Below are positions 1-64,000 of a stretch of 64,000 nucleotides of DNA, one piece after another. The stretch comes from Brachycybe producta (taxonomy: Eukaryota; Arthropoda; Diplopoda; Playtdesmida; Andrognathidae): contig JAUPFP010000027.1 of NCBI GenBank assembly GCA_036925085.1, positions 1,050,001 to 1,114,000 on the forward strand, given 5' to 3'. Under the pieces are notes generated by a model that was not told where the DNA came from, did no database searches, and saw nothing but the letters and a program-made list of their open reading frames with translations. Position numbers and translations under genes: made by a program. Each line of letters opens with the position of its first letter. Positions within the stretch are counted from its first letter, which is position 1.

Positions 1-25
1 TAATAAGATGTTAAATTAAATAGAA

Positions 26-3000
26 ATGTCTACGAATATTCCGATATCGCTGTCGACTGCGCGTCTTATAGAGTATTATGTGGCTGGTTGTCGAGGAGAC
101 GATGGTCGACGTTTGTCTCACGTTCGACGTTTTTTCTGTCTTTTCGTCACTTTCGATTTTCTTTTCACCTGTCTTTTATGGCTTATATGTTTGGTTGTAA
201 GTTTCCATTCGTATTGCATGTGATATCTTATTTTTTTTTAAATGCGTACAAATCGTTGATTTCTTTCAGTTGGCTAATCATACACTCGTACAAGTCATTG
301 AACAACAGATTCGAACTTACAGCGTCCAAACTTCAATTTTTGACATCGTGGTTTGACTTAATTAATATCTTACGTTTTTATCTAGTCGTTTTTATCTAGT
401 CGTTTTTGTTGCTATATTTCTACTTGAGAATTTCTAAAATCAGAAACTTGCCATATATTAGCAGTTTCCTGTGAAATTCTGACATTCTTGTAAAACGTTT
501 TCCTATTTTTTTTTATTCTTCTGTAATGTTTTTCATTTTTCAAAATATATTTTTGTAATTTCCTGCAGATTTTATGCACATTTTTATATATACGTGAACG
601 TGTTGCATTCTTCTACAAATTATTTCAATTTCTGGATATTCTTTCGATTAGGAACTGCTAACCTCCAAGCTAAGGTTGCAAAATTCTTAGATTTCGTGTC
701 AAAGGCATGCAGTAAGGCGTATGAGCTGGTTTATCTTGTAAATAGAGGCTAAGCAGCGTCTTATTGAAAGAATTTTGCAATTTCTTGCATTTTTTTGCAA
801 TTTTTTTTTAATCTTTTGTAACGATTAATTGCAGATTGTTTACTCATTTCTGTAGGTTTGTTATATTTTGATGCCTATTGTTTTAAATTGTTCTTTTTAC
901 TTACATATTTATGCAGATTTTGTTTAGATTTTTAAAACTTTCATGCATTTATATGGTTTCTTTCAGCTTCTAGCCGCTTCGAGATTTGTCTTTCTGTTCC
1001 TTTTCTATGGATTGTTTCAGATGAATCATTGGTGGGTTGTTGCATTGACGACAACTTCATCTTGTGCTTTCTTGGTAGCCAAAGTATTTTTCTATACGGT
1101 ATGACTAGACTGATAAGTAACGATCACGATTGAACTTATATTAGTTGTCATCGTTCGTGATCATCTTTGCTTTTCATTCAAAAGTGGGACACTTCGCAAG
1201 CGAATGATACGTTTACAGTTACGCTCATTCTGTGTTCGTTTGTTCTTGCTTGGAGCGAATTATGGCTACTAGACTCTAGAGTTATTCCTAGAGAGCGTCA
1301 AGCAGCCGAAATCGAATGTGAGTTAAGATTAAGTTTAATGTGTCTGTCGAAACGCCTCTCGTACTCTGATAATTCTGTCTTTCAGGTGCAAAATGAAGAC
1401 AAAGTTGAAAGTGTTTTAAAATAAACTTCTAATGTTAGTTTATTTAAAGTTTAATTTGAAAAGTTTAAAAAAAAAGTTTATTTTGAAAGATATCAACATG
1501 AAAATCTTTTGAAGTAATTTGAGATATCGTTCTAGCTTATAAAACACTTTCAATTTCTGCTTACTGTTTGATTCCAAAATATTGAATAATTCAAAATTTC
1601 AAAAATTAACTGTTCATAAATCGTCTTAAAAATAAATTTAAAGTGTTTTAAAAACTAGAAGGGTAGCTCTTGTTAGTGTTGCTCTTCTGAACTGCAGAAT
1701 AACCTGAGTTTTTGAAAATAAACCATCTTGACATTAAAATTGAAATTTATTTTGAAAGAGGGCAACATGAAAATACTATTATGTTATTCAGCTGATTATT
1801 AAACTGAGATTAGATTTTACTTTTAACATTTTGTTGCTGTTTTTCAGCTCGTTTTTTTCCGCATGAAAGAACTTCTCTTTTGTCGAGAACTATTTTAAGC
1901 AACGACGACGCGGCTTCATCGTTTTACTCTCCATTACCGTCACCTGCGGGTATTTCAAGTAATTATTTCTGAAGAGTTAAGATTAAATTCTTGTTTTTCG
2001 TTATGTTTGATTAGAATCGGAAGACGAAGAAGAAGGCAACAATTCATATTATTCCATTAAGGTAGGGCATTTGTTTTTTTTTAACGCGGATTTTTATTTC
2101 TTGTTATTGGTTTGTTTTTAACAAAAAAGGCAAAAGAAACTCTAGAAGCCGCGGCTGTAGAATTGAATCTAAACGACTGGAAAGTTGAAAAACCTGCGGT
2201 CGATGACGTCATCATCTATTCTAGGCGTGCCACTGGGGGTCGAAAAATATATAAACTAACTGTTGAGTTTGGTTTTTTTGTCTTTTGACTTGTAACTGTG
2301 TAATTGATAAAACTTTTTGTTCGTGAAGGCCACAATAGCAGGTTCACCTTCGGTTCTCTTCACAGAGTTGTTCGTTTACTTCGAACAGCTGCCAGAATGG
2401 AATTCAAGTCTTCTTTCTTGCAGGGTATTTATTGCTACGGGTTTAGTTGTCTATTTCTTTACATTTTAAAATAACTTTTTAATTCAATTAGTGGATGGTT
2501 AATTTTGTCAAATTTTAGTGAAATTTTCGTGCAAGCTTTAGATAATTTTTATTTTTCTCGTAATTTTATGTGATAAATTCGTCATAATTAATATCGTAAT
2601 AGTTTCAGTTGAAATACATTCAAAATAAAATTTAATTTTAAAGAAATTTCACAAAAGAATTATCAATAGATTAATTTCAATAAAAAAAAATCCGATTTAA
2701 ATCAAATAAATCGTTTTTTTAATAAAAAAAAATAAAATTGGCCATCTTGATTTTTTATTACTTTACAATATTTAAATTAATTATTTTAAAATACTATTTT
2801 TTAATGCCGATAATACTGAATGTTTTTTTAAGTAGCATTCGTCTATATTGATTATTTAATTCGTTTTCTGTTCAGATCTTGCAGTGTATCGACGATCACA
2901 CTGACATCGTTTATCAAGTGGCTGCGGAAGGAGGTGGTGGACTCGTATCAAGCAGGTGACTAACTAGTATTTGATTACTTTTTTTTACTGTTAAAACCTA

Positions 3001-3471
3001 TTCTTTGTACTTTCTTGCAGGGATTTTGTTGATTTGCGACATTGGGTTCAAAAAGGTCAAGATTATATTGGTGTTGGCATATCGATCACTCATCCTCATA
3101 TGCCTCCACAGAAAACCTACGTTAGGTTTGTTTATAAATTGAATTTGTTATGCTCGTTTTTGTTGTTTTCTACAAATTGTTTTTATTTAATTCTGAAGAG
3201 GCGAAAATGGCGTTTGTGCTTGGTACATCGAACACATTCCCGAAGATCCCGATACTTGTCGGCTTCATTGGCTGTTGAACACAGACTTAAAAGTATGTTC
3301 TATTATAAAGAAGAAAACAAATGGTTTCTTTTTAATTTTAAAAATAACTTTTTAATTAAAACTTTTAAGGGTTGGCTTCCACAATATCTTATTGACCAGA
3401 CGCTTGCTACTGTAATGATAGATTGTATTCGTCATGTCAGAAGAAGGATACAAATATTATCTACAAAATAA
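26..3471 (+). CDS. STARD3: StAR-related lipid transfer protein 3 (STARD3/MLN64-like)
   Basis: Twelve exons: 26-196, 270-350, 967-1098, 1185-1317, 1848-1949, 2015-2061, 2130-2261, 2329-2424, 2876-2955, 3021-3125, 3199-3292, 3370-3471. All phases join, giving 424 residues (human about 445). Residues ~30-165 are a four-helix MENTAL membrane domain (RRFFCLFVTFDFLF, then NHWWVVALTTT and FVLAWSELWLLDSRV). A phospho-FFAT-like tract FYSPLPSPAESEDEEE (residues 198-213) follows, then a START domain (~223-424) with RDFVDLRHW, YVRGENG and LNTDLKGWLPQYLI. Known role of the family: a late-endosomal sterol carrier tethered to ER VAP proteins through the FFAT motif, moving cholesterol at ER-endosome contacts. 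An in-frame TAA at 17-19 supports the ATG at 26. The STARD3NL paralogue lacks START, so STARD3 is the better name. The exon 2 donor (gtttga) is weak but forced by homology and phase. Intron 4 carries a fold-back repeat. Confidence 0.93.
640..775. repeat. Short repeat, second copy at 63825-63960
   Basis: Within STARD3 intron 2. It opens ATTAGGAACTGCTAACCTCC and ends near AGAGGCTAAGCAGC; the 63825-63960 copy has the same two ends in the same order (ATTAGGAGCTGCTAGCCTC and AGAGGCTATAAGCTGC). The ends of each copy are imperfect inverted repeats, so this looks like a ~130-bp fold-back MITE. No coding content. Boundaries are approximate. Confidence 0.5.
1400..1810. mobile_element. Fold-back MITE family A copy in STARD3 intron 4
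   Basis: Carries the family signatures: AAAGTGTTTTAAAA-type end, GAAAGATATCAACATGAAAA, AACTAGAAGGGTAGCTC and GTTGCTCTTCTGAACTGCAGAATAACC. The same blocks recur in other introns of the window (7555-7965, 12225-12580, 14745-15030, 57340-57570, 59395-59840, 62930-63065, 63620-63790). Half-elements are inverted relative to one another (TTCATGTTGATATCTTT against AAAGATATCAACATGAA). No ORF, so non-autonomous. Edges approximate; I could not define a clean target duplication. Confidence 0.6.
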
Positions 3472-3969
3472 TTTTTATAAAACATTTAATAATAGTATTT
3501 TTAAATAATAATAAATTGTTTTTCGATTTTCGTTTTTTTTTTTACATTTATTTGTTCAGATTTTCAATAAAATAGATACGTTTCTTGTTTCTTGCACTAG
3601 ATGGTGTTAGTGTCGGTTACTTTTCGTTTGCTCGCTAGGTGGCGTTGTGTATGTCGATTGTCTTCTTTATGGCCGTTTTGCGTCTTTAATTTGGTAGAAA
3701 AACGATTTGATTCCTTTTGTAATCTGGTTCGTAATGTAATAATCTTTTATTATTTACTTTTTTCTTAACGTAATTTGTGTTTTGTTTTGATGCGAGGCAA
3801 TTAAACTTGGGGTTATTTCGGATTCTTTCGATGTTAGTTTCGTCTAAAATGTTTTTTTTTTTGGCCCATGTGATTTTGAACATCGTCACAAAACACAAAT
3901 AATCAGCTTTTTAACTAAATAATCAGCATTTTTTAACATTTAAGAACTTTAATTTATTTTTAATTAGAT

Positions 3970-5150
<1,181 letters not shown>

Positions 5151-5384
5151 TAAACGTAATTTTGTTTTATTTGTGTTCTATGTAAATATGAAGTGGATGG
5201 GTCAACTTGGTCAATATTTTTTCGTCTTAAAAGTTTTTTTTTCAAGGGGCTGGGCATAAAATATATTTTGTGTTATCCGATACCGTTTTAATTGGTTTTC
5301 ACCGAATGTAAATTCGGTGTATGTACTTACTGTATAATGTGTATATTATGTAGGGAATTAGTCTTAAAAGAACGGAAAAATGAG

Positions 5385-5554
5385 TAGCGTTAGCCCATTA
5401 GTATTAGCAGAGCGCATGCGTATTGCGATCTTATCGTTTTACATAGGTTTCCTATAGTAAACGTCTCATTGGCAGTTTCCATTGGTGATCAATAGATGGC
5501 GCTGCTATAATGGCAATACGCATGCGCTCTGCTAATACTAATGGGCTAACGCTA
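5385..5554. mobile_element. TA-flanked MITE with 42-bp perfect terminal inverted repeats
   Basis: The left arm 5385-5426 (TAGCGTTAGCCCATTAGTAT...) is the exact reverse complement of 5513-5554. The 86-bp centre has no ORF. If the outer TA at each end is the target duplication, the element proper is GCGTTAGCCC...GGGCTAACGC, which fits a Tc1/mariner-type MITE. It sits in the NACA to FASTK-family spacer, about 60 bp before that gene's putative 5' region. Perfect arm identity suggests recent insertion. Confidence 0.8.
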
Positions 5555-5693
5555 GTGGAAAATGAGGTAAGATGTAAGTTGCATCATTGGTTAGTCACTT
5601 CCGGTTTATTAAAATGGCGGCCTCTGTGTTAAGAAACGTTTTTCGAAGCTCCGTTTGACTTTTTTTTGTTTCCTTGTGGATTTTTTTGTCAGT

Positions 5694-8439
5694 ATGTTTC
5701 GGCGTTTCTTTTTCACCGTTATTCGAAAACGGACGGATTCATTAAGTTTTAATCGAGGTCTTCGTGGTCGAATGGTTCAGAATGTTAAGACTGAAACGCG
5801 GCAAAGCGTAACTTCCGGTATTTACCTTTATTATTATTCATTAGATTTTGTTATATCTAATTTGACGTTCGTTTTATATAGAAGGGTTGTTATGCGATTT
5901 TAAGACAGTAGATACATCAATACAATTGGCCGAAATGTTAAAAAAAAGTGGTTCGTCTGTGACGGGTCGAGAATTGATTGCAGCTTTGACAAAACTTTCG
6001 CAATTACAAAAGTTCGCATACAGTGTGCTAATGGAAATTGTAGCAATTTTAATCTCGTGTGTTATTGTTCTTGAAGGTCAGATGGAGTTGATGAGCAGAG
6101 TTTACGAGTAGCGTGTAATCACATCGTAAAGTTTTCTCGGTTCTTGGATCTCGATGAATTGGTCAGCTGTTTCAAGTATCTGACTCAATTGAAAGTGACG
6201 TCGCAATCAGTCGTGATGCAGACAGTCCTGCAACTCATACGAAAAGACGTCAATGAATTGAGTTTTGGTCAAATTTTCTTTTTGGATTTCCTTCTAAAAG
6301 AGGTTTTGCAGACACCTTTGGTAACTTCGTTGCGCTCTTCATTACCGTTAGTCGTACGAAATCAATTGGATATACAGATGAATAGATCAGATCTATCAAA
6401 ATTACTTTCACTTTTAGAGTTCTGTTCAAAGAATAGGTTTCATCCAATGGATCTCGTGAAAGTGGCGACCTCAATCGAACGGCACTTTCCACTTCCTCTC
6501 GAAGGTGCTCGTGTCGTCTTATGGGCGGTTCCCTCACTCGGTACGAACTTAGAACCTTTTCAGGCACTCGTTAAACATTCGGTGGATGTTGTCTCCAACA
6601 ATATTGCTAAAATGGATGTTCGTGGTCTTCTAAAACTTTTAGAAAGGCTACTTGGACGGGGTTTCTATAGTGAACGACTTTTGTCGGCTCTAAGCTCGAA
6701 AGCTATTAACGAACATTGGGACCTTATCGCAATTCATTCTCTTTTGAAGCTTTTTTCTAACATTGGTTACATTGATCACGACCTTCTGGATGAATATTTC
6801 AGAACGATTTCGAAGGAAATGCATAGTGTAGACATTTCGTTTAATGAAGTTGTTGCTCACTTTGCTACCGCCAATTATATTCCAAGTGGACTAGAATATG
6901 TTCTGATACAAGTTTTTAGGCGACAAGAGCCGAAGTTTACAAACGACGGAGAACTTCTAAAGTTAGCTTTGGCTCTAGAAATACTTGATTGCAAAAGCCT
7001 GGATGTTGGCATTGATTTGGTTCTTGGCGACGAACAACGAATGTTGCGAACGGTTCAATATTATCAAGAAAGTAGGTTATTATACATAATCAACCGAATA
7101 TATTCCTTGCAAGAAAAGAAAATATTAAGAAATGATATCAGAATTCAAATTAGCCAATCACAGAGAGCATATTTTTTTTTCTGAAGAGGGGGAATGCAGA
7201 GAGGACGGAAGTAAACAAGTGATACACAACATACATACGTCATAATATTTTCTTTTCGTGGAAGACCAATAGTTATCAAATTTACGTTTAGTTTTTAACT
7301 TTGTATTCTTGTAGCCAATGATTGGGAATTCTTCAGGATCGTTTTACAATTAGTTAGCAGCAAGAAGCAGCAAGTGTCGGAAGAAATTTCTTCTTCTGTG
7401 CTCGATCTGTGGAGGAATCATCTTAATAGCAAAGTTCAAGACGTAGATATTTCTTTCAGTGCTGCTTTGAAACACGTTCTCGGGAATGAACCACATCAAA
7501 TACACGATGCAATTCTGACGCGAAGTGGAGTTTTTATCGGTAACATATAGGGTTCGGTTAAACAAACAGTTAAACTAACAGTTAAAAAAATCCTTAAGCT
7601 GGTTTTAAAGTCAAGTGCCTCTTGAGCTCTCGTTATTCTGCCTTTCCCTAGCAAAATTAAGAAAAAAATAGTAAGTGTGTTAGAAACTAGAAGGGGTGGT
7701 TTAATCACTGAAGGCTATTTTCATATTGATATCTTTCAAAATAAGCTTTTACATCTTAAGTTTGAAAATGATTAGCAGACAATCTATATTTTTTTATTAT
7801 TTTGCCCATAAAAAGTTTTATTTTGAACATAAAAGTACTGTTAAGCCATTCAAGCTGTTGTTCTAGTTTCTTACACTTTCAATTTCTCCTTAGTGTTGCT
7901 GTTCTGAAACTACAGAATAACCAAATTTCAAAAATCAGCTGTTCATAAAACATCTAAATTGATATTATATTACTATAGACCATGTTATAGTGTTCAGCAG
8001 TGATCCACCTGTAGGAAATAACGAAGAGAAAGACTCGAAGGAGATTTCCATCTTTGAAGAAGTGATACGAAATACAGAAGAAACTGATTTGTAAAAAAAA
8101 GGCTGTTTATGTGAAATTGGCTTAAACATTAATTCACTTCTTTTAATATTTTAAAGGATCATTGTGTTGCTACGTGAATGCAAACACTTTGCAATCAATT
8201 GTGACTACGTTCTGGGTCCTTTTGCATTTGAAAGAACCATCCTTAGAAATCAACGATTAAAAGTTTTAGAGGCAATTTATTCCGTTTCAATCTTTCAGAA
8301 AAAGTTTTCAAAAAATCACAGTTTTGTTTATGGATTCTCTTTATAGATATCGTTGCCACAATGGAACGAAATGCCGGACTGGGAACGTCTGCCTTTTTTG
8401 TCGCAAAGAATCAATGAAACTAGAAAAATTGTTGGGTAA
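5694..8439 (+). CDS. FASTK-family protein with C-terminal RAP domain
   Basis: Seven exons: 5694-5817, 5882-6022, 6082-7071, 7315-7539, 7979-8090, 8157-8283, 8347-8439, giving ~603 residues. The N-terminus MFRRFFFTVIRKRTDSLSF is basic and amphipathic, as for a mitochondrial presequence. The body is made of leucine-rich helical repeats (IQLAEMLKKSGSSVTGRELI, DLSKLLSLLEFCSKNRFHP, VRGLLKLLERLLGRG) as in FASTKD proteins. The C-terminal ~75 residues resemble a RAP domain: YVLGPFAFERTILRNQRLK, then SLPQWNEMPDWERLPFLSQR. Known role of the family: mitochondrial RNA processing, stability or translation. I cannot say which paralogue (FASTKD1-5/TBRG4). The exon 2/3 junction is the least certain: an acceptor at 6081 restores the frame. 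Intron 4 carries a family A MITE. The stop lies 158 bp from the convergent HAT1 stop. Confidence 0.7.
7555..7965. mobile_element. Fold-back MITE family A copy in FASTK-family intron 4
   Basis: Contains TTAGAAACTAGAAGGGGTGG, TATTGATATCTTTCAAAATA, and towards the right the inverted TCTAGTTTCTTACACTTTCA plus GTGTTGCTGTTCTGAAACTA and CAGAATAACC. These are the signature blocks shared with the other family A copies. It accounts for most of this intron. No ORF; borders approximate. Confidence 0.6.
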
Positions 8440-8597
8440 ATAAAAAATACACTATTGTTTTTTTATAACTGAAAAATTATTTATTCGTTTATATGTTAAG
8501 TAATTTAGTAGTGTATAGAAAAAATTATTAATTTCAAAATAACAAAAGTTTCAGTTTTGATTTGTCCTCTTTGAAAGAGAACAACATCGAAAACAAT

Positions 8598-10559
8598 CTA
8601 TTCATTTAATTTTGGAGAGGCGTCAAGTCTTTCAAGTGTATGTCTGTATTCGTTTTCGAGCTCGTCGTACAATCTTCCCAGTTGTCCTATCCTTTGCTCG
8701 AGGTTTGCAAATTGAACCGTAGCGCGGTATTCTTCGGGTTGAAGGGTTTTCTCTAACTTTTTCAGATCAGATTTTTGTCTCTGGAAACAAAGTGTTTGTT
8801 TTTTCAAGTTATATACGTGCTGGAGTATATATAGGCTCTTAAATGATATTACTAACTTCGTAAGGCTTATTAAGTCTTCGCTTCACTTCGAGACGATACG
8901 AACGGTACTCCTCTTCGTCGTTAGTGTTAGTCACTCTAAGTCTCATTATCTCATAAACTCGCCTAACTTGCATCTGTACGGAGTCATTAATAATGTTTGT
9001 TCATTTACAGGAATTAATATTTTACCTACAAATGTTTACCTTGCTGAGCTTCAGTTTGCTTTGTGCTTCCTTAATCATCAATCCACTGAAACCGTCCTTC
9101 AGATTATTAGCCGTGAAACTCGAAAGAGACATACAGTTTCTAACATCTACAAAATCTCTAAGACGTATGAATGCTTCCGAAGGGTCCTCAACTGAAATGA
9201 GAGAGGAATTGGACTTCGATTGTAGTTCTCGGTCTTACATCAATGAGTGTTTAGTAACCTGTGATGTCCAAAACTTCATCATCTGTTGAATACTGACAAT
9301 AGATAGATTGCAGCAATTGAGCTCCAATTCCTTTGGACTGGAACGGAGGCAAAACTAACATCTGACTACAAAATTAATGGCAGATAAACGAAATTGAAGA
9401 TTAAATGTCGAAAAAAAAAAAAAAAACCAACCTTATCCGAGGTCGTATTTTGTTAGGATATGCATAGTAATGGTATACTGTGGAATAGCCGGCAAATGAG
9501 TAACAATGAGTATCATCGTTTTTATATCGTTCGTACCTAAAGAAAACAATTTTTAAGTTATAACCCGTTATGATAATTGTTTGTTTCTCAGACGAAACTA
9601 ACACTACGTAGAAGTGCCATCTGTTGTCATCGACATCGATGTAAGATGCAGCATCGACAAACCAAAGAAGGAATGTTTGCATCCTTTCGTGATAATCGCA
9701 GAAGCCACTTGTCGTCACGTCCGCTTTGTAAATTTGAAACTGTCGATCGGTTGCATCTAAGTACGAGTTAGTATGTATCAATCGGAACGTTATAAACATT
9801 GTAAGAAATTTTTTAGTACCATCGCTTATGTTAAAGGAGTGAATGAGTTCACCGTAAGGAACAAAGTTTGCATCTTTGGCGAGAGTTGCAACAAAATCGT
9901 CGAGATTCGAATGGTAACCCGGTTGGAGTTTATCTGCGATCACCTGTAGAACTTTGTCCGGCTAAAACATACAATATATCATATAAGTTGTGGGTTTTTA
10001 CTGTGTTAAATCATTGTAAACCTGGACTCCTTCATATTTTAATGGATCGACCTTCTCGGAGTAACTCATTCCAAGGTAGGTGGTAAGTTTAGCTGCACTA
10101 TAGTACAACTTGATGCAAAGATCTTTATATCCAAAAATACTTTCACTGAAATAAAGAATATCGTTCTTTTATTTTAGTAAACTATTAACATTCGGAAATG
10201 GACCCATCGTTTCGTCGTACTTGTCACCAAAAAACTGATGAGATAATTCTGGATGAAACACTTTCAATTTGTCTTTTAGATCGCCCTCGTTACGAACTAA
10301 AACGCAACAAACATAAAAGAAATTACGTGAGTGCGACGAGAACAGAGTGAAAACATGTGTTTGTTCATAAAGGGATTTCACCTAAAATGAAGTCGATTGC
10401 TTCATTAGAAGAACAAACAAACGAATCCAAAGCATTCTTTGCTATAGAAACACCTACAACGGTAAAAAGTCACGATAATTTACAAAATATATTATGGAAA
10501 TCATAGGTTGAAGATAAAATAAGCAAAAAGTGTCAAAAATGACCCCACTTACCCGCCAT
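8598..10559 (-). CDS. HAT1: Histone acetyltransferase type B catalytic subunit
   Basis: Eleven exons on the minus strand: 10559-10553, 10453-10382, 10296-10221, 10145-10022, 9961-9820, 9756-9603, 9536-9432, 9365-9259, 9191-9040, 8973-8857, 8780-8598; 412 residues (human about 419). The first exon is only 7 nt, encoding MAG in part. Diagnostic blocks are FGYKDL, RQFQIYKADV, DYHERMQTFLLWFVDAASYI, DVDDNRWHFYVV, YHYYAYPNKIRPRI, the GNAT acetyl-CoA loop QSKGIG (residues 236-241), LDITVEDPSEAFIRLRDFVD, and RRVYEIMRL. Known role: with RBBP7/Hat2 it acetylates newly made histone H4 at K5 and K12 before chromatin assembly. A branch-site-like TACTAAC precedes the exon at 9756. It converges on the FASTK-family gene and diverges from ABHD2. 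All phases close, so the model is firm. Confidence 0.97.
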
Positions 10560-11693
10560 TTCTTCTACGGTTTTTTTTTGTGTGTTTAATCTCAACGGCC
10601 GCCACTAATAAACATCAACAGCCGCGGATAGTAACTTATCTTTGCGCCGGTCGAGTAGTTACGTGGGCGTCGCTTGAGTCTTTAATCTCTGTAAATTTTT
10701 CAAGGTAGCAGTTATCCGCCCTTGAATTATTGTCGCATTAGTTTTTTGGCCCAAATTCAAGTGTGGAATTTAGACCCTGAACTTCAAAAATGTTAATTCT
10801 CATTTAAAACTTTGACATTAAAAATTTTTGTTTTAGTAAATTTGTTATATAAAAACGTTTTAAAACTTTTATCAGAAAGTTTATATTGCATTAAATTTAA
10901 GAAATGTTTTTTTTTAATTTGGGCCTAAATATTTTTTTTTTACTACGAGAGAGTGAACAAATAACAGCCGAAATGTCAACACCACGTGATCAGTACATTT
11001 TTAAACTCTATCTTTAATTCATTTTTTGACGTCATGACTTATAACTGTGCATTAGCAGGTTAGTCGTGACGTCATTTGTTCAGGAATACGGCTGTTCTTA
11101 AATCCTCCCTTTTATTAATAAAATGGCGATTTAAAAGGGACGACATGAAAAAATGAATCTCATGCGGAATGGCAAGCCACTTTACATTTTATTCGCATTT
11201 TCTGAATTCAGTTTTATTTCATGTATCCAATAAAACAGGCAGAGATAAAAAGTAAAATATCATGAAATGTATACACCTCTACGAGTCTACTGTGAATCTC
11301 GTAGATGATTTATTTTTATGTCGTCCCTCTTGACTGCGATAGGAAGAAGGTTGAGTGGAAAAGTTGCATAGGGAGCAGGAATTCAAGCAATGCCGATTGT
11401 GCCCATTTGAGAAAGTAATTATTTATTTTACGAATTATTCTGCTGCTGCCACTTGTATTTGACTTGTTTCTCCGTCGGTCATTTTATTTGATCTATTTTT
11501 GTATTTAAAGCAGTGATGAATTTATTCACGCGTTGATTTCAGATTCGTAATAATTTATATTTATCGAAAAAGAAGAAGCGCGGTTTTTACAATTCGGCTC
11601 TATAGGTGAAAGTGCGGTTTAAAGTGAGAGAGAGATCGATTCGTTGGCGTTCATTGGGAGAGAGAGAGAGAGAGTGTGTGTCAGTTTAAGAAG
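10560..11693. promoter_or_regulatory. Divergent HAT1/ABHD2 intergenic region
   Basis: 1.1 kb between the HAT1 and ABHD2 start codons with no credible ORF. GC-rich stretches near 10595-10680 sit just upstream of HAT1. A cryptic fold-back occupies about 11115-11345 (GGGACGACATGAAAAAATGA against the inverted TTATTTTTATGTCGTCCC). A GA-run at 11660-11674 precedes the ABHD2 ATG. Promoter function is inferred only from the head-to-head layout. Confidence 0.4.
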
Positions 11694-14600
11694 ATGTCGG
11701 CCGCCGCCGCATTCATCATCGGCATCATATTTTGCATCTTGGCTCGGCTTCTTTACTTCTCCAGTGTTCCAGTCAGACCTTATGTCTTATGTGGTGATCC
11801 GAAATTCCTCGAGACCATCTACAAATACTGTTCATGTCTTCAAGAAATGTAATTATCATTAATATTTCTAATCACATTTCTTTTTTTTTTAATTTGTCTA
11901 TAGGTCTCTCAACTCTCAAAGTGTCAAAAAAAAAAAATCAACCGATGAAATCGATCGTTTTATTTGGATTTTTTTATTATTTCGTTGGGTTTTAACTTTT
12001 TTTCTTGTTCAAATTTAACCGTCTGACCCACTGTCTGAACTGTTGTTAAAATTGTAAGAAAATCATTAAAATAAAATAAAAAACTTCCGTTCTAAAATGG
12101 AATTGTTCACTTTGAACGACCTCATATTCCCTTGAGTGGTGTGAGGTCAACCAGAAATAAAAACAACCATTCGTTTTTTTATATTTTTTCAATTTTGTAA
12201 AATAAAAGATATTAAGCTACTTTTAAAATATAAATGCTCCTCAAGCTATTAGTTAATTCTGCTTTTCAAGAGCAAAATTAAGAGAAATTTGAAAGTGTTT
12301 TAGAAACTAGAACGGGTAACTAAATCTTTTAAGCGTATTTTCACGTTAATTATCTTTATTTTAAAAGATAGTTGATATCTTTCAAAATGAACTTTTTTAT
12401 AGTTGGATTCACAAAAAAAGCTTATTTTTTAAAGCTTTTTTTTTGTGAATCCAACTATAAAAAAAGTTCATTTTGAAAGATATCAACACGAATCGAAACA
12501 CAATCGTTCTAGTTTCTAACTCACGTTGAATTTCTTCTTAGTGTTGCTTTGCTGAAACGCAGAATAATCAGAGTTTGAAGGTCAGTTTTTCACAAGCGAT
12601 CTTAAGAATGGTGTTTTTTTGGGTTTTTCAGTTATCGTCCTCCTGGATTGTGGGGACGAAGTGGACACTTACAGACTATTATTCACGGTCTCTTTGGCCG
12701 CGTCAAAGTTCCATTGGTGAAAGGAGAACGATGGACGTGTACGATGTCGGACGGAGCAACTGCAACGTACGATATTTACGAATCGAACGTCAAAGATCCA
12801 GACAAAGGTATTGGTTGACGTTTCTCTCATCTCTCGTTTTTTTTTTTGCGCTTGCTTATTCTCATGTGTTGTGGGTTGTTGTTTTTTGTTCTTCTTCTTA
12901 GAAGATTGCCTTCTTCTAGTTTGTCCGGGAATCGCTAATTCAAGTGAAAGCGTCTACATTCAGATGTTCGTAAGCTACGTCTTAGAAAACGGTTATCATT
13001 GTGCCGTTCAGAATCATCTTGGATCTGTAACGGATGTCAAACTCACTTCTCCTCGTATATTTACTTACGGTTTGACCCTTTTTTTCATATTTTGATTTTT
13101 TTTAAGGTGACTTTATATATTTTTATTTTGCTTTTGTTTCCCCTCCTTGTGGCGCCACTGCAGTGTGTAATGCTTTGTCCATAGACGTTTTTGTAAAATT
13201 TAGATTCAAAAACGTCAATGAAACGTTTTTTTTTTAGAAATAACATCATAAAAAAAAAAATTCAAATTGTTTTCAAAACTAGAATGGTAAAAGGATTATG
13301 TTAGAAGTTTTTTCTTTGCAATATTTAAAAAAATAAAACATTTTATATTTCGGTTTGAAGATATCATCATAAAAAAAAAACTTTTAGCATTATCACCAAC
13401 TATTCTAGTTTCTAAAACACTTTTAGTTTTTACGTAATGTTGTTTTTGAAAAACGTTCGCGTGAAAAACATTCATTTTCTCAAAATCGCAGGTGGAAGAG
13501 AAGAGAACTAATATAGAACATAATAGCCATGCAGACGAGCCATCTGAAAAGAACAAACGCAAAATAAATATTTATAAAGCCACCTTAAGGCTGAAATCAT
13601 TTCATCATTTTGTTGTTATTTTTGACAAGAAACAGAAGGACCTTTAGGCTTATTGGTACTTGGGGCTTCGGCGACTGGCCCTCACCTAATAGACAATAAA
13701 ATACCAATAATTTTAACATTTTTTTTTCAATCGTCTTCTAGTATTATATTAAATATCGGCGATGGCGCAATAAAGTTATGGAAAAAGCAAATAATTGCTG
13801 CATCTTTATGCATTATGTTTTTTTTTAGAAAAAAAAAGAACGTTATGAATGAGATTGCAAATAAATGTGCAAACTTTTGTCTTTTTTATACATAAATAAT
13901 GATAATTTTGCGCCAGCCCTAAAGAGCTGCGTGGCCCCTAGGCCTACTTAGCCTAATGGATAATCTGGCCCTGCAAAGGAATTGTTTATTAGAATAATTA
14001 CTAATTACATCATTGAAAAACTAATTACAGTTACAATTACTAAATTTAAAATAGAAATTAATTTCAATTGCTGGTTTTCTCTAAATCTTACTTTTCAATT
14101 ACAAACTAGGTGACAGATAAAAGAAAAGTGTGACGTCATCAAATGCAAAAACATCAATTAAAATAACTGTATGTGTACAAAGTGACAATTAAATTGTATA
14201 TCAATTAGTCTGTTTGACATTAAACAGAATTAGTTAAATTATGAGAAATGTTTGAGAACAAATATTGTTTAAAATACAAACATCATTAGGCCTAGAAAAA
14301 TGTAATTAATTATAACTACAAATTAGACAGTTTTCAGAAGTAATTTAGTTAATTGCTAGTTACGCTTAAAACAGTTATTTATTTCAAGTCATTTTATGAA
14401 ATTGCTTGCCAACACTTGTTGTAACTACAACAGTTAACAATAATTATTGTTATTTGATAACTTACATAAGAAAATATTTGATTGCTAACACATGTTTGAC
14501 GGCTAATTTAACCTAACTTTCTTCACATTTCGTTATTCATCGATTTCTTCAGCGGTGTGACGTCACTTCCATATATTTATATGGATGTTACAATACATGT

Positions 14601-16054
14601 GGTGGTTAAATCGATGTTTACTTATAAAAAAAATACTGTCTTACGCGTTTGTTTCTTCTAGTTTTTATGTAAATGGTGAAACTCTTTCATTAGTTATTAA
14701 ATTAAGTTAACGTTTTATCTAACTTTGGTAATTTTTTGTTTCAGGAGCCAAACTAAATAGAAATTGATAGTGTTTTAGAAACTAGAATGGTAGCTCAATC
14801 ACTCAATCACATTTTCATGATAATATCATAAAATATTTTATTATAAAAATATAATCTGCTTAACGTTGGGTTATTTTTTAAATTTATATAAAAGAAAAGA
14901 TTCTTTTAAAAGATATCCTGAAAATGCCCTTTTTTAAGTGATTGAACTACTATTCTAGTTTCTAAACATTTTGTAATTTCTCTTAATTTTCTTTCTCGGA
15001 AAGACAGAATAATCAGAGTTCTAGGGACGCGTTTTAAAAAATGTGAAAGTTTTGTTTCTTTCACAGGTGGAACAGATGAGTTTCATCAACTTGCACTTTA
15101 CATGGCTCGTCGTTATCCGAGTCATAAGATGGTGGCTGTAGGATTCAGTATGGGAGGCAACATCATAACAAAGTATTTGGGTGAGAAAAGGGAGAGGCCG
15201 AACAATCTTATTGCCGGGGTTTCCATCTGTCAGGGTTACGATGCTCTCAGGTTCAAGTGTTTTCCATATTAAATCGTGTTCATATATTTAATATTAGGTG
15301 GTTTGATCTAATCGTTTTTAAATTTTATGGATAGAGGGCAACCGATACTTATCTGGGAGAATCTTCGTCGCTTGTACTTCTTGATTATCACCGAATCAGT
15401 CAAAGAGGTGATCCGTCGTTATCGTGACACTTTGCTTTGCGAAAGTGTCGTCAAGAAGTATCAGATTGAAGAGCGGAGGCTTTTCAGTGCACAGACTCTC
15501 TTAGAACTAGATGAATGTTATACTAGGTATCTTCAAGAGATATTCTCAATAAAAACGTTTCTGCTGCTAAATTGTTTCGTTTTTTCCATGTGTAGAAGAG
15601 TCGCCGGGTTCACTTCGGTCAGCGAGTTTTACAAAAACCAAAGTTCCGTCAATTTTTTTGACGGCGTAAGTCTCGTCTTTTTTCTCTTTCTCTCTTTTGG
15701 TTTCATCTCGTTTTTATCACTTTGGGTTCCATTCAGATTCAAGTTCCGATGTTGTTTCTTAATGCTGAAGACGATCCTCTAGTTCCTGTCGATCTTCTTG
15801 ATGTTCCAAAGACTTTTGTCGGTATGTTCGAAGTTGAGATCTTCTGTTTTTAAGTTAAAAAAAAACAAACATCTTGAGAGGAAGATAATTATTTCATTGA
15901 TATAGAAAATCCAAACAAGAGATCGATTTTCGTTCAGACGAAACATGGTGGTCATCTCGGCTTTTTTGACGGTGGTATCATCTTTCCACCGCGTGTCACT
16001 TGGATGGACAAACTAGTCGTTCAATACGCCAATGCCATCACTCAAATAATTTAA
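11694..16054 (+). CDS. ABHD2: ABHD2-like alpha/beta hydrolase (monoacylglycerol lipase family)
   Basis: Eight exons: 11694-11848, 12632-12807, 12902-13069, 15067-15250, 15335-15526, 15596-15665, 15737-15821, 15906-16054; 392 residues (human about 425). An N-terminal hydrophobic anchor (AFIIGIIFCILARLLYF) is followed by PPGLWGRSGHLQT, TMSDGATATYD, LVCPGIANSSES and LTSPRIFTYGGTDEF. The nucleophile elbow is GFSMGG with Ser193; the likely acid is Asp328 in NAEDDPLVP and the base His360 in KHGGHLGFFDGG. TWMDKLVVQYANAI closes the protein as in ABHD2. Known role: membrane-anchored serine hydrolase acting on acylglycerols; human ABHD2 is a progesterone-responsive 2-AG lipase. ABHD1/3 relatives are possible, but the CPGIAN and TSPRIFTYG blocks favour ABHD2. 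Intron 1 (0.8 kb) and intron 3 (2.0 kb) are swollen by MITEs; the others are short. Confidence 0.95.
12225..12580. mobile_element. Fold-back MITE family A copy with long hairpin, ABHD2 intron 1
   Basis: The core 12369-12487 is a near-perfect palindrome: TTGATATCTTTCAAAATGAA, then AGTTGGATTCACAAAAAAAG, a short AT loop, then the reverse complement of both. The outer parts carry TTAGAAACTAGAACGGGTAA and the inverted TTCTAGTTTCTAACTCACG, with CGCAGAATAATCAGAGTTT at the right end. It ends about 50 bp before the exon 2 acceptor. No ORF. Confidence 0.7.
13106..13584. mobile_element. TTAA-flanked MITE (family B) in ABHD2 intron 3
   Basis: The left end is TTAA|GGTGACTTTATATATTT and the right end (reverse complement) is TTAA|GGTGGCTTTATAAATATTT, so ~20-bp imperfect TIRs are bounded by TTAA on both sides (13102-13105 and 13585-13588), as in piggyBac-like insertions. 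Internally GTGGCGCCACTGCAG near the left end recurs as CCACTGCAGTGGCGCC in the second copy at 61465-61993. The centre contains the AACTAGAATGG/TTCTAGTTTCTAAAACAC blocks of family A. No transposase. Confidence 0.7.
14745..15030. mobile_element. Fold-back MITE family A copy in ABHD2 intron 3
   Basis: Begins with AGTGTTTTAGAAACTAGAAT and ends with CTATTCTAGTTTCTAAACAT followed by AAGACAGAATAATCAGAGTT. It ends about 35 bp before the exon 4 acceptor. The rest of this intron (13590-14745) is AT-rich with short repeats of AATTACTAATTACA type near 13990-14060 and no coding signal. Confidence 0.6.
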
Positions 16055-17936
16055 CAAAATATTTTTCTTAGTTTGTCAGTAAATGAAAGAAAAAAATTGA
16101 AGAAGGTATCGGATGATGCGAAATCATATAGTCAAAAAAATAAGAGAAACGGAAGGAAGAAAAAAAAAATTGGTATTTCTCTTTCTTTCTCGGTCTCGTT
16201 TTCGAACGGTACAAATGTTAAATCTCGTCATTGCACTTTCTCATCTTTCTCTCTTTTACAATTTACAAAGAAAAGAAAAAGCAAATCCTCATTAGATCTC
16301 GCTTCATTCCGAACAGATTTCGAAGAAAAGTTAAAAGAACCATCCTGTCACAACCCCCTTTTAAGTAGAGCAGAATAGCCTTCAATATGCTCAAAAACGA
16401 TTGTATCGTAGATTTCGTTTTTTAAGTGTCAAACAATTTTTGTGGGGTTTTTGTTTTTTCGGTGGCACAATTAAGGTGGACATAACGTGGTTCGATTTTT
16501 TTGGATTCAATAATTTATTGAAATCAGCAAACCAATAAAATCAACATGCCCACAAATGTTGGTTGCAAAAATCATCAGCCAACATCTAGGAGCAGTACAA
16601 AATATCCCAAATTATTATTATTGTTTTAACCTTCACTTTTGAGATTTTGTATTTGCATCTCTGATTGGCTTAATTCTTGCTTTCATCACAGTGTTTTGCT
16701 GAATATGAGTAGAATAGGTCTCGCTTTTGTTGGCATTGTTGGATGTTGTAAACAATACAGTTTTATTTGGTTATAAGTTGGACATAAAGTTGCCTAACCG
16801 TAAGAAAAAGCTTGTGACGTCAGAGGGGTTGACGAAAAATTTAGTTTGGTGTCATTTTATCTAATAAAAAAGGAGTAATAACCAAAGAATGTAAAAACTC
16901 TCTTGAAAACTGTTGAAAATGTTTGCTTTTCATCTCTTTTTTTATCAGACTAAATGACACTATATTAATTTTTGTCAACTCCATTGACGTCACAAGCTTC
17001 TTTTTATGATGCGGCAATTACGGTATACTCTGTTCGATTTATTGGAATCACTGTATGATCAAATAAAAATTACCATATTAGTCTGAATATAACGCGGCCT
17101 CGAACTTAGCACCACCATCTTCATTTTTAATCAAGGATTTTAGAAAAAAAGTGAAACATAATGGTAATTACTAATTAGTAGTCTTTATATATATAAAAAA
17201 GAATTGATCGAAAAACATCGCGTTATATTCGAGCTAATACGCTTATGTTGGTTGCAACATCCGACATAGCCAACAAAAGAAGAATTTGCAAAATACGAAG
17301 TGTTGGAAAGCTTGGTTTGTTGTTTTCAACACTGTTGGTTCCACTAAATCTGACCGTGTATTTTCCATCTAATTCCATAGGAGGATTAATGGTTCGGTGT
17401 TATATTCCAATGTGTTTTTTCGGTGACCAATTTGTTATTATTTTTAACTTTTATGTATTTGTCTATAATCTGTCTGTCTGTGTCTCTATGTAAATATGCT
17501 GAAAAGGTTTTGTTTACATATTTATTGTAAAAACTTTCGCATTTAAAATTTAATTTAATTTGAAATACATTTCATGTATAAATCATGTTGCATTGAAATG
17601 TGTAAAGATCAGTAAAGATCTTATTAAAAAAAATAACAAGGGGAGAGAGACACTTGAAAAGTTAATTATTGATACGAGCACATGTTTTGTGAGCTGTATA
17701 ATGTGATTACTGTTTTTTAGTTTTCGTAATACGTGGCACAGTTTTTTTGTTCTTGGATGATCCGAGTTTTTAATTATTTGTTCTAGTGTGACACCTGAAT
17801 TGGCCACACAGATGTTCTTATGCAAACATAATGGTTCTCTTTTGTTGTGTTTTTTGAAAGGCAGCAACCACATTCAAGTGTTCAGTTTTGCATCGAAAAG
17901 TGTTTTTTGTGAAAGTGAAATAGATTTCGAATTATA
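16055..17936. other. ABHD2 to aminopeptidase spacer with fold-back at ~16785-17030
   Basis: No ORF here resembles a gene. A fold-back spans about 16785-17030: AGCTTGTGACGTCAGAGGGG on the left pairs with the inverted GACGTCACAAGCTTC on the right, followed inward by GTGTCATTTTATCTAATAAA and its complement. Other inverted fragments (GTTGGTTGCAAAAATC at 16558, GTTGGTTGCAACATCC at 17248) suggest it is nested in an older element. The last ~60 bp would contain the aminopeptidase 5' UTR. Confidence 0.45.
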
Positions 17937-20900
17937 ATGGCAGGAGGACGAAGTAACGTCTACGAAGAACTTGACGAAGACGACGAAGGTTTTTATTACA
18001 ATATTTTGAAATATTTTATTTTATTGCTTATATTTTCTTACAGGGCACATTGTCAAAACATAACATTTCTAAGTTTTAATGTATAATTTATTATTTTTCA
18101 AGTTTAATCAACTTTTGAGAGTAAAGTGCAAGTGTTTAAGGGTGTTTTGCTATCAACTATATGGCTCATCATAACTGATATTTATCAATTGCTATAGGGT
18201 CGTGTGGGGGTCATGTGGACTATTCCACTATGAGAAGGCAATTAATTATTTTTATTTCATCCAAAATTCAGATATTGCATCACTTGTGACGTGATAACCA
18301 TTTATAGTTATTTTAATTTAAAATAATGCATGATCATAGTTGATGCAACTATTGAATATATATTTTTAGACAAGTGAGTGCAATGGCTATCCACTACTTT
18401 TGTAGAGACTACAAGGTACATTTCAGAAGTTTTCTCTTTTAATAGTTTTGAGTAGAAGCTATAAGAAGGGGCCAACAGTCTTCTTTGTTAAGGCCGGTTT
18501 CCCACTACGTGTTCACTGTACAACTATTTTCACCTTGAACGTTATGTACAAGGTTTTAACGTAAAGAAAATCCAAATTAAAAAGTACTTTTTAAATTTTG
18601 AATATGGTTTTTGTATGTTAGAACCCTTGCGCAAAGAGTTCAAGGTGAAAATTTATGACAAGTGTATACATCGTGGGAACCGGCCTTTAGCCTCTAAAGC
18701 AGAATAAATTGTCAAAAAATATATAGTGGTAGCTCAACTAATACCTATGCCAATTAAGCATTTTGTGCTATAGCTGAATGTAGCCAATAGACGGCGCCAA
18801 CTATTCACAAAGCTAATTTGTTTCTCAATTGCACCACGATTCAGTGATTAATTAAACTACCTATTATTAGAAAAGGGATTCAAGCATCTTTTTTATAATC
18901 GTAAATAGAAAGGCAAGGGACTATAAAAAAAATAAAAGAGAGCCTCGAAGAAAGTTTATTCAATTAATTGTCACTCACGACGTTTTTCCTTCCCTTTAAA
19001 ATGGAGTTGAACTACCTCTATCTTGAACCTATGATCGGACGTCACGACTACTGCACTTTCTACTGTGGCGCTATCTATTGAGTAGTAATGCAATTTAAGA
19101 AAAATAAACATGGCCGTTTCCATTTAATTAATTTATTTTGTGAAAAAATTCGAAAAATACGTATTTCATATAAAATTAACGCAGTTAAAATTGCTTTTTA
19201 GTGGGTCGTACTAAAAGGCGTGACGGGCGTGTTGGGCGTGTAGGGCGTGTAGGTTAATTTTACGTTGTTTTTGATCATTCCGGTACACCCCAAGGTAGGT
19301 AATGCTATTTCACAGTACACACACTTAGTACACATTAATTAAAGTCGTTAAATACCCGGAAAAAAAATTTTCCGCGGTTTTTAAAAATTTTTAAAAATTT
19401 TTTTAAAGGGCGTGTAGGGCGTGTTGGCTTATTTTCGCGCGTTTTTCAATAGTTAATTTTAGTTAATATTACTGTAAGGTACATACACTTAGTACACATA
19501 ACTAACAGTCATTACCTACCCGGAAAAAAATTTTCCGCGATTTATTTTTATTTTTAAATTTTTTTTTAGAGGGCGTGTAGGGCGTGTTGCCTTATTTTTC
19601 AAAATTTTCGCGCGTTTTTCGTTATTTAAATTTAAGAAATGTTACTATAAGGTACGTACACTTAGTACACGTAACTTACAGTCAGTATATAGCCGGAAAA
19701 AAATTTTCCGCGATTTTTTTTCGATTTTTAAATTTTTTTTTAGAGGGCGTGTAGGGCGTGTTGGCTTATATTTCAAAATTTTCGCGCGTTTTTCGATATT
19801 TAAAATTAGGTAATAATAGTATAAGGTACGTACACTTACTACACATAACATACATTCATTAACTACCCGGAAAAAACTTTTTCCGCGATTTTTTTTTATT
19901 TTTAAATTTTTTTTTAGAGGGCGTGTAGGGCGTGTTGCCTTATTTTTCAAAATGTTCGCGCGTTTTTCGTTATTTAAATTTAAGAAATGTTACTATAAGG
20001 TACGTACACTTAGTACACGTAACTTACAGTCATTATATAGCCGGAAAAAAATTTTCCGCGATTTTTTTTCGATTTTTAAATTTTTTTTTAGAGGGCGTGT
20101 AGGGCGTGTTGCCTTATATTTCAAAATGTTCGCGCGTTTTTCGTTATTTAAATTTAAGAAATGTTACTATAAGGTACGTACACTTACTACACATAACATA
20201 CATTCATTAACTACCCGGAAAAAACTTTTTCCGCGATTTTTTTTTATTTTTAAATTTTTTTTTAGAGGGCGTGTAGGGCGTGTTGCCTTATTTTTCAAAA
20301 TGTTCGCGCGTTTTTCGTTATTTAAATTTAAGAAATGTTACTATAAGGTACGTACACTTAGTACACGTAACTTACAGTCATTATATAGCCGGAAAAAAAT
20401 TTTCCGCGATTTTTTTTCGATTTTTAAATTTTTTTTTAGAGGGCGTGTAGGGCGTGTTGGCTTATATTTCAAAATTTTCGCGCGTTTTTCGATATTTAAA
20501 ATTAGGTAATAATAGTATAAGGTACGTACACTTACTACACATAACATACATTCATTAACTACCCGGAAAAAACTTTTTCCGCGATTTTTTTTTATTTTTA
20601 AATTTTTTTTAGAGGGCGTGTAGGGCGTGTTGCCTTATTTTTCAAAATTTTCGCGCGTTTTTTGATATTTAAAATTAGGTAATATTAGTATAAGGTACGT
20701 ACACTTACTACACATAACATACATTCATTAACTACCCGGAAAAAACTTTTTCCGCGATTTTTTTTTATTTTTAAATTTTTTTTTAGATTGCGTGTAGGGC
20801 GTGTTGCCTTATTTTTCAAAATTTTCGCGCGTTTTTCGTTATTTAAAATTAGGTAATAATAGTATAAGGTAAGTACACTTACTACACATAACATACATTC

Positions 20901-23900
20901 ATTAACTACCCGGAAAAAACTTTTTCCGCGATTTTTTTTTATTTTTAAATTTTTTTTTAGAGGGCGTGTAGGGCGTGTTGCCTTATTTTTCAAAATGTTC
21001 GCGCGTTTTTCGTTATTTAAATTTAAGAAATGTTACTATAAGGTACGTACACTTAGTACACGTAACTTACAGTCATTATATAGCCGGAAAAAAATTTTCC
21101 GCGATTTTTTTTCGATTTTTAAATTTTTTTTTAGAGGGCGTGTAGGGCGTGTTGCCTTATATTTCAAAATGTTCGCGCGTTTTTCGTTATTTAAATTTAA
21201 GAAATGTTACTATAAGGTACGTACACTTACTACACATAACATACATTCATTAACTACCCGGAAAAAACTTTTTCCGCGATTTTTTTTTATTTTTAAATTT
21301 TTTTTTAGAGGGCGTGTAGGGCGTGTTGCCTTATTTTTCAAAATGTTCGCGCGTTTTTCGTTATTTAAATTTAAGAAATGTTACTATAAGGTACGTACAC
21401 TTAGTACACGTAACTTACAGTCATTATATAGCCGGAAAAAAATTTTCCGCGATTTTTTTTCGATTTTTAAATTTTTTTTTAGAGGGCGTGTAGGGCGTGT
21501 TGGCTTATATTTCAAAATTTTCGCGCGTTTTTCGATATTTAAAATTAGGTAATAATAGTATAAGGTACGTACACTTACTACACATAACATACATTCATTA
21601 ACTACCCGGAAAAAACTTTTTCCGCGATTTTTTTTTATTTTTAAATTTTTTTTAGAGGGCGTGTAGGGCGTGTTGCCTTATTTTTCAAAATTTTCGCGCG
21701 TTTTTTGATATTTAAAATTAGGTAATATTAGTATAAGGTACGTACACTTACTACACATAACATACATTCATTAACTACCCGGAAAAAACTTTTTCCGCGA
21801 TTTTTTTTTATTTTTAAATTTTTTTTTAGAGGGCGTGTAGGGCGTGTTGGCTTATATTTCAAAATTTTCGCGCGTTTTTCGATATTTAAAATTAGGTAAT
21901 AATAGTATAAGGTACGTACACTTACTACACATAACATACATTCATTAACTACCCGGAAAAAACTTTTTCCGCGATTTTTTTTTATTTTTAAATTTTTTTT
22001 TAGAGGGCGTGTAGGGCGTGTTGCCTTATTTTTCAAAATGTTCGCGCGTTTTTCGTTATTTAAATTTAAGAAATGTTACTATAAGGTACGTACACTTACT
22101 ACACATAACATACATTCATTAACTACCCGGAAAAAACTTTTTCCGCGATTTTTTTTTATTTTTAAATTTTTTTTTAGAGGGCGTGTAGGGCGTGTTGCCT
22201 TATTTTTCAAAATTTTCGCGCGTTTTTCGTTATTTAAATTTAAGAAATGTTACTATAAGGTACGTACACTTAGTACACGTAACTTACAGTCATTATATAG
22301 CCGGAAAAAAATTTTCCGCGATTTTTTTTCGATTTTTAAATTTTTTTTTAGAGGGCGTGTAGGGCGTGTTGGCTTATATTTCAAAATTTTCGCGCGTTTT
22401 TCGATATTTAAAATTAGGTAATATTAGTATAAGGTACGTCCACTTACTACACATAACATACATTCATTAACTACCCGGAAAAAACTTTTTCCGCGATTTT
22501 TTTTTATTTTTAAATTTTTTTTAGAGGGCGTGTAGGGCGTGTTGCCTTATTTTTCAAAATTTTCGCGCGTTTTTTGATATTTAAAATTAGGTAATATTAG
22601 TATAAGGTACGTACACTTACTACACATAACATACATTCATTAACTACCCGGAAAAAACTTTTTCCGCGATTTTTTTTTATTTTTAAATTTTTTTTTAGAG
22701 GGCGTGTAGGGCGTGTTGCCTTATTTTTCAAAATTTTCGCGCGTTTTTCGTTATTTAAATTTAAGAAATGTTACTATAAGGTACGTACACTTAGTACACG
22801 TAACTTACAGTCATTATATAGCCGGAAAAAAATTTTCCGCGATTTTTTTTCGATTTTTAAATTTTTTTTTAGAGGGCGTGTTGGCTTATATTTCAAAATT
22901 TTCGCGCGTTTTTCGATATTTAAAATTAGGTAATAATAGTATAAGGTACGTACACTTACTACACATAACATACATTCATTAACTACCCGGAAAAAACTTT
23001 TTCCGCGATTTTTTTTTATTTTTAAATTTTTTTTAGAGGGCGTGTAGGGCGTGTTGCCTTATTTTTCAAAATTTTCGCGCGTTTTTTGATATTTAAAATT
23101 AGGTAATAATAGTATAAGGTACGTACACTTACTACACATAACATACATTCATTAACTACCCGGAAAAAACTTTTTCCGCGATTTTTTTTTATTTTTAAAT
23201 TTTTTTTTAGAGGGCGTGTAGGGCGTGTTGCCTTATTTTTCAAAATGTTCGCGCGTTTTTCGTTATTTAAATTTAAGAAATGTTACTATAAGGTACGTAC
23301 ACTTAGTACACGTAACTTACAGTCATTATATAGCCGGAAAAAAATTTTCCGCGATTTTTTTTCGATTTTTAAATTTTTTTTTAGAGGGCGTGTAGGGCGT
23401 GTTGGCTTATATTTCAAAATTTTCGCGCGTTTTTCGATATTTAAAATTAGGTAATAATAGTATAAGGTACGTACACTTACTACACATAACATACATTCAT
23501 TAACTACCCGGAAAAAACTTTTTCCGCGATTTTTTTTTATTTTTAAATTTTTTTTTAGAGGGCGTGTAGGGCGTGTTGCCTTATTTTTCAAAATTTTCGC
23601 GCGTTTTTCGTTATTTAAATTTAAGAAATGTTACTATAAGGTACGTACACTTAGTACACGTAACTTACAGTCATTATATAGCCGGAAAAAAATTTTCCGC
23701 GATTTTTTTTCGATTTTTAAATTTTTTTTTAGAGGGCGTGTTGGCTTATATTTCAAAATTTTCGCGCGTTTTTCGATATTTAAAATTAGGTAATAATAGT
23801 ATAAGGTACGTACACTTACTACACATAACATACATTCATTAACTACCCGGAAAAAACTTTTTCCGCGATTTTTTTTTATTTTTAAATTTTTTTTTAGAGG

Positions 23901-26900
23901 GCGTGTAGGGCGTGTTGCCTTATTTTTCAAAATTTTCGCGCGTTTTTCGTTATTTAAATTTAAGAAATGTTACTATAAGGTACGTACACTTAGTACACGT
24001 AACTTACAGTCATTATATAGCCGGAAAAAAATTTTCCGCGATTTTTTTTCGATTTTTAAATTTTTTTTTAGAGGGCGTGTAGGGCGTGTTGGCTTATATT
24101 TCAAAATTTTCGCGCGTTTTTCGATATTTAAAATTAGGTAATATTAGTATAAGGTACGTCCACTTACTACACATAACATACATTCATTAACTACCCGGAA
24201 AAAACTTTTTCCGCGATTTTTTTTTATTTTTAAATTTTTTTTAGAGGGCGTGTAGGGCGTGTTGCCTTATTTTTCAAAATTTTCGCGCGTTTTTTGATAT
24301 TTAAAATTAGGTAATATTAGTATAAGGTACGTACACTTACTACACATAACATACATTCATTAACTACCCGGAAAAAACTTTTTCCGCGATTTTTTTTTAT
24401 TTTTAAATTTTTTTTTAGAGGGCGTGTAGGGCGTGTTGCCTTATTTTTCAAAATTTTCGCGCGTTTTTCGTTATTTAAATTTAAGAAATGTTACTATAAG
24501 GTACGTACACTTAGTACACGTAACTTACAGTCATTATATAGCCGGAAAAAAATTTTCCGCGATTTTTTTTCGATTTTTAAATTTTTTTTTAGAGGGCGTG
24601 TTGGCTTATATTTCAAAATTTTCGCGCGTTTTTCGATATTTAAAATTAGGTAATAATAGTATAAGGTACGTACACTTACTACACATAACATACATTCATT
24701 AACTACCCGGAAAAAACTTTTTCCGCGATTTTTTTTTATTTTTAAATTTTTTTTAGAGGGCGTGTAGGGCGTGTTGCCTTATTTTTCAAAATTTTCGCGC
24801 GTTTTTTGATATTTAAAATTAGGTAATAATAGTATAAGGTACGTACACTTACTACACATAACATACATTCATTAACTACCCGGAAAAAACTTTTTCCGCG
24901 ATTTTTTTTTATTTTTAAATTTTTTTTTAGAGGGCGTGTAGGGCGTGTTGCCTTATTTTTCAAAATTTTCGCGCGTTTTTTGATATTTAAAATTAGGTAA
25001 TAATAGTATAAGGTACGTACACTTACTACACATAACATACATTCATTAACTACCCGGAAAAAACTTTTTCCGCGATTTTTTTTTATTTTTAAATTTTTTT
25101 TTAGAGGGCGTGTAGGGCGTGTTGCCTTATTTTTCAAAATGTTCGCGCGTTTTTCGTTATTTAAATTTAAGAAATGTTACTATAAGGTACGTACACTTAG
25201 TACACGTAACTTACAGTCATTATATAGCCGGAAAAAAATTTTCCGCGATTTTTTTTCGATTTTTAAATTTTTTTTTAGAGGGCGTGTAGGGCGTGTTGGC
25301 TTATATTTCAAAATATTCGCGCGTTTTTCGATATTTAAAATTAGGTAATAATAGTATAAGGTACGTACACTTACTACACATAACATACATTCATTAACTA
25401 CCCGGAAAAAACTTTTTCCGCGATTTTTTTTTATTTTTAAATTTTTTTTAGAGGGCGTGTAGGGCGTGTTGCCTTATTTTTCAAAATTTTCGCGCGTTTT
25501 TTGATATTTAAAATTAGGTAATATTAGTATAAGGTACGTACACTTACTACACATAACATACATTCATTAACTACCCGGAAAAAACTTTTTCCGCGATTTA
25601 TTTTTATTTTTAAATTTTTTTTTAGAGGGCGTGTAGGGCGTGTTGCCTTATTTTTCAAAATGTTCGCGCGTTTTTCGTTATTTAAATTTAAGAAATGTTA
25701 CTATAAGGTACGTACACTTAGTACACGTAACTTACAGTCATTATATAGCCGGAAAAAAATTTTCCGCGATTTTTTTTCGATTTTTAAATTTTTTTTTAGA
25801 GGGCGTGTAGGGCGTGTTGGCTTATATTTCAAAATTTTCGCGCGTTTTTCGATATTTAAAATTAGGTAATAATAGTATAAGGTACGTACACTTACTACAC
25901 ATAACATACATTCATTAACTACCCGGAAAAAACTTTTTCCGCGATTTTTTTTTATTTTTAAATTTTTTTTTAGAGGGCGTGTAGGGCGTGTTGCCTTATT
26001 TTTCAAAATGTTCGCGCGTTTTTCGTTATTTAAATTTAAGAAATGTTACTATAAGGTACGTACACTTACTACACATAACATACATTCATTAACTACCCGG
26101 AAAAAACTTTTTCCGCGATTTTTTTTTATTTTTAAATTTTTTTTTAGAGGGCGTGTAGGGCGTGTTGCCTTATTTTTCAAAATTTTCGCGCGTTTTTCGT
26201 TATTTAAATTTAAGAAATGTTACTATAAGGTACGTACACTTAGTACACGTAACTTACAGTCATTATATAGCCGGAAAAAAATTTTCCGCGATTTTTTTTC
26301 GATTTTTAAATTTTTTTTTAGAGGGCGTGTAGGGCGTGTTGGCTTATATTTCAAAATTTTCGCGCGTTTTTCGATATTTAAAATTAGGTAATATTAGTAT
26401 AAGGTACGTCCACTTACTACACATAACATACATTCATTAACTACCCGGAAAAAACTTTTTCCGCGATTTTTTTTTATTTTTAAATTTTTTTTAGAGGGCG
26501 TGTAGGGCGTGTTGCCTTATTTTTCAAAATTTTCGCGCGTTTTTTGATATTTAAAATTAGGTAATATTAGTATAAGGTACGTACACTTACTACACATAAC
26601 ATACATTCATTAACTACCCGGAAAAAACTTTTTCCGCGATTTTTTTTTATTTTTAAATTTTTTTTTAGAGGGCGTGTAGGGCGTGTTGCCTTATTTTTCA
26701 AAATTTTCGCGCGTTTTTCGTTATTTAAATTTAAGAAATGTTACTATAAGGTACGTACACTTAGTACACGTAACTTACAGTCATTATATAGCCGGAAAAA
26801 AATTTTCCGCGATTTTTTTTCGATTTTTAAATTTTTTTTTAGAGGGCGTGTTGGCTTATATTTCAAAATTTTCGCGCGTTTTTCGATATTTAAAATTAGG

Positions 26901-29900
26901 TAATAATAGTATAAGGTACGTACACTTACTACACATAACATACATTCATTAACTACCCGGAAAAAACTTTTTCCGCGATTTTTTTTTATTTTTAAATTTT
27001 TTTTAGAGGGCGTGTAGGGCGTGTTGCCTTATTTTTCAAAATTTTCGCGCGTTTTTTGATATTTAAAATTAGGTAATATTAGTATAAGGTACGTACACTT
27101 ACTACACATAACATACATTCATTAACTACCCGGAAAAAACTTTTTCCGCGATTTTTTTTTATTTTTAAATTTTTTTTTAGAGGGCGTGTAGGGCGTGTTG
27201 CCTTATTTTTCAAAATGTTCACGCGTTTTTCGTTATTTAAATTTAAGAAATGTTACTATAAGGTACGTACACTTACTACACATAACATACATTCATTAAC
27301 TACCCGGAAAAAACTTTTTCCGCGATTTTTTTTTATTTTTAAATTTTAAATTAAAAAAGTGTATTACAGTATTTCAATTAAATTTTCATGCATTTTTTCT
27401 CGTGTAATTTTTTTGCAATTGTTTTAATTTCAATAAAAATCGGATAAAAGTATTTTAATAAACTTTATGGTGTGTTTTGTAAACTCTTCTAAGTTACATT
27501 TAAAGTCGCGGAATTTGTTTTCAAGAATTGAACTTAAAAAGTGCAACATTCTTTTCTACAAGGTGTGCAGTAAAGGTAAGATTTTAAATTTTATTAAATA
27601 TTTTCTTAATTCTTTATTTTGGTGAACATATTGCTAAGTATTATTCTTTCAATTCTACATATACAGTCATTGATAATGTTCTTATAAATTTCATTTTTAT
27701 TAATTAAAATATCCAAGCATTGTTTTTCTCATGAGTATCTCTTTGTTTGGGTTTAATTAACATTTAACCACTAAGCTCTGCCACCACGTCAAGGTGTATA
27801 CTCATTGGCAGAGTTTTCTTGTTTAGGGAACAAGAAACCCTCTATCACTCGAGATGTAAATGATAGAGGAAAAGAAATCCCATTCATTATTTAAAGACAT
27901 TTTCACAACAACTTAGCACATCTTACAACGTGGCCTTATGCACTTTTTCACTGCTACATTTCTGGAAATATGAAAGTATTTATTATATATTTTTAATATT
28001 TAATTGCACTGCTATGCTGTTGTAAACCGAAAATTACAAACCTTAAGTATGGAATGCAATCATTGACATTATGTCCTTGACAGTGGCACAATGTGCAACA
28101 ACACTGCAGTGACAATGACTGTGCTTCTGCTGTTTGTGGTCCAATGTTAGGAAGACAACCGGGGAACTGTTGCCTAAGGACACGCCGAATTGTTGAACAG
28201 AAGGCTGTTACACCCGAGAGAAATGATAAGTGTAGCTTATCTTTGCAAAGCAAGTGTTCTTTGCCATGGCCAGCTTTTAACCTAAAAGCAATCTAATAAT
28301 ACCCAATTTAGAACTAAGAAAAGTAATTTAATGTGTTGAACATACTTCATAATTAAGAATTGAATAAATTCCTTTTTGGTGTTTTTTTAAGCCTCTGTTA
28401 ATTATGATTCCTTTCTTGTTAAGTTTCTCGTTGTCGTTTCTTGGAAGGATGGTTCCAATAAATACATAATTAACATATTTCTTAACAGTTTGTGCTAAGG
28501 TGATAAGTTCACCAAGCACATGCTTGGCAGGCCTCGTAAGATTATTGGTTCCTACCTGAAATAATTAAGTATGCAGTTTTTTAATTTAGTTTATATGACA
28601 TACACTAGATACTCAGTAATGTGTGCCTCTGAATACAACTAATTAATCTAAAATTTTACTTACATGTATCACAATGAAATCTAAAGAATCCAGTTTAAGG
28701 TTCTCGCTTGTCAATACATGCGCGATGTCTTCAATCTTGGCTCCAGGCATACAAAAGGTGCACAACGAAAGGTTAGCATTGTAACCCAGAATGCGATGCT
28801 GTGTAGCATAGCGTACAATGGAATCCCCAATAATCAGCCCCTTTACTGTTGTCATCTACAATATATTGTGAAGAAACTCTACATTACAGTATCTTACAGT
28901 ACAATGAATATGCATTTGTATTTATCCCAGGCATGAAAAAAAATATTGGACTGTCTTCTGTTTGAATTAGAATACATCAGACTATTTACTTAGCCCACAC
29001 AGGGGCCAAAAGCCATGGCCATTATTAGGCAATTTAAGAGTTTGGGACATGCAGTGTCACAGACCTCAGCAAAAGGTGGCCATAAAAAATGTAGCATATG
29101 CCACATCATGTCAGCTCAGAGTGATGTTTTTTGCCTCCCTTCAGAATGGAAAAATTAATACAATAGTATGCAATATTTCTTAGTGTGGCCATTTCGTGAA
29201 ACAAACATCAAGCCCAAAATGAGAAGTGGAAGTGGCAAAAAAGTGGATTGTGTGCAAAATTGCTTTTCTGAATTTTGTGCTCTCTCCAAATTCCTACTGT
29301 AATCATTTCCAGTAAGTTTTTAGTCAGTCCTTAATATCATCATAAAACTTTAGAATCATATCCCATCTTCTAATTTCAGAGTGTCCAAAAGGCTTAAATA
29401 GAATGCTCCTGACTAAGAAGGACTTTTGTGCCCACCATCATTTCTGCTTTATTTGCCCTTCTCAAATGTAGCATGCAGGTCAAAACAAATTACCATTGGA
29501 GGGTGTGGCTAAAATGAATCAGTACTTTTTTATTCATTTGTCAAAAATGATGTGTATGTACATGTACACACTTGTGTGCATGCGCATGCATGTGTACACA
29601 CTTGTGCGCATGTGTGTGCATGCGTACACACTTGTGCACATGTGTGTGCACGCGTACACACTTGTGCGCATGTGTGTGCACGCGTACACACTTGTGTGCA
29701 TGTGTGTGCACGCATACACACTTGTTCGCATTTGTATGCACGCGTACACACTTGTGCACATGTGTATGCACGCGTACACACTTGTGCACATGTGTATGCA
29801 CGCGTACACACTTGTGCGTATGCATACGCACATGTACACACTTGTGCACATGTGTATGCACATATACACACGTGAGAATTAATCACTTACATGTACAGTG

Positions 29901-32900
29901 TATTTTGATATACAAAAATAATAACATAACATAGAAAGGAACACCCCTCCTAAATAATAGGAATAGTATCCCTTTCAAATGCTACAACTGGAAAAAGGAA
30001 GAATATCGATTTTTTTTAAAAAAATTATGATTTTGAAAAATCGAAATTTTATGTATCAGATTACTCTAAAATTTCAATTTCATGGTCATCGTTAGAATGT
30101 GTACATCATTTTAGTCTGATGACATTTTGTTGTAGGTGGCCCCGTTTTTCGAGTTGTTGGACCCACGAAAAATTATGACCAAAAACTCAAAATTTGTTTC
30201 TAAAACATTTATAAAAAATAACCAAAGGGTAAAATTTTCTGATTGTTTGTCAGGAGCATCATATTGACCCACTGAATCAAATAAAAAAAGACTCCATGTC
30301 TATCTCATTAAGTTCTTGAGTTGTGTGACCCACAAACTCGGGAGTCCAGACATACATTCTTTTTTGCCTCTTTTCTTGCATGATCCTATATACCCCTCCA
30401 TTGCTATAAAAAGCAATAGATGTCAAAAACGTTTATTTTTAAAATACACAATCACGGCAATATGTTTATTTTTCATAATTAGGGCCAACTGTTTTATGAA
30501 AATGCATATTCTTTTTGTTGCTTTATATTTCATGCTGTGTCAGATTTAAGCACGATTCATGTGATATGAAGGTGAATAACACTAGTTTTATTTTGCATAT
30601 AATTGCATATTTAAGGGTATTTGTATTTTGCATGCATATTTTGGGAAGTTTACATGTTAAGGGCATATTTGAAACTTTTTTCTAGTAAAATTATGATTTT
30701 TCTATTTTAGTTCAAGAAACTGAACATATTTTCAGTCATTCAAGAACTGCAAGAGAATTTAAAATGTGCTACTGGGAATACTTCCAAAAAAGCAACAAAG
30801 AAATTGTCAACTGTATTACAAAAATAAAGGCTATAAAGAGCTCCAGAAGATTTGTGCCGTTTTGAATGGTGAAAATCTTAATGAAGATATCAGTTTGTCT
30901 ATTTCTGATATTGCTCGTTTTAAGCGGTACCAGTAACATCTTGTGATGTAGAACGTACTTTCTCGAAGTATAAAGCACAGGCATTTAGAAATCGGGATGA
31001 AGACAAGTTTGCTCCGCCCTTTTTATGATGAACGCAACTTCTAATTGGTTGTTATGTAGTCTGACGTCTGATGTCTCCGCCCATTTCAACATTGAACCAC
31101 ACAACAAACCAATTAGAAGTTCTGGTCGTCATAAAAAGGGCGGAGCCAACTTGTGTTCGTCCGATTTCTAAATGCCTGTGTATAAAGCTCTACTAAATAA
31201 CAATCTGCATAATTTTAAATCTGAAAAATTGAGAATGTTTTTTGTTGTGTATTTCAATCCCAAAAAAAAAATTATTGTGCAAATGATATCCAAAAGTGCA
31301 TATTTTGTCGGCATATTTTAGGATTTATGACAGCATGCATATTTCTTTTATTTTTATGGCATGAAACCGTTGGCCCTATTCATTATTAAAGTTGTCCAAT
31401 ATTAAGTTTTCAAAGTGCAATGTGCACCTTAACTATATGCTGATCTGGTGATAGAATGACAAAAAATTAAGCGCGGTTCTATTTTTAAAAAGTATTTCAA
31501 AATCGCGAATTTCTAAATCTTCTGTTAAACTCCATTGATTATATGCCCAAATAAAAAAAATATCCATTAAAATGTTGGTAAACATAATTTTAAAAAACAA
31601 CAAGTAAACCACAGTGAAACCAACAGATTTGTGCATGTGATGATTTTTTTCTGGGATTTAAAATTATTTTTAGGTATTCTTATGAGCATCCTAATGGATG
31701 TTTTTTTGCTTAAGAACACGTACTCAATGGAGTTTAACATAAGAGTTAAAAATTCGCGATTTTGAAATACTTTTTAAAAATAGAACCGCGCTTACCAATT
31801 TTGTGTCATTCTATCGCTAGATCAGCATATATTTAAGGTGCACATTGCACTTTGAACCATCAAAATTGGACAACTTTAAATATGTAAAAAGTTATATAAT
31901 AAATGATATGTAAAATATTTAAAAGTGAACGTTCTTTTAAACATTGGGTATATGTGGAGATTTTCCGAAGTAATTTTGCGATGTAGCCTTTCAAGAGTGC
32001 TGAATAGCGAATTTTAAATATATCCGTGGGCCATATCATATGATGTTTATTGTAACGAATATAATTTTTTAAAGTTCCCTTTACAAACAAAATTAAGTTA
32101 AGCTTAAGGCAGATCAGATAAAAGATTAATAAAAACAGCAGTCATTTTCAGCTGAGGGTGATTGGTTTATTTTATCTATACCCAGTGGCATAGCTCGGCT
32201 TGGTTGTGCCCCCCCCCGCCGCTTATATCTTTGCGCCCCTCCCCCCCTGGCCGCTTAAAACTTTTCACTCCTTTTACATCTCCCTCCACTTAGCCCTTAT
32301 ACTGGGGGATGCTATTTTGATGAACGGTGGAACAGTAGGAACAGTCCAAAAGTTTTATTAAAATAAAGCTTCTTGCAGGGGGCCTGGGGGCCACATGGCC
32401 CCTGGCTGTGATAGTGAATGGGCGGGGCCACGTGTCTTCCATTTTTCACCAGTTGATTCCACTGAGATAAACATTTGAACTTTTTTAAATTTCAACTGGT
32501 GAAAAATAGAACGCACGTGGCTCCTGCCGATTCGCTATCATAGGCAGGGACCACGTTTCTTCTATTTTCAAAAGAAGTTTTTCACCCCAGTGGAAACAAG
32601 GCATAAGAGAAAAACGTTCTCCCCCTCGTTCAATTCTTTCAAAGGCGTGTGTGTTTACCCGCCACTATTTAAAAATAAAAAACCTGAGAGCACGATGCTT
32701 TTAAAAAAAAATGTGAAATGGAAAAACCGACTTGTAATAAAAAGTTTATTTTAAAAGAAATTAAAATGCTTATTACTATGTAATTCATTTGCTATTCCAG
32801 TGTCAATTTCTTTTCAAAGATGTAGATGAAACACAGAATGATTTAAAAAAAATCAATTTTTTTTATTTAAATCAAGAAATAATTGTTTTAGGACCCCCAC

Positions 32901-35900
32901 GAATGTGAAAAACTAGGTTATCTCCATGTTTTAATACACAAGTAAAAAATTTAAAACTTTTTACAAAATTGAACTTTAAAAAATTATAATATATTTTTTA
33001 TGTAATATACAGTGTATAGGGTAGTACAATCATATGTGAAATCATATGTGAAAAACGAAAATTGATATTTTTGAGTTAATTGGATTCACCAAAATCTATC
33101 ATTACATAAAATATAATAGAAGTAAACGTGTTTACCTTATATCCTTTTTCCTCTTCTATCGAATCCTCCTTCAATCGAATCCTCTTCAATTGAATCTTGA
33201 ATCACTGTACCAGGTAATGAAGATTGTTGAATAAGTTGATGAATTGATGAATAAGTTGATGAATTGATGAATAAGTTGATAAAGATGAATATTAATAATT
33301 TTGATCAAGAAAAACAGTCTGAACTCAAAAGTGAATTTTGAGAAAGTAAATTAAGATTTTCAATTAATTTTATGTAGCAACAAAATAATTTTTATTGCCA
33401 ATTTTTGTAATTGGTCTAAAAAAACTAAGGTAAACATTGTTTAACCCAATCGTATGCCAGCTTAATTAAAAGGGTGGAAAAAAAATTCGGCATTAGCCCT
33501 TTGATAGGAAGTGACCTTTATTAAAAGATCACTTATAGAGAGAGGGATACTTTTTTTAATTTATAATTAGTCTCCCCCCACGTGTGTTAAAAATAAATGT
33601 GTGAATAGGATATTTAAAAAGTAGGGTGAAATGATGAAAGGAATAAAGAAGAAAATATAAAATATTACTTGAATGAAAAAAATGTGGGTCCTTTTTTTAC
33701 CAATTTACAGAACTCAACATTTTTGTTCAGCAAACAAGCAAAGAAAACAAGAATTCAAATTTATTCGAACCAAATCATGATTTTGTTTAAATGTAAATTA
33801 TTATTTATTTTCTGTTTGCTGAACAAAAATGTTGAGTTCTGTAAATTGGTAAAAAAGGACCCACATTTTTTTCATTCAAGTTATATTTTATATTTTCTTC
33901 TTTATTCCTTTCATCATTTCACAATACTTTTTAAATATCCTATCCACATTTATTTTTAACACACGTGGGGGGAGACTATAAATTAAAAAAAGTATTCCTC
34001 TCTCTATAAGTGATCTTTTAATAAAGGTCACTTCCCATCAAAGGGCTACTACCGAATTTTTTTTTCACCCTTTTAATTAAGCTGGCATACGATTGGGTCA
34101 AGTAATTGTTACCTTAGGGTTTTTAGACCAATTACAAAAATTGGCAATAAAAATCATTTTGTTGCTACATAAAATTAATTGAAAATCTTAATTTACTTTC
34201 TCAAAATTCACTTTTGAGTTAAGACTGTTTTTCTTGATCAAAATTATTAATATTCATCTTTATCAACTTATTCATCAATTCATCAAATTATTCAACAATC
34301 TTCATTACCTGGTACAGTGATTCAAGATTCAATTGAAGAGGATTCGATTGAAGGAGAATTTGATTGAAAGGAGGATTCCATTGAAGAGGAAAAGGATATA
34401 AGGTAAACACGTTTACTTCTATTATATTTTATGTAATGATAGATTTTGGTGAATCGAATTAACTCAAAAATATCAATTTTCGTTTTTCACATATGATTTC
34501 ATGTATGATGTACTACCATATACACTGTATATTACATACAAAATATATTATAATTTTTTAAGGTTCAATTTTGTAAAAAGTTTTAAATTTTTTACTTGTG
34601 TATTAAAACATGGAGATAATCTATTTTTTCACATTAGTGGAGGGTCCTAAAAAAATTATTTCTTGATTTAAATAAAAAAAAAAGTGATTTTTTTAAATCA
34701 TTCTGTGTTTCATCTACATCTTTGAAAAGAAATTGACACTGGAATAGCAAATGAATTACATAGTAATAAGCATTTTAATTTCTTTTAAAATAAACGTTTC
34801 ATACCAATTGCTAGTCTGTTTTTCCATTTCATATTTTTTTTTAAAAAAGCATCATTCTCTCAGGTTTTTCGATTTTAAATAGTGGCGGGTAAACACAGAC
34901 GCCTTTGAAAGAATTGAACGAGGGGGGAGAACTTTTTTCTCTTATGCCTTGTTTCCACTGGGTCAAAAATTTCAACTTTTTGACAATTCAACTGGTGAAA
35001 AATGGAAGACATGTGGCCCCGCCCATTCACTATCAAAGCCAGGGGGGCCAAGTAGGTTCCATTTTTCACAAGTTCAATTGTTAAAAAGTTGAAATTTTAC
35101 ACCCAGTGGAAACAAGGCCTTAAAGTGAAAATGATTCATATTGAAAAGAGACGTGTTTAATTAACAGATAAACCTTTATTTTAAATTTTGGACATAAAAC
35201 AAGAAAAGTAAATGTTTATAAAAAGTATTTTCACGCTGAAACAACTTTTGTCTGAGATCCCAGCAACACAATTAGGAATTTTAATTAAACATGGGAAAGA
35301 GGGAGAAATTTTTTATATTTGAAAATAAATTATTTAGGATGAACAAACTGACTTAAAATCTAATTTAAAATTTCTCTTTTCATTTTGAATCATTTTTCCT
35401 TTCAAAGAGAAAAAGTTCTCCCAGTCTCTCACTTCTTTGAAAGACGTGTTTACATGCCCTAATTTATCGGCCCTTGAAATAAAAAAAATTGCAATTGATA
35501 TGAAAAGTTTATTTTAAAAGAAATTAAAATGCTTATTATTACTATGTGATTCATTTGCTATTCCAGTGTCAATTTCTTTTAAAATATGTAGATGAAACGC
35601 AGAGTTAAAGCCAGGGTTGTGGGAAATGATTTTTTTTTAAAAAAAATCACATTTTTTTATTCAAATTGAATTTTTTTATTTAAATCAAGTAATAATTTTT
35701 TTAAGACCTGCAATTATATTGAAACTTTTAGTTTAGACTCCAAAGAGAAAAAAAGTGTTTTCCCTTCCCCCTCCCATCTTTCGGTTCTTTCTAACACTTC
35801 CTTCATGCATCACTGATTAAAGGCGTTTACCGCCATTGTTTAAAGTAGGGGAGAGACTCGCAGCAGGCTGCAGATTAGTCTGGGCTGCTCAGATTTCTAC

Positions 35901-38900
35901 CACATAATGGCACAAATACAAATATACACCCCCCCCCACACACACGACCATCACACGCGACACATACCACACATGCGACAACACACACACAACCATGGCC
36001 CCCACATCCTGAAGCGGGCCCCCAGGCCAAATTCTTTTGCGGGGCCCCTACCTACCCGGTAGGTTGGGGGCCTACCAAAGATCCTTGCAGTAGGCCCTAC
36101 TGCTACGGTTAAGGGCTACCCACCCAGTAATCGCTTTCTGTTGCATGCCACATTTTTAATTAAGTTTGCAAATTTCAGCTTTAAATCAAAAAGCATGTCA
36201 TTTTCTTTTTAAATGTACATGTATCAAACAGGCACGTGTTGTCCATAGCAATAAACCACAAATACGAAACAAAAACCAAAATTTGTTATTACAACCTTTA
36301 ATTCGTAATTAAAAATTTTCCAATTTGTTATTACAAACTTCAATTCGTTATTATAAATTGTGCAATTCGTAATTACAACTTTAAATTCTTAATTACGAAC
36401 TGTACAATTTGTAATTACGAATTTACAATTCGTATTAGCAAACTTCAAACTCCAATTGCCACTCTAGTGACAGTAGTCAAAGTAGCTGCACCAGTAAGTT
36501 TTTTTCGCCCAATTTTTGTGGATATTTAAAAATAAAAGATAAAAGTACGTAGTTTCACACCCATGCATTAGTTTTTTAATATTCCAAGTTTTTTTTTGTT
36601 TTCAGTGTTTTGTTCAGAACATTATTGTAAAACCGAAACATTTAACACGGAAGCGAATGGAGACTTGATATGTCGTTAAGTTCTTTTGCTGTTTTCTTGC
36701 ACATTACTCAGGGGTGTAGCTAAGGAACCGCAAGACCCGCAACTGCGGGGAGGAGGGGGGGTGCAGGAGGTTTGGGGGCGCAAAGTCGATGTATTTTCAA
36801 AAATAAGTGAATAAATTGAGTGATTCCAAATCACTCAATTTATTCAGTTATTTTCGAAAATAAATCGACTTCATTGAATATTTACTTTTAAAAACTACAT
36901 AGTTGCACCAGTAAATCTTCATAGAGATCAATGGGCACAGCGACTCTGACACCTCACACATGAATTCACGCATCACTATCTAATGGCAACATTTGTAACT
37001 AATTCTAATAGAAATCTACTATAAATCTAATAGAAATCTACTATAACTTTTTATTCTGTGCTGTGACACCTTAAACAATTAGTGTGCATAAAATTTTTTT
37101 AGTGGGTGCTATTTTGATGAGCGGCAGAACGGTCCGGAAAACGGTACGAACAGTCCAGAAAATAGTAGGAACAGTCGGAAGGTTTTGTTTAGTAAAATTA
37201 AGTTGTTGCAGAGGGTTTGGGGGCGCAGACCCCGATTTTTCTTTAAGAATTATTAAATCGAATTAGTCTATTGTTCCAACTGTTAACTAATATGTTCAAT
37301 GGGAGGAACGATCGAAAAAATGCACTATACTCTAAAAAAATTATTCTACAAAATGGGGGGCTGTGCCCCCAGACCCCTGCAACAAGCTTCATTTTACTAA
37401 ACCTAACCTTCTGACTGTTTCTACTATTTTCCCGACTGTTCGGACCGTTCTGCCGTTCATCAAAATAGCACCTACCCCTAGCATGAGGGCTAAGTGGAGG
37501 TAGATGTAAAGGGAGTGCAAAGTTTTAAGCGGCGCGATGGGGAGGGGGCCAAAACAAGCCGAGCTACGCCACTTTCATTTCACGATTATTGTGAAAGTAA
37601 TTTGCAAGAAAACCGCAAAAGAACTTACCGGCATATTGAAATTTCCATTAGCTTTCCATGTTAAATTTCGGTTTAACAGCAATGTTCAGAACAAAACATC
37701 GGAAACAAAAAACAACCGGAATATTAACAAACTAATGCATGGATGTGACACTATGTTATTTTGTCTTTTATTTTTTCAAAAATTCATGAAAGTTGGGAAA
37801 GTAGAGTTTTAAGTTAGTGTCATCTGATAACTTTTTACGGGGCCATCTTTTCACCTAGTACCACTATATTAGACACTATTATTAGACATATAATGTCAAA
37901 TACAGATTAAAGTTTGTAATAACAAATTTTGAAGTTGGTTAATACGAATTGCAAATTCGTAATTACAAAGTGTACAATTCATAATTACAAAGTGTACAAT
38001 TCGTAATTACAAAGTGTACAATTCGTAATCACAAATTTTAATTCATAATTACAAATTTAAATTCATAATTACAAATTTAAATTCATAATAGCGAATTGTA
38101 CACTTTGTAATTACGAATTAATGTTTGTAATAACAAATTGTGAAGTTTGTTAATACGAATTATAAATTCGTAATTACAAATTGTGCAATTCGTTATTGTG
38201 AATTTAAATTTGTAATTATGAATTTAAATTTGTGATTACGAATTGTACACTTTGTAATTATGAATTGTACACTTTGTAATTACGAATTGTACACTTTGTA
38301 ATTATGAATTGTACACTTTGTAATTACGAATTGTACACTTTGTAATTACGAATTAATGTTTGTAATAACCAATTGTGAAGTTTGTTAATACGAATTGTAA
38401 ATTCATAATTACAAATTGTGCAATTCGTTATTATGAATTTAAATTTGTGATTACGAATTGTACACTTTGTAATTACGAATTAATGTTTATAATAACAAAT
38501 TGTGAAGTTGTGAATTTGTGATGCGTGTCATTTACAGGGCTCCATAATAACGTGCCTAACAAAATAATTTAGTTGGATGGACAAAACAAAAGTCAATTAT
38601 TTTACAAAGTCGATTTTTGTCTTCTGTTCATCTCACTTAGCTGGCCGACCCACCACGCCGGGCCCTCAGGCTAGATCTCTATCAGAAACCTTGTAGGGGT
38701 CATGCCCACACTCACCCATGTCCACCACACCACAACACAAACCCACACCACACACACGCATGCACACACCAATTACCAATTTTTTGTCATTCTATCACCA
38801 GATCAGCATATAGTTAAGGTGCACATTGCACTTTGAAAACATAATATTGGACAACTTCAAATATGAAAAATAAACATTGCCGTGACTGTGTATTTTAAAA

Positions 38901-41900
38901 ATTAACATTTTTTCTTTAACATTGGGCCTATGGGCTCAATAGAAAAACGATGCTAGAGTTCTTTGTGGACATTTTTCAAAGTAATTTTGCGATGTAGCCT
39001 CTTAATGAAGTTGCACATGCCCGTTTTAAACTTTTTTCATTGAATTTCATTCTTAACTCTAAATATCACCCTTTCAAAGAATGTGTCTGTCTTTTGTTAC
39101 TAGTCTGGTATTTGTGATTATGAATATGTATATATTGCAAAAGTAGGCCTACAATGGCAGTGTTTTTAACTATTCTAGTTTCTAAAACAATCTGATTTTT
39201 TTTGTAATGCTTTTCCTGGAAAACTTTAATAATCTCCAAAATACAAGTGGCACGGCAGTGGCCATCATGTGATGGCCACTGCCGTGTCGCCATTCTGGGA
39301 CAAAATAAATATGTAATCAGGCTCAGTGGTTCATTTTCACATTCATTTGAATCAATGTTTCTTATACTTTTTAAAACAGCTATAAAGAGTTTAATTTGAA
39401 AGGTATCTTGATGAAAATTTTTATTATAATAACCACCTGTCATCATTTCTAAAACACGTCATATTGCTGCTCGTGAATAAAAATTGGCTTGGAAATATTT
39501 TATCAATTTAATGTGAACAATTCAAGAAAAGTCAGGATAGGGAAATCATGGTAAAATCCTAGTATAAGGACCACTTGTCAATTTAAATAAAATATAGCAT
39601 GTTGGTAGGTCTTGTTAGGCAGATACACGAAAATCTAATAAGAAACTGTTGAACACGTTGAATTTACATGATGTATATGGTACCGTAAAACCTAATGTTT
39701 ATATACTGTATACGGGGTGGGCCAACAAAAATGAGAACATCTTGTAGCATACGAGTTATTTAAAAATATTATTTAATTAATTATATTGTTTCATGTAATT
39801 TTGTTTGTATTTCCCACGGACTTTTGTGACTGAGGATCATCATCTTGACTGCAGATCACCCCACTCACCCACTCAATATTCTGTTGTGTTCTGGCAGATT
39901 TTGGTCTACCACTTCTGGGTTTATGTTCTGTTGTACCGCTGTCATTGTCAATTTTATTGATAACCCGACTAACACTAGCTATGCTCCGGACTTTGTTTGG
40001 AAACTCATTGATCATTCTCCTAGCACCCCACTGTTTTTCAATTCGCAAATGTTTAATCAGAATATGGTCTTCAGCGGTAATTTTTCTCATTCTTGGTAAA
40101 AAAATGTAACCTGCTGATGTAAACAATTGGCATATTAAAACCAAAAATGGCGCCCAGAAATTATCGAAATAAAGACATCATATAGCTAAATATTTAAGTA
40201 AGTAAATGAGTAAACAATTTAAGCTATTATGGATACAGTTAAACAAATTTTGATGTAATTATATTACTTTTTACGCAATGTTCTCACTTTTTTGGCCCAC
40301 CCTGAATACAAAGCATGGCTTACATGGTGCTACTTTTGATGCTAGTCGCTGGCTTCTTTTGATGCAAGCAAATTCGCTGGTACAATGTCCAAAGAACCAA
40401 CTCCTTTTATTCACTAGCATTTAAAATTTTGATTTTGTGGCATCAAGTGGTTGCTGCATCAAAGTTGACCATGTTCTACTTGAGTCTGATGCTGGTATCG
40501 AGCATTTAGCTGGCTGATTTGAGCTACTGTGCTTGCGCAAAAAGGCTAGCCTGCAGCAAACCTCGTTTTAACAAGAGTTCCAAAAATGTTTTATTGAAAA
40601 CTCTTTAACAGTGTTCTATGTTGGAACTCTGGAGGGTTTAAACATCAAGTGAGACGTTTTCTTATTTGCACGTGAATCTCGACCATAGTAGCACTGATTC
40701 TAAATTGAAAACGTATTAGAAACTAGAAATGTACCTTGACTCACTATTATCATGTTCATATCAACATAAAAATATCCTTAATTGATTGAGCTACTCCTCT
40801 AATTTCTAAAATGCTTTCTAGTTTCTTGTAAATTTTTTGCTGGAAATGCTCATCACTTCAGATTTCTTAGCTGCAGTCTAAATGGTTTAAACTAGCGAAG
40901 TTAAGCTGCTCGTCCACTAGGCCAGTGATGCAGTGTGGCAAAAAAACAGCTCCCAAACAAAATGCATGTAACAGAATGAAGCACTATCCATTAGGGCAGA
41001 AGTGCAGTGTGGCAACACTGGAGAAAGTTTCCAACTTGTAGTCAAAATTTCACTGTGCTTCTCCTCGTTTCCACCCTAATGGACAAAAAGGCGGAGAAAA
41101 GTTTATCAGGTTTCTTCTATAGTTTGTGTACTTTCTTTTCCTCCTCTACCTCCATCACAGCAGCAAAAAAAGACATCATCACCACTCATCACTGTCTCCA
41201 TGAATACTGTGGCATACAGGAGGAGGAAGTAGGGCTAGAGGGGGAAAACCATTCCACACCCACATTCATAGTGGGCAGACCTCTATTTGGAAACTACTTG
41301 CTGTGCCACATCACCAACCTAGTGGGCCACCAGCTTTAGAAACCAGCAATATTCTCTGCATCAAAAAGAAGTTGGCATCAAAAGAAGCCAATGACTAGCA
41401 TCAAAAGTAGTAGTGTGTAAACCATGCTTAATTCAAGGTTTTAATGTTTTGGATATAGCCAATGTATAAAAAATTTGAATGAATAAAATGGTACATTTTA
41501 AGACAAAGCAACGTGCAAGTCACATCAATTAGTCATTCCATTTAATAATTTTTAAAATTGATTTTCATAATAGTTTAGTTACTAAACTAATATTCCTTGA
41601 AGAACAATTCACCAAAATGTATGACTACATATTTATACAACCTGTGAGTTATTTCAATAAATATATATTTGTTTTTTCTGCTTCTAATTTTTTTCTAGGT
41701 TGGAATTTTCTTTTACATTCGGTTTATAGGATTTCATTTTAAACATATTTCCCTATTCACATCTGCTTCGTTAAAACACTTCCATTAATATTTTTAATTA
41801 TAACATGGCAACATTCAGGTCAAATGTTAGTGCCATTACTGATGCAGAAAGTATTTTGTTTAACATAGAACATGACATCATAACTGAAAATGTCATTTCT

Positions 41901-44900
41901 GTGGGTCACAGCAATGTGAAAGGAGGTGATCTGCTAGCTTTTCGCTTGCAGTCGCCAGACGACAAAAACTTTATTGTTGATGATTGGATTTGGCGCACTA
42001 GTGGCTCTAATGCTACTAAAAACCCTGTTATGATAAAATATTATTGTGGACAAATTGGTGGTAAAAACGACTGCACAAAAGGTTGGCGTAAACAAGTGTT
42101 TTCACTAAGGAACTCCAAATCAGAAAGACCTGCTCGTCTTGTGCTATACCTCGGAAATCCAGAAATGTGCCCTAGACGACCTCATGGAAATGTTAAAAGA
42201 CACACACGTTTATATGAGCGCACATTACCAAGCACTTTAAAAAAACTGAAACAGGAGATTTCTCAAGGAAAAAAACCATTAAGAGCCTATGAAGACATTC
42301 AGCGAATTGCAACTAATGAAGTCTGCAATCTACCTGAAGGAAACCCTAAAGTTCTTGACATAGAAGGGCATGCTTTGCCTCGTGATCTAAAGCAAAGTCA
42401 GAATGTTCTCTATGCTGTTAAAAAGGCAAGAGAGATAAGTGGTGATGAATTTTACAATTTACACCTACTTGCAAAAGGAGAGTTGTCAGAATTTATCCTG
42501 AAAATTGTCACTTTTCCGGAGTTAATTGTGGCATGCGGGCATAAAGAAGCAATAACAGTGGCTAATCGTTTACTGGCTCGCAGTTTCAGGAATCCTGAAT
42601 TGGAGCAACTGCTTTCATATGACACAACTTTTAATCTGTGTGAAGTGTATGTCACAATTTTAACGATGAGAAACACAGAGTTGGAAGGTGATAAAATATT
42701 TCCTCTATTCTTTTTCTTGCATACGAACAAATTTTACAAAACACACAGGTTCATTTTTCGGGAAATAATTGTTGACTTGCTTAATTTAAACAAGCACGGG
42801 AGAGACGTCCCTTTAGCTACAGATAGAGAACAAGGTATTGTAAAAGCTGTATTAGAAACTGTGCCCCATTCCAAAACTAATCTTGTGTTTTGTCAAAATC
42901 ATATTTTGCAAGACATTAAGTTTTGGTTAAAAAAGAAGAAAGGACTGTCAGGTGATGTTTCTGGGTATACGAGTCACGTTCGAGACCTTTTATTGTGTGA
43001 AAACACAGATGCATTTGAAAAGATGTATGATCTTTTTGAGCTCAAATGGTCTGAACGTTTCGTAGATTATGCCGATGTTCATCTTAAAGATGATTTAAAA
43101 AACCATGGCATTGCAGCTGTTACGAAAAAATTTGCTGCATTCAGAAATATGCTTTCCACTACAAACATAAGCGAGAGTATGAATGCTTTCATCAAAAGCT
43201 ACCAAAATCATGAAGAACTGCCAGTTGACGTTCAAGTGATGACTTTGTTTATGTGCCAAATGTACTTCTTAAATGAAATGAATCGTGCATATCGAAACAG
43301 AGGAAACTGGCATATAAAGAAACAATTCCGAAAAGAATCACTGCAATTGCAACTGCCAGATGTAAAACTTTATGCAATTGATGAAATTGTTTCTGAAGTC
43401 AAACGAAACATAGTAAATCCAGATGTAGTGGAAGGCAAAAAAGAAAGGTGTGAAATGTCTCAACGATTCATTGCTCGAATGTGCGTTGATCAAGGGAGAG
43501 TATCTTTGGATCCTGCCAATCGAGTGTACGTTGTTGGTAGCCCATTTCGAGACAGTGTTGTTACAGTCAACCAAAGAGCCAAGCAACCTTGTCTAGTTCA
43601 TAAAAGTTCATGCTTTCATGTACTAGCCATCGAAGCTTATAATGGTTCAAAATTACCCTCTAACACTGCTAAATACCATCTCACGGAACTGATGAAAACA
43701 ACCCCAAAATCTGGAAGAAAAAAGCCACGAACGATTGACTTTGACTATAAAGTATTCGAGGCAAATGATTCTATTCTGGCAAAACAGATTAGAAGTTCAA
43801 CACCGAAACCTGGAATACCATTGGCTGAACTCACTAATGAGTTTGGCAAAAGAAAAGTATCAACATCTTCAACAGAATCTGTAGATGATATAGATGTAGA
43901 TGAGATACAGCTTTCTGCAACTCCCATGCAAGAAGTTCAAAGAATTTCAGAAGAAATTTCTGAGCTTCCAACTAGAGCAACAATCTGTGCAATGTTTACA
44001 AATTTACCTCCTGTAAACATTGAAGACAACCCCACTCTTGCAAAAGGAAATGAAATTGAAAATGGTGTCATTACAGATTGCATGAAAGTTGCAGTAAGCA
44101 TGCACAACCTGAAAGAAAGAGTAGTGGTACTTCTTGATAGCTACATTCTATCAATAAATAACAACTACTACGACACATTAGCAGAGGAAATAATTAACAC
44201 TCAGGCCATAAATAGGGATTTAATTGCGGTCCTTCTACCAATGACAAGCCTAGGATCTCATTGGACATTAGGTTTAATTGATTTCAATTCCCAAACATTT
44301 GTCATACTTGATTCTTTGAGTATCTTAATTCCAGAAAAACAAATTGAACTGTTTACATGCTTGGCAAAAATTGTGAAAATTTGCTACGCAAGTGCAAGTT
44401 TACGGGTTTCAGTGAGAAAATGGACTTCCATTTTCAGCAATGATTGTCCACAGCAATGTAACAGCTTTGACTGTGGGATGTTTACTGCTATTAACTTTCT
44501 TTCTATACTGCAACGCAAAGAACCAATGATGATAGATAGTGAAACTGGCAGACGTTGGATGAACAACATTTTGACAAACTGTTGTGATGAATCCGAAAAA
44601 TACAATTATGAGCCAACAGAACCAAGAGTAAAGCTTGGTGATAAAATAATTAAAACCTGCTTAAAAATAGCAATGGATGATGAATTTAAAAACATCCCAA
44701 TTAATTTATGTTCAAAATCTACAAAGAAATTAACATCTATGATGTTAAAAGGTTACAATAAAGATTGGTCCACTTGCAACTTTGAAACATGTGTTGGTTC
44801 GAATCAAGACCTGCAAGTGCTTTGCGTGTATTGTAGAAAGTGGTTTCACTCTACATGTGAAAATAAAAAGTTTATAGCAGATAAACACTTTGTTTGTACC

Positions 44901-47900
44901 CAATGTAGAGATAAGTATAAATGAAAAATTAAATATAAATGCATTCAATGTACTGTTTTCCTCAAATGCTCATCTATATTGCTAACTATCTGAAGTTTTG
45001 GTATTCCATAACATCAGGAAAGCCCTTTTCCTGATGTTACAGAATACGAAAACTTCAGATAAATAGCACATTCCCTCTCCTAACAGCATTTTTTCAGTTT
45101 TTCAGGTTCCAGCACAGGATTAGCTCATCTAAATTAGTGACAGGGCTTTTCTGATGTTATGGAAAACCATAATTTCAGATGAATGGCAGATTCCCTTTCC
45201 CAGTAGCACTTTTTTCAGTTTTCAGGTTGCTGCGCACAATTAGCTCATCTAAATTAGTGACAGGGCTTTTCTGTTGTTATGGAATACCAAAACTTCAGAT
45301 ACATCTAACTAGCACATTCACTTCATGCCAAATCGTATGCTGACGACTCTGTGCCATAATTGCAGGCTAATGAAGTGAATGTGTCTAGTAGTGTAATTTT
45401 TATAGTTATCGCAATAAATAGCTAGGTTCCTTTTGCAACAGTGCTTCCTGTTTCAGTTATCTGGTTGTTTCACATTATTAGCTCATCTAAATTAGTGACA
45501 GGGCTTTTCTGTTGTTATGGAATACCAAAACTTCAGATACATCTAACTAGCACATTCACTTCATGCCAAATCGTATGCTGACGGCTCTGTGCCATAATTG
45601 CAGGCTAATGAAGTGAATGTGTCTAGTAGTGTAATTTTTATAGTTATCGCAATAAATAGCTGGGTTCCTTTTGCAACAGTGCTTTCTGTTTCAGTTTTCT
45701 GGTTGCTTCACATTATTAGCTCATCTAAATTAGTGACAGGGCTTTTCTGTTGTTATGGAATACCAAAACTTCAGATACATCTAACTAGCACATTCACTTC
45801 ATGCCAAATCGTATGCTGACGGCTCTGTGCCATAATTGCAGGCTAATGAAGTGAATGTGTCTAGTAGTGTAATTTTTATAGTTATCGCAATAAATAGCTG
45901 GGCTCCTTTTGCAATAGTGCTTTCTGTTTCAGTTTTCTGGTTGCTTCACATTATTAGCTCATCTAAATTAGTGACAGGGCTTTTCTGTTGTTATGGAATA
46001 CCAAAACTTCAGATACATCTAACTAGCACATTCACTTCATGCCAAATCGTATGCTGACGGCTCTGTGCCATAATTGCAGGCTAATGAAGTGAATGTGTCT
46101 AGTAGTGTAATTTTTATAGTTATCGCAATAAATAGCTGGGTTCCTTTTGCAATAGTGCTTTCTGTTTCAGTTTTCTGGTTGCTTCACATTATTAGCTCAT
46201 ATAAATTAGTGACAGGGCTTTTCTGTTGTTATGGAATACCAAAACTTAAGATACATCTAACTAGCACATTCACTTCATGCCAAATCGTATGCTGACGGCT
46301 CTGTGCCATAATTGCAGGCTAATGAAGTGAATGTGTCTAGTAGTGTAATTTTTATAGTTATTGTAATAAATAGCTGGGTTCCTTTTGCAACAGTCCTTTC
46401 TGTTTCAGTTTTCTGGTTGCTTCACATTATTAGCTCATCTAAATTAGTGACAGGGCTTTTCTGTTGTTATGGAATACCAAAACTTCAGATACATCTAACT
46501 AGCACATTCACTTCATGCCAAATCGTATGCTGACGGCTCTGTGCCATAATTGCAGGCTAATGAAGTGAATGTGTCTAGTAGTGTAATTTTTATAGTTATC
46601 GCAATAAATAGCTGGGTTCCTTTTGCAACAGTGCTTTCTGTTTCAGTTTTCTGGTTGCTTCACATTATTAGCTCATCTAAATTAGTGACAGGGCTTTTCT
46701 GTTGTTATGGAATACCAAAACTTCAGATACATCTAACTAGCACATTCACTTCATGCCAAATCGTATGCTGACGGCTCTGTGCCATAATTGCAGGCTAATG
46801 AAGTGAATGTGTCTAGTAGTGTAATTTTTATAGTTATCGCAATAAATAGCTGGGCTCCTTTTGCAATAGTGCTTTCTGTTTCAGTTTTCTGGTTGCTTCA
46901 CATTATTAGCTCATCTAAATTAGTGACAGGGCTTTTCTGTTGTTATGGAATACCAAAACTTCAGATACATCTAACTAGCACATTCACTTCATGCCAAATC
47001 GTATGCTGACGGCTCTGTGCCATAATTGCAGGCTAATGAAGTGAATGTGTCTAGTAGTGTAATTTTTATAGTTATCGCAATAAATAGCTGGGTTCCTTTT
47101 GCAATAGTGCTTTCTGTTTCAGTTTTCTGGTTGCTTCACATTATTAGCTCATATAAATTAGTGACAGGGCTTTTCTGTTGTTATGGAATACCAAAACTTA
47201 AGATACATCTAACTAGCACATTCACTTCATGCCAAATCGTATGCTGACGGCTCTGTGCCATAATTGCAGGCTAATGAAGTGAATGTGTCTAGTAGTGTAA
47301 TTTTTATAGTTATTGTAATAAATAGCTGGGTTCCTTTTGCAACAGTCCTTTCTGTTTCAGTTTTCTGGTTGCTTCACATTATTAGCTCATCTAAATTAGT
47401 GACAGGGCTTTTCTGTTGTTATGGAATACCAAAACTTCAGATACATCTAACTAGCACATTCACTTCATGCCAAATCGTATGCTGACGGCTCTGTGCCATA
47501 ATTGCAGGCTAATGAAGTGAATGTGTCTAGTAGTGTAATTTTTATAGTTATCACAATAAATAGCTGGGTTCCTTTTGCAACAGTGCTTCCTGTTTCAGTT
47601 TTCTGGTTGTTTCACATTATTAGCTCATCTAAATTAGTGACAGGGCTTTTCTGTTGTTATGGAATACCAAAACTTCAGATACATCTAACTAGCACATTCA
47701 CTTTTTGCCAAATCGTATGCTGACGGCTCAGTGCCATAATTGCAGGCTAATTAAGTGAAAGTGTCTAGTAGTGTAGTTTTTATAGTTATTGCAATAAATA
47801 GCTGGGTTCCTTTTGCAAAAGTGCATAAGGCCACTTAAGTTGTACTAAGATGTGAAAATGTCTTTAATAATGAATGGGATTTCTTTTCCTCTATCATTTA

Positions 47901-50900
47901 CATCTCGAGTGATAGAGGGTTTCTTGTTCCCTAAACAAGAAAACTCTGCCAATGAGTATACACCTTGACGTGGTGGCAGAGCTTAGTGGTTAAATGTTAA
48001 TTAAACCCAAACAAAGAGATACTCATGAGAAAAACAATGCTTGGATATTTTAATTAATAAAAATGAAATTTATAAGAACATTATCAATGACTGTATATGT
48101 AGAATTGAAAGAATAATACTTAGCAATATGTTCACCAAAATAAAGAATTAAGAAAATATTTAATAAAATTTAAAATCTTACCTTTACTGCACACCTTGTA
48201 GAAAAGAATGTTGCACTTTTTAAGTTCAATTCTTGAAAACAAATTCCGCGACTTTAAATGTAACTTAGAAGAGTTTACAAAACACACCATAAAGTTTATT
48301 AAAATACTTTTATCCGATTTTTATTGAAATTAAAACAATTGCAAAAAAATTACACGAGAAAAAATGCATGAAAATTTAATTGAAATACTGTAATACACTT
48401 TTTTAATTTAAAATTTAAAAATAAAAAAAAATCGCGGAAAAAGTTTTTTCCGGGTAGTTAATGAATGTATGTTATGTGTAGTAAGTGTACTTACCTTATA
48501 CTATTATTACCTAATTTTAAATAACGAAAAACGCGCGAAAATTTTGAAAAATAAGGCAACACGCCCTACACGCAATCTAAAAAAAAATTTAAAAATAAAA
48601 AAAAATCGCGGAAAAAGTTTTTTCCGGGTAGTTAATGAATGTATGTTATGTGTAGTAAGTGTACGTACCTTATACTAATATTACCTAATTTTAAATATCA
48701 AAAAACGCGCGAAAATTTTGAAAAATAAGGCAACACGCCCTACACGCCCTCTAAAAAAAATTTAAAAATAAAAAAAAATCGCGGAAAAAGTTTTTTCCGG
48801 GTAGTTAATGAATGTATGTTATGTGTAGTAAGTGTACGTACCTTATACTATTATTACCTAATTTTAAATATCGAAAAACGCGCGAAAATTTTGAAATATA
48901 AGCCAACACGCCCTACACGCCCTCTAAAAAAAAATTTAAAAATCGAAAAAAAATCGCGGAAAATTTTTTTCCGGCTATATAATGACTGTAAGTTACGTGT
49001 ACTAAGTGTACGTACCTTATAGTAACATTTCTTAAATTTAAATAACGAAAAACGCGCGAACATTTTGAAAAATAAGGCAACACGCCCTACAAGCCCTCTA
49101 AAAAAAATTTAAAAATAAAAAAAAATCGCGGAAAAAGTTTTTTCCGGGTAGTTAATGAATGTATGTTATGTGTAGTAAGTGTACGTACCTTATACTATTA
49201 TTACCTAATTTTAAATATCGAAAAACGCGCGAAAATTTTGAAATATAAGCCAACACGCCCTACACGCCCTCTAAAAAAAAATTTAAAAATCGAAAAAAAA
49301 TCGCGGAAAATTTTTTTCCGGCTATATAATGACTGTAAGTTACGTGTACTAAGTGTACGTACCTTATAGTAACATTTCTTAAATTTAAATAACGAAAAAC
49401 GCGCGAACATTTTGAAAAATAAGGCAACACGCCCTACACGCCCTCTAAAAAAAAATTTAAAAATAAAAAAAAATCGCGGAAAAAGTTTTTTCCGGGTAGT
49501 TAATGAATGTATGTTATGTGTAGTAAGTGTACGTACCTTATACTATTATTACCTAATTTTAAATATCGAAAAACGCGCGAAAATTTTGAAATATAAGCCA
49601 ACACGCCCTACACGCCCTCTAAAAAAAAATTTAAAAATCGAAAAAAAATCGCGGAAAATTTTTTTCCGGCTATATAATGACTGTAAGTTACGTGTACTAA
49701 GTGTACGTACCTTATAGTAACATTTCTTAAATTTAAATAACGAAAAACGCGCGAAAATTTTGAAAAATAAGGCAACACGCCCTACACGCCCTCTAAAAAA
49801 AAATTTAAAAATAAAAAAAAATCGCGGAAAAAGTTTTTTCCGGGTAGTTAATGAATGTATGTTATGTGTAGTAAGTGTACGTACCTTATACTAATATTAC
49901 CTAATTTTAAATATCAAAAAACGCGCGAAAATTTTGAAAAATAAGGCAACACGCCCTACACGCCCTCTAAAAAAAATTTAAAAATAAAAAAAAATCGCGG
50001 AAAAAGTTTTTTCCGGGTAGTTAATGAATGTATGTTATGTGTAGTAAGTGGACGTACCTTATACTAATATTACCTAATTTTAAATATCGAAAAACGCGCG
50101 AAAATTTTGAAATATAAGCCAACACGCCCTACACGCCCTCTAAAAAAAAATTTAAAAATCGAAAAAAAATCGCGGAAAATTTTTTTCCGGCTATATAATG
50201 ACTGTAAGTTACGTGTACTAAGTGTACGTACCTTATAGTAACATTTCTTAAATTTAAATAACGAAAAACGCGCGAAAATTTTGAAAAATAAGGCAACACG
50301 CCCTACACGCCCTCTAAAAAAAAATTTAAAAATAAAAAAAAATCGCGGAAAAAGTTTTTTCCGGGTAGTTAATGAATGTATGTTATGTGTAGTAAGTGTA
50401 CGTACCTTATACTATTATTACCTAATTTTAAATATCGAAAAACGCGCGAAAATTTTGAAATATAAGCCAACACGCCCTCTAAAAAAAAATTTAAAAATCG
50501 AAAAAAAATCGCGGAAAATTTTTTTCCGGCTATATAATGACTGTAAGTTACGTGTACTAAGTGTACGTACCTTATAGTAACATTTCTTAAATTTAAATAA
50601 CGAAAAACGCGCGAAAATTTTGAAAAATAAGGCAACACGCCCTACACGCCCTCTAAAAAAAAATTTAAAAATAAAAAAAAATCGCGGAAAAAGTTTTTTC
50701 CGGGTAGTTAATGAATGTATGTTATGTGTAGTAAGTGTACGTACCTTATACTATTATTACCTAATTTTAAATATCGAAAAACGCGCGAAAATTTTGAAAT
50801 ATAAGCCAACACGCCCTACACGCCCTCTAAAAAAAAATTTAAAAATCGAAAAAAAATCGCGGAAAATTTTTTTCCGGCTATATAATGACTGTAAGTTACG

Positions 50901-53900
50901 TGTACTAAGTGTACGTACCTTATAGTAACATTTCTTAAATTTAAATAACGAAAAACGCGCGAACATTTTGAAAAATAAGGCAACACGCCCTACACGCCCT
51001 CTAAAAAAAAATTTAAAAATAAAAAAAAATCGCGGAAAAAGTTTTTTCCGGGTAGTTAATGAATGTATGTTATGTGTAGTAAGTGTACGTACCTTATAGT
51101 AACATTTCTTAAATTTAAATAACGAAAAACGCGCGAACATTTTGAAATATAAGGCAACACGCCCTACACGCCCTCTAAAAAAAAATTTAAAAATCGAAAA
51201 AAAATCGCGGAAAATTTTTTTCCGGCTATATAATGACTGTAAGTTACGTGTACTAAGTGTACGTACCTTATAGTAACATTTCTTAAATTTAAATAACGAA
51301 AAACGCGCGAACATTTTGAAAAATAAGGCAACACGCCCTACACGCCCTCTAAAAAAAAATTTAAAAATAAAAAAAAATCGCGGAAAAAGTTTTTTCCGGG
51401 TAGTTAATGAATGTATGTTATGTGTAGTAAGTGTACGTACCTTATACTATTATTACCTAATTTTAAATATCGAAAAACGCGCGAAAATTTTGAAATATAA
51501 GCCAACACGCCCTACACGCCCTCTAAAAAAAAATTTAAAAATCGAAAAAAAATCGCGGAAAATTTTTTTCCGGCTATATAATGACTGTAAGTTACGTGTA
51601 CTAAGTGTACGTACCTTATAGTAACATTTCTTAAATTTAAATAACGAAAAACGCGCGAACATTTTGAAAAATAAGGCAACACGCCCTACACGCCCTCTAA
51701 AAAAAAATTTAAAAATAAAAAAAAATCGCGGAAAAAGTTTTTTCCGGGTAGTTAATGAATGTATGTTATGTGTAGTAAGTGTACGTACCTTATAGTAACA
51801 TTTCTTAAATTTAAATAACGAAAAACGCGCGAACATTTTGAAATATAAGGCAACACGCCCTACACGCCCTCTAAAAAAAAATTTAAAAATCGAAAAAAAA
51901 TCGCGGAAAATTTTTTTCCGGCTATATAATGACTGTAAGTTACGTGTACTAAGTGTACGTACCTTATAGTAACATTTCTTAAATTTAAATAACGAAAAAC
52001 GCGCGAACATTTTGAAAAATAAGGCAACACGCCCTACACGCCCTCTAAAAAAAAATTTAAAAATAAAAAAAAATCGCGGAAAAAGTTTTTTCCGGGTAGT
52101 TAATGAATGTATGTTATGTGTAGTAAGTGTACGTACCTTATACTATTATTACCTAATTTTAAATATCGAAAAACGCGCGAAAATTTTGAAATATAAGCCA
52201 ACACGCCCTACACGCCCTCTAAAAAAAAATTTAAAAATCGAAAAAAAATCGCGGAAAATTTTTTTCCGGCTATATAATGACTGTAAGTTACGTGTACTAA
52301 GTGTACGTACCTTATAGTAACATTTCTTAAATTTAAATAACGAAAAACGCGCGAACATTTTGAAAAATAAGGCAACACGCCCTACAAGCCCTCTAAAAAA
52401 AATTTAAAAATAAAAAAAAATCGCGGAAAAAGTTTTTTCCGGGTAGTTAATGAATGTATGTTATGTGTAGTAAGTGTACGTACCTTATACTATTATTACC
52501 TAATTTTAAATATCGAAAAACGCGCGAAAATTTTGAAATATAAGCCAACACGCCCTACACGCCCTCTAAAAAAAAATTTAAAAATCGAAAAAAAATCGCG
52601 GAAAATTTTTTTCCGGCTATATAATGACTGTAAGTTACGTGTACTAAGTGTACGTACCTTATAGTAACATTTCTTAAATTTAAATAACGAAAAACGCGCG
52701 AACATTTTGAAAAATAAGGCAACACGCCCTACACGCCCTCTAAAAAAAAATTTAAAAATAAAAAAAAATCGCGGAAAAAGTTTTTTCCGGGTAGTTAATG
52801 AATGTATGTTATGTGTAGTAAGTGTACGTACCTTATACTATTATTACCTAATTTTAAATATCGAAAAACGCGCGAAAATTTTGAAATATAAGCCAACACG
52901 CCCTACACGCCCTCTAAAAAAAAATTTAAAAATCGAAAAAAAATCGCGGAAAATTTTTTTCCGGCTATATAATGACTGTAAGTTACGTGTACTAAGTGTA
53001 CGTACCTTATAGTAACATTTCTTAAATTTAAATAACGAAAAACGCGCGAAAATTTTGAAAAATAAGGCAACACGCCCTACACGCCCTCTAAAAAAAAATT
53101 TAAAAATAAAAAAAAATCGCGGAAAAAGTTTTTTCCGGGTAGTTAATGAATGTATGTTATGTGTAGTAAGTGTACGTACCTTATACTAATATTACCTAAT
53201 TTTAAATATCAAAAAACGCGCGAAAATTTTGAAAAATAAGGCAACACGCCCTACACGCCCTCTAAAAAAAATTTAAAAATAAAAAAAAATCGCGGAAAAA
53301 GTTTTTTCCGGGTAGTTAATGAATGTATGTTATGTGTAGTAAGTGGACGTACCTTATACTAATATTACCTAATTTTAAATATCGAAAAACGCGCGAAAAT
53401 TTTGAAATATAAGCCAACACGCCCTACACGCCCTCTAAAAAAAAATTTAAAAATCGAAAAAAAATCGCGGAAAATTTTTTTCCGGCTATATAATGACTGT
53501 AAGTTACGTGTACTAAGTGTACGTACCTTATAGTAACATTTCTTAAATTTAAATAACGAAAAACGCGCGAAAATTTTGAAAAATAAGGCAACACGCCCTA
53601 CACGCCCTCTAAAAAAAAATTTAAAAATAAAAAAAAATCGCGGAAAAAGTTTTTTCCGGGTAGTTAATGAATGTATGTTATGTGTAGTAAGTGTACGTAC
53701 CTTATACTATTATTACCTAATTTTAAATATCGAAAAACGCGCGAAAATTTTGAAATATAAGCCAACACGCCCTCTAAAAAAAAATTTAAAAATCGAAAAA
53801 AAATCGCGGAAAATTTTTTTCCGGCTATATAATGACTGTAAGTTACGTGTACTAAGTGTACGTACCTTATAGTAACATTTCTTAAATTTAAATAACGAAA

Positions 53901-56900
53901 AACGCGCGAAAATTTTGAAAAATAAGGCAACACGCCCTACACGCCCTCTAAAAAAAAATTTAAAAATAAAAAAAAATCGCGGAAAAAGTTTTTTCCGGGT
54001 AGTTAATGAATGTATGTTATGTGTAGTAAGTGTACGTACCTTATACTATTATTACCTAATTTTAAATATCGAAAAACGCGCGAAAATTTTGAAATATAAG
54101 CCAACACGCCCTACACGCCCTCTAAAAAAAAATTTAAAAATCGAAAAAAAATCGCGGAAAATTTTTTTCCGGCTATATAATGACTGTAAGTTACGTGTAC
54201 TAAGTGTACGTACCTTATAGTAACATTTCTTAAATTTAAATAACGAAAAACGCGCGAACATTTTGAAAAATAAGGCAACACGCCCTACACGCCCTCTAAA
54301 AAAAAATTTAAAAATAAAAAAAAATCGCGGAAAAAGTTTTTTCCGGGTAGTTAATGAATGTATGTTATGTGTAGTAAGTGTACGTACCTTATACTATTAT
54401 TACCTAATTTTAAATATCGAAAAACGCGCGAAAATTTTGAAATATAAGCCAACACGCCCTCTAAAAAAAAATTTAAAAATCGAAAAAAAATCGCGGAAAA
54501 TTTTTTTCCGGCTATATAATGACTGTAAGTTACGTGTACTAAGTGTACGTACCTTATAGTAACATTTCTTAAATTTAAATAACGAAAAACGCGCGAAAAT
54601 TTTGAAAAATAAGGCAACACGCCCTACACGCCCTCTAAAAAAAAATTTAAAAATAAAAAAAAATCGCGGAAAAAGTTTTTTCCGGGTAGTTAATGAATGT
54701 ATGTTATGTGTAGTAAGTGTACGTACCTTATACTATTATTACCTAATTTTAAATATCGAAAAACGCGCGAAAATTTTGAAATATAAGCCAACACGCCCTA
54801 CACGCCCTCTAAAAAAAAATTTAAAAATCGAAAAAAAATCGCGGAAAATTTTTTTCCGGCTATATAATGACTGTAAGTTACGTGTACTAAGTGTACGTAC
54901 CTTATAGTAACATTTCTTAAATTTAAATAACGAAAAACGCGCGAACATTTTGAAAAATAAGGCAACACGCCCTACACGCCCTCTAAAAAAAAATTTAAAA
55001 ATAAAAAAAAATCGCGGAAAAAGTTTTTTCCGGGTAGTTAATGAATGTATGTTATGTGTAGTAAGTGTACGTACCTTATAGTAACATTTCTTAAATTTAA
55101 ATAACGAAAAACGCGCGAACATTTTGAAATATAAGGCAACACGCCCTACACGCCCTCTAAAAAAAAATTTAAAAATCGAAAAAAAATCGCGGAAAATTTT
55201 TTTCCGGCTATATAATGACTGTAAGTTACGTGTACTAAGTGTACGTACCTTATAGTAACATTTCTTAAATTTAAATAACGAAAAACGCGCGAACATTTTG
55301 AAAAATAAGGCAACACGCCCTACACGCCCTCTAAAAAAAAATTTAAAAATAAAAAAAAATCGCGGAAAAAGTTTTTTCCGGGTAGTTAATGAATGTATGT
55401 TATGTGTAGTAAGTGTACGTACCTTATACTATTATTACCTAATTTTAAATATCGAAAAACGCGCGAAAATTTTGAAATATAAGCCAACACGCCCTACACG
55501 CCCTCTAAAAAAAAATTTAAAAATCGAAAAAAAATCGCGGAAAATTTTTTTCCGGCTATATACTGACTGTAAGTTACGTGTACTAAGTGTACGTACCTTA
55601 TAGTAACATTTCTTAAATTTAAATAACGAAAAACGCGCGAAAATTTTGAAAAATAAGGCAACACGCCCTACACGCCCTCTAAAAAAAAATTTAAAAATAA
55701 AAATAAATCGCGGAAAATTTTTTTCCGGGTAGGTAATGACTGTTAGTTATGTGTACTAAGTGTATGTACCTTACAGTAATATTAACTAAAATTAACTATT
55801 GAAAAACGCGCGAAAATAAGCCAACACGCCCTACACGCCCTTTAAAAAAATTTTTAAAAATTTTTAAAAACCGCGGAAAATTTTTTTTCCGGGTATTTAA
55901 CGACTTTAATTAATGTGTACTAAGTGTGTGTACTGTGAAATAGCATTACCTACCTTGGGGTGTACCGGAATGATCAAAAACAACGTAAAATTAACCTACA
56001 CGCCCTACACGCCCAACACGCCCGTCACGCCTTTTAGTACGACCCCTTTTTAGTATTTTTTTTTCGGATGGAATACAAGTTTAATTTGTGTTGAAAAAAT
56101 GAATGACTATGACGTTGATGACATAGCATTCTTAACTGGTTTGATTTTTTTCTCCCGTCTCTCAGAATCATTTCTGCCAATGTTTTCGTTTAGAATTTCG
56201 TGTGATTTTGTGGTCTTATTTGACATTTTTCAGGTGATAGTCGTTTTGGTGTGAATAAGAGGGCCCTTTATGAACCTTCTGGAATGGTGGACAGAGTTCG
56301 TCGTGTGATTGTTAGTCCGAAGAGAGCTTGTTGTATCGCCATCGTTGTCTTCCTTTGCATTCTGAGTATCGCTCTCATCGCAGCTTTTTCACGTCCTTTC
56401 GTCTGTTGCACGTGCAAGTCGAGCGTTGATCAGGAACAGGAAGGAGGACACTTGGGCCTGACGTCCTCAGGTGGAGGAGGAGGAGGCAGCGGCGGTGACG
56501 GTGGCGGTGATGGCACGAACGGTAGTCAGTCTATTTCATCGTCTTACATCTCATCGTCTTCGAATTCTTCTTCATCTTCTTCAGCGTTGACGCCACCTAC
56601 AGCGACAAACGGTGAAGTGTTTCCATGGGGAAACATCCGTTTGCCCGAATTCATTGTGCCTCTATCGTATTCGATCGCTCTTCATCCAAATCTAACCACT
56701 TTTGTTAATCAGGGAACCGTGAACGTCACTTTTAAATTAACCGCACCTCAGAAGTTTATCGTTCTTCATGTAAAAGATTTAGAATTAACTAATTTTGTTT
56801 TGGATGCGAAAGATGGAAAGACTATCGGTGTTCGTAAAACTCTACGCTATCTGAAATACGAACAGTTGTACGTCGAATTTGACGAGTTGCTTCTTAAAGA

Positions 56901-59900
56901 TGTTTCTTACAGTCTCAGCATCGATTTCAAAGGAAACTTGTCAGAGAAACTCGAAGGGTTTTATTTGAGTTCATATAGGACTTCAGCCGGAGAAATTAGG
57001 TGATGTCTCGAAAACAAAAAAAACCCATAGGAAGTCAATTTTTTAGAAGTCACTTATGAAAAAATTTCAAGGTTTATTTAAAACACAATGATATTTTTTT
57101 TAAAAAATAAACGTTTGGTGATAATTTAACAACATAAAATGTTGTAACACGTTTATGAAAAGTATGGTACAACGTTTATTTTAAAAGATATTGTCATAAA
57201 TATTTCTTATGCAAATTTAAATAAATGTTGAAATTCTTTCATAGTTCATAAAGAAAGAATGTTCTCGTCGTTTTTCGTTCTCTAAAACGAGAACGAATAA
57301 CGACGAGAACATTCTGATTATTCTATTCCTTTTTAGGTGCAACCATTTAAAGAGAAACTTCAATGTGTTTTAGAAACTAGAAGGGTAACCGTTTTAGAAA
57401 TGACTCAACTTTAAGCTGAAGATATTTTTTTAAAATGTTTGTCTATAAAAAGTTAATTTTGAAAGATATCAACATTAAAATACTACTAACCTTTCTAGTT
57501 TCTAACATTCAATTTCTTATTAGTGTTGCTCCCAATATGCAGAATAACCAGAGTTTTTTAAAAAAAAATAAACCATCTTCATGTGTTTTTTTTTTGTTTA
57601 GGCACTTGGCTACGACTCATTTCGAACCAACGTACGCTAGGCATGCGTTTCCGTGTTTTGACGAACCGTCGTTGAAGGCAACGTTTCGCGTCTCTATCGT
57701 ACGCGAGGCTAAACACATTTCGCTATTCAACATGCCGATTGCAAGGACCAGCAAGCTGGGTGACAACTTGTACGTCGATTACTTCAACGAAACGGTTATG
57801 ATGAGCACGTATCTGGTTGCTTTCATTGTTTGCGATTATGATAATCTGACTGCCGTCACTTCGAGTAACGTCACCGTACGTCAATTTTATATTCAATAAA
57901 AAGACCTTACAGTCGTTTTGTTACTTGTTGGAATATATATTCGTTAATTATTATTCGTTCGTTGTTGTTTTTTTCTAATCAGGTGAGCGTTTATTCTCCT
58001 GCTGAACAACAAAATCAAGCAAAATTTGCTCTCGAAGTAGCAACTTCCGTAATGGAATTCTACGACGACTTTTTCGGTATTCCGTATCCACTTCCAAAAC
58101 AAGGTAGGGTTATCTTAAATTTGGGACTTGATTCAGTTATTGTTTTCGTGTTTTTTTTTTGTAAATGTAGTTCTCTCGTTTATTTAAAGATTTGGTAGCT
58201 ATTCCCGACTTTGGTGCGGGTGCCATGGAGAACTGGGGACTCACAACTTACAGAGAAACGGCAATTTTGACCGATTCAAATGAGACTTCGGTTGCTAAGA
58301 TACAGCAAGTGGCTCTAACTATTACGCACGAGTTGGCTCATCAAGTAAACAATAAACAAATTATAATTGTTGCCTTAATGGGAATAATTCACATCTTGGT
58401 TGTTGTTAAACAGTGGTTTGGAAATCTAGTCACGATGTCTTGGTGGAACGATCTCTGGCTCAACGAAGGATTTGCAAGTTTTGTTGAGAATCTCGGCACA
58501 GAACATGTTAAGGCCGAATGGAACATGGTATAAGTTTTTTTTTTGCGGGGCCGTTGTTGACACTTTAAAACTACCTTAAACCGTTTTTCATTTAAATTGA
58601 AAAGATGGACCAGTTTGTGCTGAGCAAAACACAACCTGCGTTACAACTAGATTCTCTCGCTAGCTCTCATCCGATCTCTGTTAAAGTCGTCGATCCATCC
58701 GACATAGAATCGATCTTCGATACTATATCTTACAGCAAGGTTTTTATTTATGAAAAAAGCACATAAAGGTCAAAAACGTTATGAACTAAACCGTAATTCT
58801 TTAGGGTGCTGCAATCATTTACATGTTAGAAAGTTTTCTCGGTAGAACGACTCTTCAGCGAGGGTTGAAAACATACTTGGATACTTACAAGTATAAAAAT
58901 GCTAAGACCGAGGATTTGTGGCGCGTTTTGAGCCAAGTAAATATTTAAGGAAATTCTTTTTCGTTTTAGATATATCTCGTTTAAACATCACATTTAATGT
59001 CTTTGTTGTCGTCTTATAGGAGAGTCAAGCTCTGAATGCGTCTTTGGATGTCGAGGCGATCATGGACACTTGGACACAACAGATGGGATTTCCGTTGGTC
59101 ACCATCGAGAGAAAGGGTAACGTTGTGACTGCAAAGCAGCAACGGTTTTTAGTCGGAAGCAGTTCCGAAGAGGATGGCGTCAGTTCGGAGTTTATTTCAA
59201 AGTACGGTTACAAGTGGTACATTCCGTTGACGTATACGACGGACAAATCTTCGAAATTACAGCTGGTCTGGTTAAATCTTACTGATGGTTTGTTGAATAA
59301 TTGCGATCGTTCTTTCTTGTTATCGTACCTTAAGGTGGTTTTAAAATGTAAAACCGCCTACAATTCTGGTTATTCTGTTTTTTGGAAGCAAAATTAAAGG
59401 AAACTTAAACGTGTTTTAGGAACTAGAAGGGTAGTTCTATCACTTAATTGTATTTTTTCATGTTGATATTTTTTAAAATAAACTTTTTTATGGCAGTTTA
59501 AAATAACTCATCTTTAAGCAGACAATATTTTTAAAATTATTGTCTAGTAATGTTTTTTTTATTAAGGATATTAATTATTTACTCCTCCTAGTTTTTAACA
59601 CATTTTGAATTTCGCCTTAGTGTTGCTCCTGAAAAGCAGAATAACCAGAGTTTTAAAGTCTTTAAACTGTTTCGATACTAGAATGGTAACTGAATAACAT
59701 AAGGGTATTTGATGTTGTGATGTTGTTAAAGTCAAAACAAAGTTGAGATTTTTAAAAAATATTTTTAAATAGTTTATTTTTAAAGATACCGAGATTAAAA
59801 TGTGTGTATATATACTCGCTCTTCTAGTTTCTTAAGCGGTATCAATTTATTTTTATTTGTAAAAGCGAAAATTAAGAAGACATTGATTTCGTTTTTTTTT

Positions 59901-61383
59901 TTAGCTAAGTTTACAATTCCAAGTGATGTTAAATGGGTAAAATTCAATACAAACCAAACCGGCTTCTACAGAGTGACGTACGATGAAGACGATTGGCGTC
60001 AACTTATCGATGCTCTCAAAACAAACCATACGGTTTTCACTGCTGCCGACAGAGCAAGTCTTCTGGACGATGCTTTCACTCTTTCTAGGAGTAATTTGTT
60101 GGATCCAACGATACCGTTGGAAATGACAGAATATCTTACTAAGGAAACTGATTACGTACCGTGGATGACAGCTCTCGATTGTTTCACCGAGATGGAAACA
60201 ACACTCATGGAACGGCCGTCGTTTCGTCTATTAATAGTAACCTCTTGATAGTTTTTTTTCAAAGTAGAAAATCAGTTTATTAAGCGAGAGTTTTATTGTT
60301 AGGAACACTGGCAAAGGCTTCTTCTTCCGATTGTTAGTCAAGTGGGATGGGACGATTCTGGAACACATCTTCAGAGATTGTTGCGACCTAACATACTCTT
60401 CGTTGCAGCTCGTTACGAAAACCAAGACGTCATAGATGAAGCCTTAGATAGGTTCAAACAGTGGAAGACGAACAACGTGAGGTAAAAAAAAAGTTGAATC
60501 GTAACTTCTTTGTTTGCCGATTATTGAAAAGTATTTGTTCGTGTCTTATCGACAGCATTCCGCCAAGTTTGCGAAGTGTTGTATACACTATCGGAATCAA
60601 GTACGGAAATTACGACGACTGGAAATATTGTTGGGATTATTTTAATGCTACTCAAGTTCCGTCGGAACAACAAATTCTTTTGTTGGCTCTCGGAGCAGCG
60701 AGAGATCCTTGGGTTTTGTCACAGCAAGTATCACTTTTTTTTATTCAGTTTTTTCTTGTTCTTATCGTTCAAAGGAAACTCTCGATTAATCTGATGTTGA
60801 AACCAGTTGATAATGAATCATTCTATTCAAAGGTACCTGGAATATAGTTTGCAACGCGACAAGATTCGACCACAGAATACATTCATCGTTTTAAGAGCCG
60901 TTTCTCATAATCCAATCGGACGTGATCTTACGTGGCGATTCGTCCGTTCCAATTGGAATAATCTGGTCGAATAGTTGAGTCGATTTCACGTCTTACTGTT
61001 TCACTAAACCATTGTATAGAAGCATAATTTAGATTATTGATGGTTTTTTATATTAGTTTTGGCGCCGGTTCTTTTGCGATGTCAAACATCATCACCGACA
61101 CAACCGAAGAATTTTACTCAGAATTTGATTATCACGAGGTAAGAAGGTAAATCGATTGGTAAAAAGTTCAGTTGGAGATCTTTTTTTTTTCTCTGTTGTT
61201 GAAAAGGTGAAATCGTTTTTCGACTCTCATGATGTTGGATCAGGAAAACGAGCCGTAAAAAGCTCTTTAGAAAAGATTCGTTCTAAGATACAGTGGCTCG
61301 AGAAAAATGAGAAAACTGTACAGGATTGGTTAGAAGATACTTCCGATGAAAAGACGAAACGAAAAGAAATTAAAAGATACTGA
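17937..61383 (+). CDS. Type II membrane M1 zinc aminopeptidase (aminopeptidase N/TRHDE-like), with 38-kb intron 1
   Basis: Fifteen exons: 17937-17988, 56234-56999, 57602-57875, 57983-58103, 58190-58344, 58414-58527, 58605-58739, 58805-58936, 59020-59287, 59905-60236, 60303-60481, 60556-60727, 60807-60973, 61057-61138, 61207-61383; 1,041 residues. A short acidic cytoplasmic tail ([10 protein letters not shown]) precedes one transmembrane helix (~49-71), a Gly/Ser-rich stalk, the [16 protein letters not shown] block, GAMEN at 415-419, and HELAH (451-455) with the third zinc ligand Glu474 in WLNEGFA; an ERAP1-C-like domain follows. Known role: removes N-terminal residues from extracellular peptides. 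The zinc motif is split by an intron after HELAHQ. Exon 1 is inferred: phase 1 joins exactly and no closer in-frame start exists, but the distance makes it less certain than exons 2-15. Intron 1 contains the giant MULE. LNPEP/ERAP-like identity cannot be excluded. Confidence 0.93.
18491..18686. mobile_element. Harbinger-like MITE with TTA duplication
   Basis: The left end AGGCCGGTTTCCCACTACGT and the right end ...CGTGGGAACCGGCCT are inverted repeats. TTA directly flanks both sides (18488-18490 and 18687-18689), the 3-bp duplication usual for PIF/Harbinger elements. CACCTTGAAC and GTTCAAGGTG form a second inner inverted pair. No ORF. Confidence 0.65.
19194..19202. repeat. Left 9-bp target-site duplication of the giant MULE
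   Basis: CTTTTTAGT, identical to 56046-56054 immediately outside the opposite terminus. A 9-bp duplication is typical of Mutator-superfamily insertion. This fixes the element boundary to the base. Confidence 0.93.
19203..27955. repeat. Left terminal inverted repeat (~8.75 kb)
   Basis: Three parts: an outer ~180 bp with degenerate GGGCGTGTTGGGCGTGTAGG motifs; the 174-bp tandem array up to ~27348; and a ~600-bp unique inner segment from 27349 ending near TGGCCTTATGCAC. The inner segment matches 47817-48420 in reverse complement with no differences I can see over hundreds of bases, diverging only in the last ~70 bp. Confidence 0.92.
19385..27348. repeat. 174-bp satellite-like tandem array, left arm (~45 units)
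   Basis: The unit starts at TAGAGGGCGTGTAGGGCGTG (19741, 19915, 20089: spacing 174 bp) and includes a TTCGCGCGTTTTTC block, a GTACGTACAC block, CCGGAAAAAA...TTTTCCGCG (itself a short inverted repeat) and T-runs. Two main subtypes alternate: GTTATTTAAATTTAAGAAAT with ACAGTCATTATATAGCC, and GATATTTAAAATTAGGTAAT with ACATTCATTAACTACCC. Higher-order repeats are visible: 1,043 bp (19952 = 20995), 860 bp (22713 = 23573 = 24433) and 3,970 bp (22038 = 26008). Open frames of up to 185 codons on both strands come from the periodicity and are not genes. Confidence 0.95.
27993..28855 (-). CDS. SGNH/GDSL hydrolase-like protein inside the giant MULE
   Basis: Three minus-strand exons: 28855-28664, 28555-28346, 28292-27993 with introns of 108 and 53 bp; phases close and give 233 residues. 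Block I is [11 protein letters not shown] with the nucleophile Ser12, block III is [11 protein letters not shown] (65-69 GTNN region), and block V is CKDKLHLS with Asp152 and His155, i.e. all SGNH catalytic blocks are present. Between them lie [12 protein letters not shown] and NRGLKKH. Known of the fold: ester or acyl hydrolysis. SGNH/esterase domains are also found in ORF1 of CR1-type retrotransposons, but introns argue against a LINE copy. A possible 3' acceptor before the ATG (ttgtag) means upstream exons may exist. The role in the transposon is unknown; capture of a host or transposon gene is inferred. Confidence 0.72.
28860..29550. other. MULE interior, no feature recognised
   Basis: Lies upstream of the SGNH gene. 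I see no ORF with recognisable similarity and no clear repeat. It could hold an upstream exon or promoter of that gene. Confidence 0.3.
29551..29872. repeat. 30-bp alternating purine/pyrimidine minisatellite
   Basis: About ten copies of a ~30-bp unit of the form ACACTTGTGCACATGTGTGT plus GCACGCGTAC. It is almost strictly alternating purine and pyrimidine, so long frames stay open in several phases on both strands (Cys/His/Thr/Val-rich), which are artefacts. Such sequence can adopt Z-DNA under supercoiling. Confidence 0.9.
29880..30700. other. MULE interior, AT-rich, no gene recognised
   Basis: No coding similarity detected. A segment near 30420-30490 (ACACAATCACGGCAATATG...) is inverted relative to 38870-38900, linking it to the dispersed repeat at 31386-32030 and 38770-39040. 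Confidence 0.3.
30708..31275 (+). pseudogene. hAT-type transposase C-terminal remnant
   Basis: Fragments read [16 protein letters not shown], then after a frame break [42 protein letters not shown], and beyond an insertion [12 protein letters not shown]...RMFFVVYF. The P-x-T-S-x-x-V-E-R-x-F-S signature is the hAT C-terminal dimerisation region. Several frameshifts and a 204-bp insertion (30976-31179) break it. No N-terminal part is seen nearby. Confidence 0.65.
30976..31179. mobile_element. 204-bp hAT-type MITE inserted in the hAT remnant
   Basis: Flanked by the 8-bp duplication GTATAAAG (30968-30975 and 31180-31187). TIRs CACAGGCATTTAGAAATCGG and the inverted CCGATTTCTAAATGCCTGT are followed by paired GCTCCGCCCTTTTTATGA and AACTTCTAATTGGTT blocks. 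The 8-bp duplication fits hAT transposition. Removing it rejoins the transposase frame at FSKYKA-LLNN. Confidence 0.85.
31386..31880. mobile_element. Fold-back element, ~0.5 kb
   Basis: Left arm: GTTGTCCAATATTAAG, TGCAATGTGCACCTTAACTA, then AAGCGCGGTTCTATTTTTAA. The right arm repeats these inverted (TTAAAAATAGAACCGCGCTT ... AAGGTGCACATTGCACTTTG ... TTGGACAAC). A related single-arm copy lies at 38770-38870. No ORF. Confidence 0.7.
32180..32385 (+). repeat. Dispersed GC-rich repeat, related copies at 37090-37230 and 37350-37575
   Basis: Shares GGCATAGCTCGGCTTG, CGCTTAAAACTTTTCACTCC, CCTCCACTTAGCCCT and GCTATTTTGATGAACGG with the inverted copy at 37350-37575, and GCTATTTTGATGAGCGG with the 37090-37230 piece. 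Coding content absent. The family is unknown to me. Confidence 0.55.
32385..35060. mobile_element. 2.7-kb fold-back element
   Basis: Two arms of roughly 1.3 kb are inverted around ~33780. Paired landmarks: GTGAATGGGCGGGGCCACGT (32415) with the inverted ATGTGGCCCCGCCCATTCAC (35010); CAGTGGAAACAAGGCATAAG (32588) with CTTATGCCTTGTTTCCACTG (34940); ATTGTTGAATAAGTTG-type repeats near 33220 with CAACTTATTCATC near 34265; and ACAGAACTCAACATTTTTGT (33708) with its complement at 33821. The arms differ by scattered substitutions, so it is not recent. No ORF. Possible flanking duplication not resolved. Confidence 0.75.
35110..36290. other. MULE interior with partial third copy of the fold-back arm
   Basis: Bases 35395-35620 repeat arm sequence of the 2.7-kb fold-back (TTTGAAAGACGTGTTTAC, then AAGTTTATTTTAAAAGAAAT and CATTTGCTATTCCAGTGTCA). 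The remainder includes a CCCCCCCCCACACACACACG-type tract near 35927 and no coding signal. Confidence 0.45.
36290..38520. repeat. AATTCGTAATTACAAA simple repeats flanking a GC-rich segment
   Basis: At 36290-36430 and 37915-38515 short variants of TTCGTAATTACAAATTGTAC recur in both orientations; the second block is mostly palindromic multiples such as TACACTTTGTAATTACGAAT. Between them lie the dispersed GC-rich repeat copies (37090-37230, 37350-37575) and a short hairpin at 36811-36847 (GAATAAATTGAGTGATT and its complement). No gene. Confidence 0.6.
39711..40306 (-). mobile_element. Internally deleted Tc1/mariner-like element
   Basis: TIRs GGGTGGGCCAACAAAAATGA on the left and the inverted TCACTTTTTTGGCCCACCC on the right, flanked by TA. 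The minus-strand frame 40144-39791 reads [36 protein letters not shown] and [16 protein letters not shown], the paired-type helix-turn-helix and GRPR-like linker of a mariner/Tc1 transposase. The sequence stops after [13 protein letters not shown] and the catalytic DD-D/E domain is missing. At 0.6 kb it is a non-autonomous deletion derivative. Confidence 0.8.
40314..41435. mobile_element. ~1.1-kb element with ~50-bp inverted termini
   Basis: The left AGCATGGCTTACATGG...CTACTTTTGATGCTAGTCGC...GGCTTCTTTTGATGC is matched inverted at 41365-41432 (GCATCAAAAGAAGCC...GACTAGCATCAAAAGTAG...AACCATGCTT). A family A-like pair (TTAGAAACTAGAAATG and TCTAATTTCTAAAATGC) is inside at 40705-40815. The one open frame (41007-41339) shows no family I know. 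Class uncertain, perhaps Harbinger-related. Confidence 0.55.
41805..44924 (+). CDS. MULE-type transposase fused to Ulp1 (C48) protease and PHD finger
   Basis: A single uninterrupted 1,039-codon frame. Residues ~270-470 match the MULE DDE transposase core: [15 protein letters not shown] (Asp273), [13 protein letters not shown] (Asp340), the CxxH pair in [12 protein letters not shown] (Cys363/His366) and [14 protein letters not shown] (Glu457). A SWIM-like CFHVLAIE follows near 610. Residues ~800-905 form a Ulp1/SENP-type peptidase: [10 protein letters not shown] (His819), FVILDSL (Asp836), [13 protein letters not shown] (Gln884, Cys890), with the Q-x-N-x-x-D-C-G spacing intact. The C-terminus is a C4HC3 PHD-type finger: CNFETC...[12 protein letters not shown]...CTQC. 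Known roles: DDE cleavage and joining; SUMO-type deconjugation; histone-tail reading. All catalytic residues remain, so activity is plausible. Ulp1-bearing MULEs are known from plants; I do not know this exact architecture. Confidence 0.92.
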   Translation: MATFRSNVSAITDAESILFNIEHDIITENVISVGHSNVKGGDLLAFRLQSPDDKNFIVDDWIWRTSGSNATKNPVMIKYYCGQIGGKNDCTKGWRKQVFSLRNSKSERPARLVLYLGNPEMCPRRPHGNVKRHTRLYERTLPSTLKKLKQEISQGKKPLRAYEDIQRIATNEVCNLPEGNPKVLDIEGHALPRDLKQSQNVLYAVKKAREISGDEFYNLHLLAKGELSEFILKIVTFPELIVACGHKEAITVANRLLARSFRNPELEQLLSYDTTFNLCEVYVTILTMRNTELEGDKIFPLFFFLHTNKFYKTHRFIFREIIVDLLNLNKHGRDVPLATDREQGIVKAVLETVPHSKTNLVFCQNHILQDIKFWLKKKKGLSGDVSGYTSHVRDLLLCENTDAFEKMYDLFELKWSERFVDYADVHLKDDLKNHGIAAVTKKFAAFRNMLSTTNISESMNAFIKSYQNHEELPVDVQVMTLFMCQMYFLNEMNRAYRNRGNWHIKKQFRKESLQLQLPDVKLYAIDEIVSEVKRNIVNPDVVEGKKERCEMSQRFIARMCVDQGRVSLDPANRVYVVGSPFRDSVVTVNQRAKQPCLVHKSSCFHVLAIEAYNGSKLPSNTAKYHLTELMKTTPKSGRKKPRTIDFDYKVFEANDSILAKQIRSSTPKPGIPLAELTNEFGKRKVSTSSTESVDDIDVDEIQLSATPMQEVQRISEEISELPTRATICAMFTNLPPVNIEDNPTLAKGNEIENGVITDCMKVAVSMHNLKERVVVLLDSYILSINNNYYDTLAEEIINTQAINRDLIAVLLPMTSLGSHWTLGLIDFNSQTFVILDSLSILIPEKQIELFTCLAKIVKICYASASLRVSVRKWTSIFSNDCPQQCNSFDCGMFTAINFLSILQRKEPMMIDSETGRRWMNNILTNCCDESEKYNYEPTEPRVKLGDKIIKTCLKIAMDDEFKNIPINLCSKSTKKLTSMMLKGYNKDWSTCNFETCVGSNQDLQVLCVYCRKWFHSTCENKKFIADKHFVCTQCRDKYK
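44987..45062. repeat. Imperfect palindrome just after the transposase stop
   Basis: TATCTGAAGTTTTGGTATTC...CATCAGGAAA pairs with the inverted TTTCCTGATG...GAATACGAAAACTTCAGATA. It begins ~60 bp after the stop codon and could form a 3'-UTR stem-loop. Its arms resemble parts of the 238-bp units downstream. Confidence 0.65.
45241..47830. repeat. 238-bp tandem array (~11 units) between transposase and right TIR
   Basis: Units recur every 238 bp (landmark CAGGCTAATGAAGTGAATGT at 45363, 45601, 45839 and onward to 47507). Four-unit variants repeat with a 952-bp higher-order period (45836 = 46788, 46074 = 47026, 46312 = 47264). Each unit contains an inverted pair, CTAGCACATTCACTTCATG and CTAATGAAGTGAATGTGTCT. 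The 73-codon frames in each unit are not in phase between units (238 is not a multiple of 3) and are not genes. Degenerate units extend left to ~45110. Confidence 0.93.
47817..56045. repeat. Right terminal inverted repeat (~8.2 kb)
   Basis: Reverse complement of the left TIR. It begins at GTGCATAAGGCCACTT, has the ~600-bp unique segment to 48420, then the 174-bp array to ~55860 and the outer motifs ending CACGCCTTTTAGTACGACCC. It is about 0.5 kb shorter than the left arm because of fewer tandem units. Confidence 0.92.
48421..55860. repeat. 174-bp satellite-like tandem array, right arm (~43 units)
   Basis: Same unit and subtypes as the left arm, inverted. Higher-order copies are spaced 696 bp (50757 and 51453) and 3,295 bp (50369 and 53664). 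The innermost unit carries the GTAAGTACAC/ATTGCGTGTAGG variant which on the left lies near 20790-20870, close to the outer end. CTACAAGCCC variants (49090, 52384) have no left counterpart I could find. The arms are therefore not collinear unit by unit. Confidence 0.95.
56046..56054. repeat. Right 9-bp target-site duplication of the giant MULE
   Basis: CTTTTTAGT directly follows the terminal GACCC and matches 19194-19202. About 180 bp further on is the aminopeptidase exon 2 acceptor at 56231-56233 (tttttcag). Confidence 0.93.
57110..57570. mobile_element. Fold-back MITE family A copy in aminopeptidase intron 2
   Basis: TTTTAGAAACTAGAAGGGTA at 57370 and the inverted TTTCTAGTTTCTAACATTCA at 57491, with GAAAGATATCAACATTAAAA between and AGTGTTGCTCCCAATATGCA plus GAATAACCAGAGTTTTT at the end. 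A separate hairpin lies at 57255-57315 (AATGTTCTCGTCGTTTTTCG and its inverse). Confidence 0.65.
59395..59840. mobile_element. Family A MITE copies (two, adjacent) in aminopeptidase intron 9
   Basis: TTTTAGGAACTAGAAGGGTA (59419) and CTCCTAGTTTTTAACACATT (59586) bracket one copy. A second partial copy runs from GATACTAGAATGGTAACTG (59674) to CTCTTCTAGTTTCTTAAGCG. They account for the 617-bp length of this otherwise short intron. Confidence 0.55.
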
Positions 61384-61464
61384 GCTAAAAAAAAATTATC
61401 AACTGTAATGTTGGTAACGAGCTTTCTGTGAATCCTCTTCCCCAGATTTTTTCATTGTCTTTAA

Positions 61465-61993
61465 GGTGGCTGAATAGTTACTTATTTCGTTTTCTACCAG
61501 ATGGCTCCACTACGGTGGTTATTATTATGTTCTATGAGGAGGTATCTCTTTTCCACCTGCATGCGGTTTTGAGAACATTTTATATTTTTCAAGCATACGT
61601 TTTTCAGGAGAAACATTACACAAAAAAAATTCAAAGTGTTTTAGAAACTAGAATAGTTGGTGATAATGCTAAAAGTTTTTTTTTAAATGATGATATATTT
61701 CAAAATAAACTTTTTATGACAGTTTGAAAAAAAGGCTAAAATTGTTTTTCGTGAAATGTCAATAAAAAAATCTAAGAAAAAGGGCTATATTCATACTGAA
61801 CTATAAAAAGTTTATTTTTTAAGATATTGCCGTGAAAATTTTGAAAATAATTTGAAATTTTTTCATAATTTTGTTTCTTAAAAAAACCGTTTTTGCATTT
61901 AAATTTTCCAAAAACATCTATGTAGCTTATCATTGGCCACTGCAGTGGCGCCATCCGAGGAAACAAAAGCAAAATAAATATCTATCAGGAACC
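61465..61993. mobile_element. TTAA-flanked MITE (family B), second copy
   Basis: Bounded by TTAA at 61461-61464 and 61994-61997. It starts GGTGGCTGAATAGTTACTTA and contains CAGATGGCTCCACTACGG, ATTATGTTCTATGAGGAGG and TTTCCACCTGCATGCGG, which match the copy at 13106-13584 read in reverse. The family A signature TTTTAGAAACTAGAATAG is internal (61639). It lies between the convergent aminopeptidase and PPCS genes. Confidence 0.65.
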
Positions 61994-61999
61994 TTAAAT

Positions 62000-62442
62000 G
62001 TTTTTTTTGGCGAATAAAAGCAAAGACTTCAATATATATATATATATTATGATAGAAAATATATAAATAAAATTTGCCCGTTAGCCATTTAGAGATAATG
62101 TTGCGGAAACTTTAGTTTAGTATCTTAAAACACATTTTGAAAGAATGGTGATGTTTCTGTTAACAGTAGTTAGATATTTTAATTTAAATAGTTACATTTT
62201 TATGTAAATATATTTGCTGAACATGTTTCAAACAACGAAAAAAAATTCGTAACTTTTTTTTTTAATGACGATCAATTTATACAAATGCAATTTTTTTTGA
62301 AGAAAAAATACTTTATTTTTTAAATGTTTTTACAGCGTTTGAACCGAAAACAACAACAAAAAAAACCCAATGAAGCCCCCTTAAATGTGATTTTAATTCT
62401 TCCTATAAACGTAATTGTGTGGCTGCAGATTTAAATTCAGAG
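62000..62442. other. Spacer between aminopeptidase and PPCS 3' ends
   Basis: AT-rich, including an (AT)n run at 62032-62047. It presumably contains the PPCS 3' UTR. No ORF or repeat recognised. Confidence 0.35.
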
Positions 62443-63569
62443 TTAAATTTCTCCGTTGTTATCATTAAAATATTTGTGTCTCTTGATTAATTCTCGTACA
62501 ATCAGATCTTCAATTTCAATTTCTTTATTTAATTCGTCCGATGTGAGGCTGATCGTTTCTTCAGACGTTTTAGTTACGAAAATGACAGTCGTCCTTCGAG
62601 ATTGAAGCATATTAGCGATAACCAACTGCAAATATTTCGAGGAAGGAAACAATAAGCATTCAAGAATAAACTATATTCAGCTATTATTAACACATCACCT
62701 GATGTCCATAGTTGGCCAAAGCGTTACGAGCTTTAGGAATGACTAGATCCTCGTCCGTTTCTAATTTGAATGATACTACGTATGCGAGCGGACACCAATG
62801 TCGAACGAGAGGTTGAAGAATCTTAGGGACTAGATGGAGACTGATGTTGATGGCTGCATCCGAATGAATCTTATGTGTAGACTATATGTGAGAAGAAAAA
62901 AAAGACCAAAAGATTTTAAAGATGTTTTGAGTGTTTTAAAAACTAGAAGGGAACTTAATTGTGTTTTCATGTTGATATATATTTTAAAATAAACTTTTTA
63001 TATACATGATTTCTCTTCTAGTTTCTAAAACACTTTTTAATTTCTCTTCATTTTGCTATTCTGAAATTTCGAGGAGCGTTTAAACTCTTATAATCATTTT
63101 AAGTTGAAAAAATAACAAGAAACCATATTCTCTTGCGGAATGTAGAAATCGGAAACTGCGGCAGCTAAATAGAGAACGGCTGTTCTTTGAAATGGCACGA
63201 GGGCTTCTGCAGAAACCCTCAATAACCAGAGGTAGTCGACTAAAGACTGAAATGGAATCGACAGAAGAGTTCCAGAAGCTTTGACATTTTCGTAACGCCT
63301 GAGTAATGGCAAAAGCGATGAAACTTTCTCTGGAATAACTGCAGAAAAAAAAAATACAAAAGAACACCCGTCAACAAAAAATACAACGTACAAATAAAGA
63401 TATGTACCACATGCCTTCGATCGAAGCAGAACTTAAATCGTCTTTGGTCGAAGAATGAGGTACTTGGCGCAATAGATCTAGCGGATTATCGGTAAAGTGG
63501 CGAGCAAATGGTTGTAGCGAACGATGTCGATAAAGAAACACAACCGCATAACCACGATCAAGAAAATAT
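62443..63569 (-). CDS. PPCS: Phosphopantothenate-cysteine ligase, C-terminal part (5' end outside window)
   Basis: Four minus-strand exons seen: 63569 to about 63416-63404, 63338-63124, 62881-62699, 62625-62443. Recognisable blocks are GYAVVFLYRHRS, LLRRYENVKASGTLL, AVLYLAAAVSDFYIP, STHKIHSD, VPKILQPLVRHWCPLAYVVS, FKLETDEDLVIPKARNALAN, and IANMLQSRRTTVIFVTK with IEIEDLIVRELIKRH at the end. Known role: the second step of coenzyme A synthesis, joining 4'-phosphopantothenate and cysteine using a nucleotide triphosphate. The N-terminal exon with the expected GGT...RF(I/L)DNFSSG block is not visible before 64000 and must lie further right. The exact 3' end of the first visible exon is unresolved because the obvious donors do not fit the phase of the next exon; a small exon may be missed. 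Confidence 0.93.
62930..63070. mobile_element. Short family A MITE copy in a PPCS intron
   Basis: GAGTGTTTTAAAAACTAGAA and, 80 bp on, the inverted TTCTAGTTTCTAAAACACTT, with TTCATGTTGATATATATTTT between. A compact copy with one arm pair. Confidence 0.65.
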
Positions 63570-63614
63570 CTGTAAAGAATGCAAATATTTTTTGTAATTT
63601 GCCAACAAGGAGTA

Positions 63615-63800
63615 AAATTACAAGAAATTAGAAAGTGTTTTAGAAACTAGAAGGGTAGCTCAATCACTTAAAGGTAATTTTCATGTTGATATCTTTTAAA
63701 ATAAACTTTTTATGTCAGTTTGAAAAATGATTTTTGCTTATAAAAGTTCATTTTGAAAGTTGTCAACTTGAAAATATTATTAAAGTGACTTAGCTACCGA
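63615..63800. mobile_element. Family A MITE copy in a PPCS intron
   Basis: AAAGTGTTTTAGAAACTAGA at 63632, then TTCATGTTGATATCTTTTAA, and an inverted half with TTTTGAAAGTTGTCAACTTG. The right terminus is not clear. A copy of the 130-bp repeat described at 640-775 follows directly (63825-63960). Confidence 0.55.
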
Positions 63801-64000
63801 AAACTATCTTAGGGTTTTCTTTTCATTAGGAGCTGCTAGCCTCAAAGCTAAGGGTACAGATAGTTGTTATATAGAGTGCACTATAATGCAAAAACGTTGC
63901 AGAAGCTTGTACATAGAGGCTATAAGCTGCTTGTTCCTATTCGAAAAAGAATATCCTAACTTAAAGGTTGTTTTATAAGGTTTTACTCTGCAGAAGCGGA

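Follow-up and report, generated by a model that had tools for sequence, protein, structure and literature searches.

A giant, recently mobile DNA transposon, probably of the Rehavkus kind, in Brachycybe producta

A 64,000-nucleotide stretch of the Brachycybe producta genome (the window) raises the question of whether inverted ends lying some 37 kb apart bound a single transposon that has moved as a unit and, if so, to which kind of element it belongs. A sequence-only reading of the window had placed a Mutator-like transposon at 19194..56054. Its ends and duplication proved exact, but the span counts the target site duplications, and the element itself is shorter:

19194..19202, no strand: left 9-bp target site duplication, CTTTTTAGT
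19203-56045: giant element itself, bounded by exact inverted ends; 36,843 bp
56046..56054, no strand: right 9-bp target site duplication, CTTTTTAGT

Boundaries and a second copy

The perfect 9-bp duplication reported for the element was found at 19194 and 56046 and nowhere else in the window. Similarly, GGGTCGTAC occurs once in the window, at 19203, and its reverse complement once, at 56037. The joined flanks were used to search the assembly for an empty site, and the only matches were their own left and right halves at the present locus (C27); the searched assembly therefore shows no empty allele.

Another copy with a different 9-bp duplication, for which a search had been proposed, was found on C12 (G000:C12:3703726-3742083, 38.4 kb), with the same ends as the C27 element and the perfect duplication GTAAAAGTC. 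Its 1039-aa transposase is intact, full length and 100% identical to that of C27; among the 44 of 177 candidate places at which transposase identity was scored, such a transposase was seen nowhere beyond C27 and C12. The two interiors differ at 7 of 12,521 compared bases, or ~0.06% (by block, 5 mismatches in 10,220 bp, 2 in 1,607 and 0 in 694). Taken together, the common ends, separate duplication, identical transposase and few mismatches indicate transposition and speak strongly against an assembly artefact. Highly repetitive arms with 1,408 identical bp might be expected if they were artefactual or formed a host palindrome with chance flanks, but the same structure stands at C12 between different flanks and another 9-bp duplication, and the order of units differs between arms and copies, which is unexpected of a copied or collapsed assembly; we give this explanation almost no credence. 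The C27 element is a real, recently mobile giant transposon. Its giant size is borne out by the measured length and the second giant copy, and the C12 copy's duplication, transposase and low divergence likewise uphold the earlier view of a recent, probably self-mobilised insertion.

The transposase and its relation to known elements

The interior contains a transposase gene followed by a minisatellite:

41805..44924, + strand: transposase gene, single open frame, 1039 aa
Within the transposase: DDE core with D273, D340 and E457 plus CxxH (C363, H366)
Transposase residues 801-899: Ulp1 protease (Peptidase_C48)
Transposase C terminus: PHD-like Cys/His cluster
45025..47824, + strand: minisatellite immediately following the transposase gene (11 copies of a 238-bp unit, 45213-47824; 120-bp unit, 45025-45301)

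The frame is open throughout, in agreement with the intact MULE-type ORF described before, and 66 and 116 residues lie between the three acidic residues. A protein database search, in which the best 7997 candidates by shared words were scored, gave two outside relatives, P0001 and P0002; in both, D273, D340, E457, C363 and H366 are invariant. The C-terminal cluster is partly kept in P0002, and P0001 stops before it. The three proteins share part of a SWIM-like Cys/His stretch, and P0002 gives a weak SWIM match (E 0.014). Pfam matches of the transposase to MULE (E 0.0039) and PHD (E 0.064) are below the curated cut-offs. Comparison with decayed relatives gave dN/dS values below 1 (0.14-0.72) at the 7 loci, out of 12 compared, that yielded a value. 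An AlphaFold2 model built from a three-sequence alignment had a mean pLDDT of 34.5 and was unusable.

The element has the TIR, the duplication of 8-11 bp and the DDE domain of the MULE superfamily, the last with a Pfam match below the cut-off. The term Mutator-like thus holds at the superfamily level; the domain set, minisatellite and tandem end units indicate Rehavkus, which the sequence-only reading did not name. Rehavkus is the best match: its published descriptions agree with the ~174-bp end units, the minisatellite that follows the gene, and a DDE core combined with Ulp1 and a PHD-like C terminus. That the C27 element belongs to this MULE-related kind, as a giant cut-and-paste DNA transposon that moved recently, we put at a probability of roughly 0.8. 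Rehavkus elements are described as having a 9-bp duplication, a PHD finger and a minisatellite before the 3' TIR (PMC6446971), and Rehavkus-1_TC, of 9.5 kb, as having inverted termini with 164-bp tandem units (PMC10218199). Duplications of 9 bp were found at C27, at C12 and in a sister family; a minisatellite stands before the 3' TIR, a feature not exclusive to Rehavkus, and tandem repeats lie in the inverted termini, as in Rehavkus-1_TC. By their published descriptions, the Repbase elements Rehavkus-1_TC and Rehavkus-1_HR resemble the C27 element in duplication length, in a MULE-related PHD-type transposase (PHD-like here), in the minisatellite, in tandem units within the inverted termini (~164 bp there, 174 bp here) and in an arthropod host. 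As described, however, Rehavkus-1_TC has mostly five and eight monomers rather than about 43-46 units per arm, and a length of 9.5 kb against 36.8 and 38.4 kb for C27 and C12. The descriptions searched report one ORF for Rehavkus, whereas a second gene is predicted here, and make no mention of the Ulp1 domain found in the C27 transposase. The published TIR range of 26-400 bp and the single ORF come from very few elements and were taken as descriptive, not defining; the C27 element departs from both, with its predicted second gene and arms of 8.2-8.7 kb.

These departures and the subthreshold Pfam matches weigh against the Rehavkus reading. Alternatively, the element could be an outsized representative of an ordinary MULE clade, such as Phantom, with arrays and minisatellite of independent origin. 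Among aphids, Phantom elements are described as carrying duplications of 8-10 bp, a minisatellite downstream of the ORF and, in some cases, a SWIM finger (PMC6446971), of which the SWIM-like stretch and the weak P0002 match are reminiscent. The PHD-like C-terminal cluster and the tandem units in inverted ends are, however, reported Rehavkus features, and we regard this origin as unlikely. A survey of arthropod MULEs covering 4268 genomes, with Rehavkus as its outgroup, gives element lengths of 1.4-10.0 kb and TIRs of 13-1193 bp (PMC13359780); the surveyed elements (Phantom, Ghost, Spectre and others) resemble the C27 element in TIRs, duplications (8-9 or 8-10 bp where listed) and acidic-residue spacing, but it lies beyond both ranges. 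The 36.8-kb element is much larger than the described relatives found in the literature. The earlier suggestion of an undescribed system therefore stands in part: the basic kind is already in print (PMC6446971, PMC10218199), whereas the size, the motif-array arms, their block reshuffling, the giant sister family and the predicted second gene appear new within the literature searched.

Inverted arms and related copies

The arms were delimited as follows:

19203..27894, + strand: left inverted arm, ~8.7 kb (terminal segment, tandem array, inner base 27348-27894)
19431-27347: left array of ~174-bp units, 45.8 copies (TRF)
47863..56045, - strand: right inverted arm, ~8.2 kb (inner base, tandem array, terminal segment)
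48410-55927: right array, 43.5 copies (TRF)
19203..20610, + strand: outer 1,408 bp, matching 54638-56045 of the opposite strand at 100% identity

Nearly half of the C27 element consists of its arms, which hold 173 copies of one 8-bp motif, GGGCGTGT. The C27 arm pair has 30% of 4-unit words in common, against a maximum of 9% in 500 shuffles. Among C27 and C12 arms, the other five pairs have 0-13%, the 13% pair not exceeding its shuffles, and C12's own two arms have none, some C12 units having been cut by the script as double-length pieces; these pairs speak against word sharing as a general rule. Arm-to-arm conversion within one copy, considered in view of the identical outer arms, was rejected, as three of the four arms match over 984 bp across the two copies. 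For this reason we limit our claim to a block-wise reshuffling of the arms.

In a sister family with like ends, 11 of 16 end pairs are flanked by a perfect 9-bp duplication and 4 by none; for copies of 12.4-27.3 kb the figure is 10 of 14. As a control, mismatched end pairings reached 8 of 9 in 0 of 272 cases. Among ten short copies tested, two have a perfect 9-bp duplication and four have none. Because the short copies (77-167 bp) match the giant only at about the outer 20-30 bp, the arm arrays are probably dispensable in cis for them.

In the mechanism we propose, the transposase would be made from the interior gene, bind near the GGGTCGTAC tips and perhaps also at the arm motifs, pair the two ends, cut at GGG/CCC and insert with a 9-bp stagger. 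Copies would then be gained when the donor gap is repaired from a sister or homologous copy, and template slippage during repair could reshuffle arm blocks and give rise to the internal deletion in C12. The scheme gives no step to the Ulp1 and SGNH-like parts. Any role of the arrays in bridging the 37-kb element is a guess.

Similar arms are described for two other elements. Tetris, a foldback element of Drosophila virilis, has ~220-bp tandem TIR units, 8-10 bp duplications and a small relative, DAIBAM, with common tips, but its description reports that a transposase-bearing copy was not found (PMC4079207); the C27 element, with an intact gene between its arms, is a transposase-bearing form of foldback architecture. 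Galileo, of the P superfamily, is described with TIRs lengthened by tandem repeats and nested elements, reaching 4.2-4.7 kb in a 9.0-kb copy; it differs in transposase superfamily, its longest copy is without transposase, and the C27 arms are nearly twice as long (PMC4168063). The C27 element exemplifies how satellite-like arrays may grow within transposon ends.

Second gene, size and nested DNA

A second gene is predicted beside the left arm:

28664..28855, - strand: predicted exon 1 of an SGNH/GDSL-like gene, containing GDSI
28346..28555, - strand: predicted exon 2, starting with GTNN after the splice
27996..28292, - strand: predicted exon 3, containing KDKLHLS; the splice into it (53-bp intron) is predicted

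It would be transcribed divergently from the transposase and accompanies the element family; none of 195 candidates was a database relative of its protein at E <= 0.01. If a real partner, it would be the second gene in a group with one ORF reported. Inspection of the listed (unspliced) window ORFs brought up neither a DNA polymerase nor a viral gene set; three reach at least 200 aa, and the one within the element is the transposase. Teratorn (41-182 kb, PMC6431247), Polinton/Maverick and large Helitrons have large size in common with the C27 element, as described, but here arrays and interior DNA acquired by accretion account for it. Larger elements are said to transpose less efficiently by cut and paste (PMC6431247). 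A recently moved Rehavkus-like element of 37-38 kb, with sister copies of 12-27 kb, makes such a size limit testable by adding or removing arrays of possible transposase sites. Quite tentatively, these elements may belong to a lineage of giant DNA transposons that has long persisted with two genes. In it, a PHD/DDE/Ulp1 transposase and a divergent predicted SGNH-hydrolase-like protein would travel as one mobile system, and block exchange would renew the motif-array arms faster than mutation alters them, letting a cut-and-paste element pass the usual size limit.

Further interior features are nested repeats and a segment missing on C12:

29732..38124, no strand: segment missing in the C12 copy
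30475..31390, no strand: nested dispersed 0.9-kb repeat, at least 34 further long matches
32453..35115, no strand: nested 2.66-kb near-palindrome (89%)
39709..40308, no strand: nested 0.6-kb dispersed repeat whose ORF is weakly HTH-like, at least 36 further long matches

Such unrelated repeats, and arms that make up so much of the element, could be read as a composite, in which two smaller foldback elements carried the DNA between them in a one-off macrotransposition. Interior parts, however, adjoin the same arm bases in C27, C12 and decayed relatives on C5, C10 and C51, the transposase gene is itself interior, and the sister family is also giant, leaving a composite highly improbable beside a single giant element. 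Loss from C12 is the most likely history of the missing segment, because the C10 relative matches its right part (34901-38124) at 92% and portions of its left end are matched by the C5 relative. The latter is continuous from about 30481 to 31379 without the 0.9-kb repeat, and the 0.6-kb repeat is also present in C12. The C12 copy also carries a nested insert, the left junction of which lies within an 837-base stretch outside the comparison. An apparent inversion on C19 proved to be a 93% inverted duplication.

Boundaries, arms and a second giant copy

Both termini and the 9-bp duplication lie where the sequence-only reading had placed them, and each was found nowhere else in the window; its span was exact in ends and duplications but counted the latter in, the element proper being 19203-56045. 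Its long inverted ends (arms) are as follows.

19203-27894: left arm, about 8.69 kb
47863-56045: right arm, about 8.18 kb

The arms are separated by an interior of 19.97 kb and are identical over their outer 1,408 bp. Tandem units of about 174 bp make up the bulk of each (45.8 copies on the left and 43.5 on the right; TRF). In the left arm the motif GGGCGTGT was counted 90 times, always forward, and in the right arm 83 times, always reverse; the interior and the remainder of the window have none.

A search of the genome (295.3 Mb in 442 contigs) for the 18-bp tip gave 35 exact matches; only near-exact tip matches are informative, because a reversed control pattern is nearly as frequent at 3 mismatches. 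A further copy with the same termini and a different 9-bp duplication, the check that had been proposed from sequence alone, was found at C12:3703726-3742083: a second giant of 38,358 bp, bracketed by the perfect duplication GTAAAAGTC and carrying a transposase ORF 100% identical to that in the window, which upholds the proposed recent mobility. Among the 44 of 177 candidates scored, the 1039-aa frame was intact and near-identical only at these two places. Interior mismatches between the two copies amounted to 5 of 10,220, 2 of 1,607 and 0 of 694 bp in the parts compared. If each site mutates at about 3e-9 per generation, this divergence would separate the copies by 100,000 generations in order of magnitude. 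The element is real, exact and recently mobile.

Window positions 29732-38124 are missing from the C12 copy. The decayed relative C10:5794016-5797671 matches 34901-38516 at 92%, and therefore at least the right part of this segment is old and was lost by the C12 copy. A relative on contig C5 matches 29728-30481 and 31379-31900, and as the two adjoin in C5, the 0.9-kb repeat between them represents a later, nested insertion. An additional 10.3 kb or so in the C12 copy (837 bases at the left edge excluded) encodes gag and protease-like domains of the LTR-retrotransposon type; within C12:3711001-3721000, a 793-aa ORF with Retrotrans_gag, CCHC and aspartyl protease domains adjoins a 728-aa ORF that matches nothing in Pfam.

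Block order in the arms changes faster than unit sequence, because the four arms of the two copies, cut at a common motif, gave 167 units of 27 distinct sequences in differing orders, with agreement over the first 336 bp in all four and over 984 bp in three. The two window arms share 30% of 4-unit words and the other five arm pairs 0-13%, the C12 copy's own arms having none in common. We attribute this reshuffling to slippage and template switching during repair after excision.

Several smaller features were also observed. A 30-bp minisatellite of alternating purines and pyrimidines (GTGTGC/CACACG type) lies at 29550-29861, a 2.66-kb near-palindrome with arms 89% identical at 32453-35115, and AT-rich arrays with a unit resembling AATTCGTAATTACAA at 36280-36448 and 37906-38503; the 8.4-kb C12 deletion starts within the minisatellite and ends within the second array. 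ORFs at 13299-13571 (minus), 39066-39446 (minus) and 61389-61724 (plus) have a common peptide like VFQxxHYxK...VLETRIV and represent an uncharacterised dispersed repeat within and around the element. The element is inserted about 170-230 bp upstream of a reading frame, open from 56224, with a Peptidase_M1_N domain, whose joined exon pieces have a best match of 55%; the best named match is the millipede Chamberlinius hualienensis (54%), most of the 120 listed matches being from other arthropods. These matches suggest an arthropod host, possibly a myriapod.

Sister families, decayed relatives and short copies

A sister family, with the end sequence GGGTCATACTAAAAGGCA, gave 81 exact matches in the genome versus 0 for the reversed control pattern. 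Its ends form 16 convergent pairs of neighbours spanning less than 30 kb, of which 14 measure 12.4-27.3 kb. A perfect 9-bp duplication was found in 11 of the 16 (10 of those 14) and one further pair scored 8/9, but its sequence is a run of A; the remaining four, including C12:3765382-3788952, have none. A third end type is represented by C5:1349767-1366228 (16.5 kb, duplication at 8/9). Mismatched pairings of these 17 flank sets gave 0 of 272 at 8/9 or better. Transposase remnants are scattered across the genome at 36-97% piecewise identity, one set lying within C12:3765382-3788952. Given the sister-family pairs of 12.4-27.3 kb, the third end type and these remnants, giant size characterises the lineage in this genome and not just a single insertion.

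Decayed or shortened relatives:
C5:2170990-2188595
C5:197632-212199
C10:5794016-5806882
C51:157002-164221
C18:4233568-4239400

Short copies were scored as pairs with both tips exact, those with a mismatched tip being left out, which gave ten pairs of 77-572 bp. Their 9-bp duplications were perfect in two, at 8/9 in two, at 7/9 in one and lacking in four, with an exact 8-bp duplication in one; two pairs (C19, C23) sit in duplicated DNA. The sequences suggest that little beyond the tip would be required in cis, since in the nine copies shorter than 200 bp the likeness to the giant extends over about 20-30 bp of tip, as judged by eye. Two window-family ends, C19:3499962 and 3575548, lie about 75 kb apart in a 93% identical inverted duplication.

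A distant transposase relative, 30-32% identical and with open frames of up to 1088 aa, forms head-to-head pairs at three loci, with 0.75-0.87 kb between the two matches of each; this is possibly another intact family with its transposase gene inside its inverted arms.

C2:4231585-4238643: head-to-head pair
C38:894527-900832: head-to-head pair
C5:5401129-5407878: head-to-head pair

Transposase and likeness to Rehavkus

Pfam searches of the transposase returned Peptidase_C48 (E 1e-12) and, weakly, MULE (0.0039) and PHD (0.064). Two relatives were found: a protein of the mite Leptotrombidium (28% identity) with a C48 domain, and one at 26% identity with a weak SWIM match and no C48 match. D273, D340, E457, C363 and H366 are invariant across all three proteins, as are H819, Q884 and C890 in the protease part, and we take these residues to be catalytic. 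Against decayed relatives, dN/dS was 0.14-0.72 at the 7 of 12 loci giving a value, a set that excludes reverse-strand loci, in which two of the seven overlap one C18 locus and overlapping segments are possibly counted twice.

Rehavkus is described from arthropods and annelids with a 9-bp duplication, TIRs of 26-400 bp, one ORF, a PHD finger and a minisatellite ahead of the 3' TIR; it is described in Repbase only and serves as MULE outgroup (PMC6446971). The 9.5-kb Rehavkus-1_TC carries a 164-bp satellite unit in its inverted ends, mostly as five and eight monomers (PMC10218199), and arthropod MULEs are found to measure 1.4-10.0 kb, their TIRs reaching at most 1,193 bp (PMC13359780). By these published descriptions the window element is alike in kind to Rehavkus and differs in scale and gene number; no report of an animal Rehavkus or MULE of such size was found in searches of open-licence papers. 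In place of the proposed undescribed system, the element is probably a giant, Rehavkus-like variant.

A predicted second gene

The most novel part of the element is a possible second gene, SGNH/GDSL-like by prediction.

28855-27996, minus strand: second gene, three predicted exons, 233-aa protein

The predicted protein contains GDSI, GTNN and KDKLHL, an order which we take to be that of the SGNH hydrolase blocks. Its GDSL matches in Pfam are weak, at E 0.11 here and 0.036 in the C5 relative, both short of the cut-off, and the database search yielded no relative at E 0.01 or better. In that C5 relative the same three-exon reading also stays open; it differs there by 14 amino acids, and dN/dS is 0.43, from few changes (9 synonymous, 14 not). 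Nineteen loci of the gene were listed, leaving out the weaker C2:272325 and matches of 33-38% identity, and both of the first two exons were matched at 16. Ten of the 19 have an outward-facing end less than 17 kb away (17 hand-picked ends), and ten have a transposase match less than 40 kb away, divergent in nine. With both intact giants set aside, a transposase lies this near at 8 of the remaining 17 loci, where a calculation with 26 such loci across 295 Mb predicts about 0.1. Alternatively, the gene may have travelled as a passenger in the ancestral element; in the C12 copy its predicted exon 3 is broken by the nested insert.
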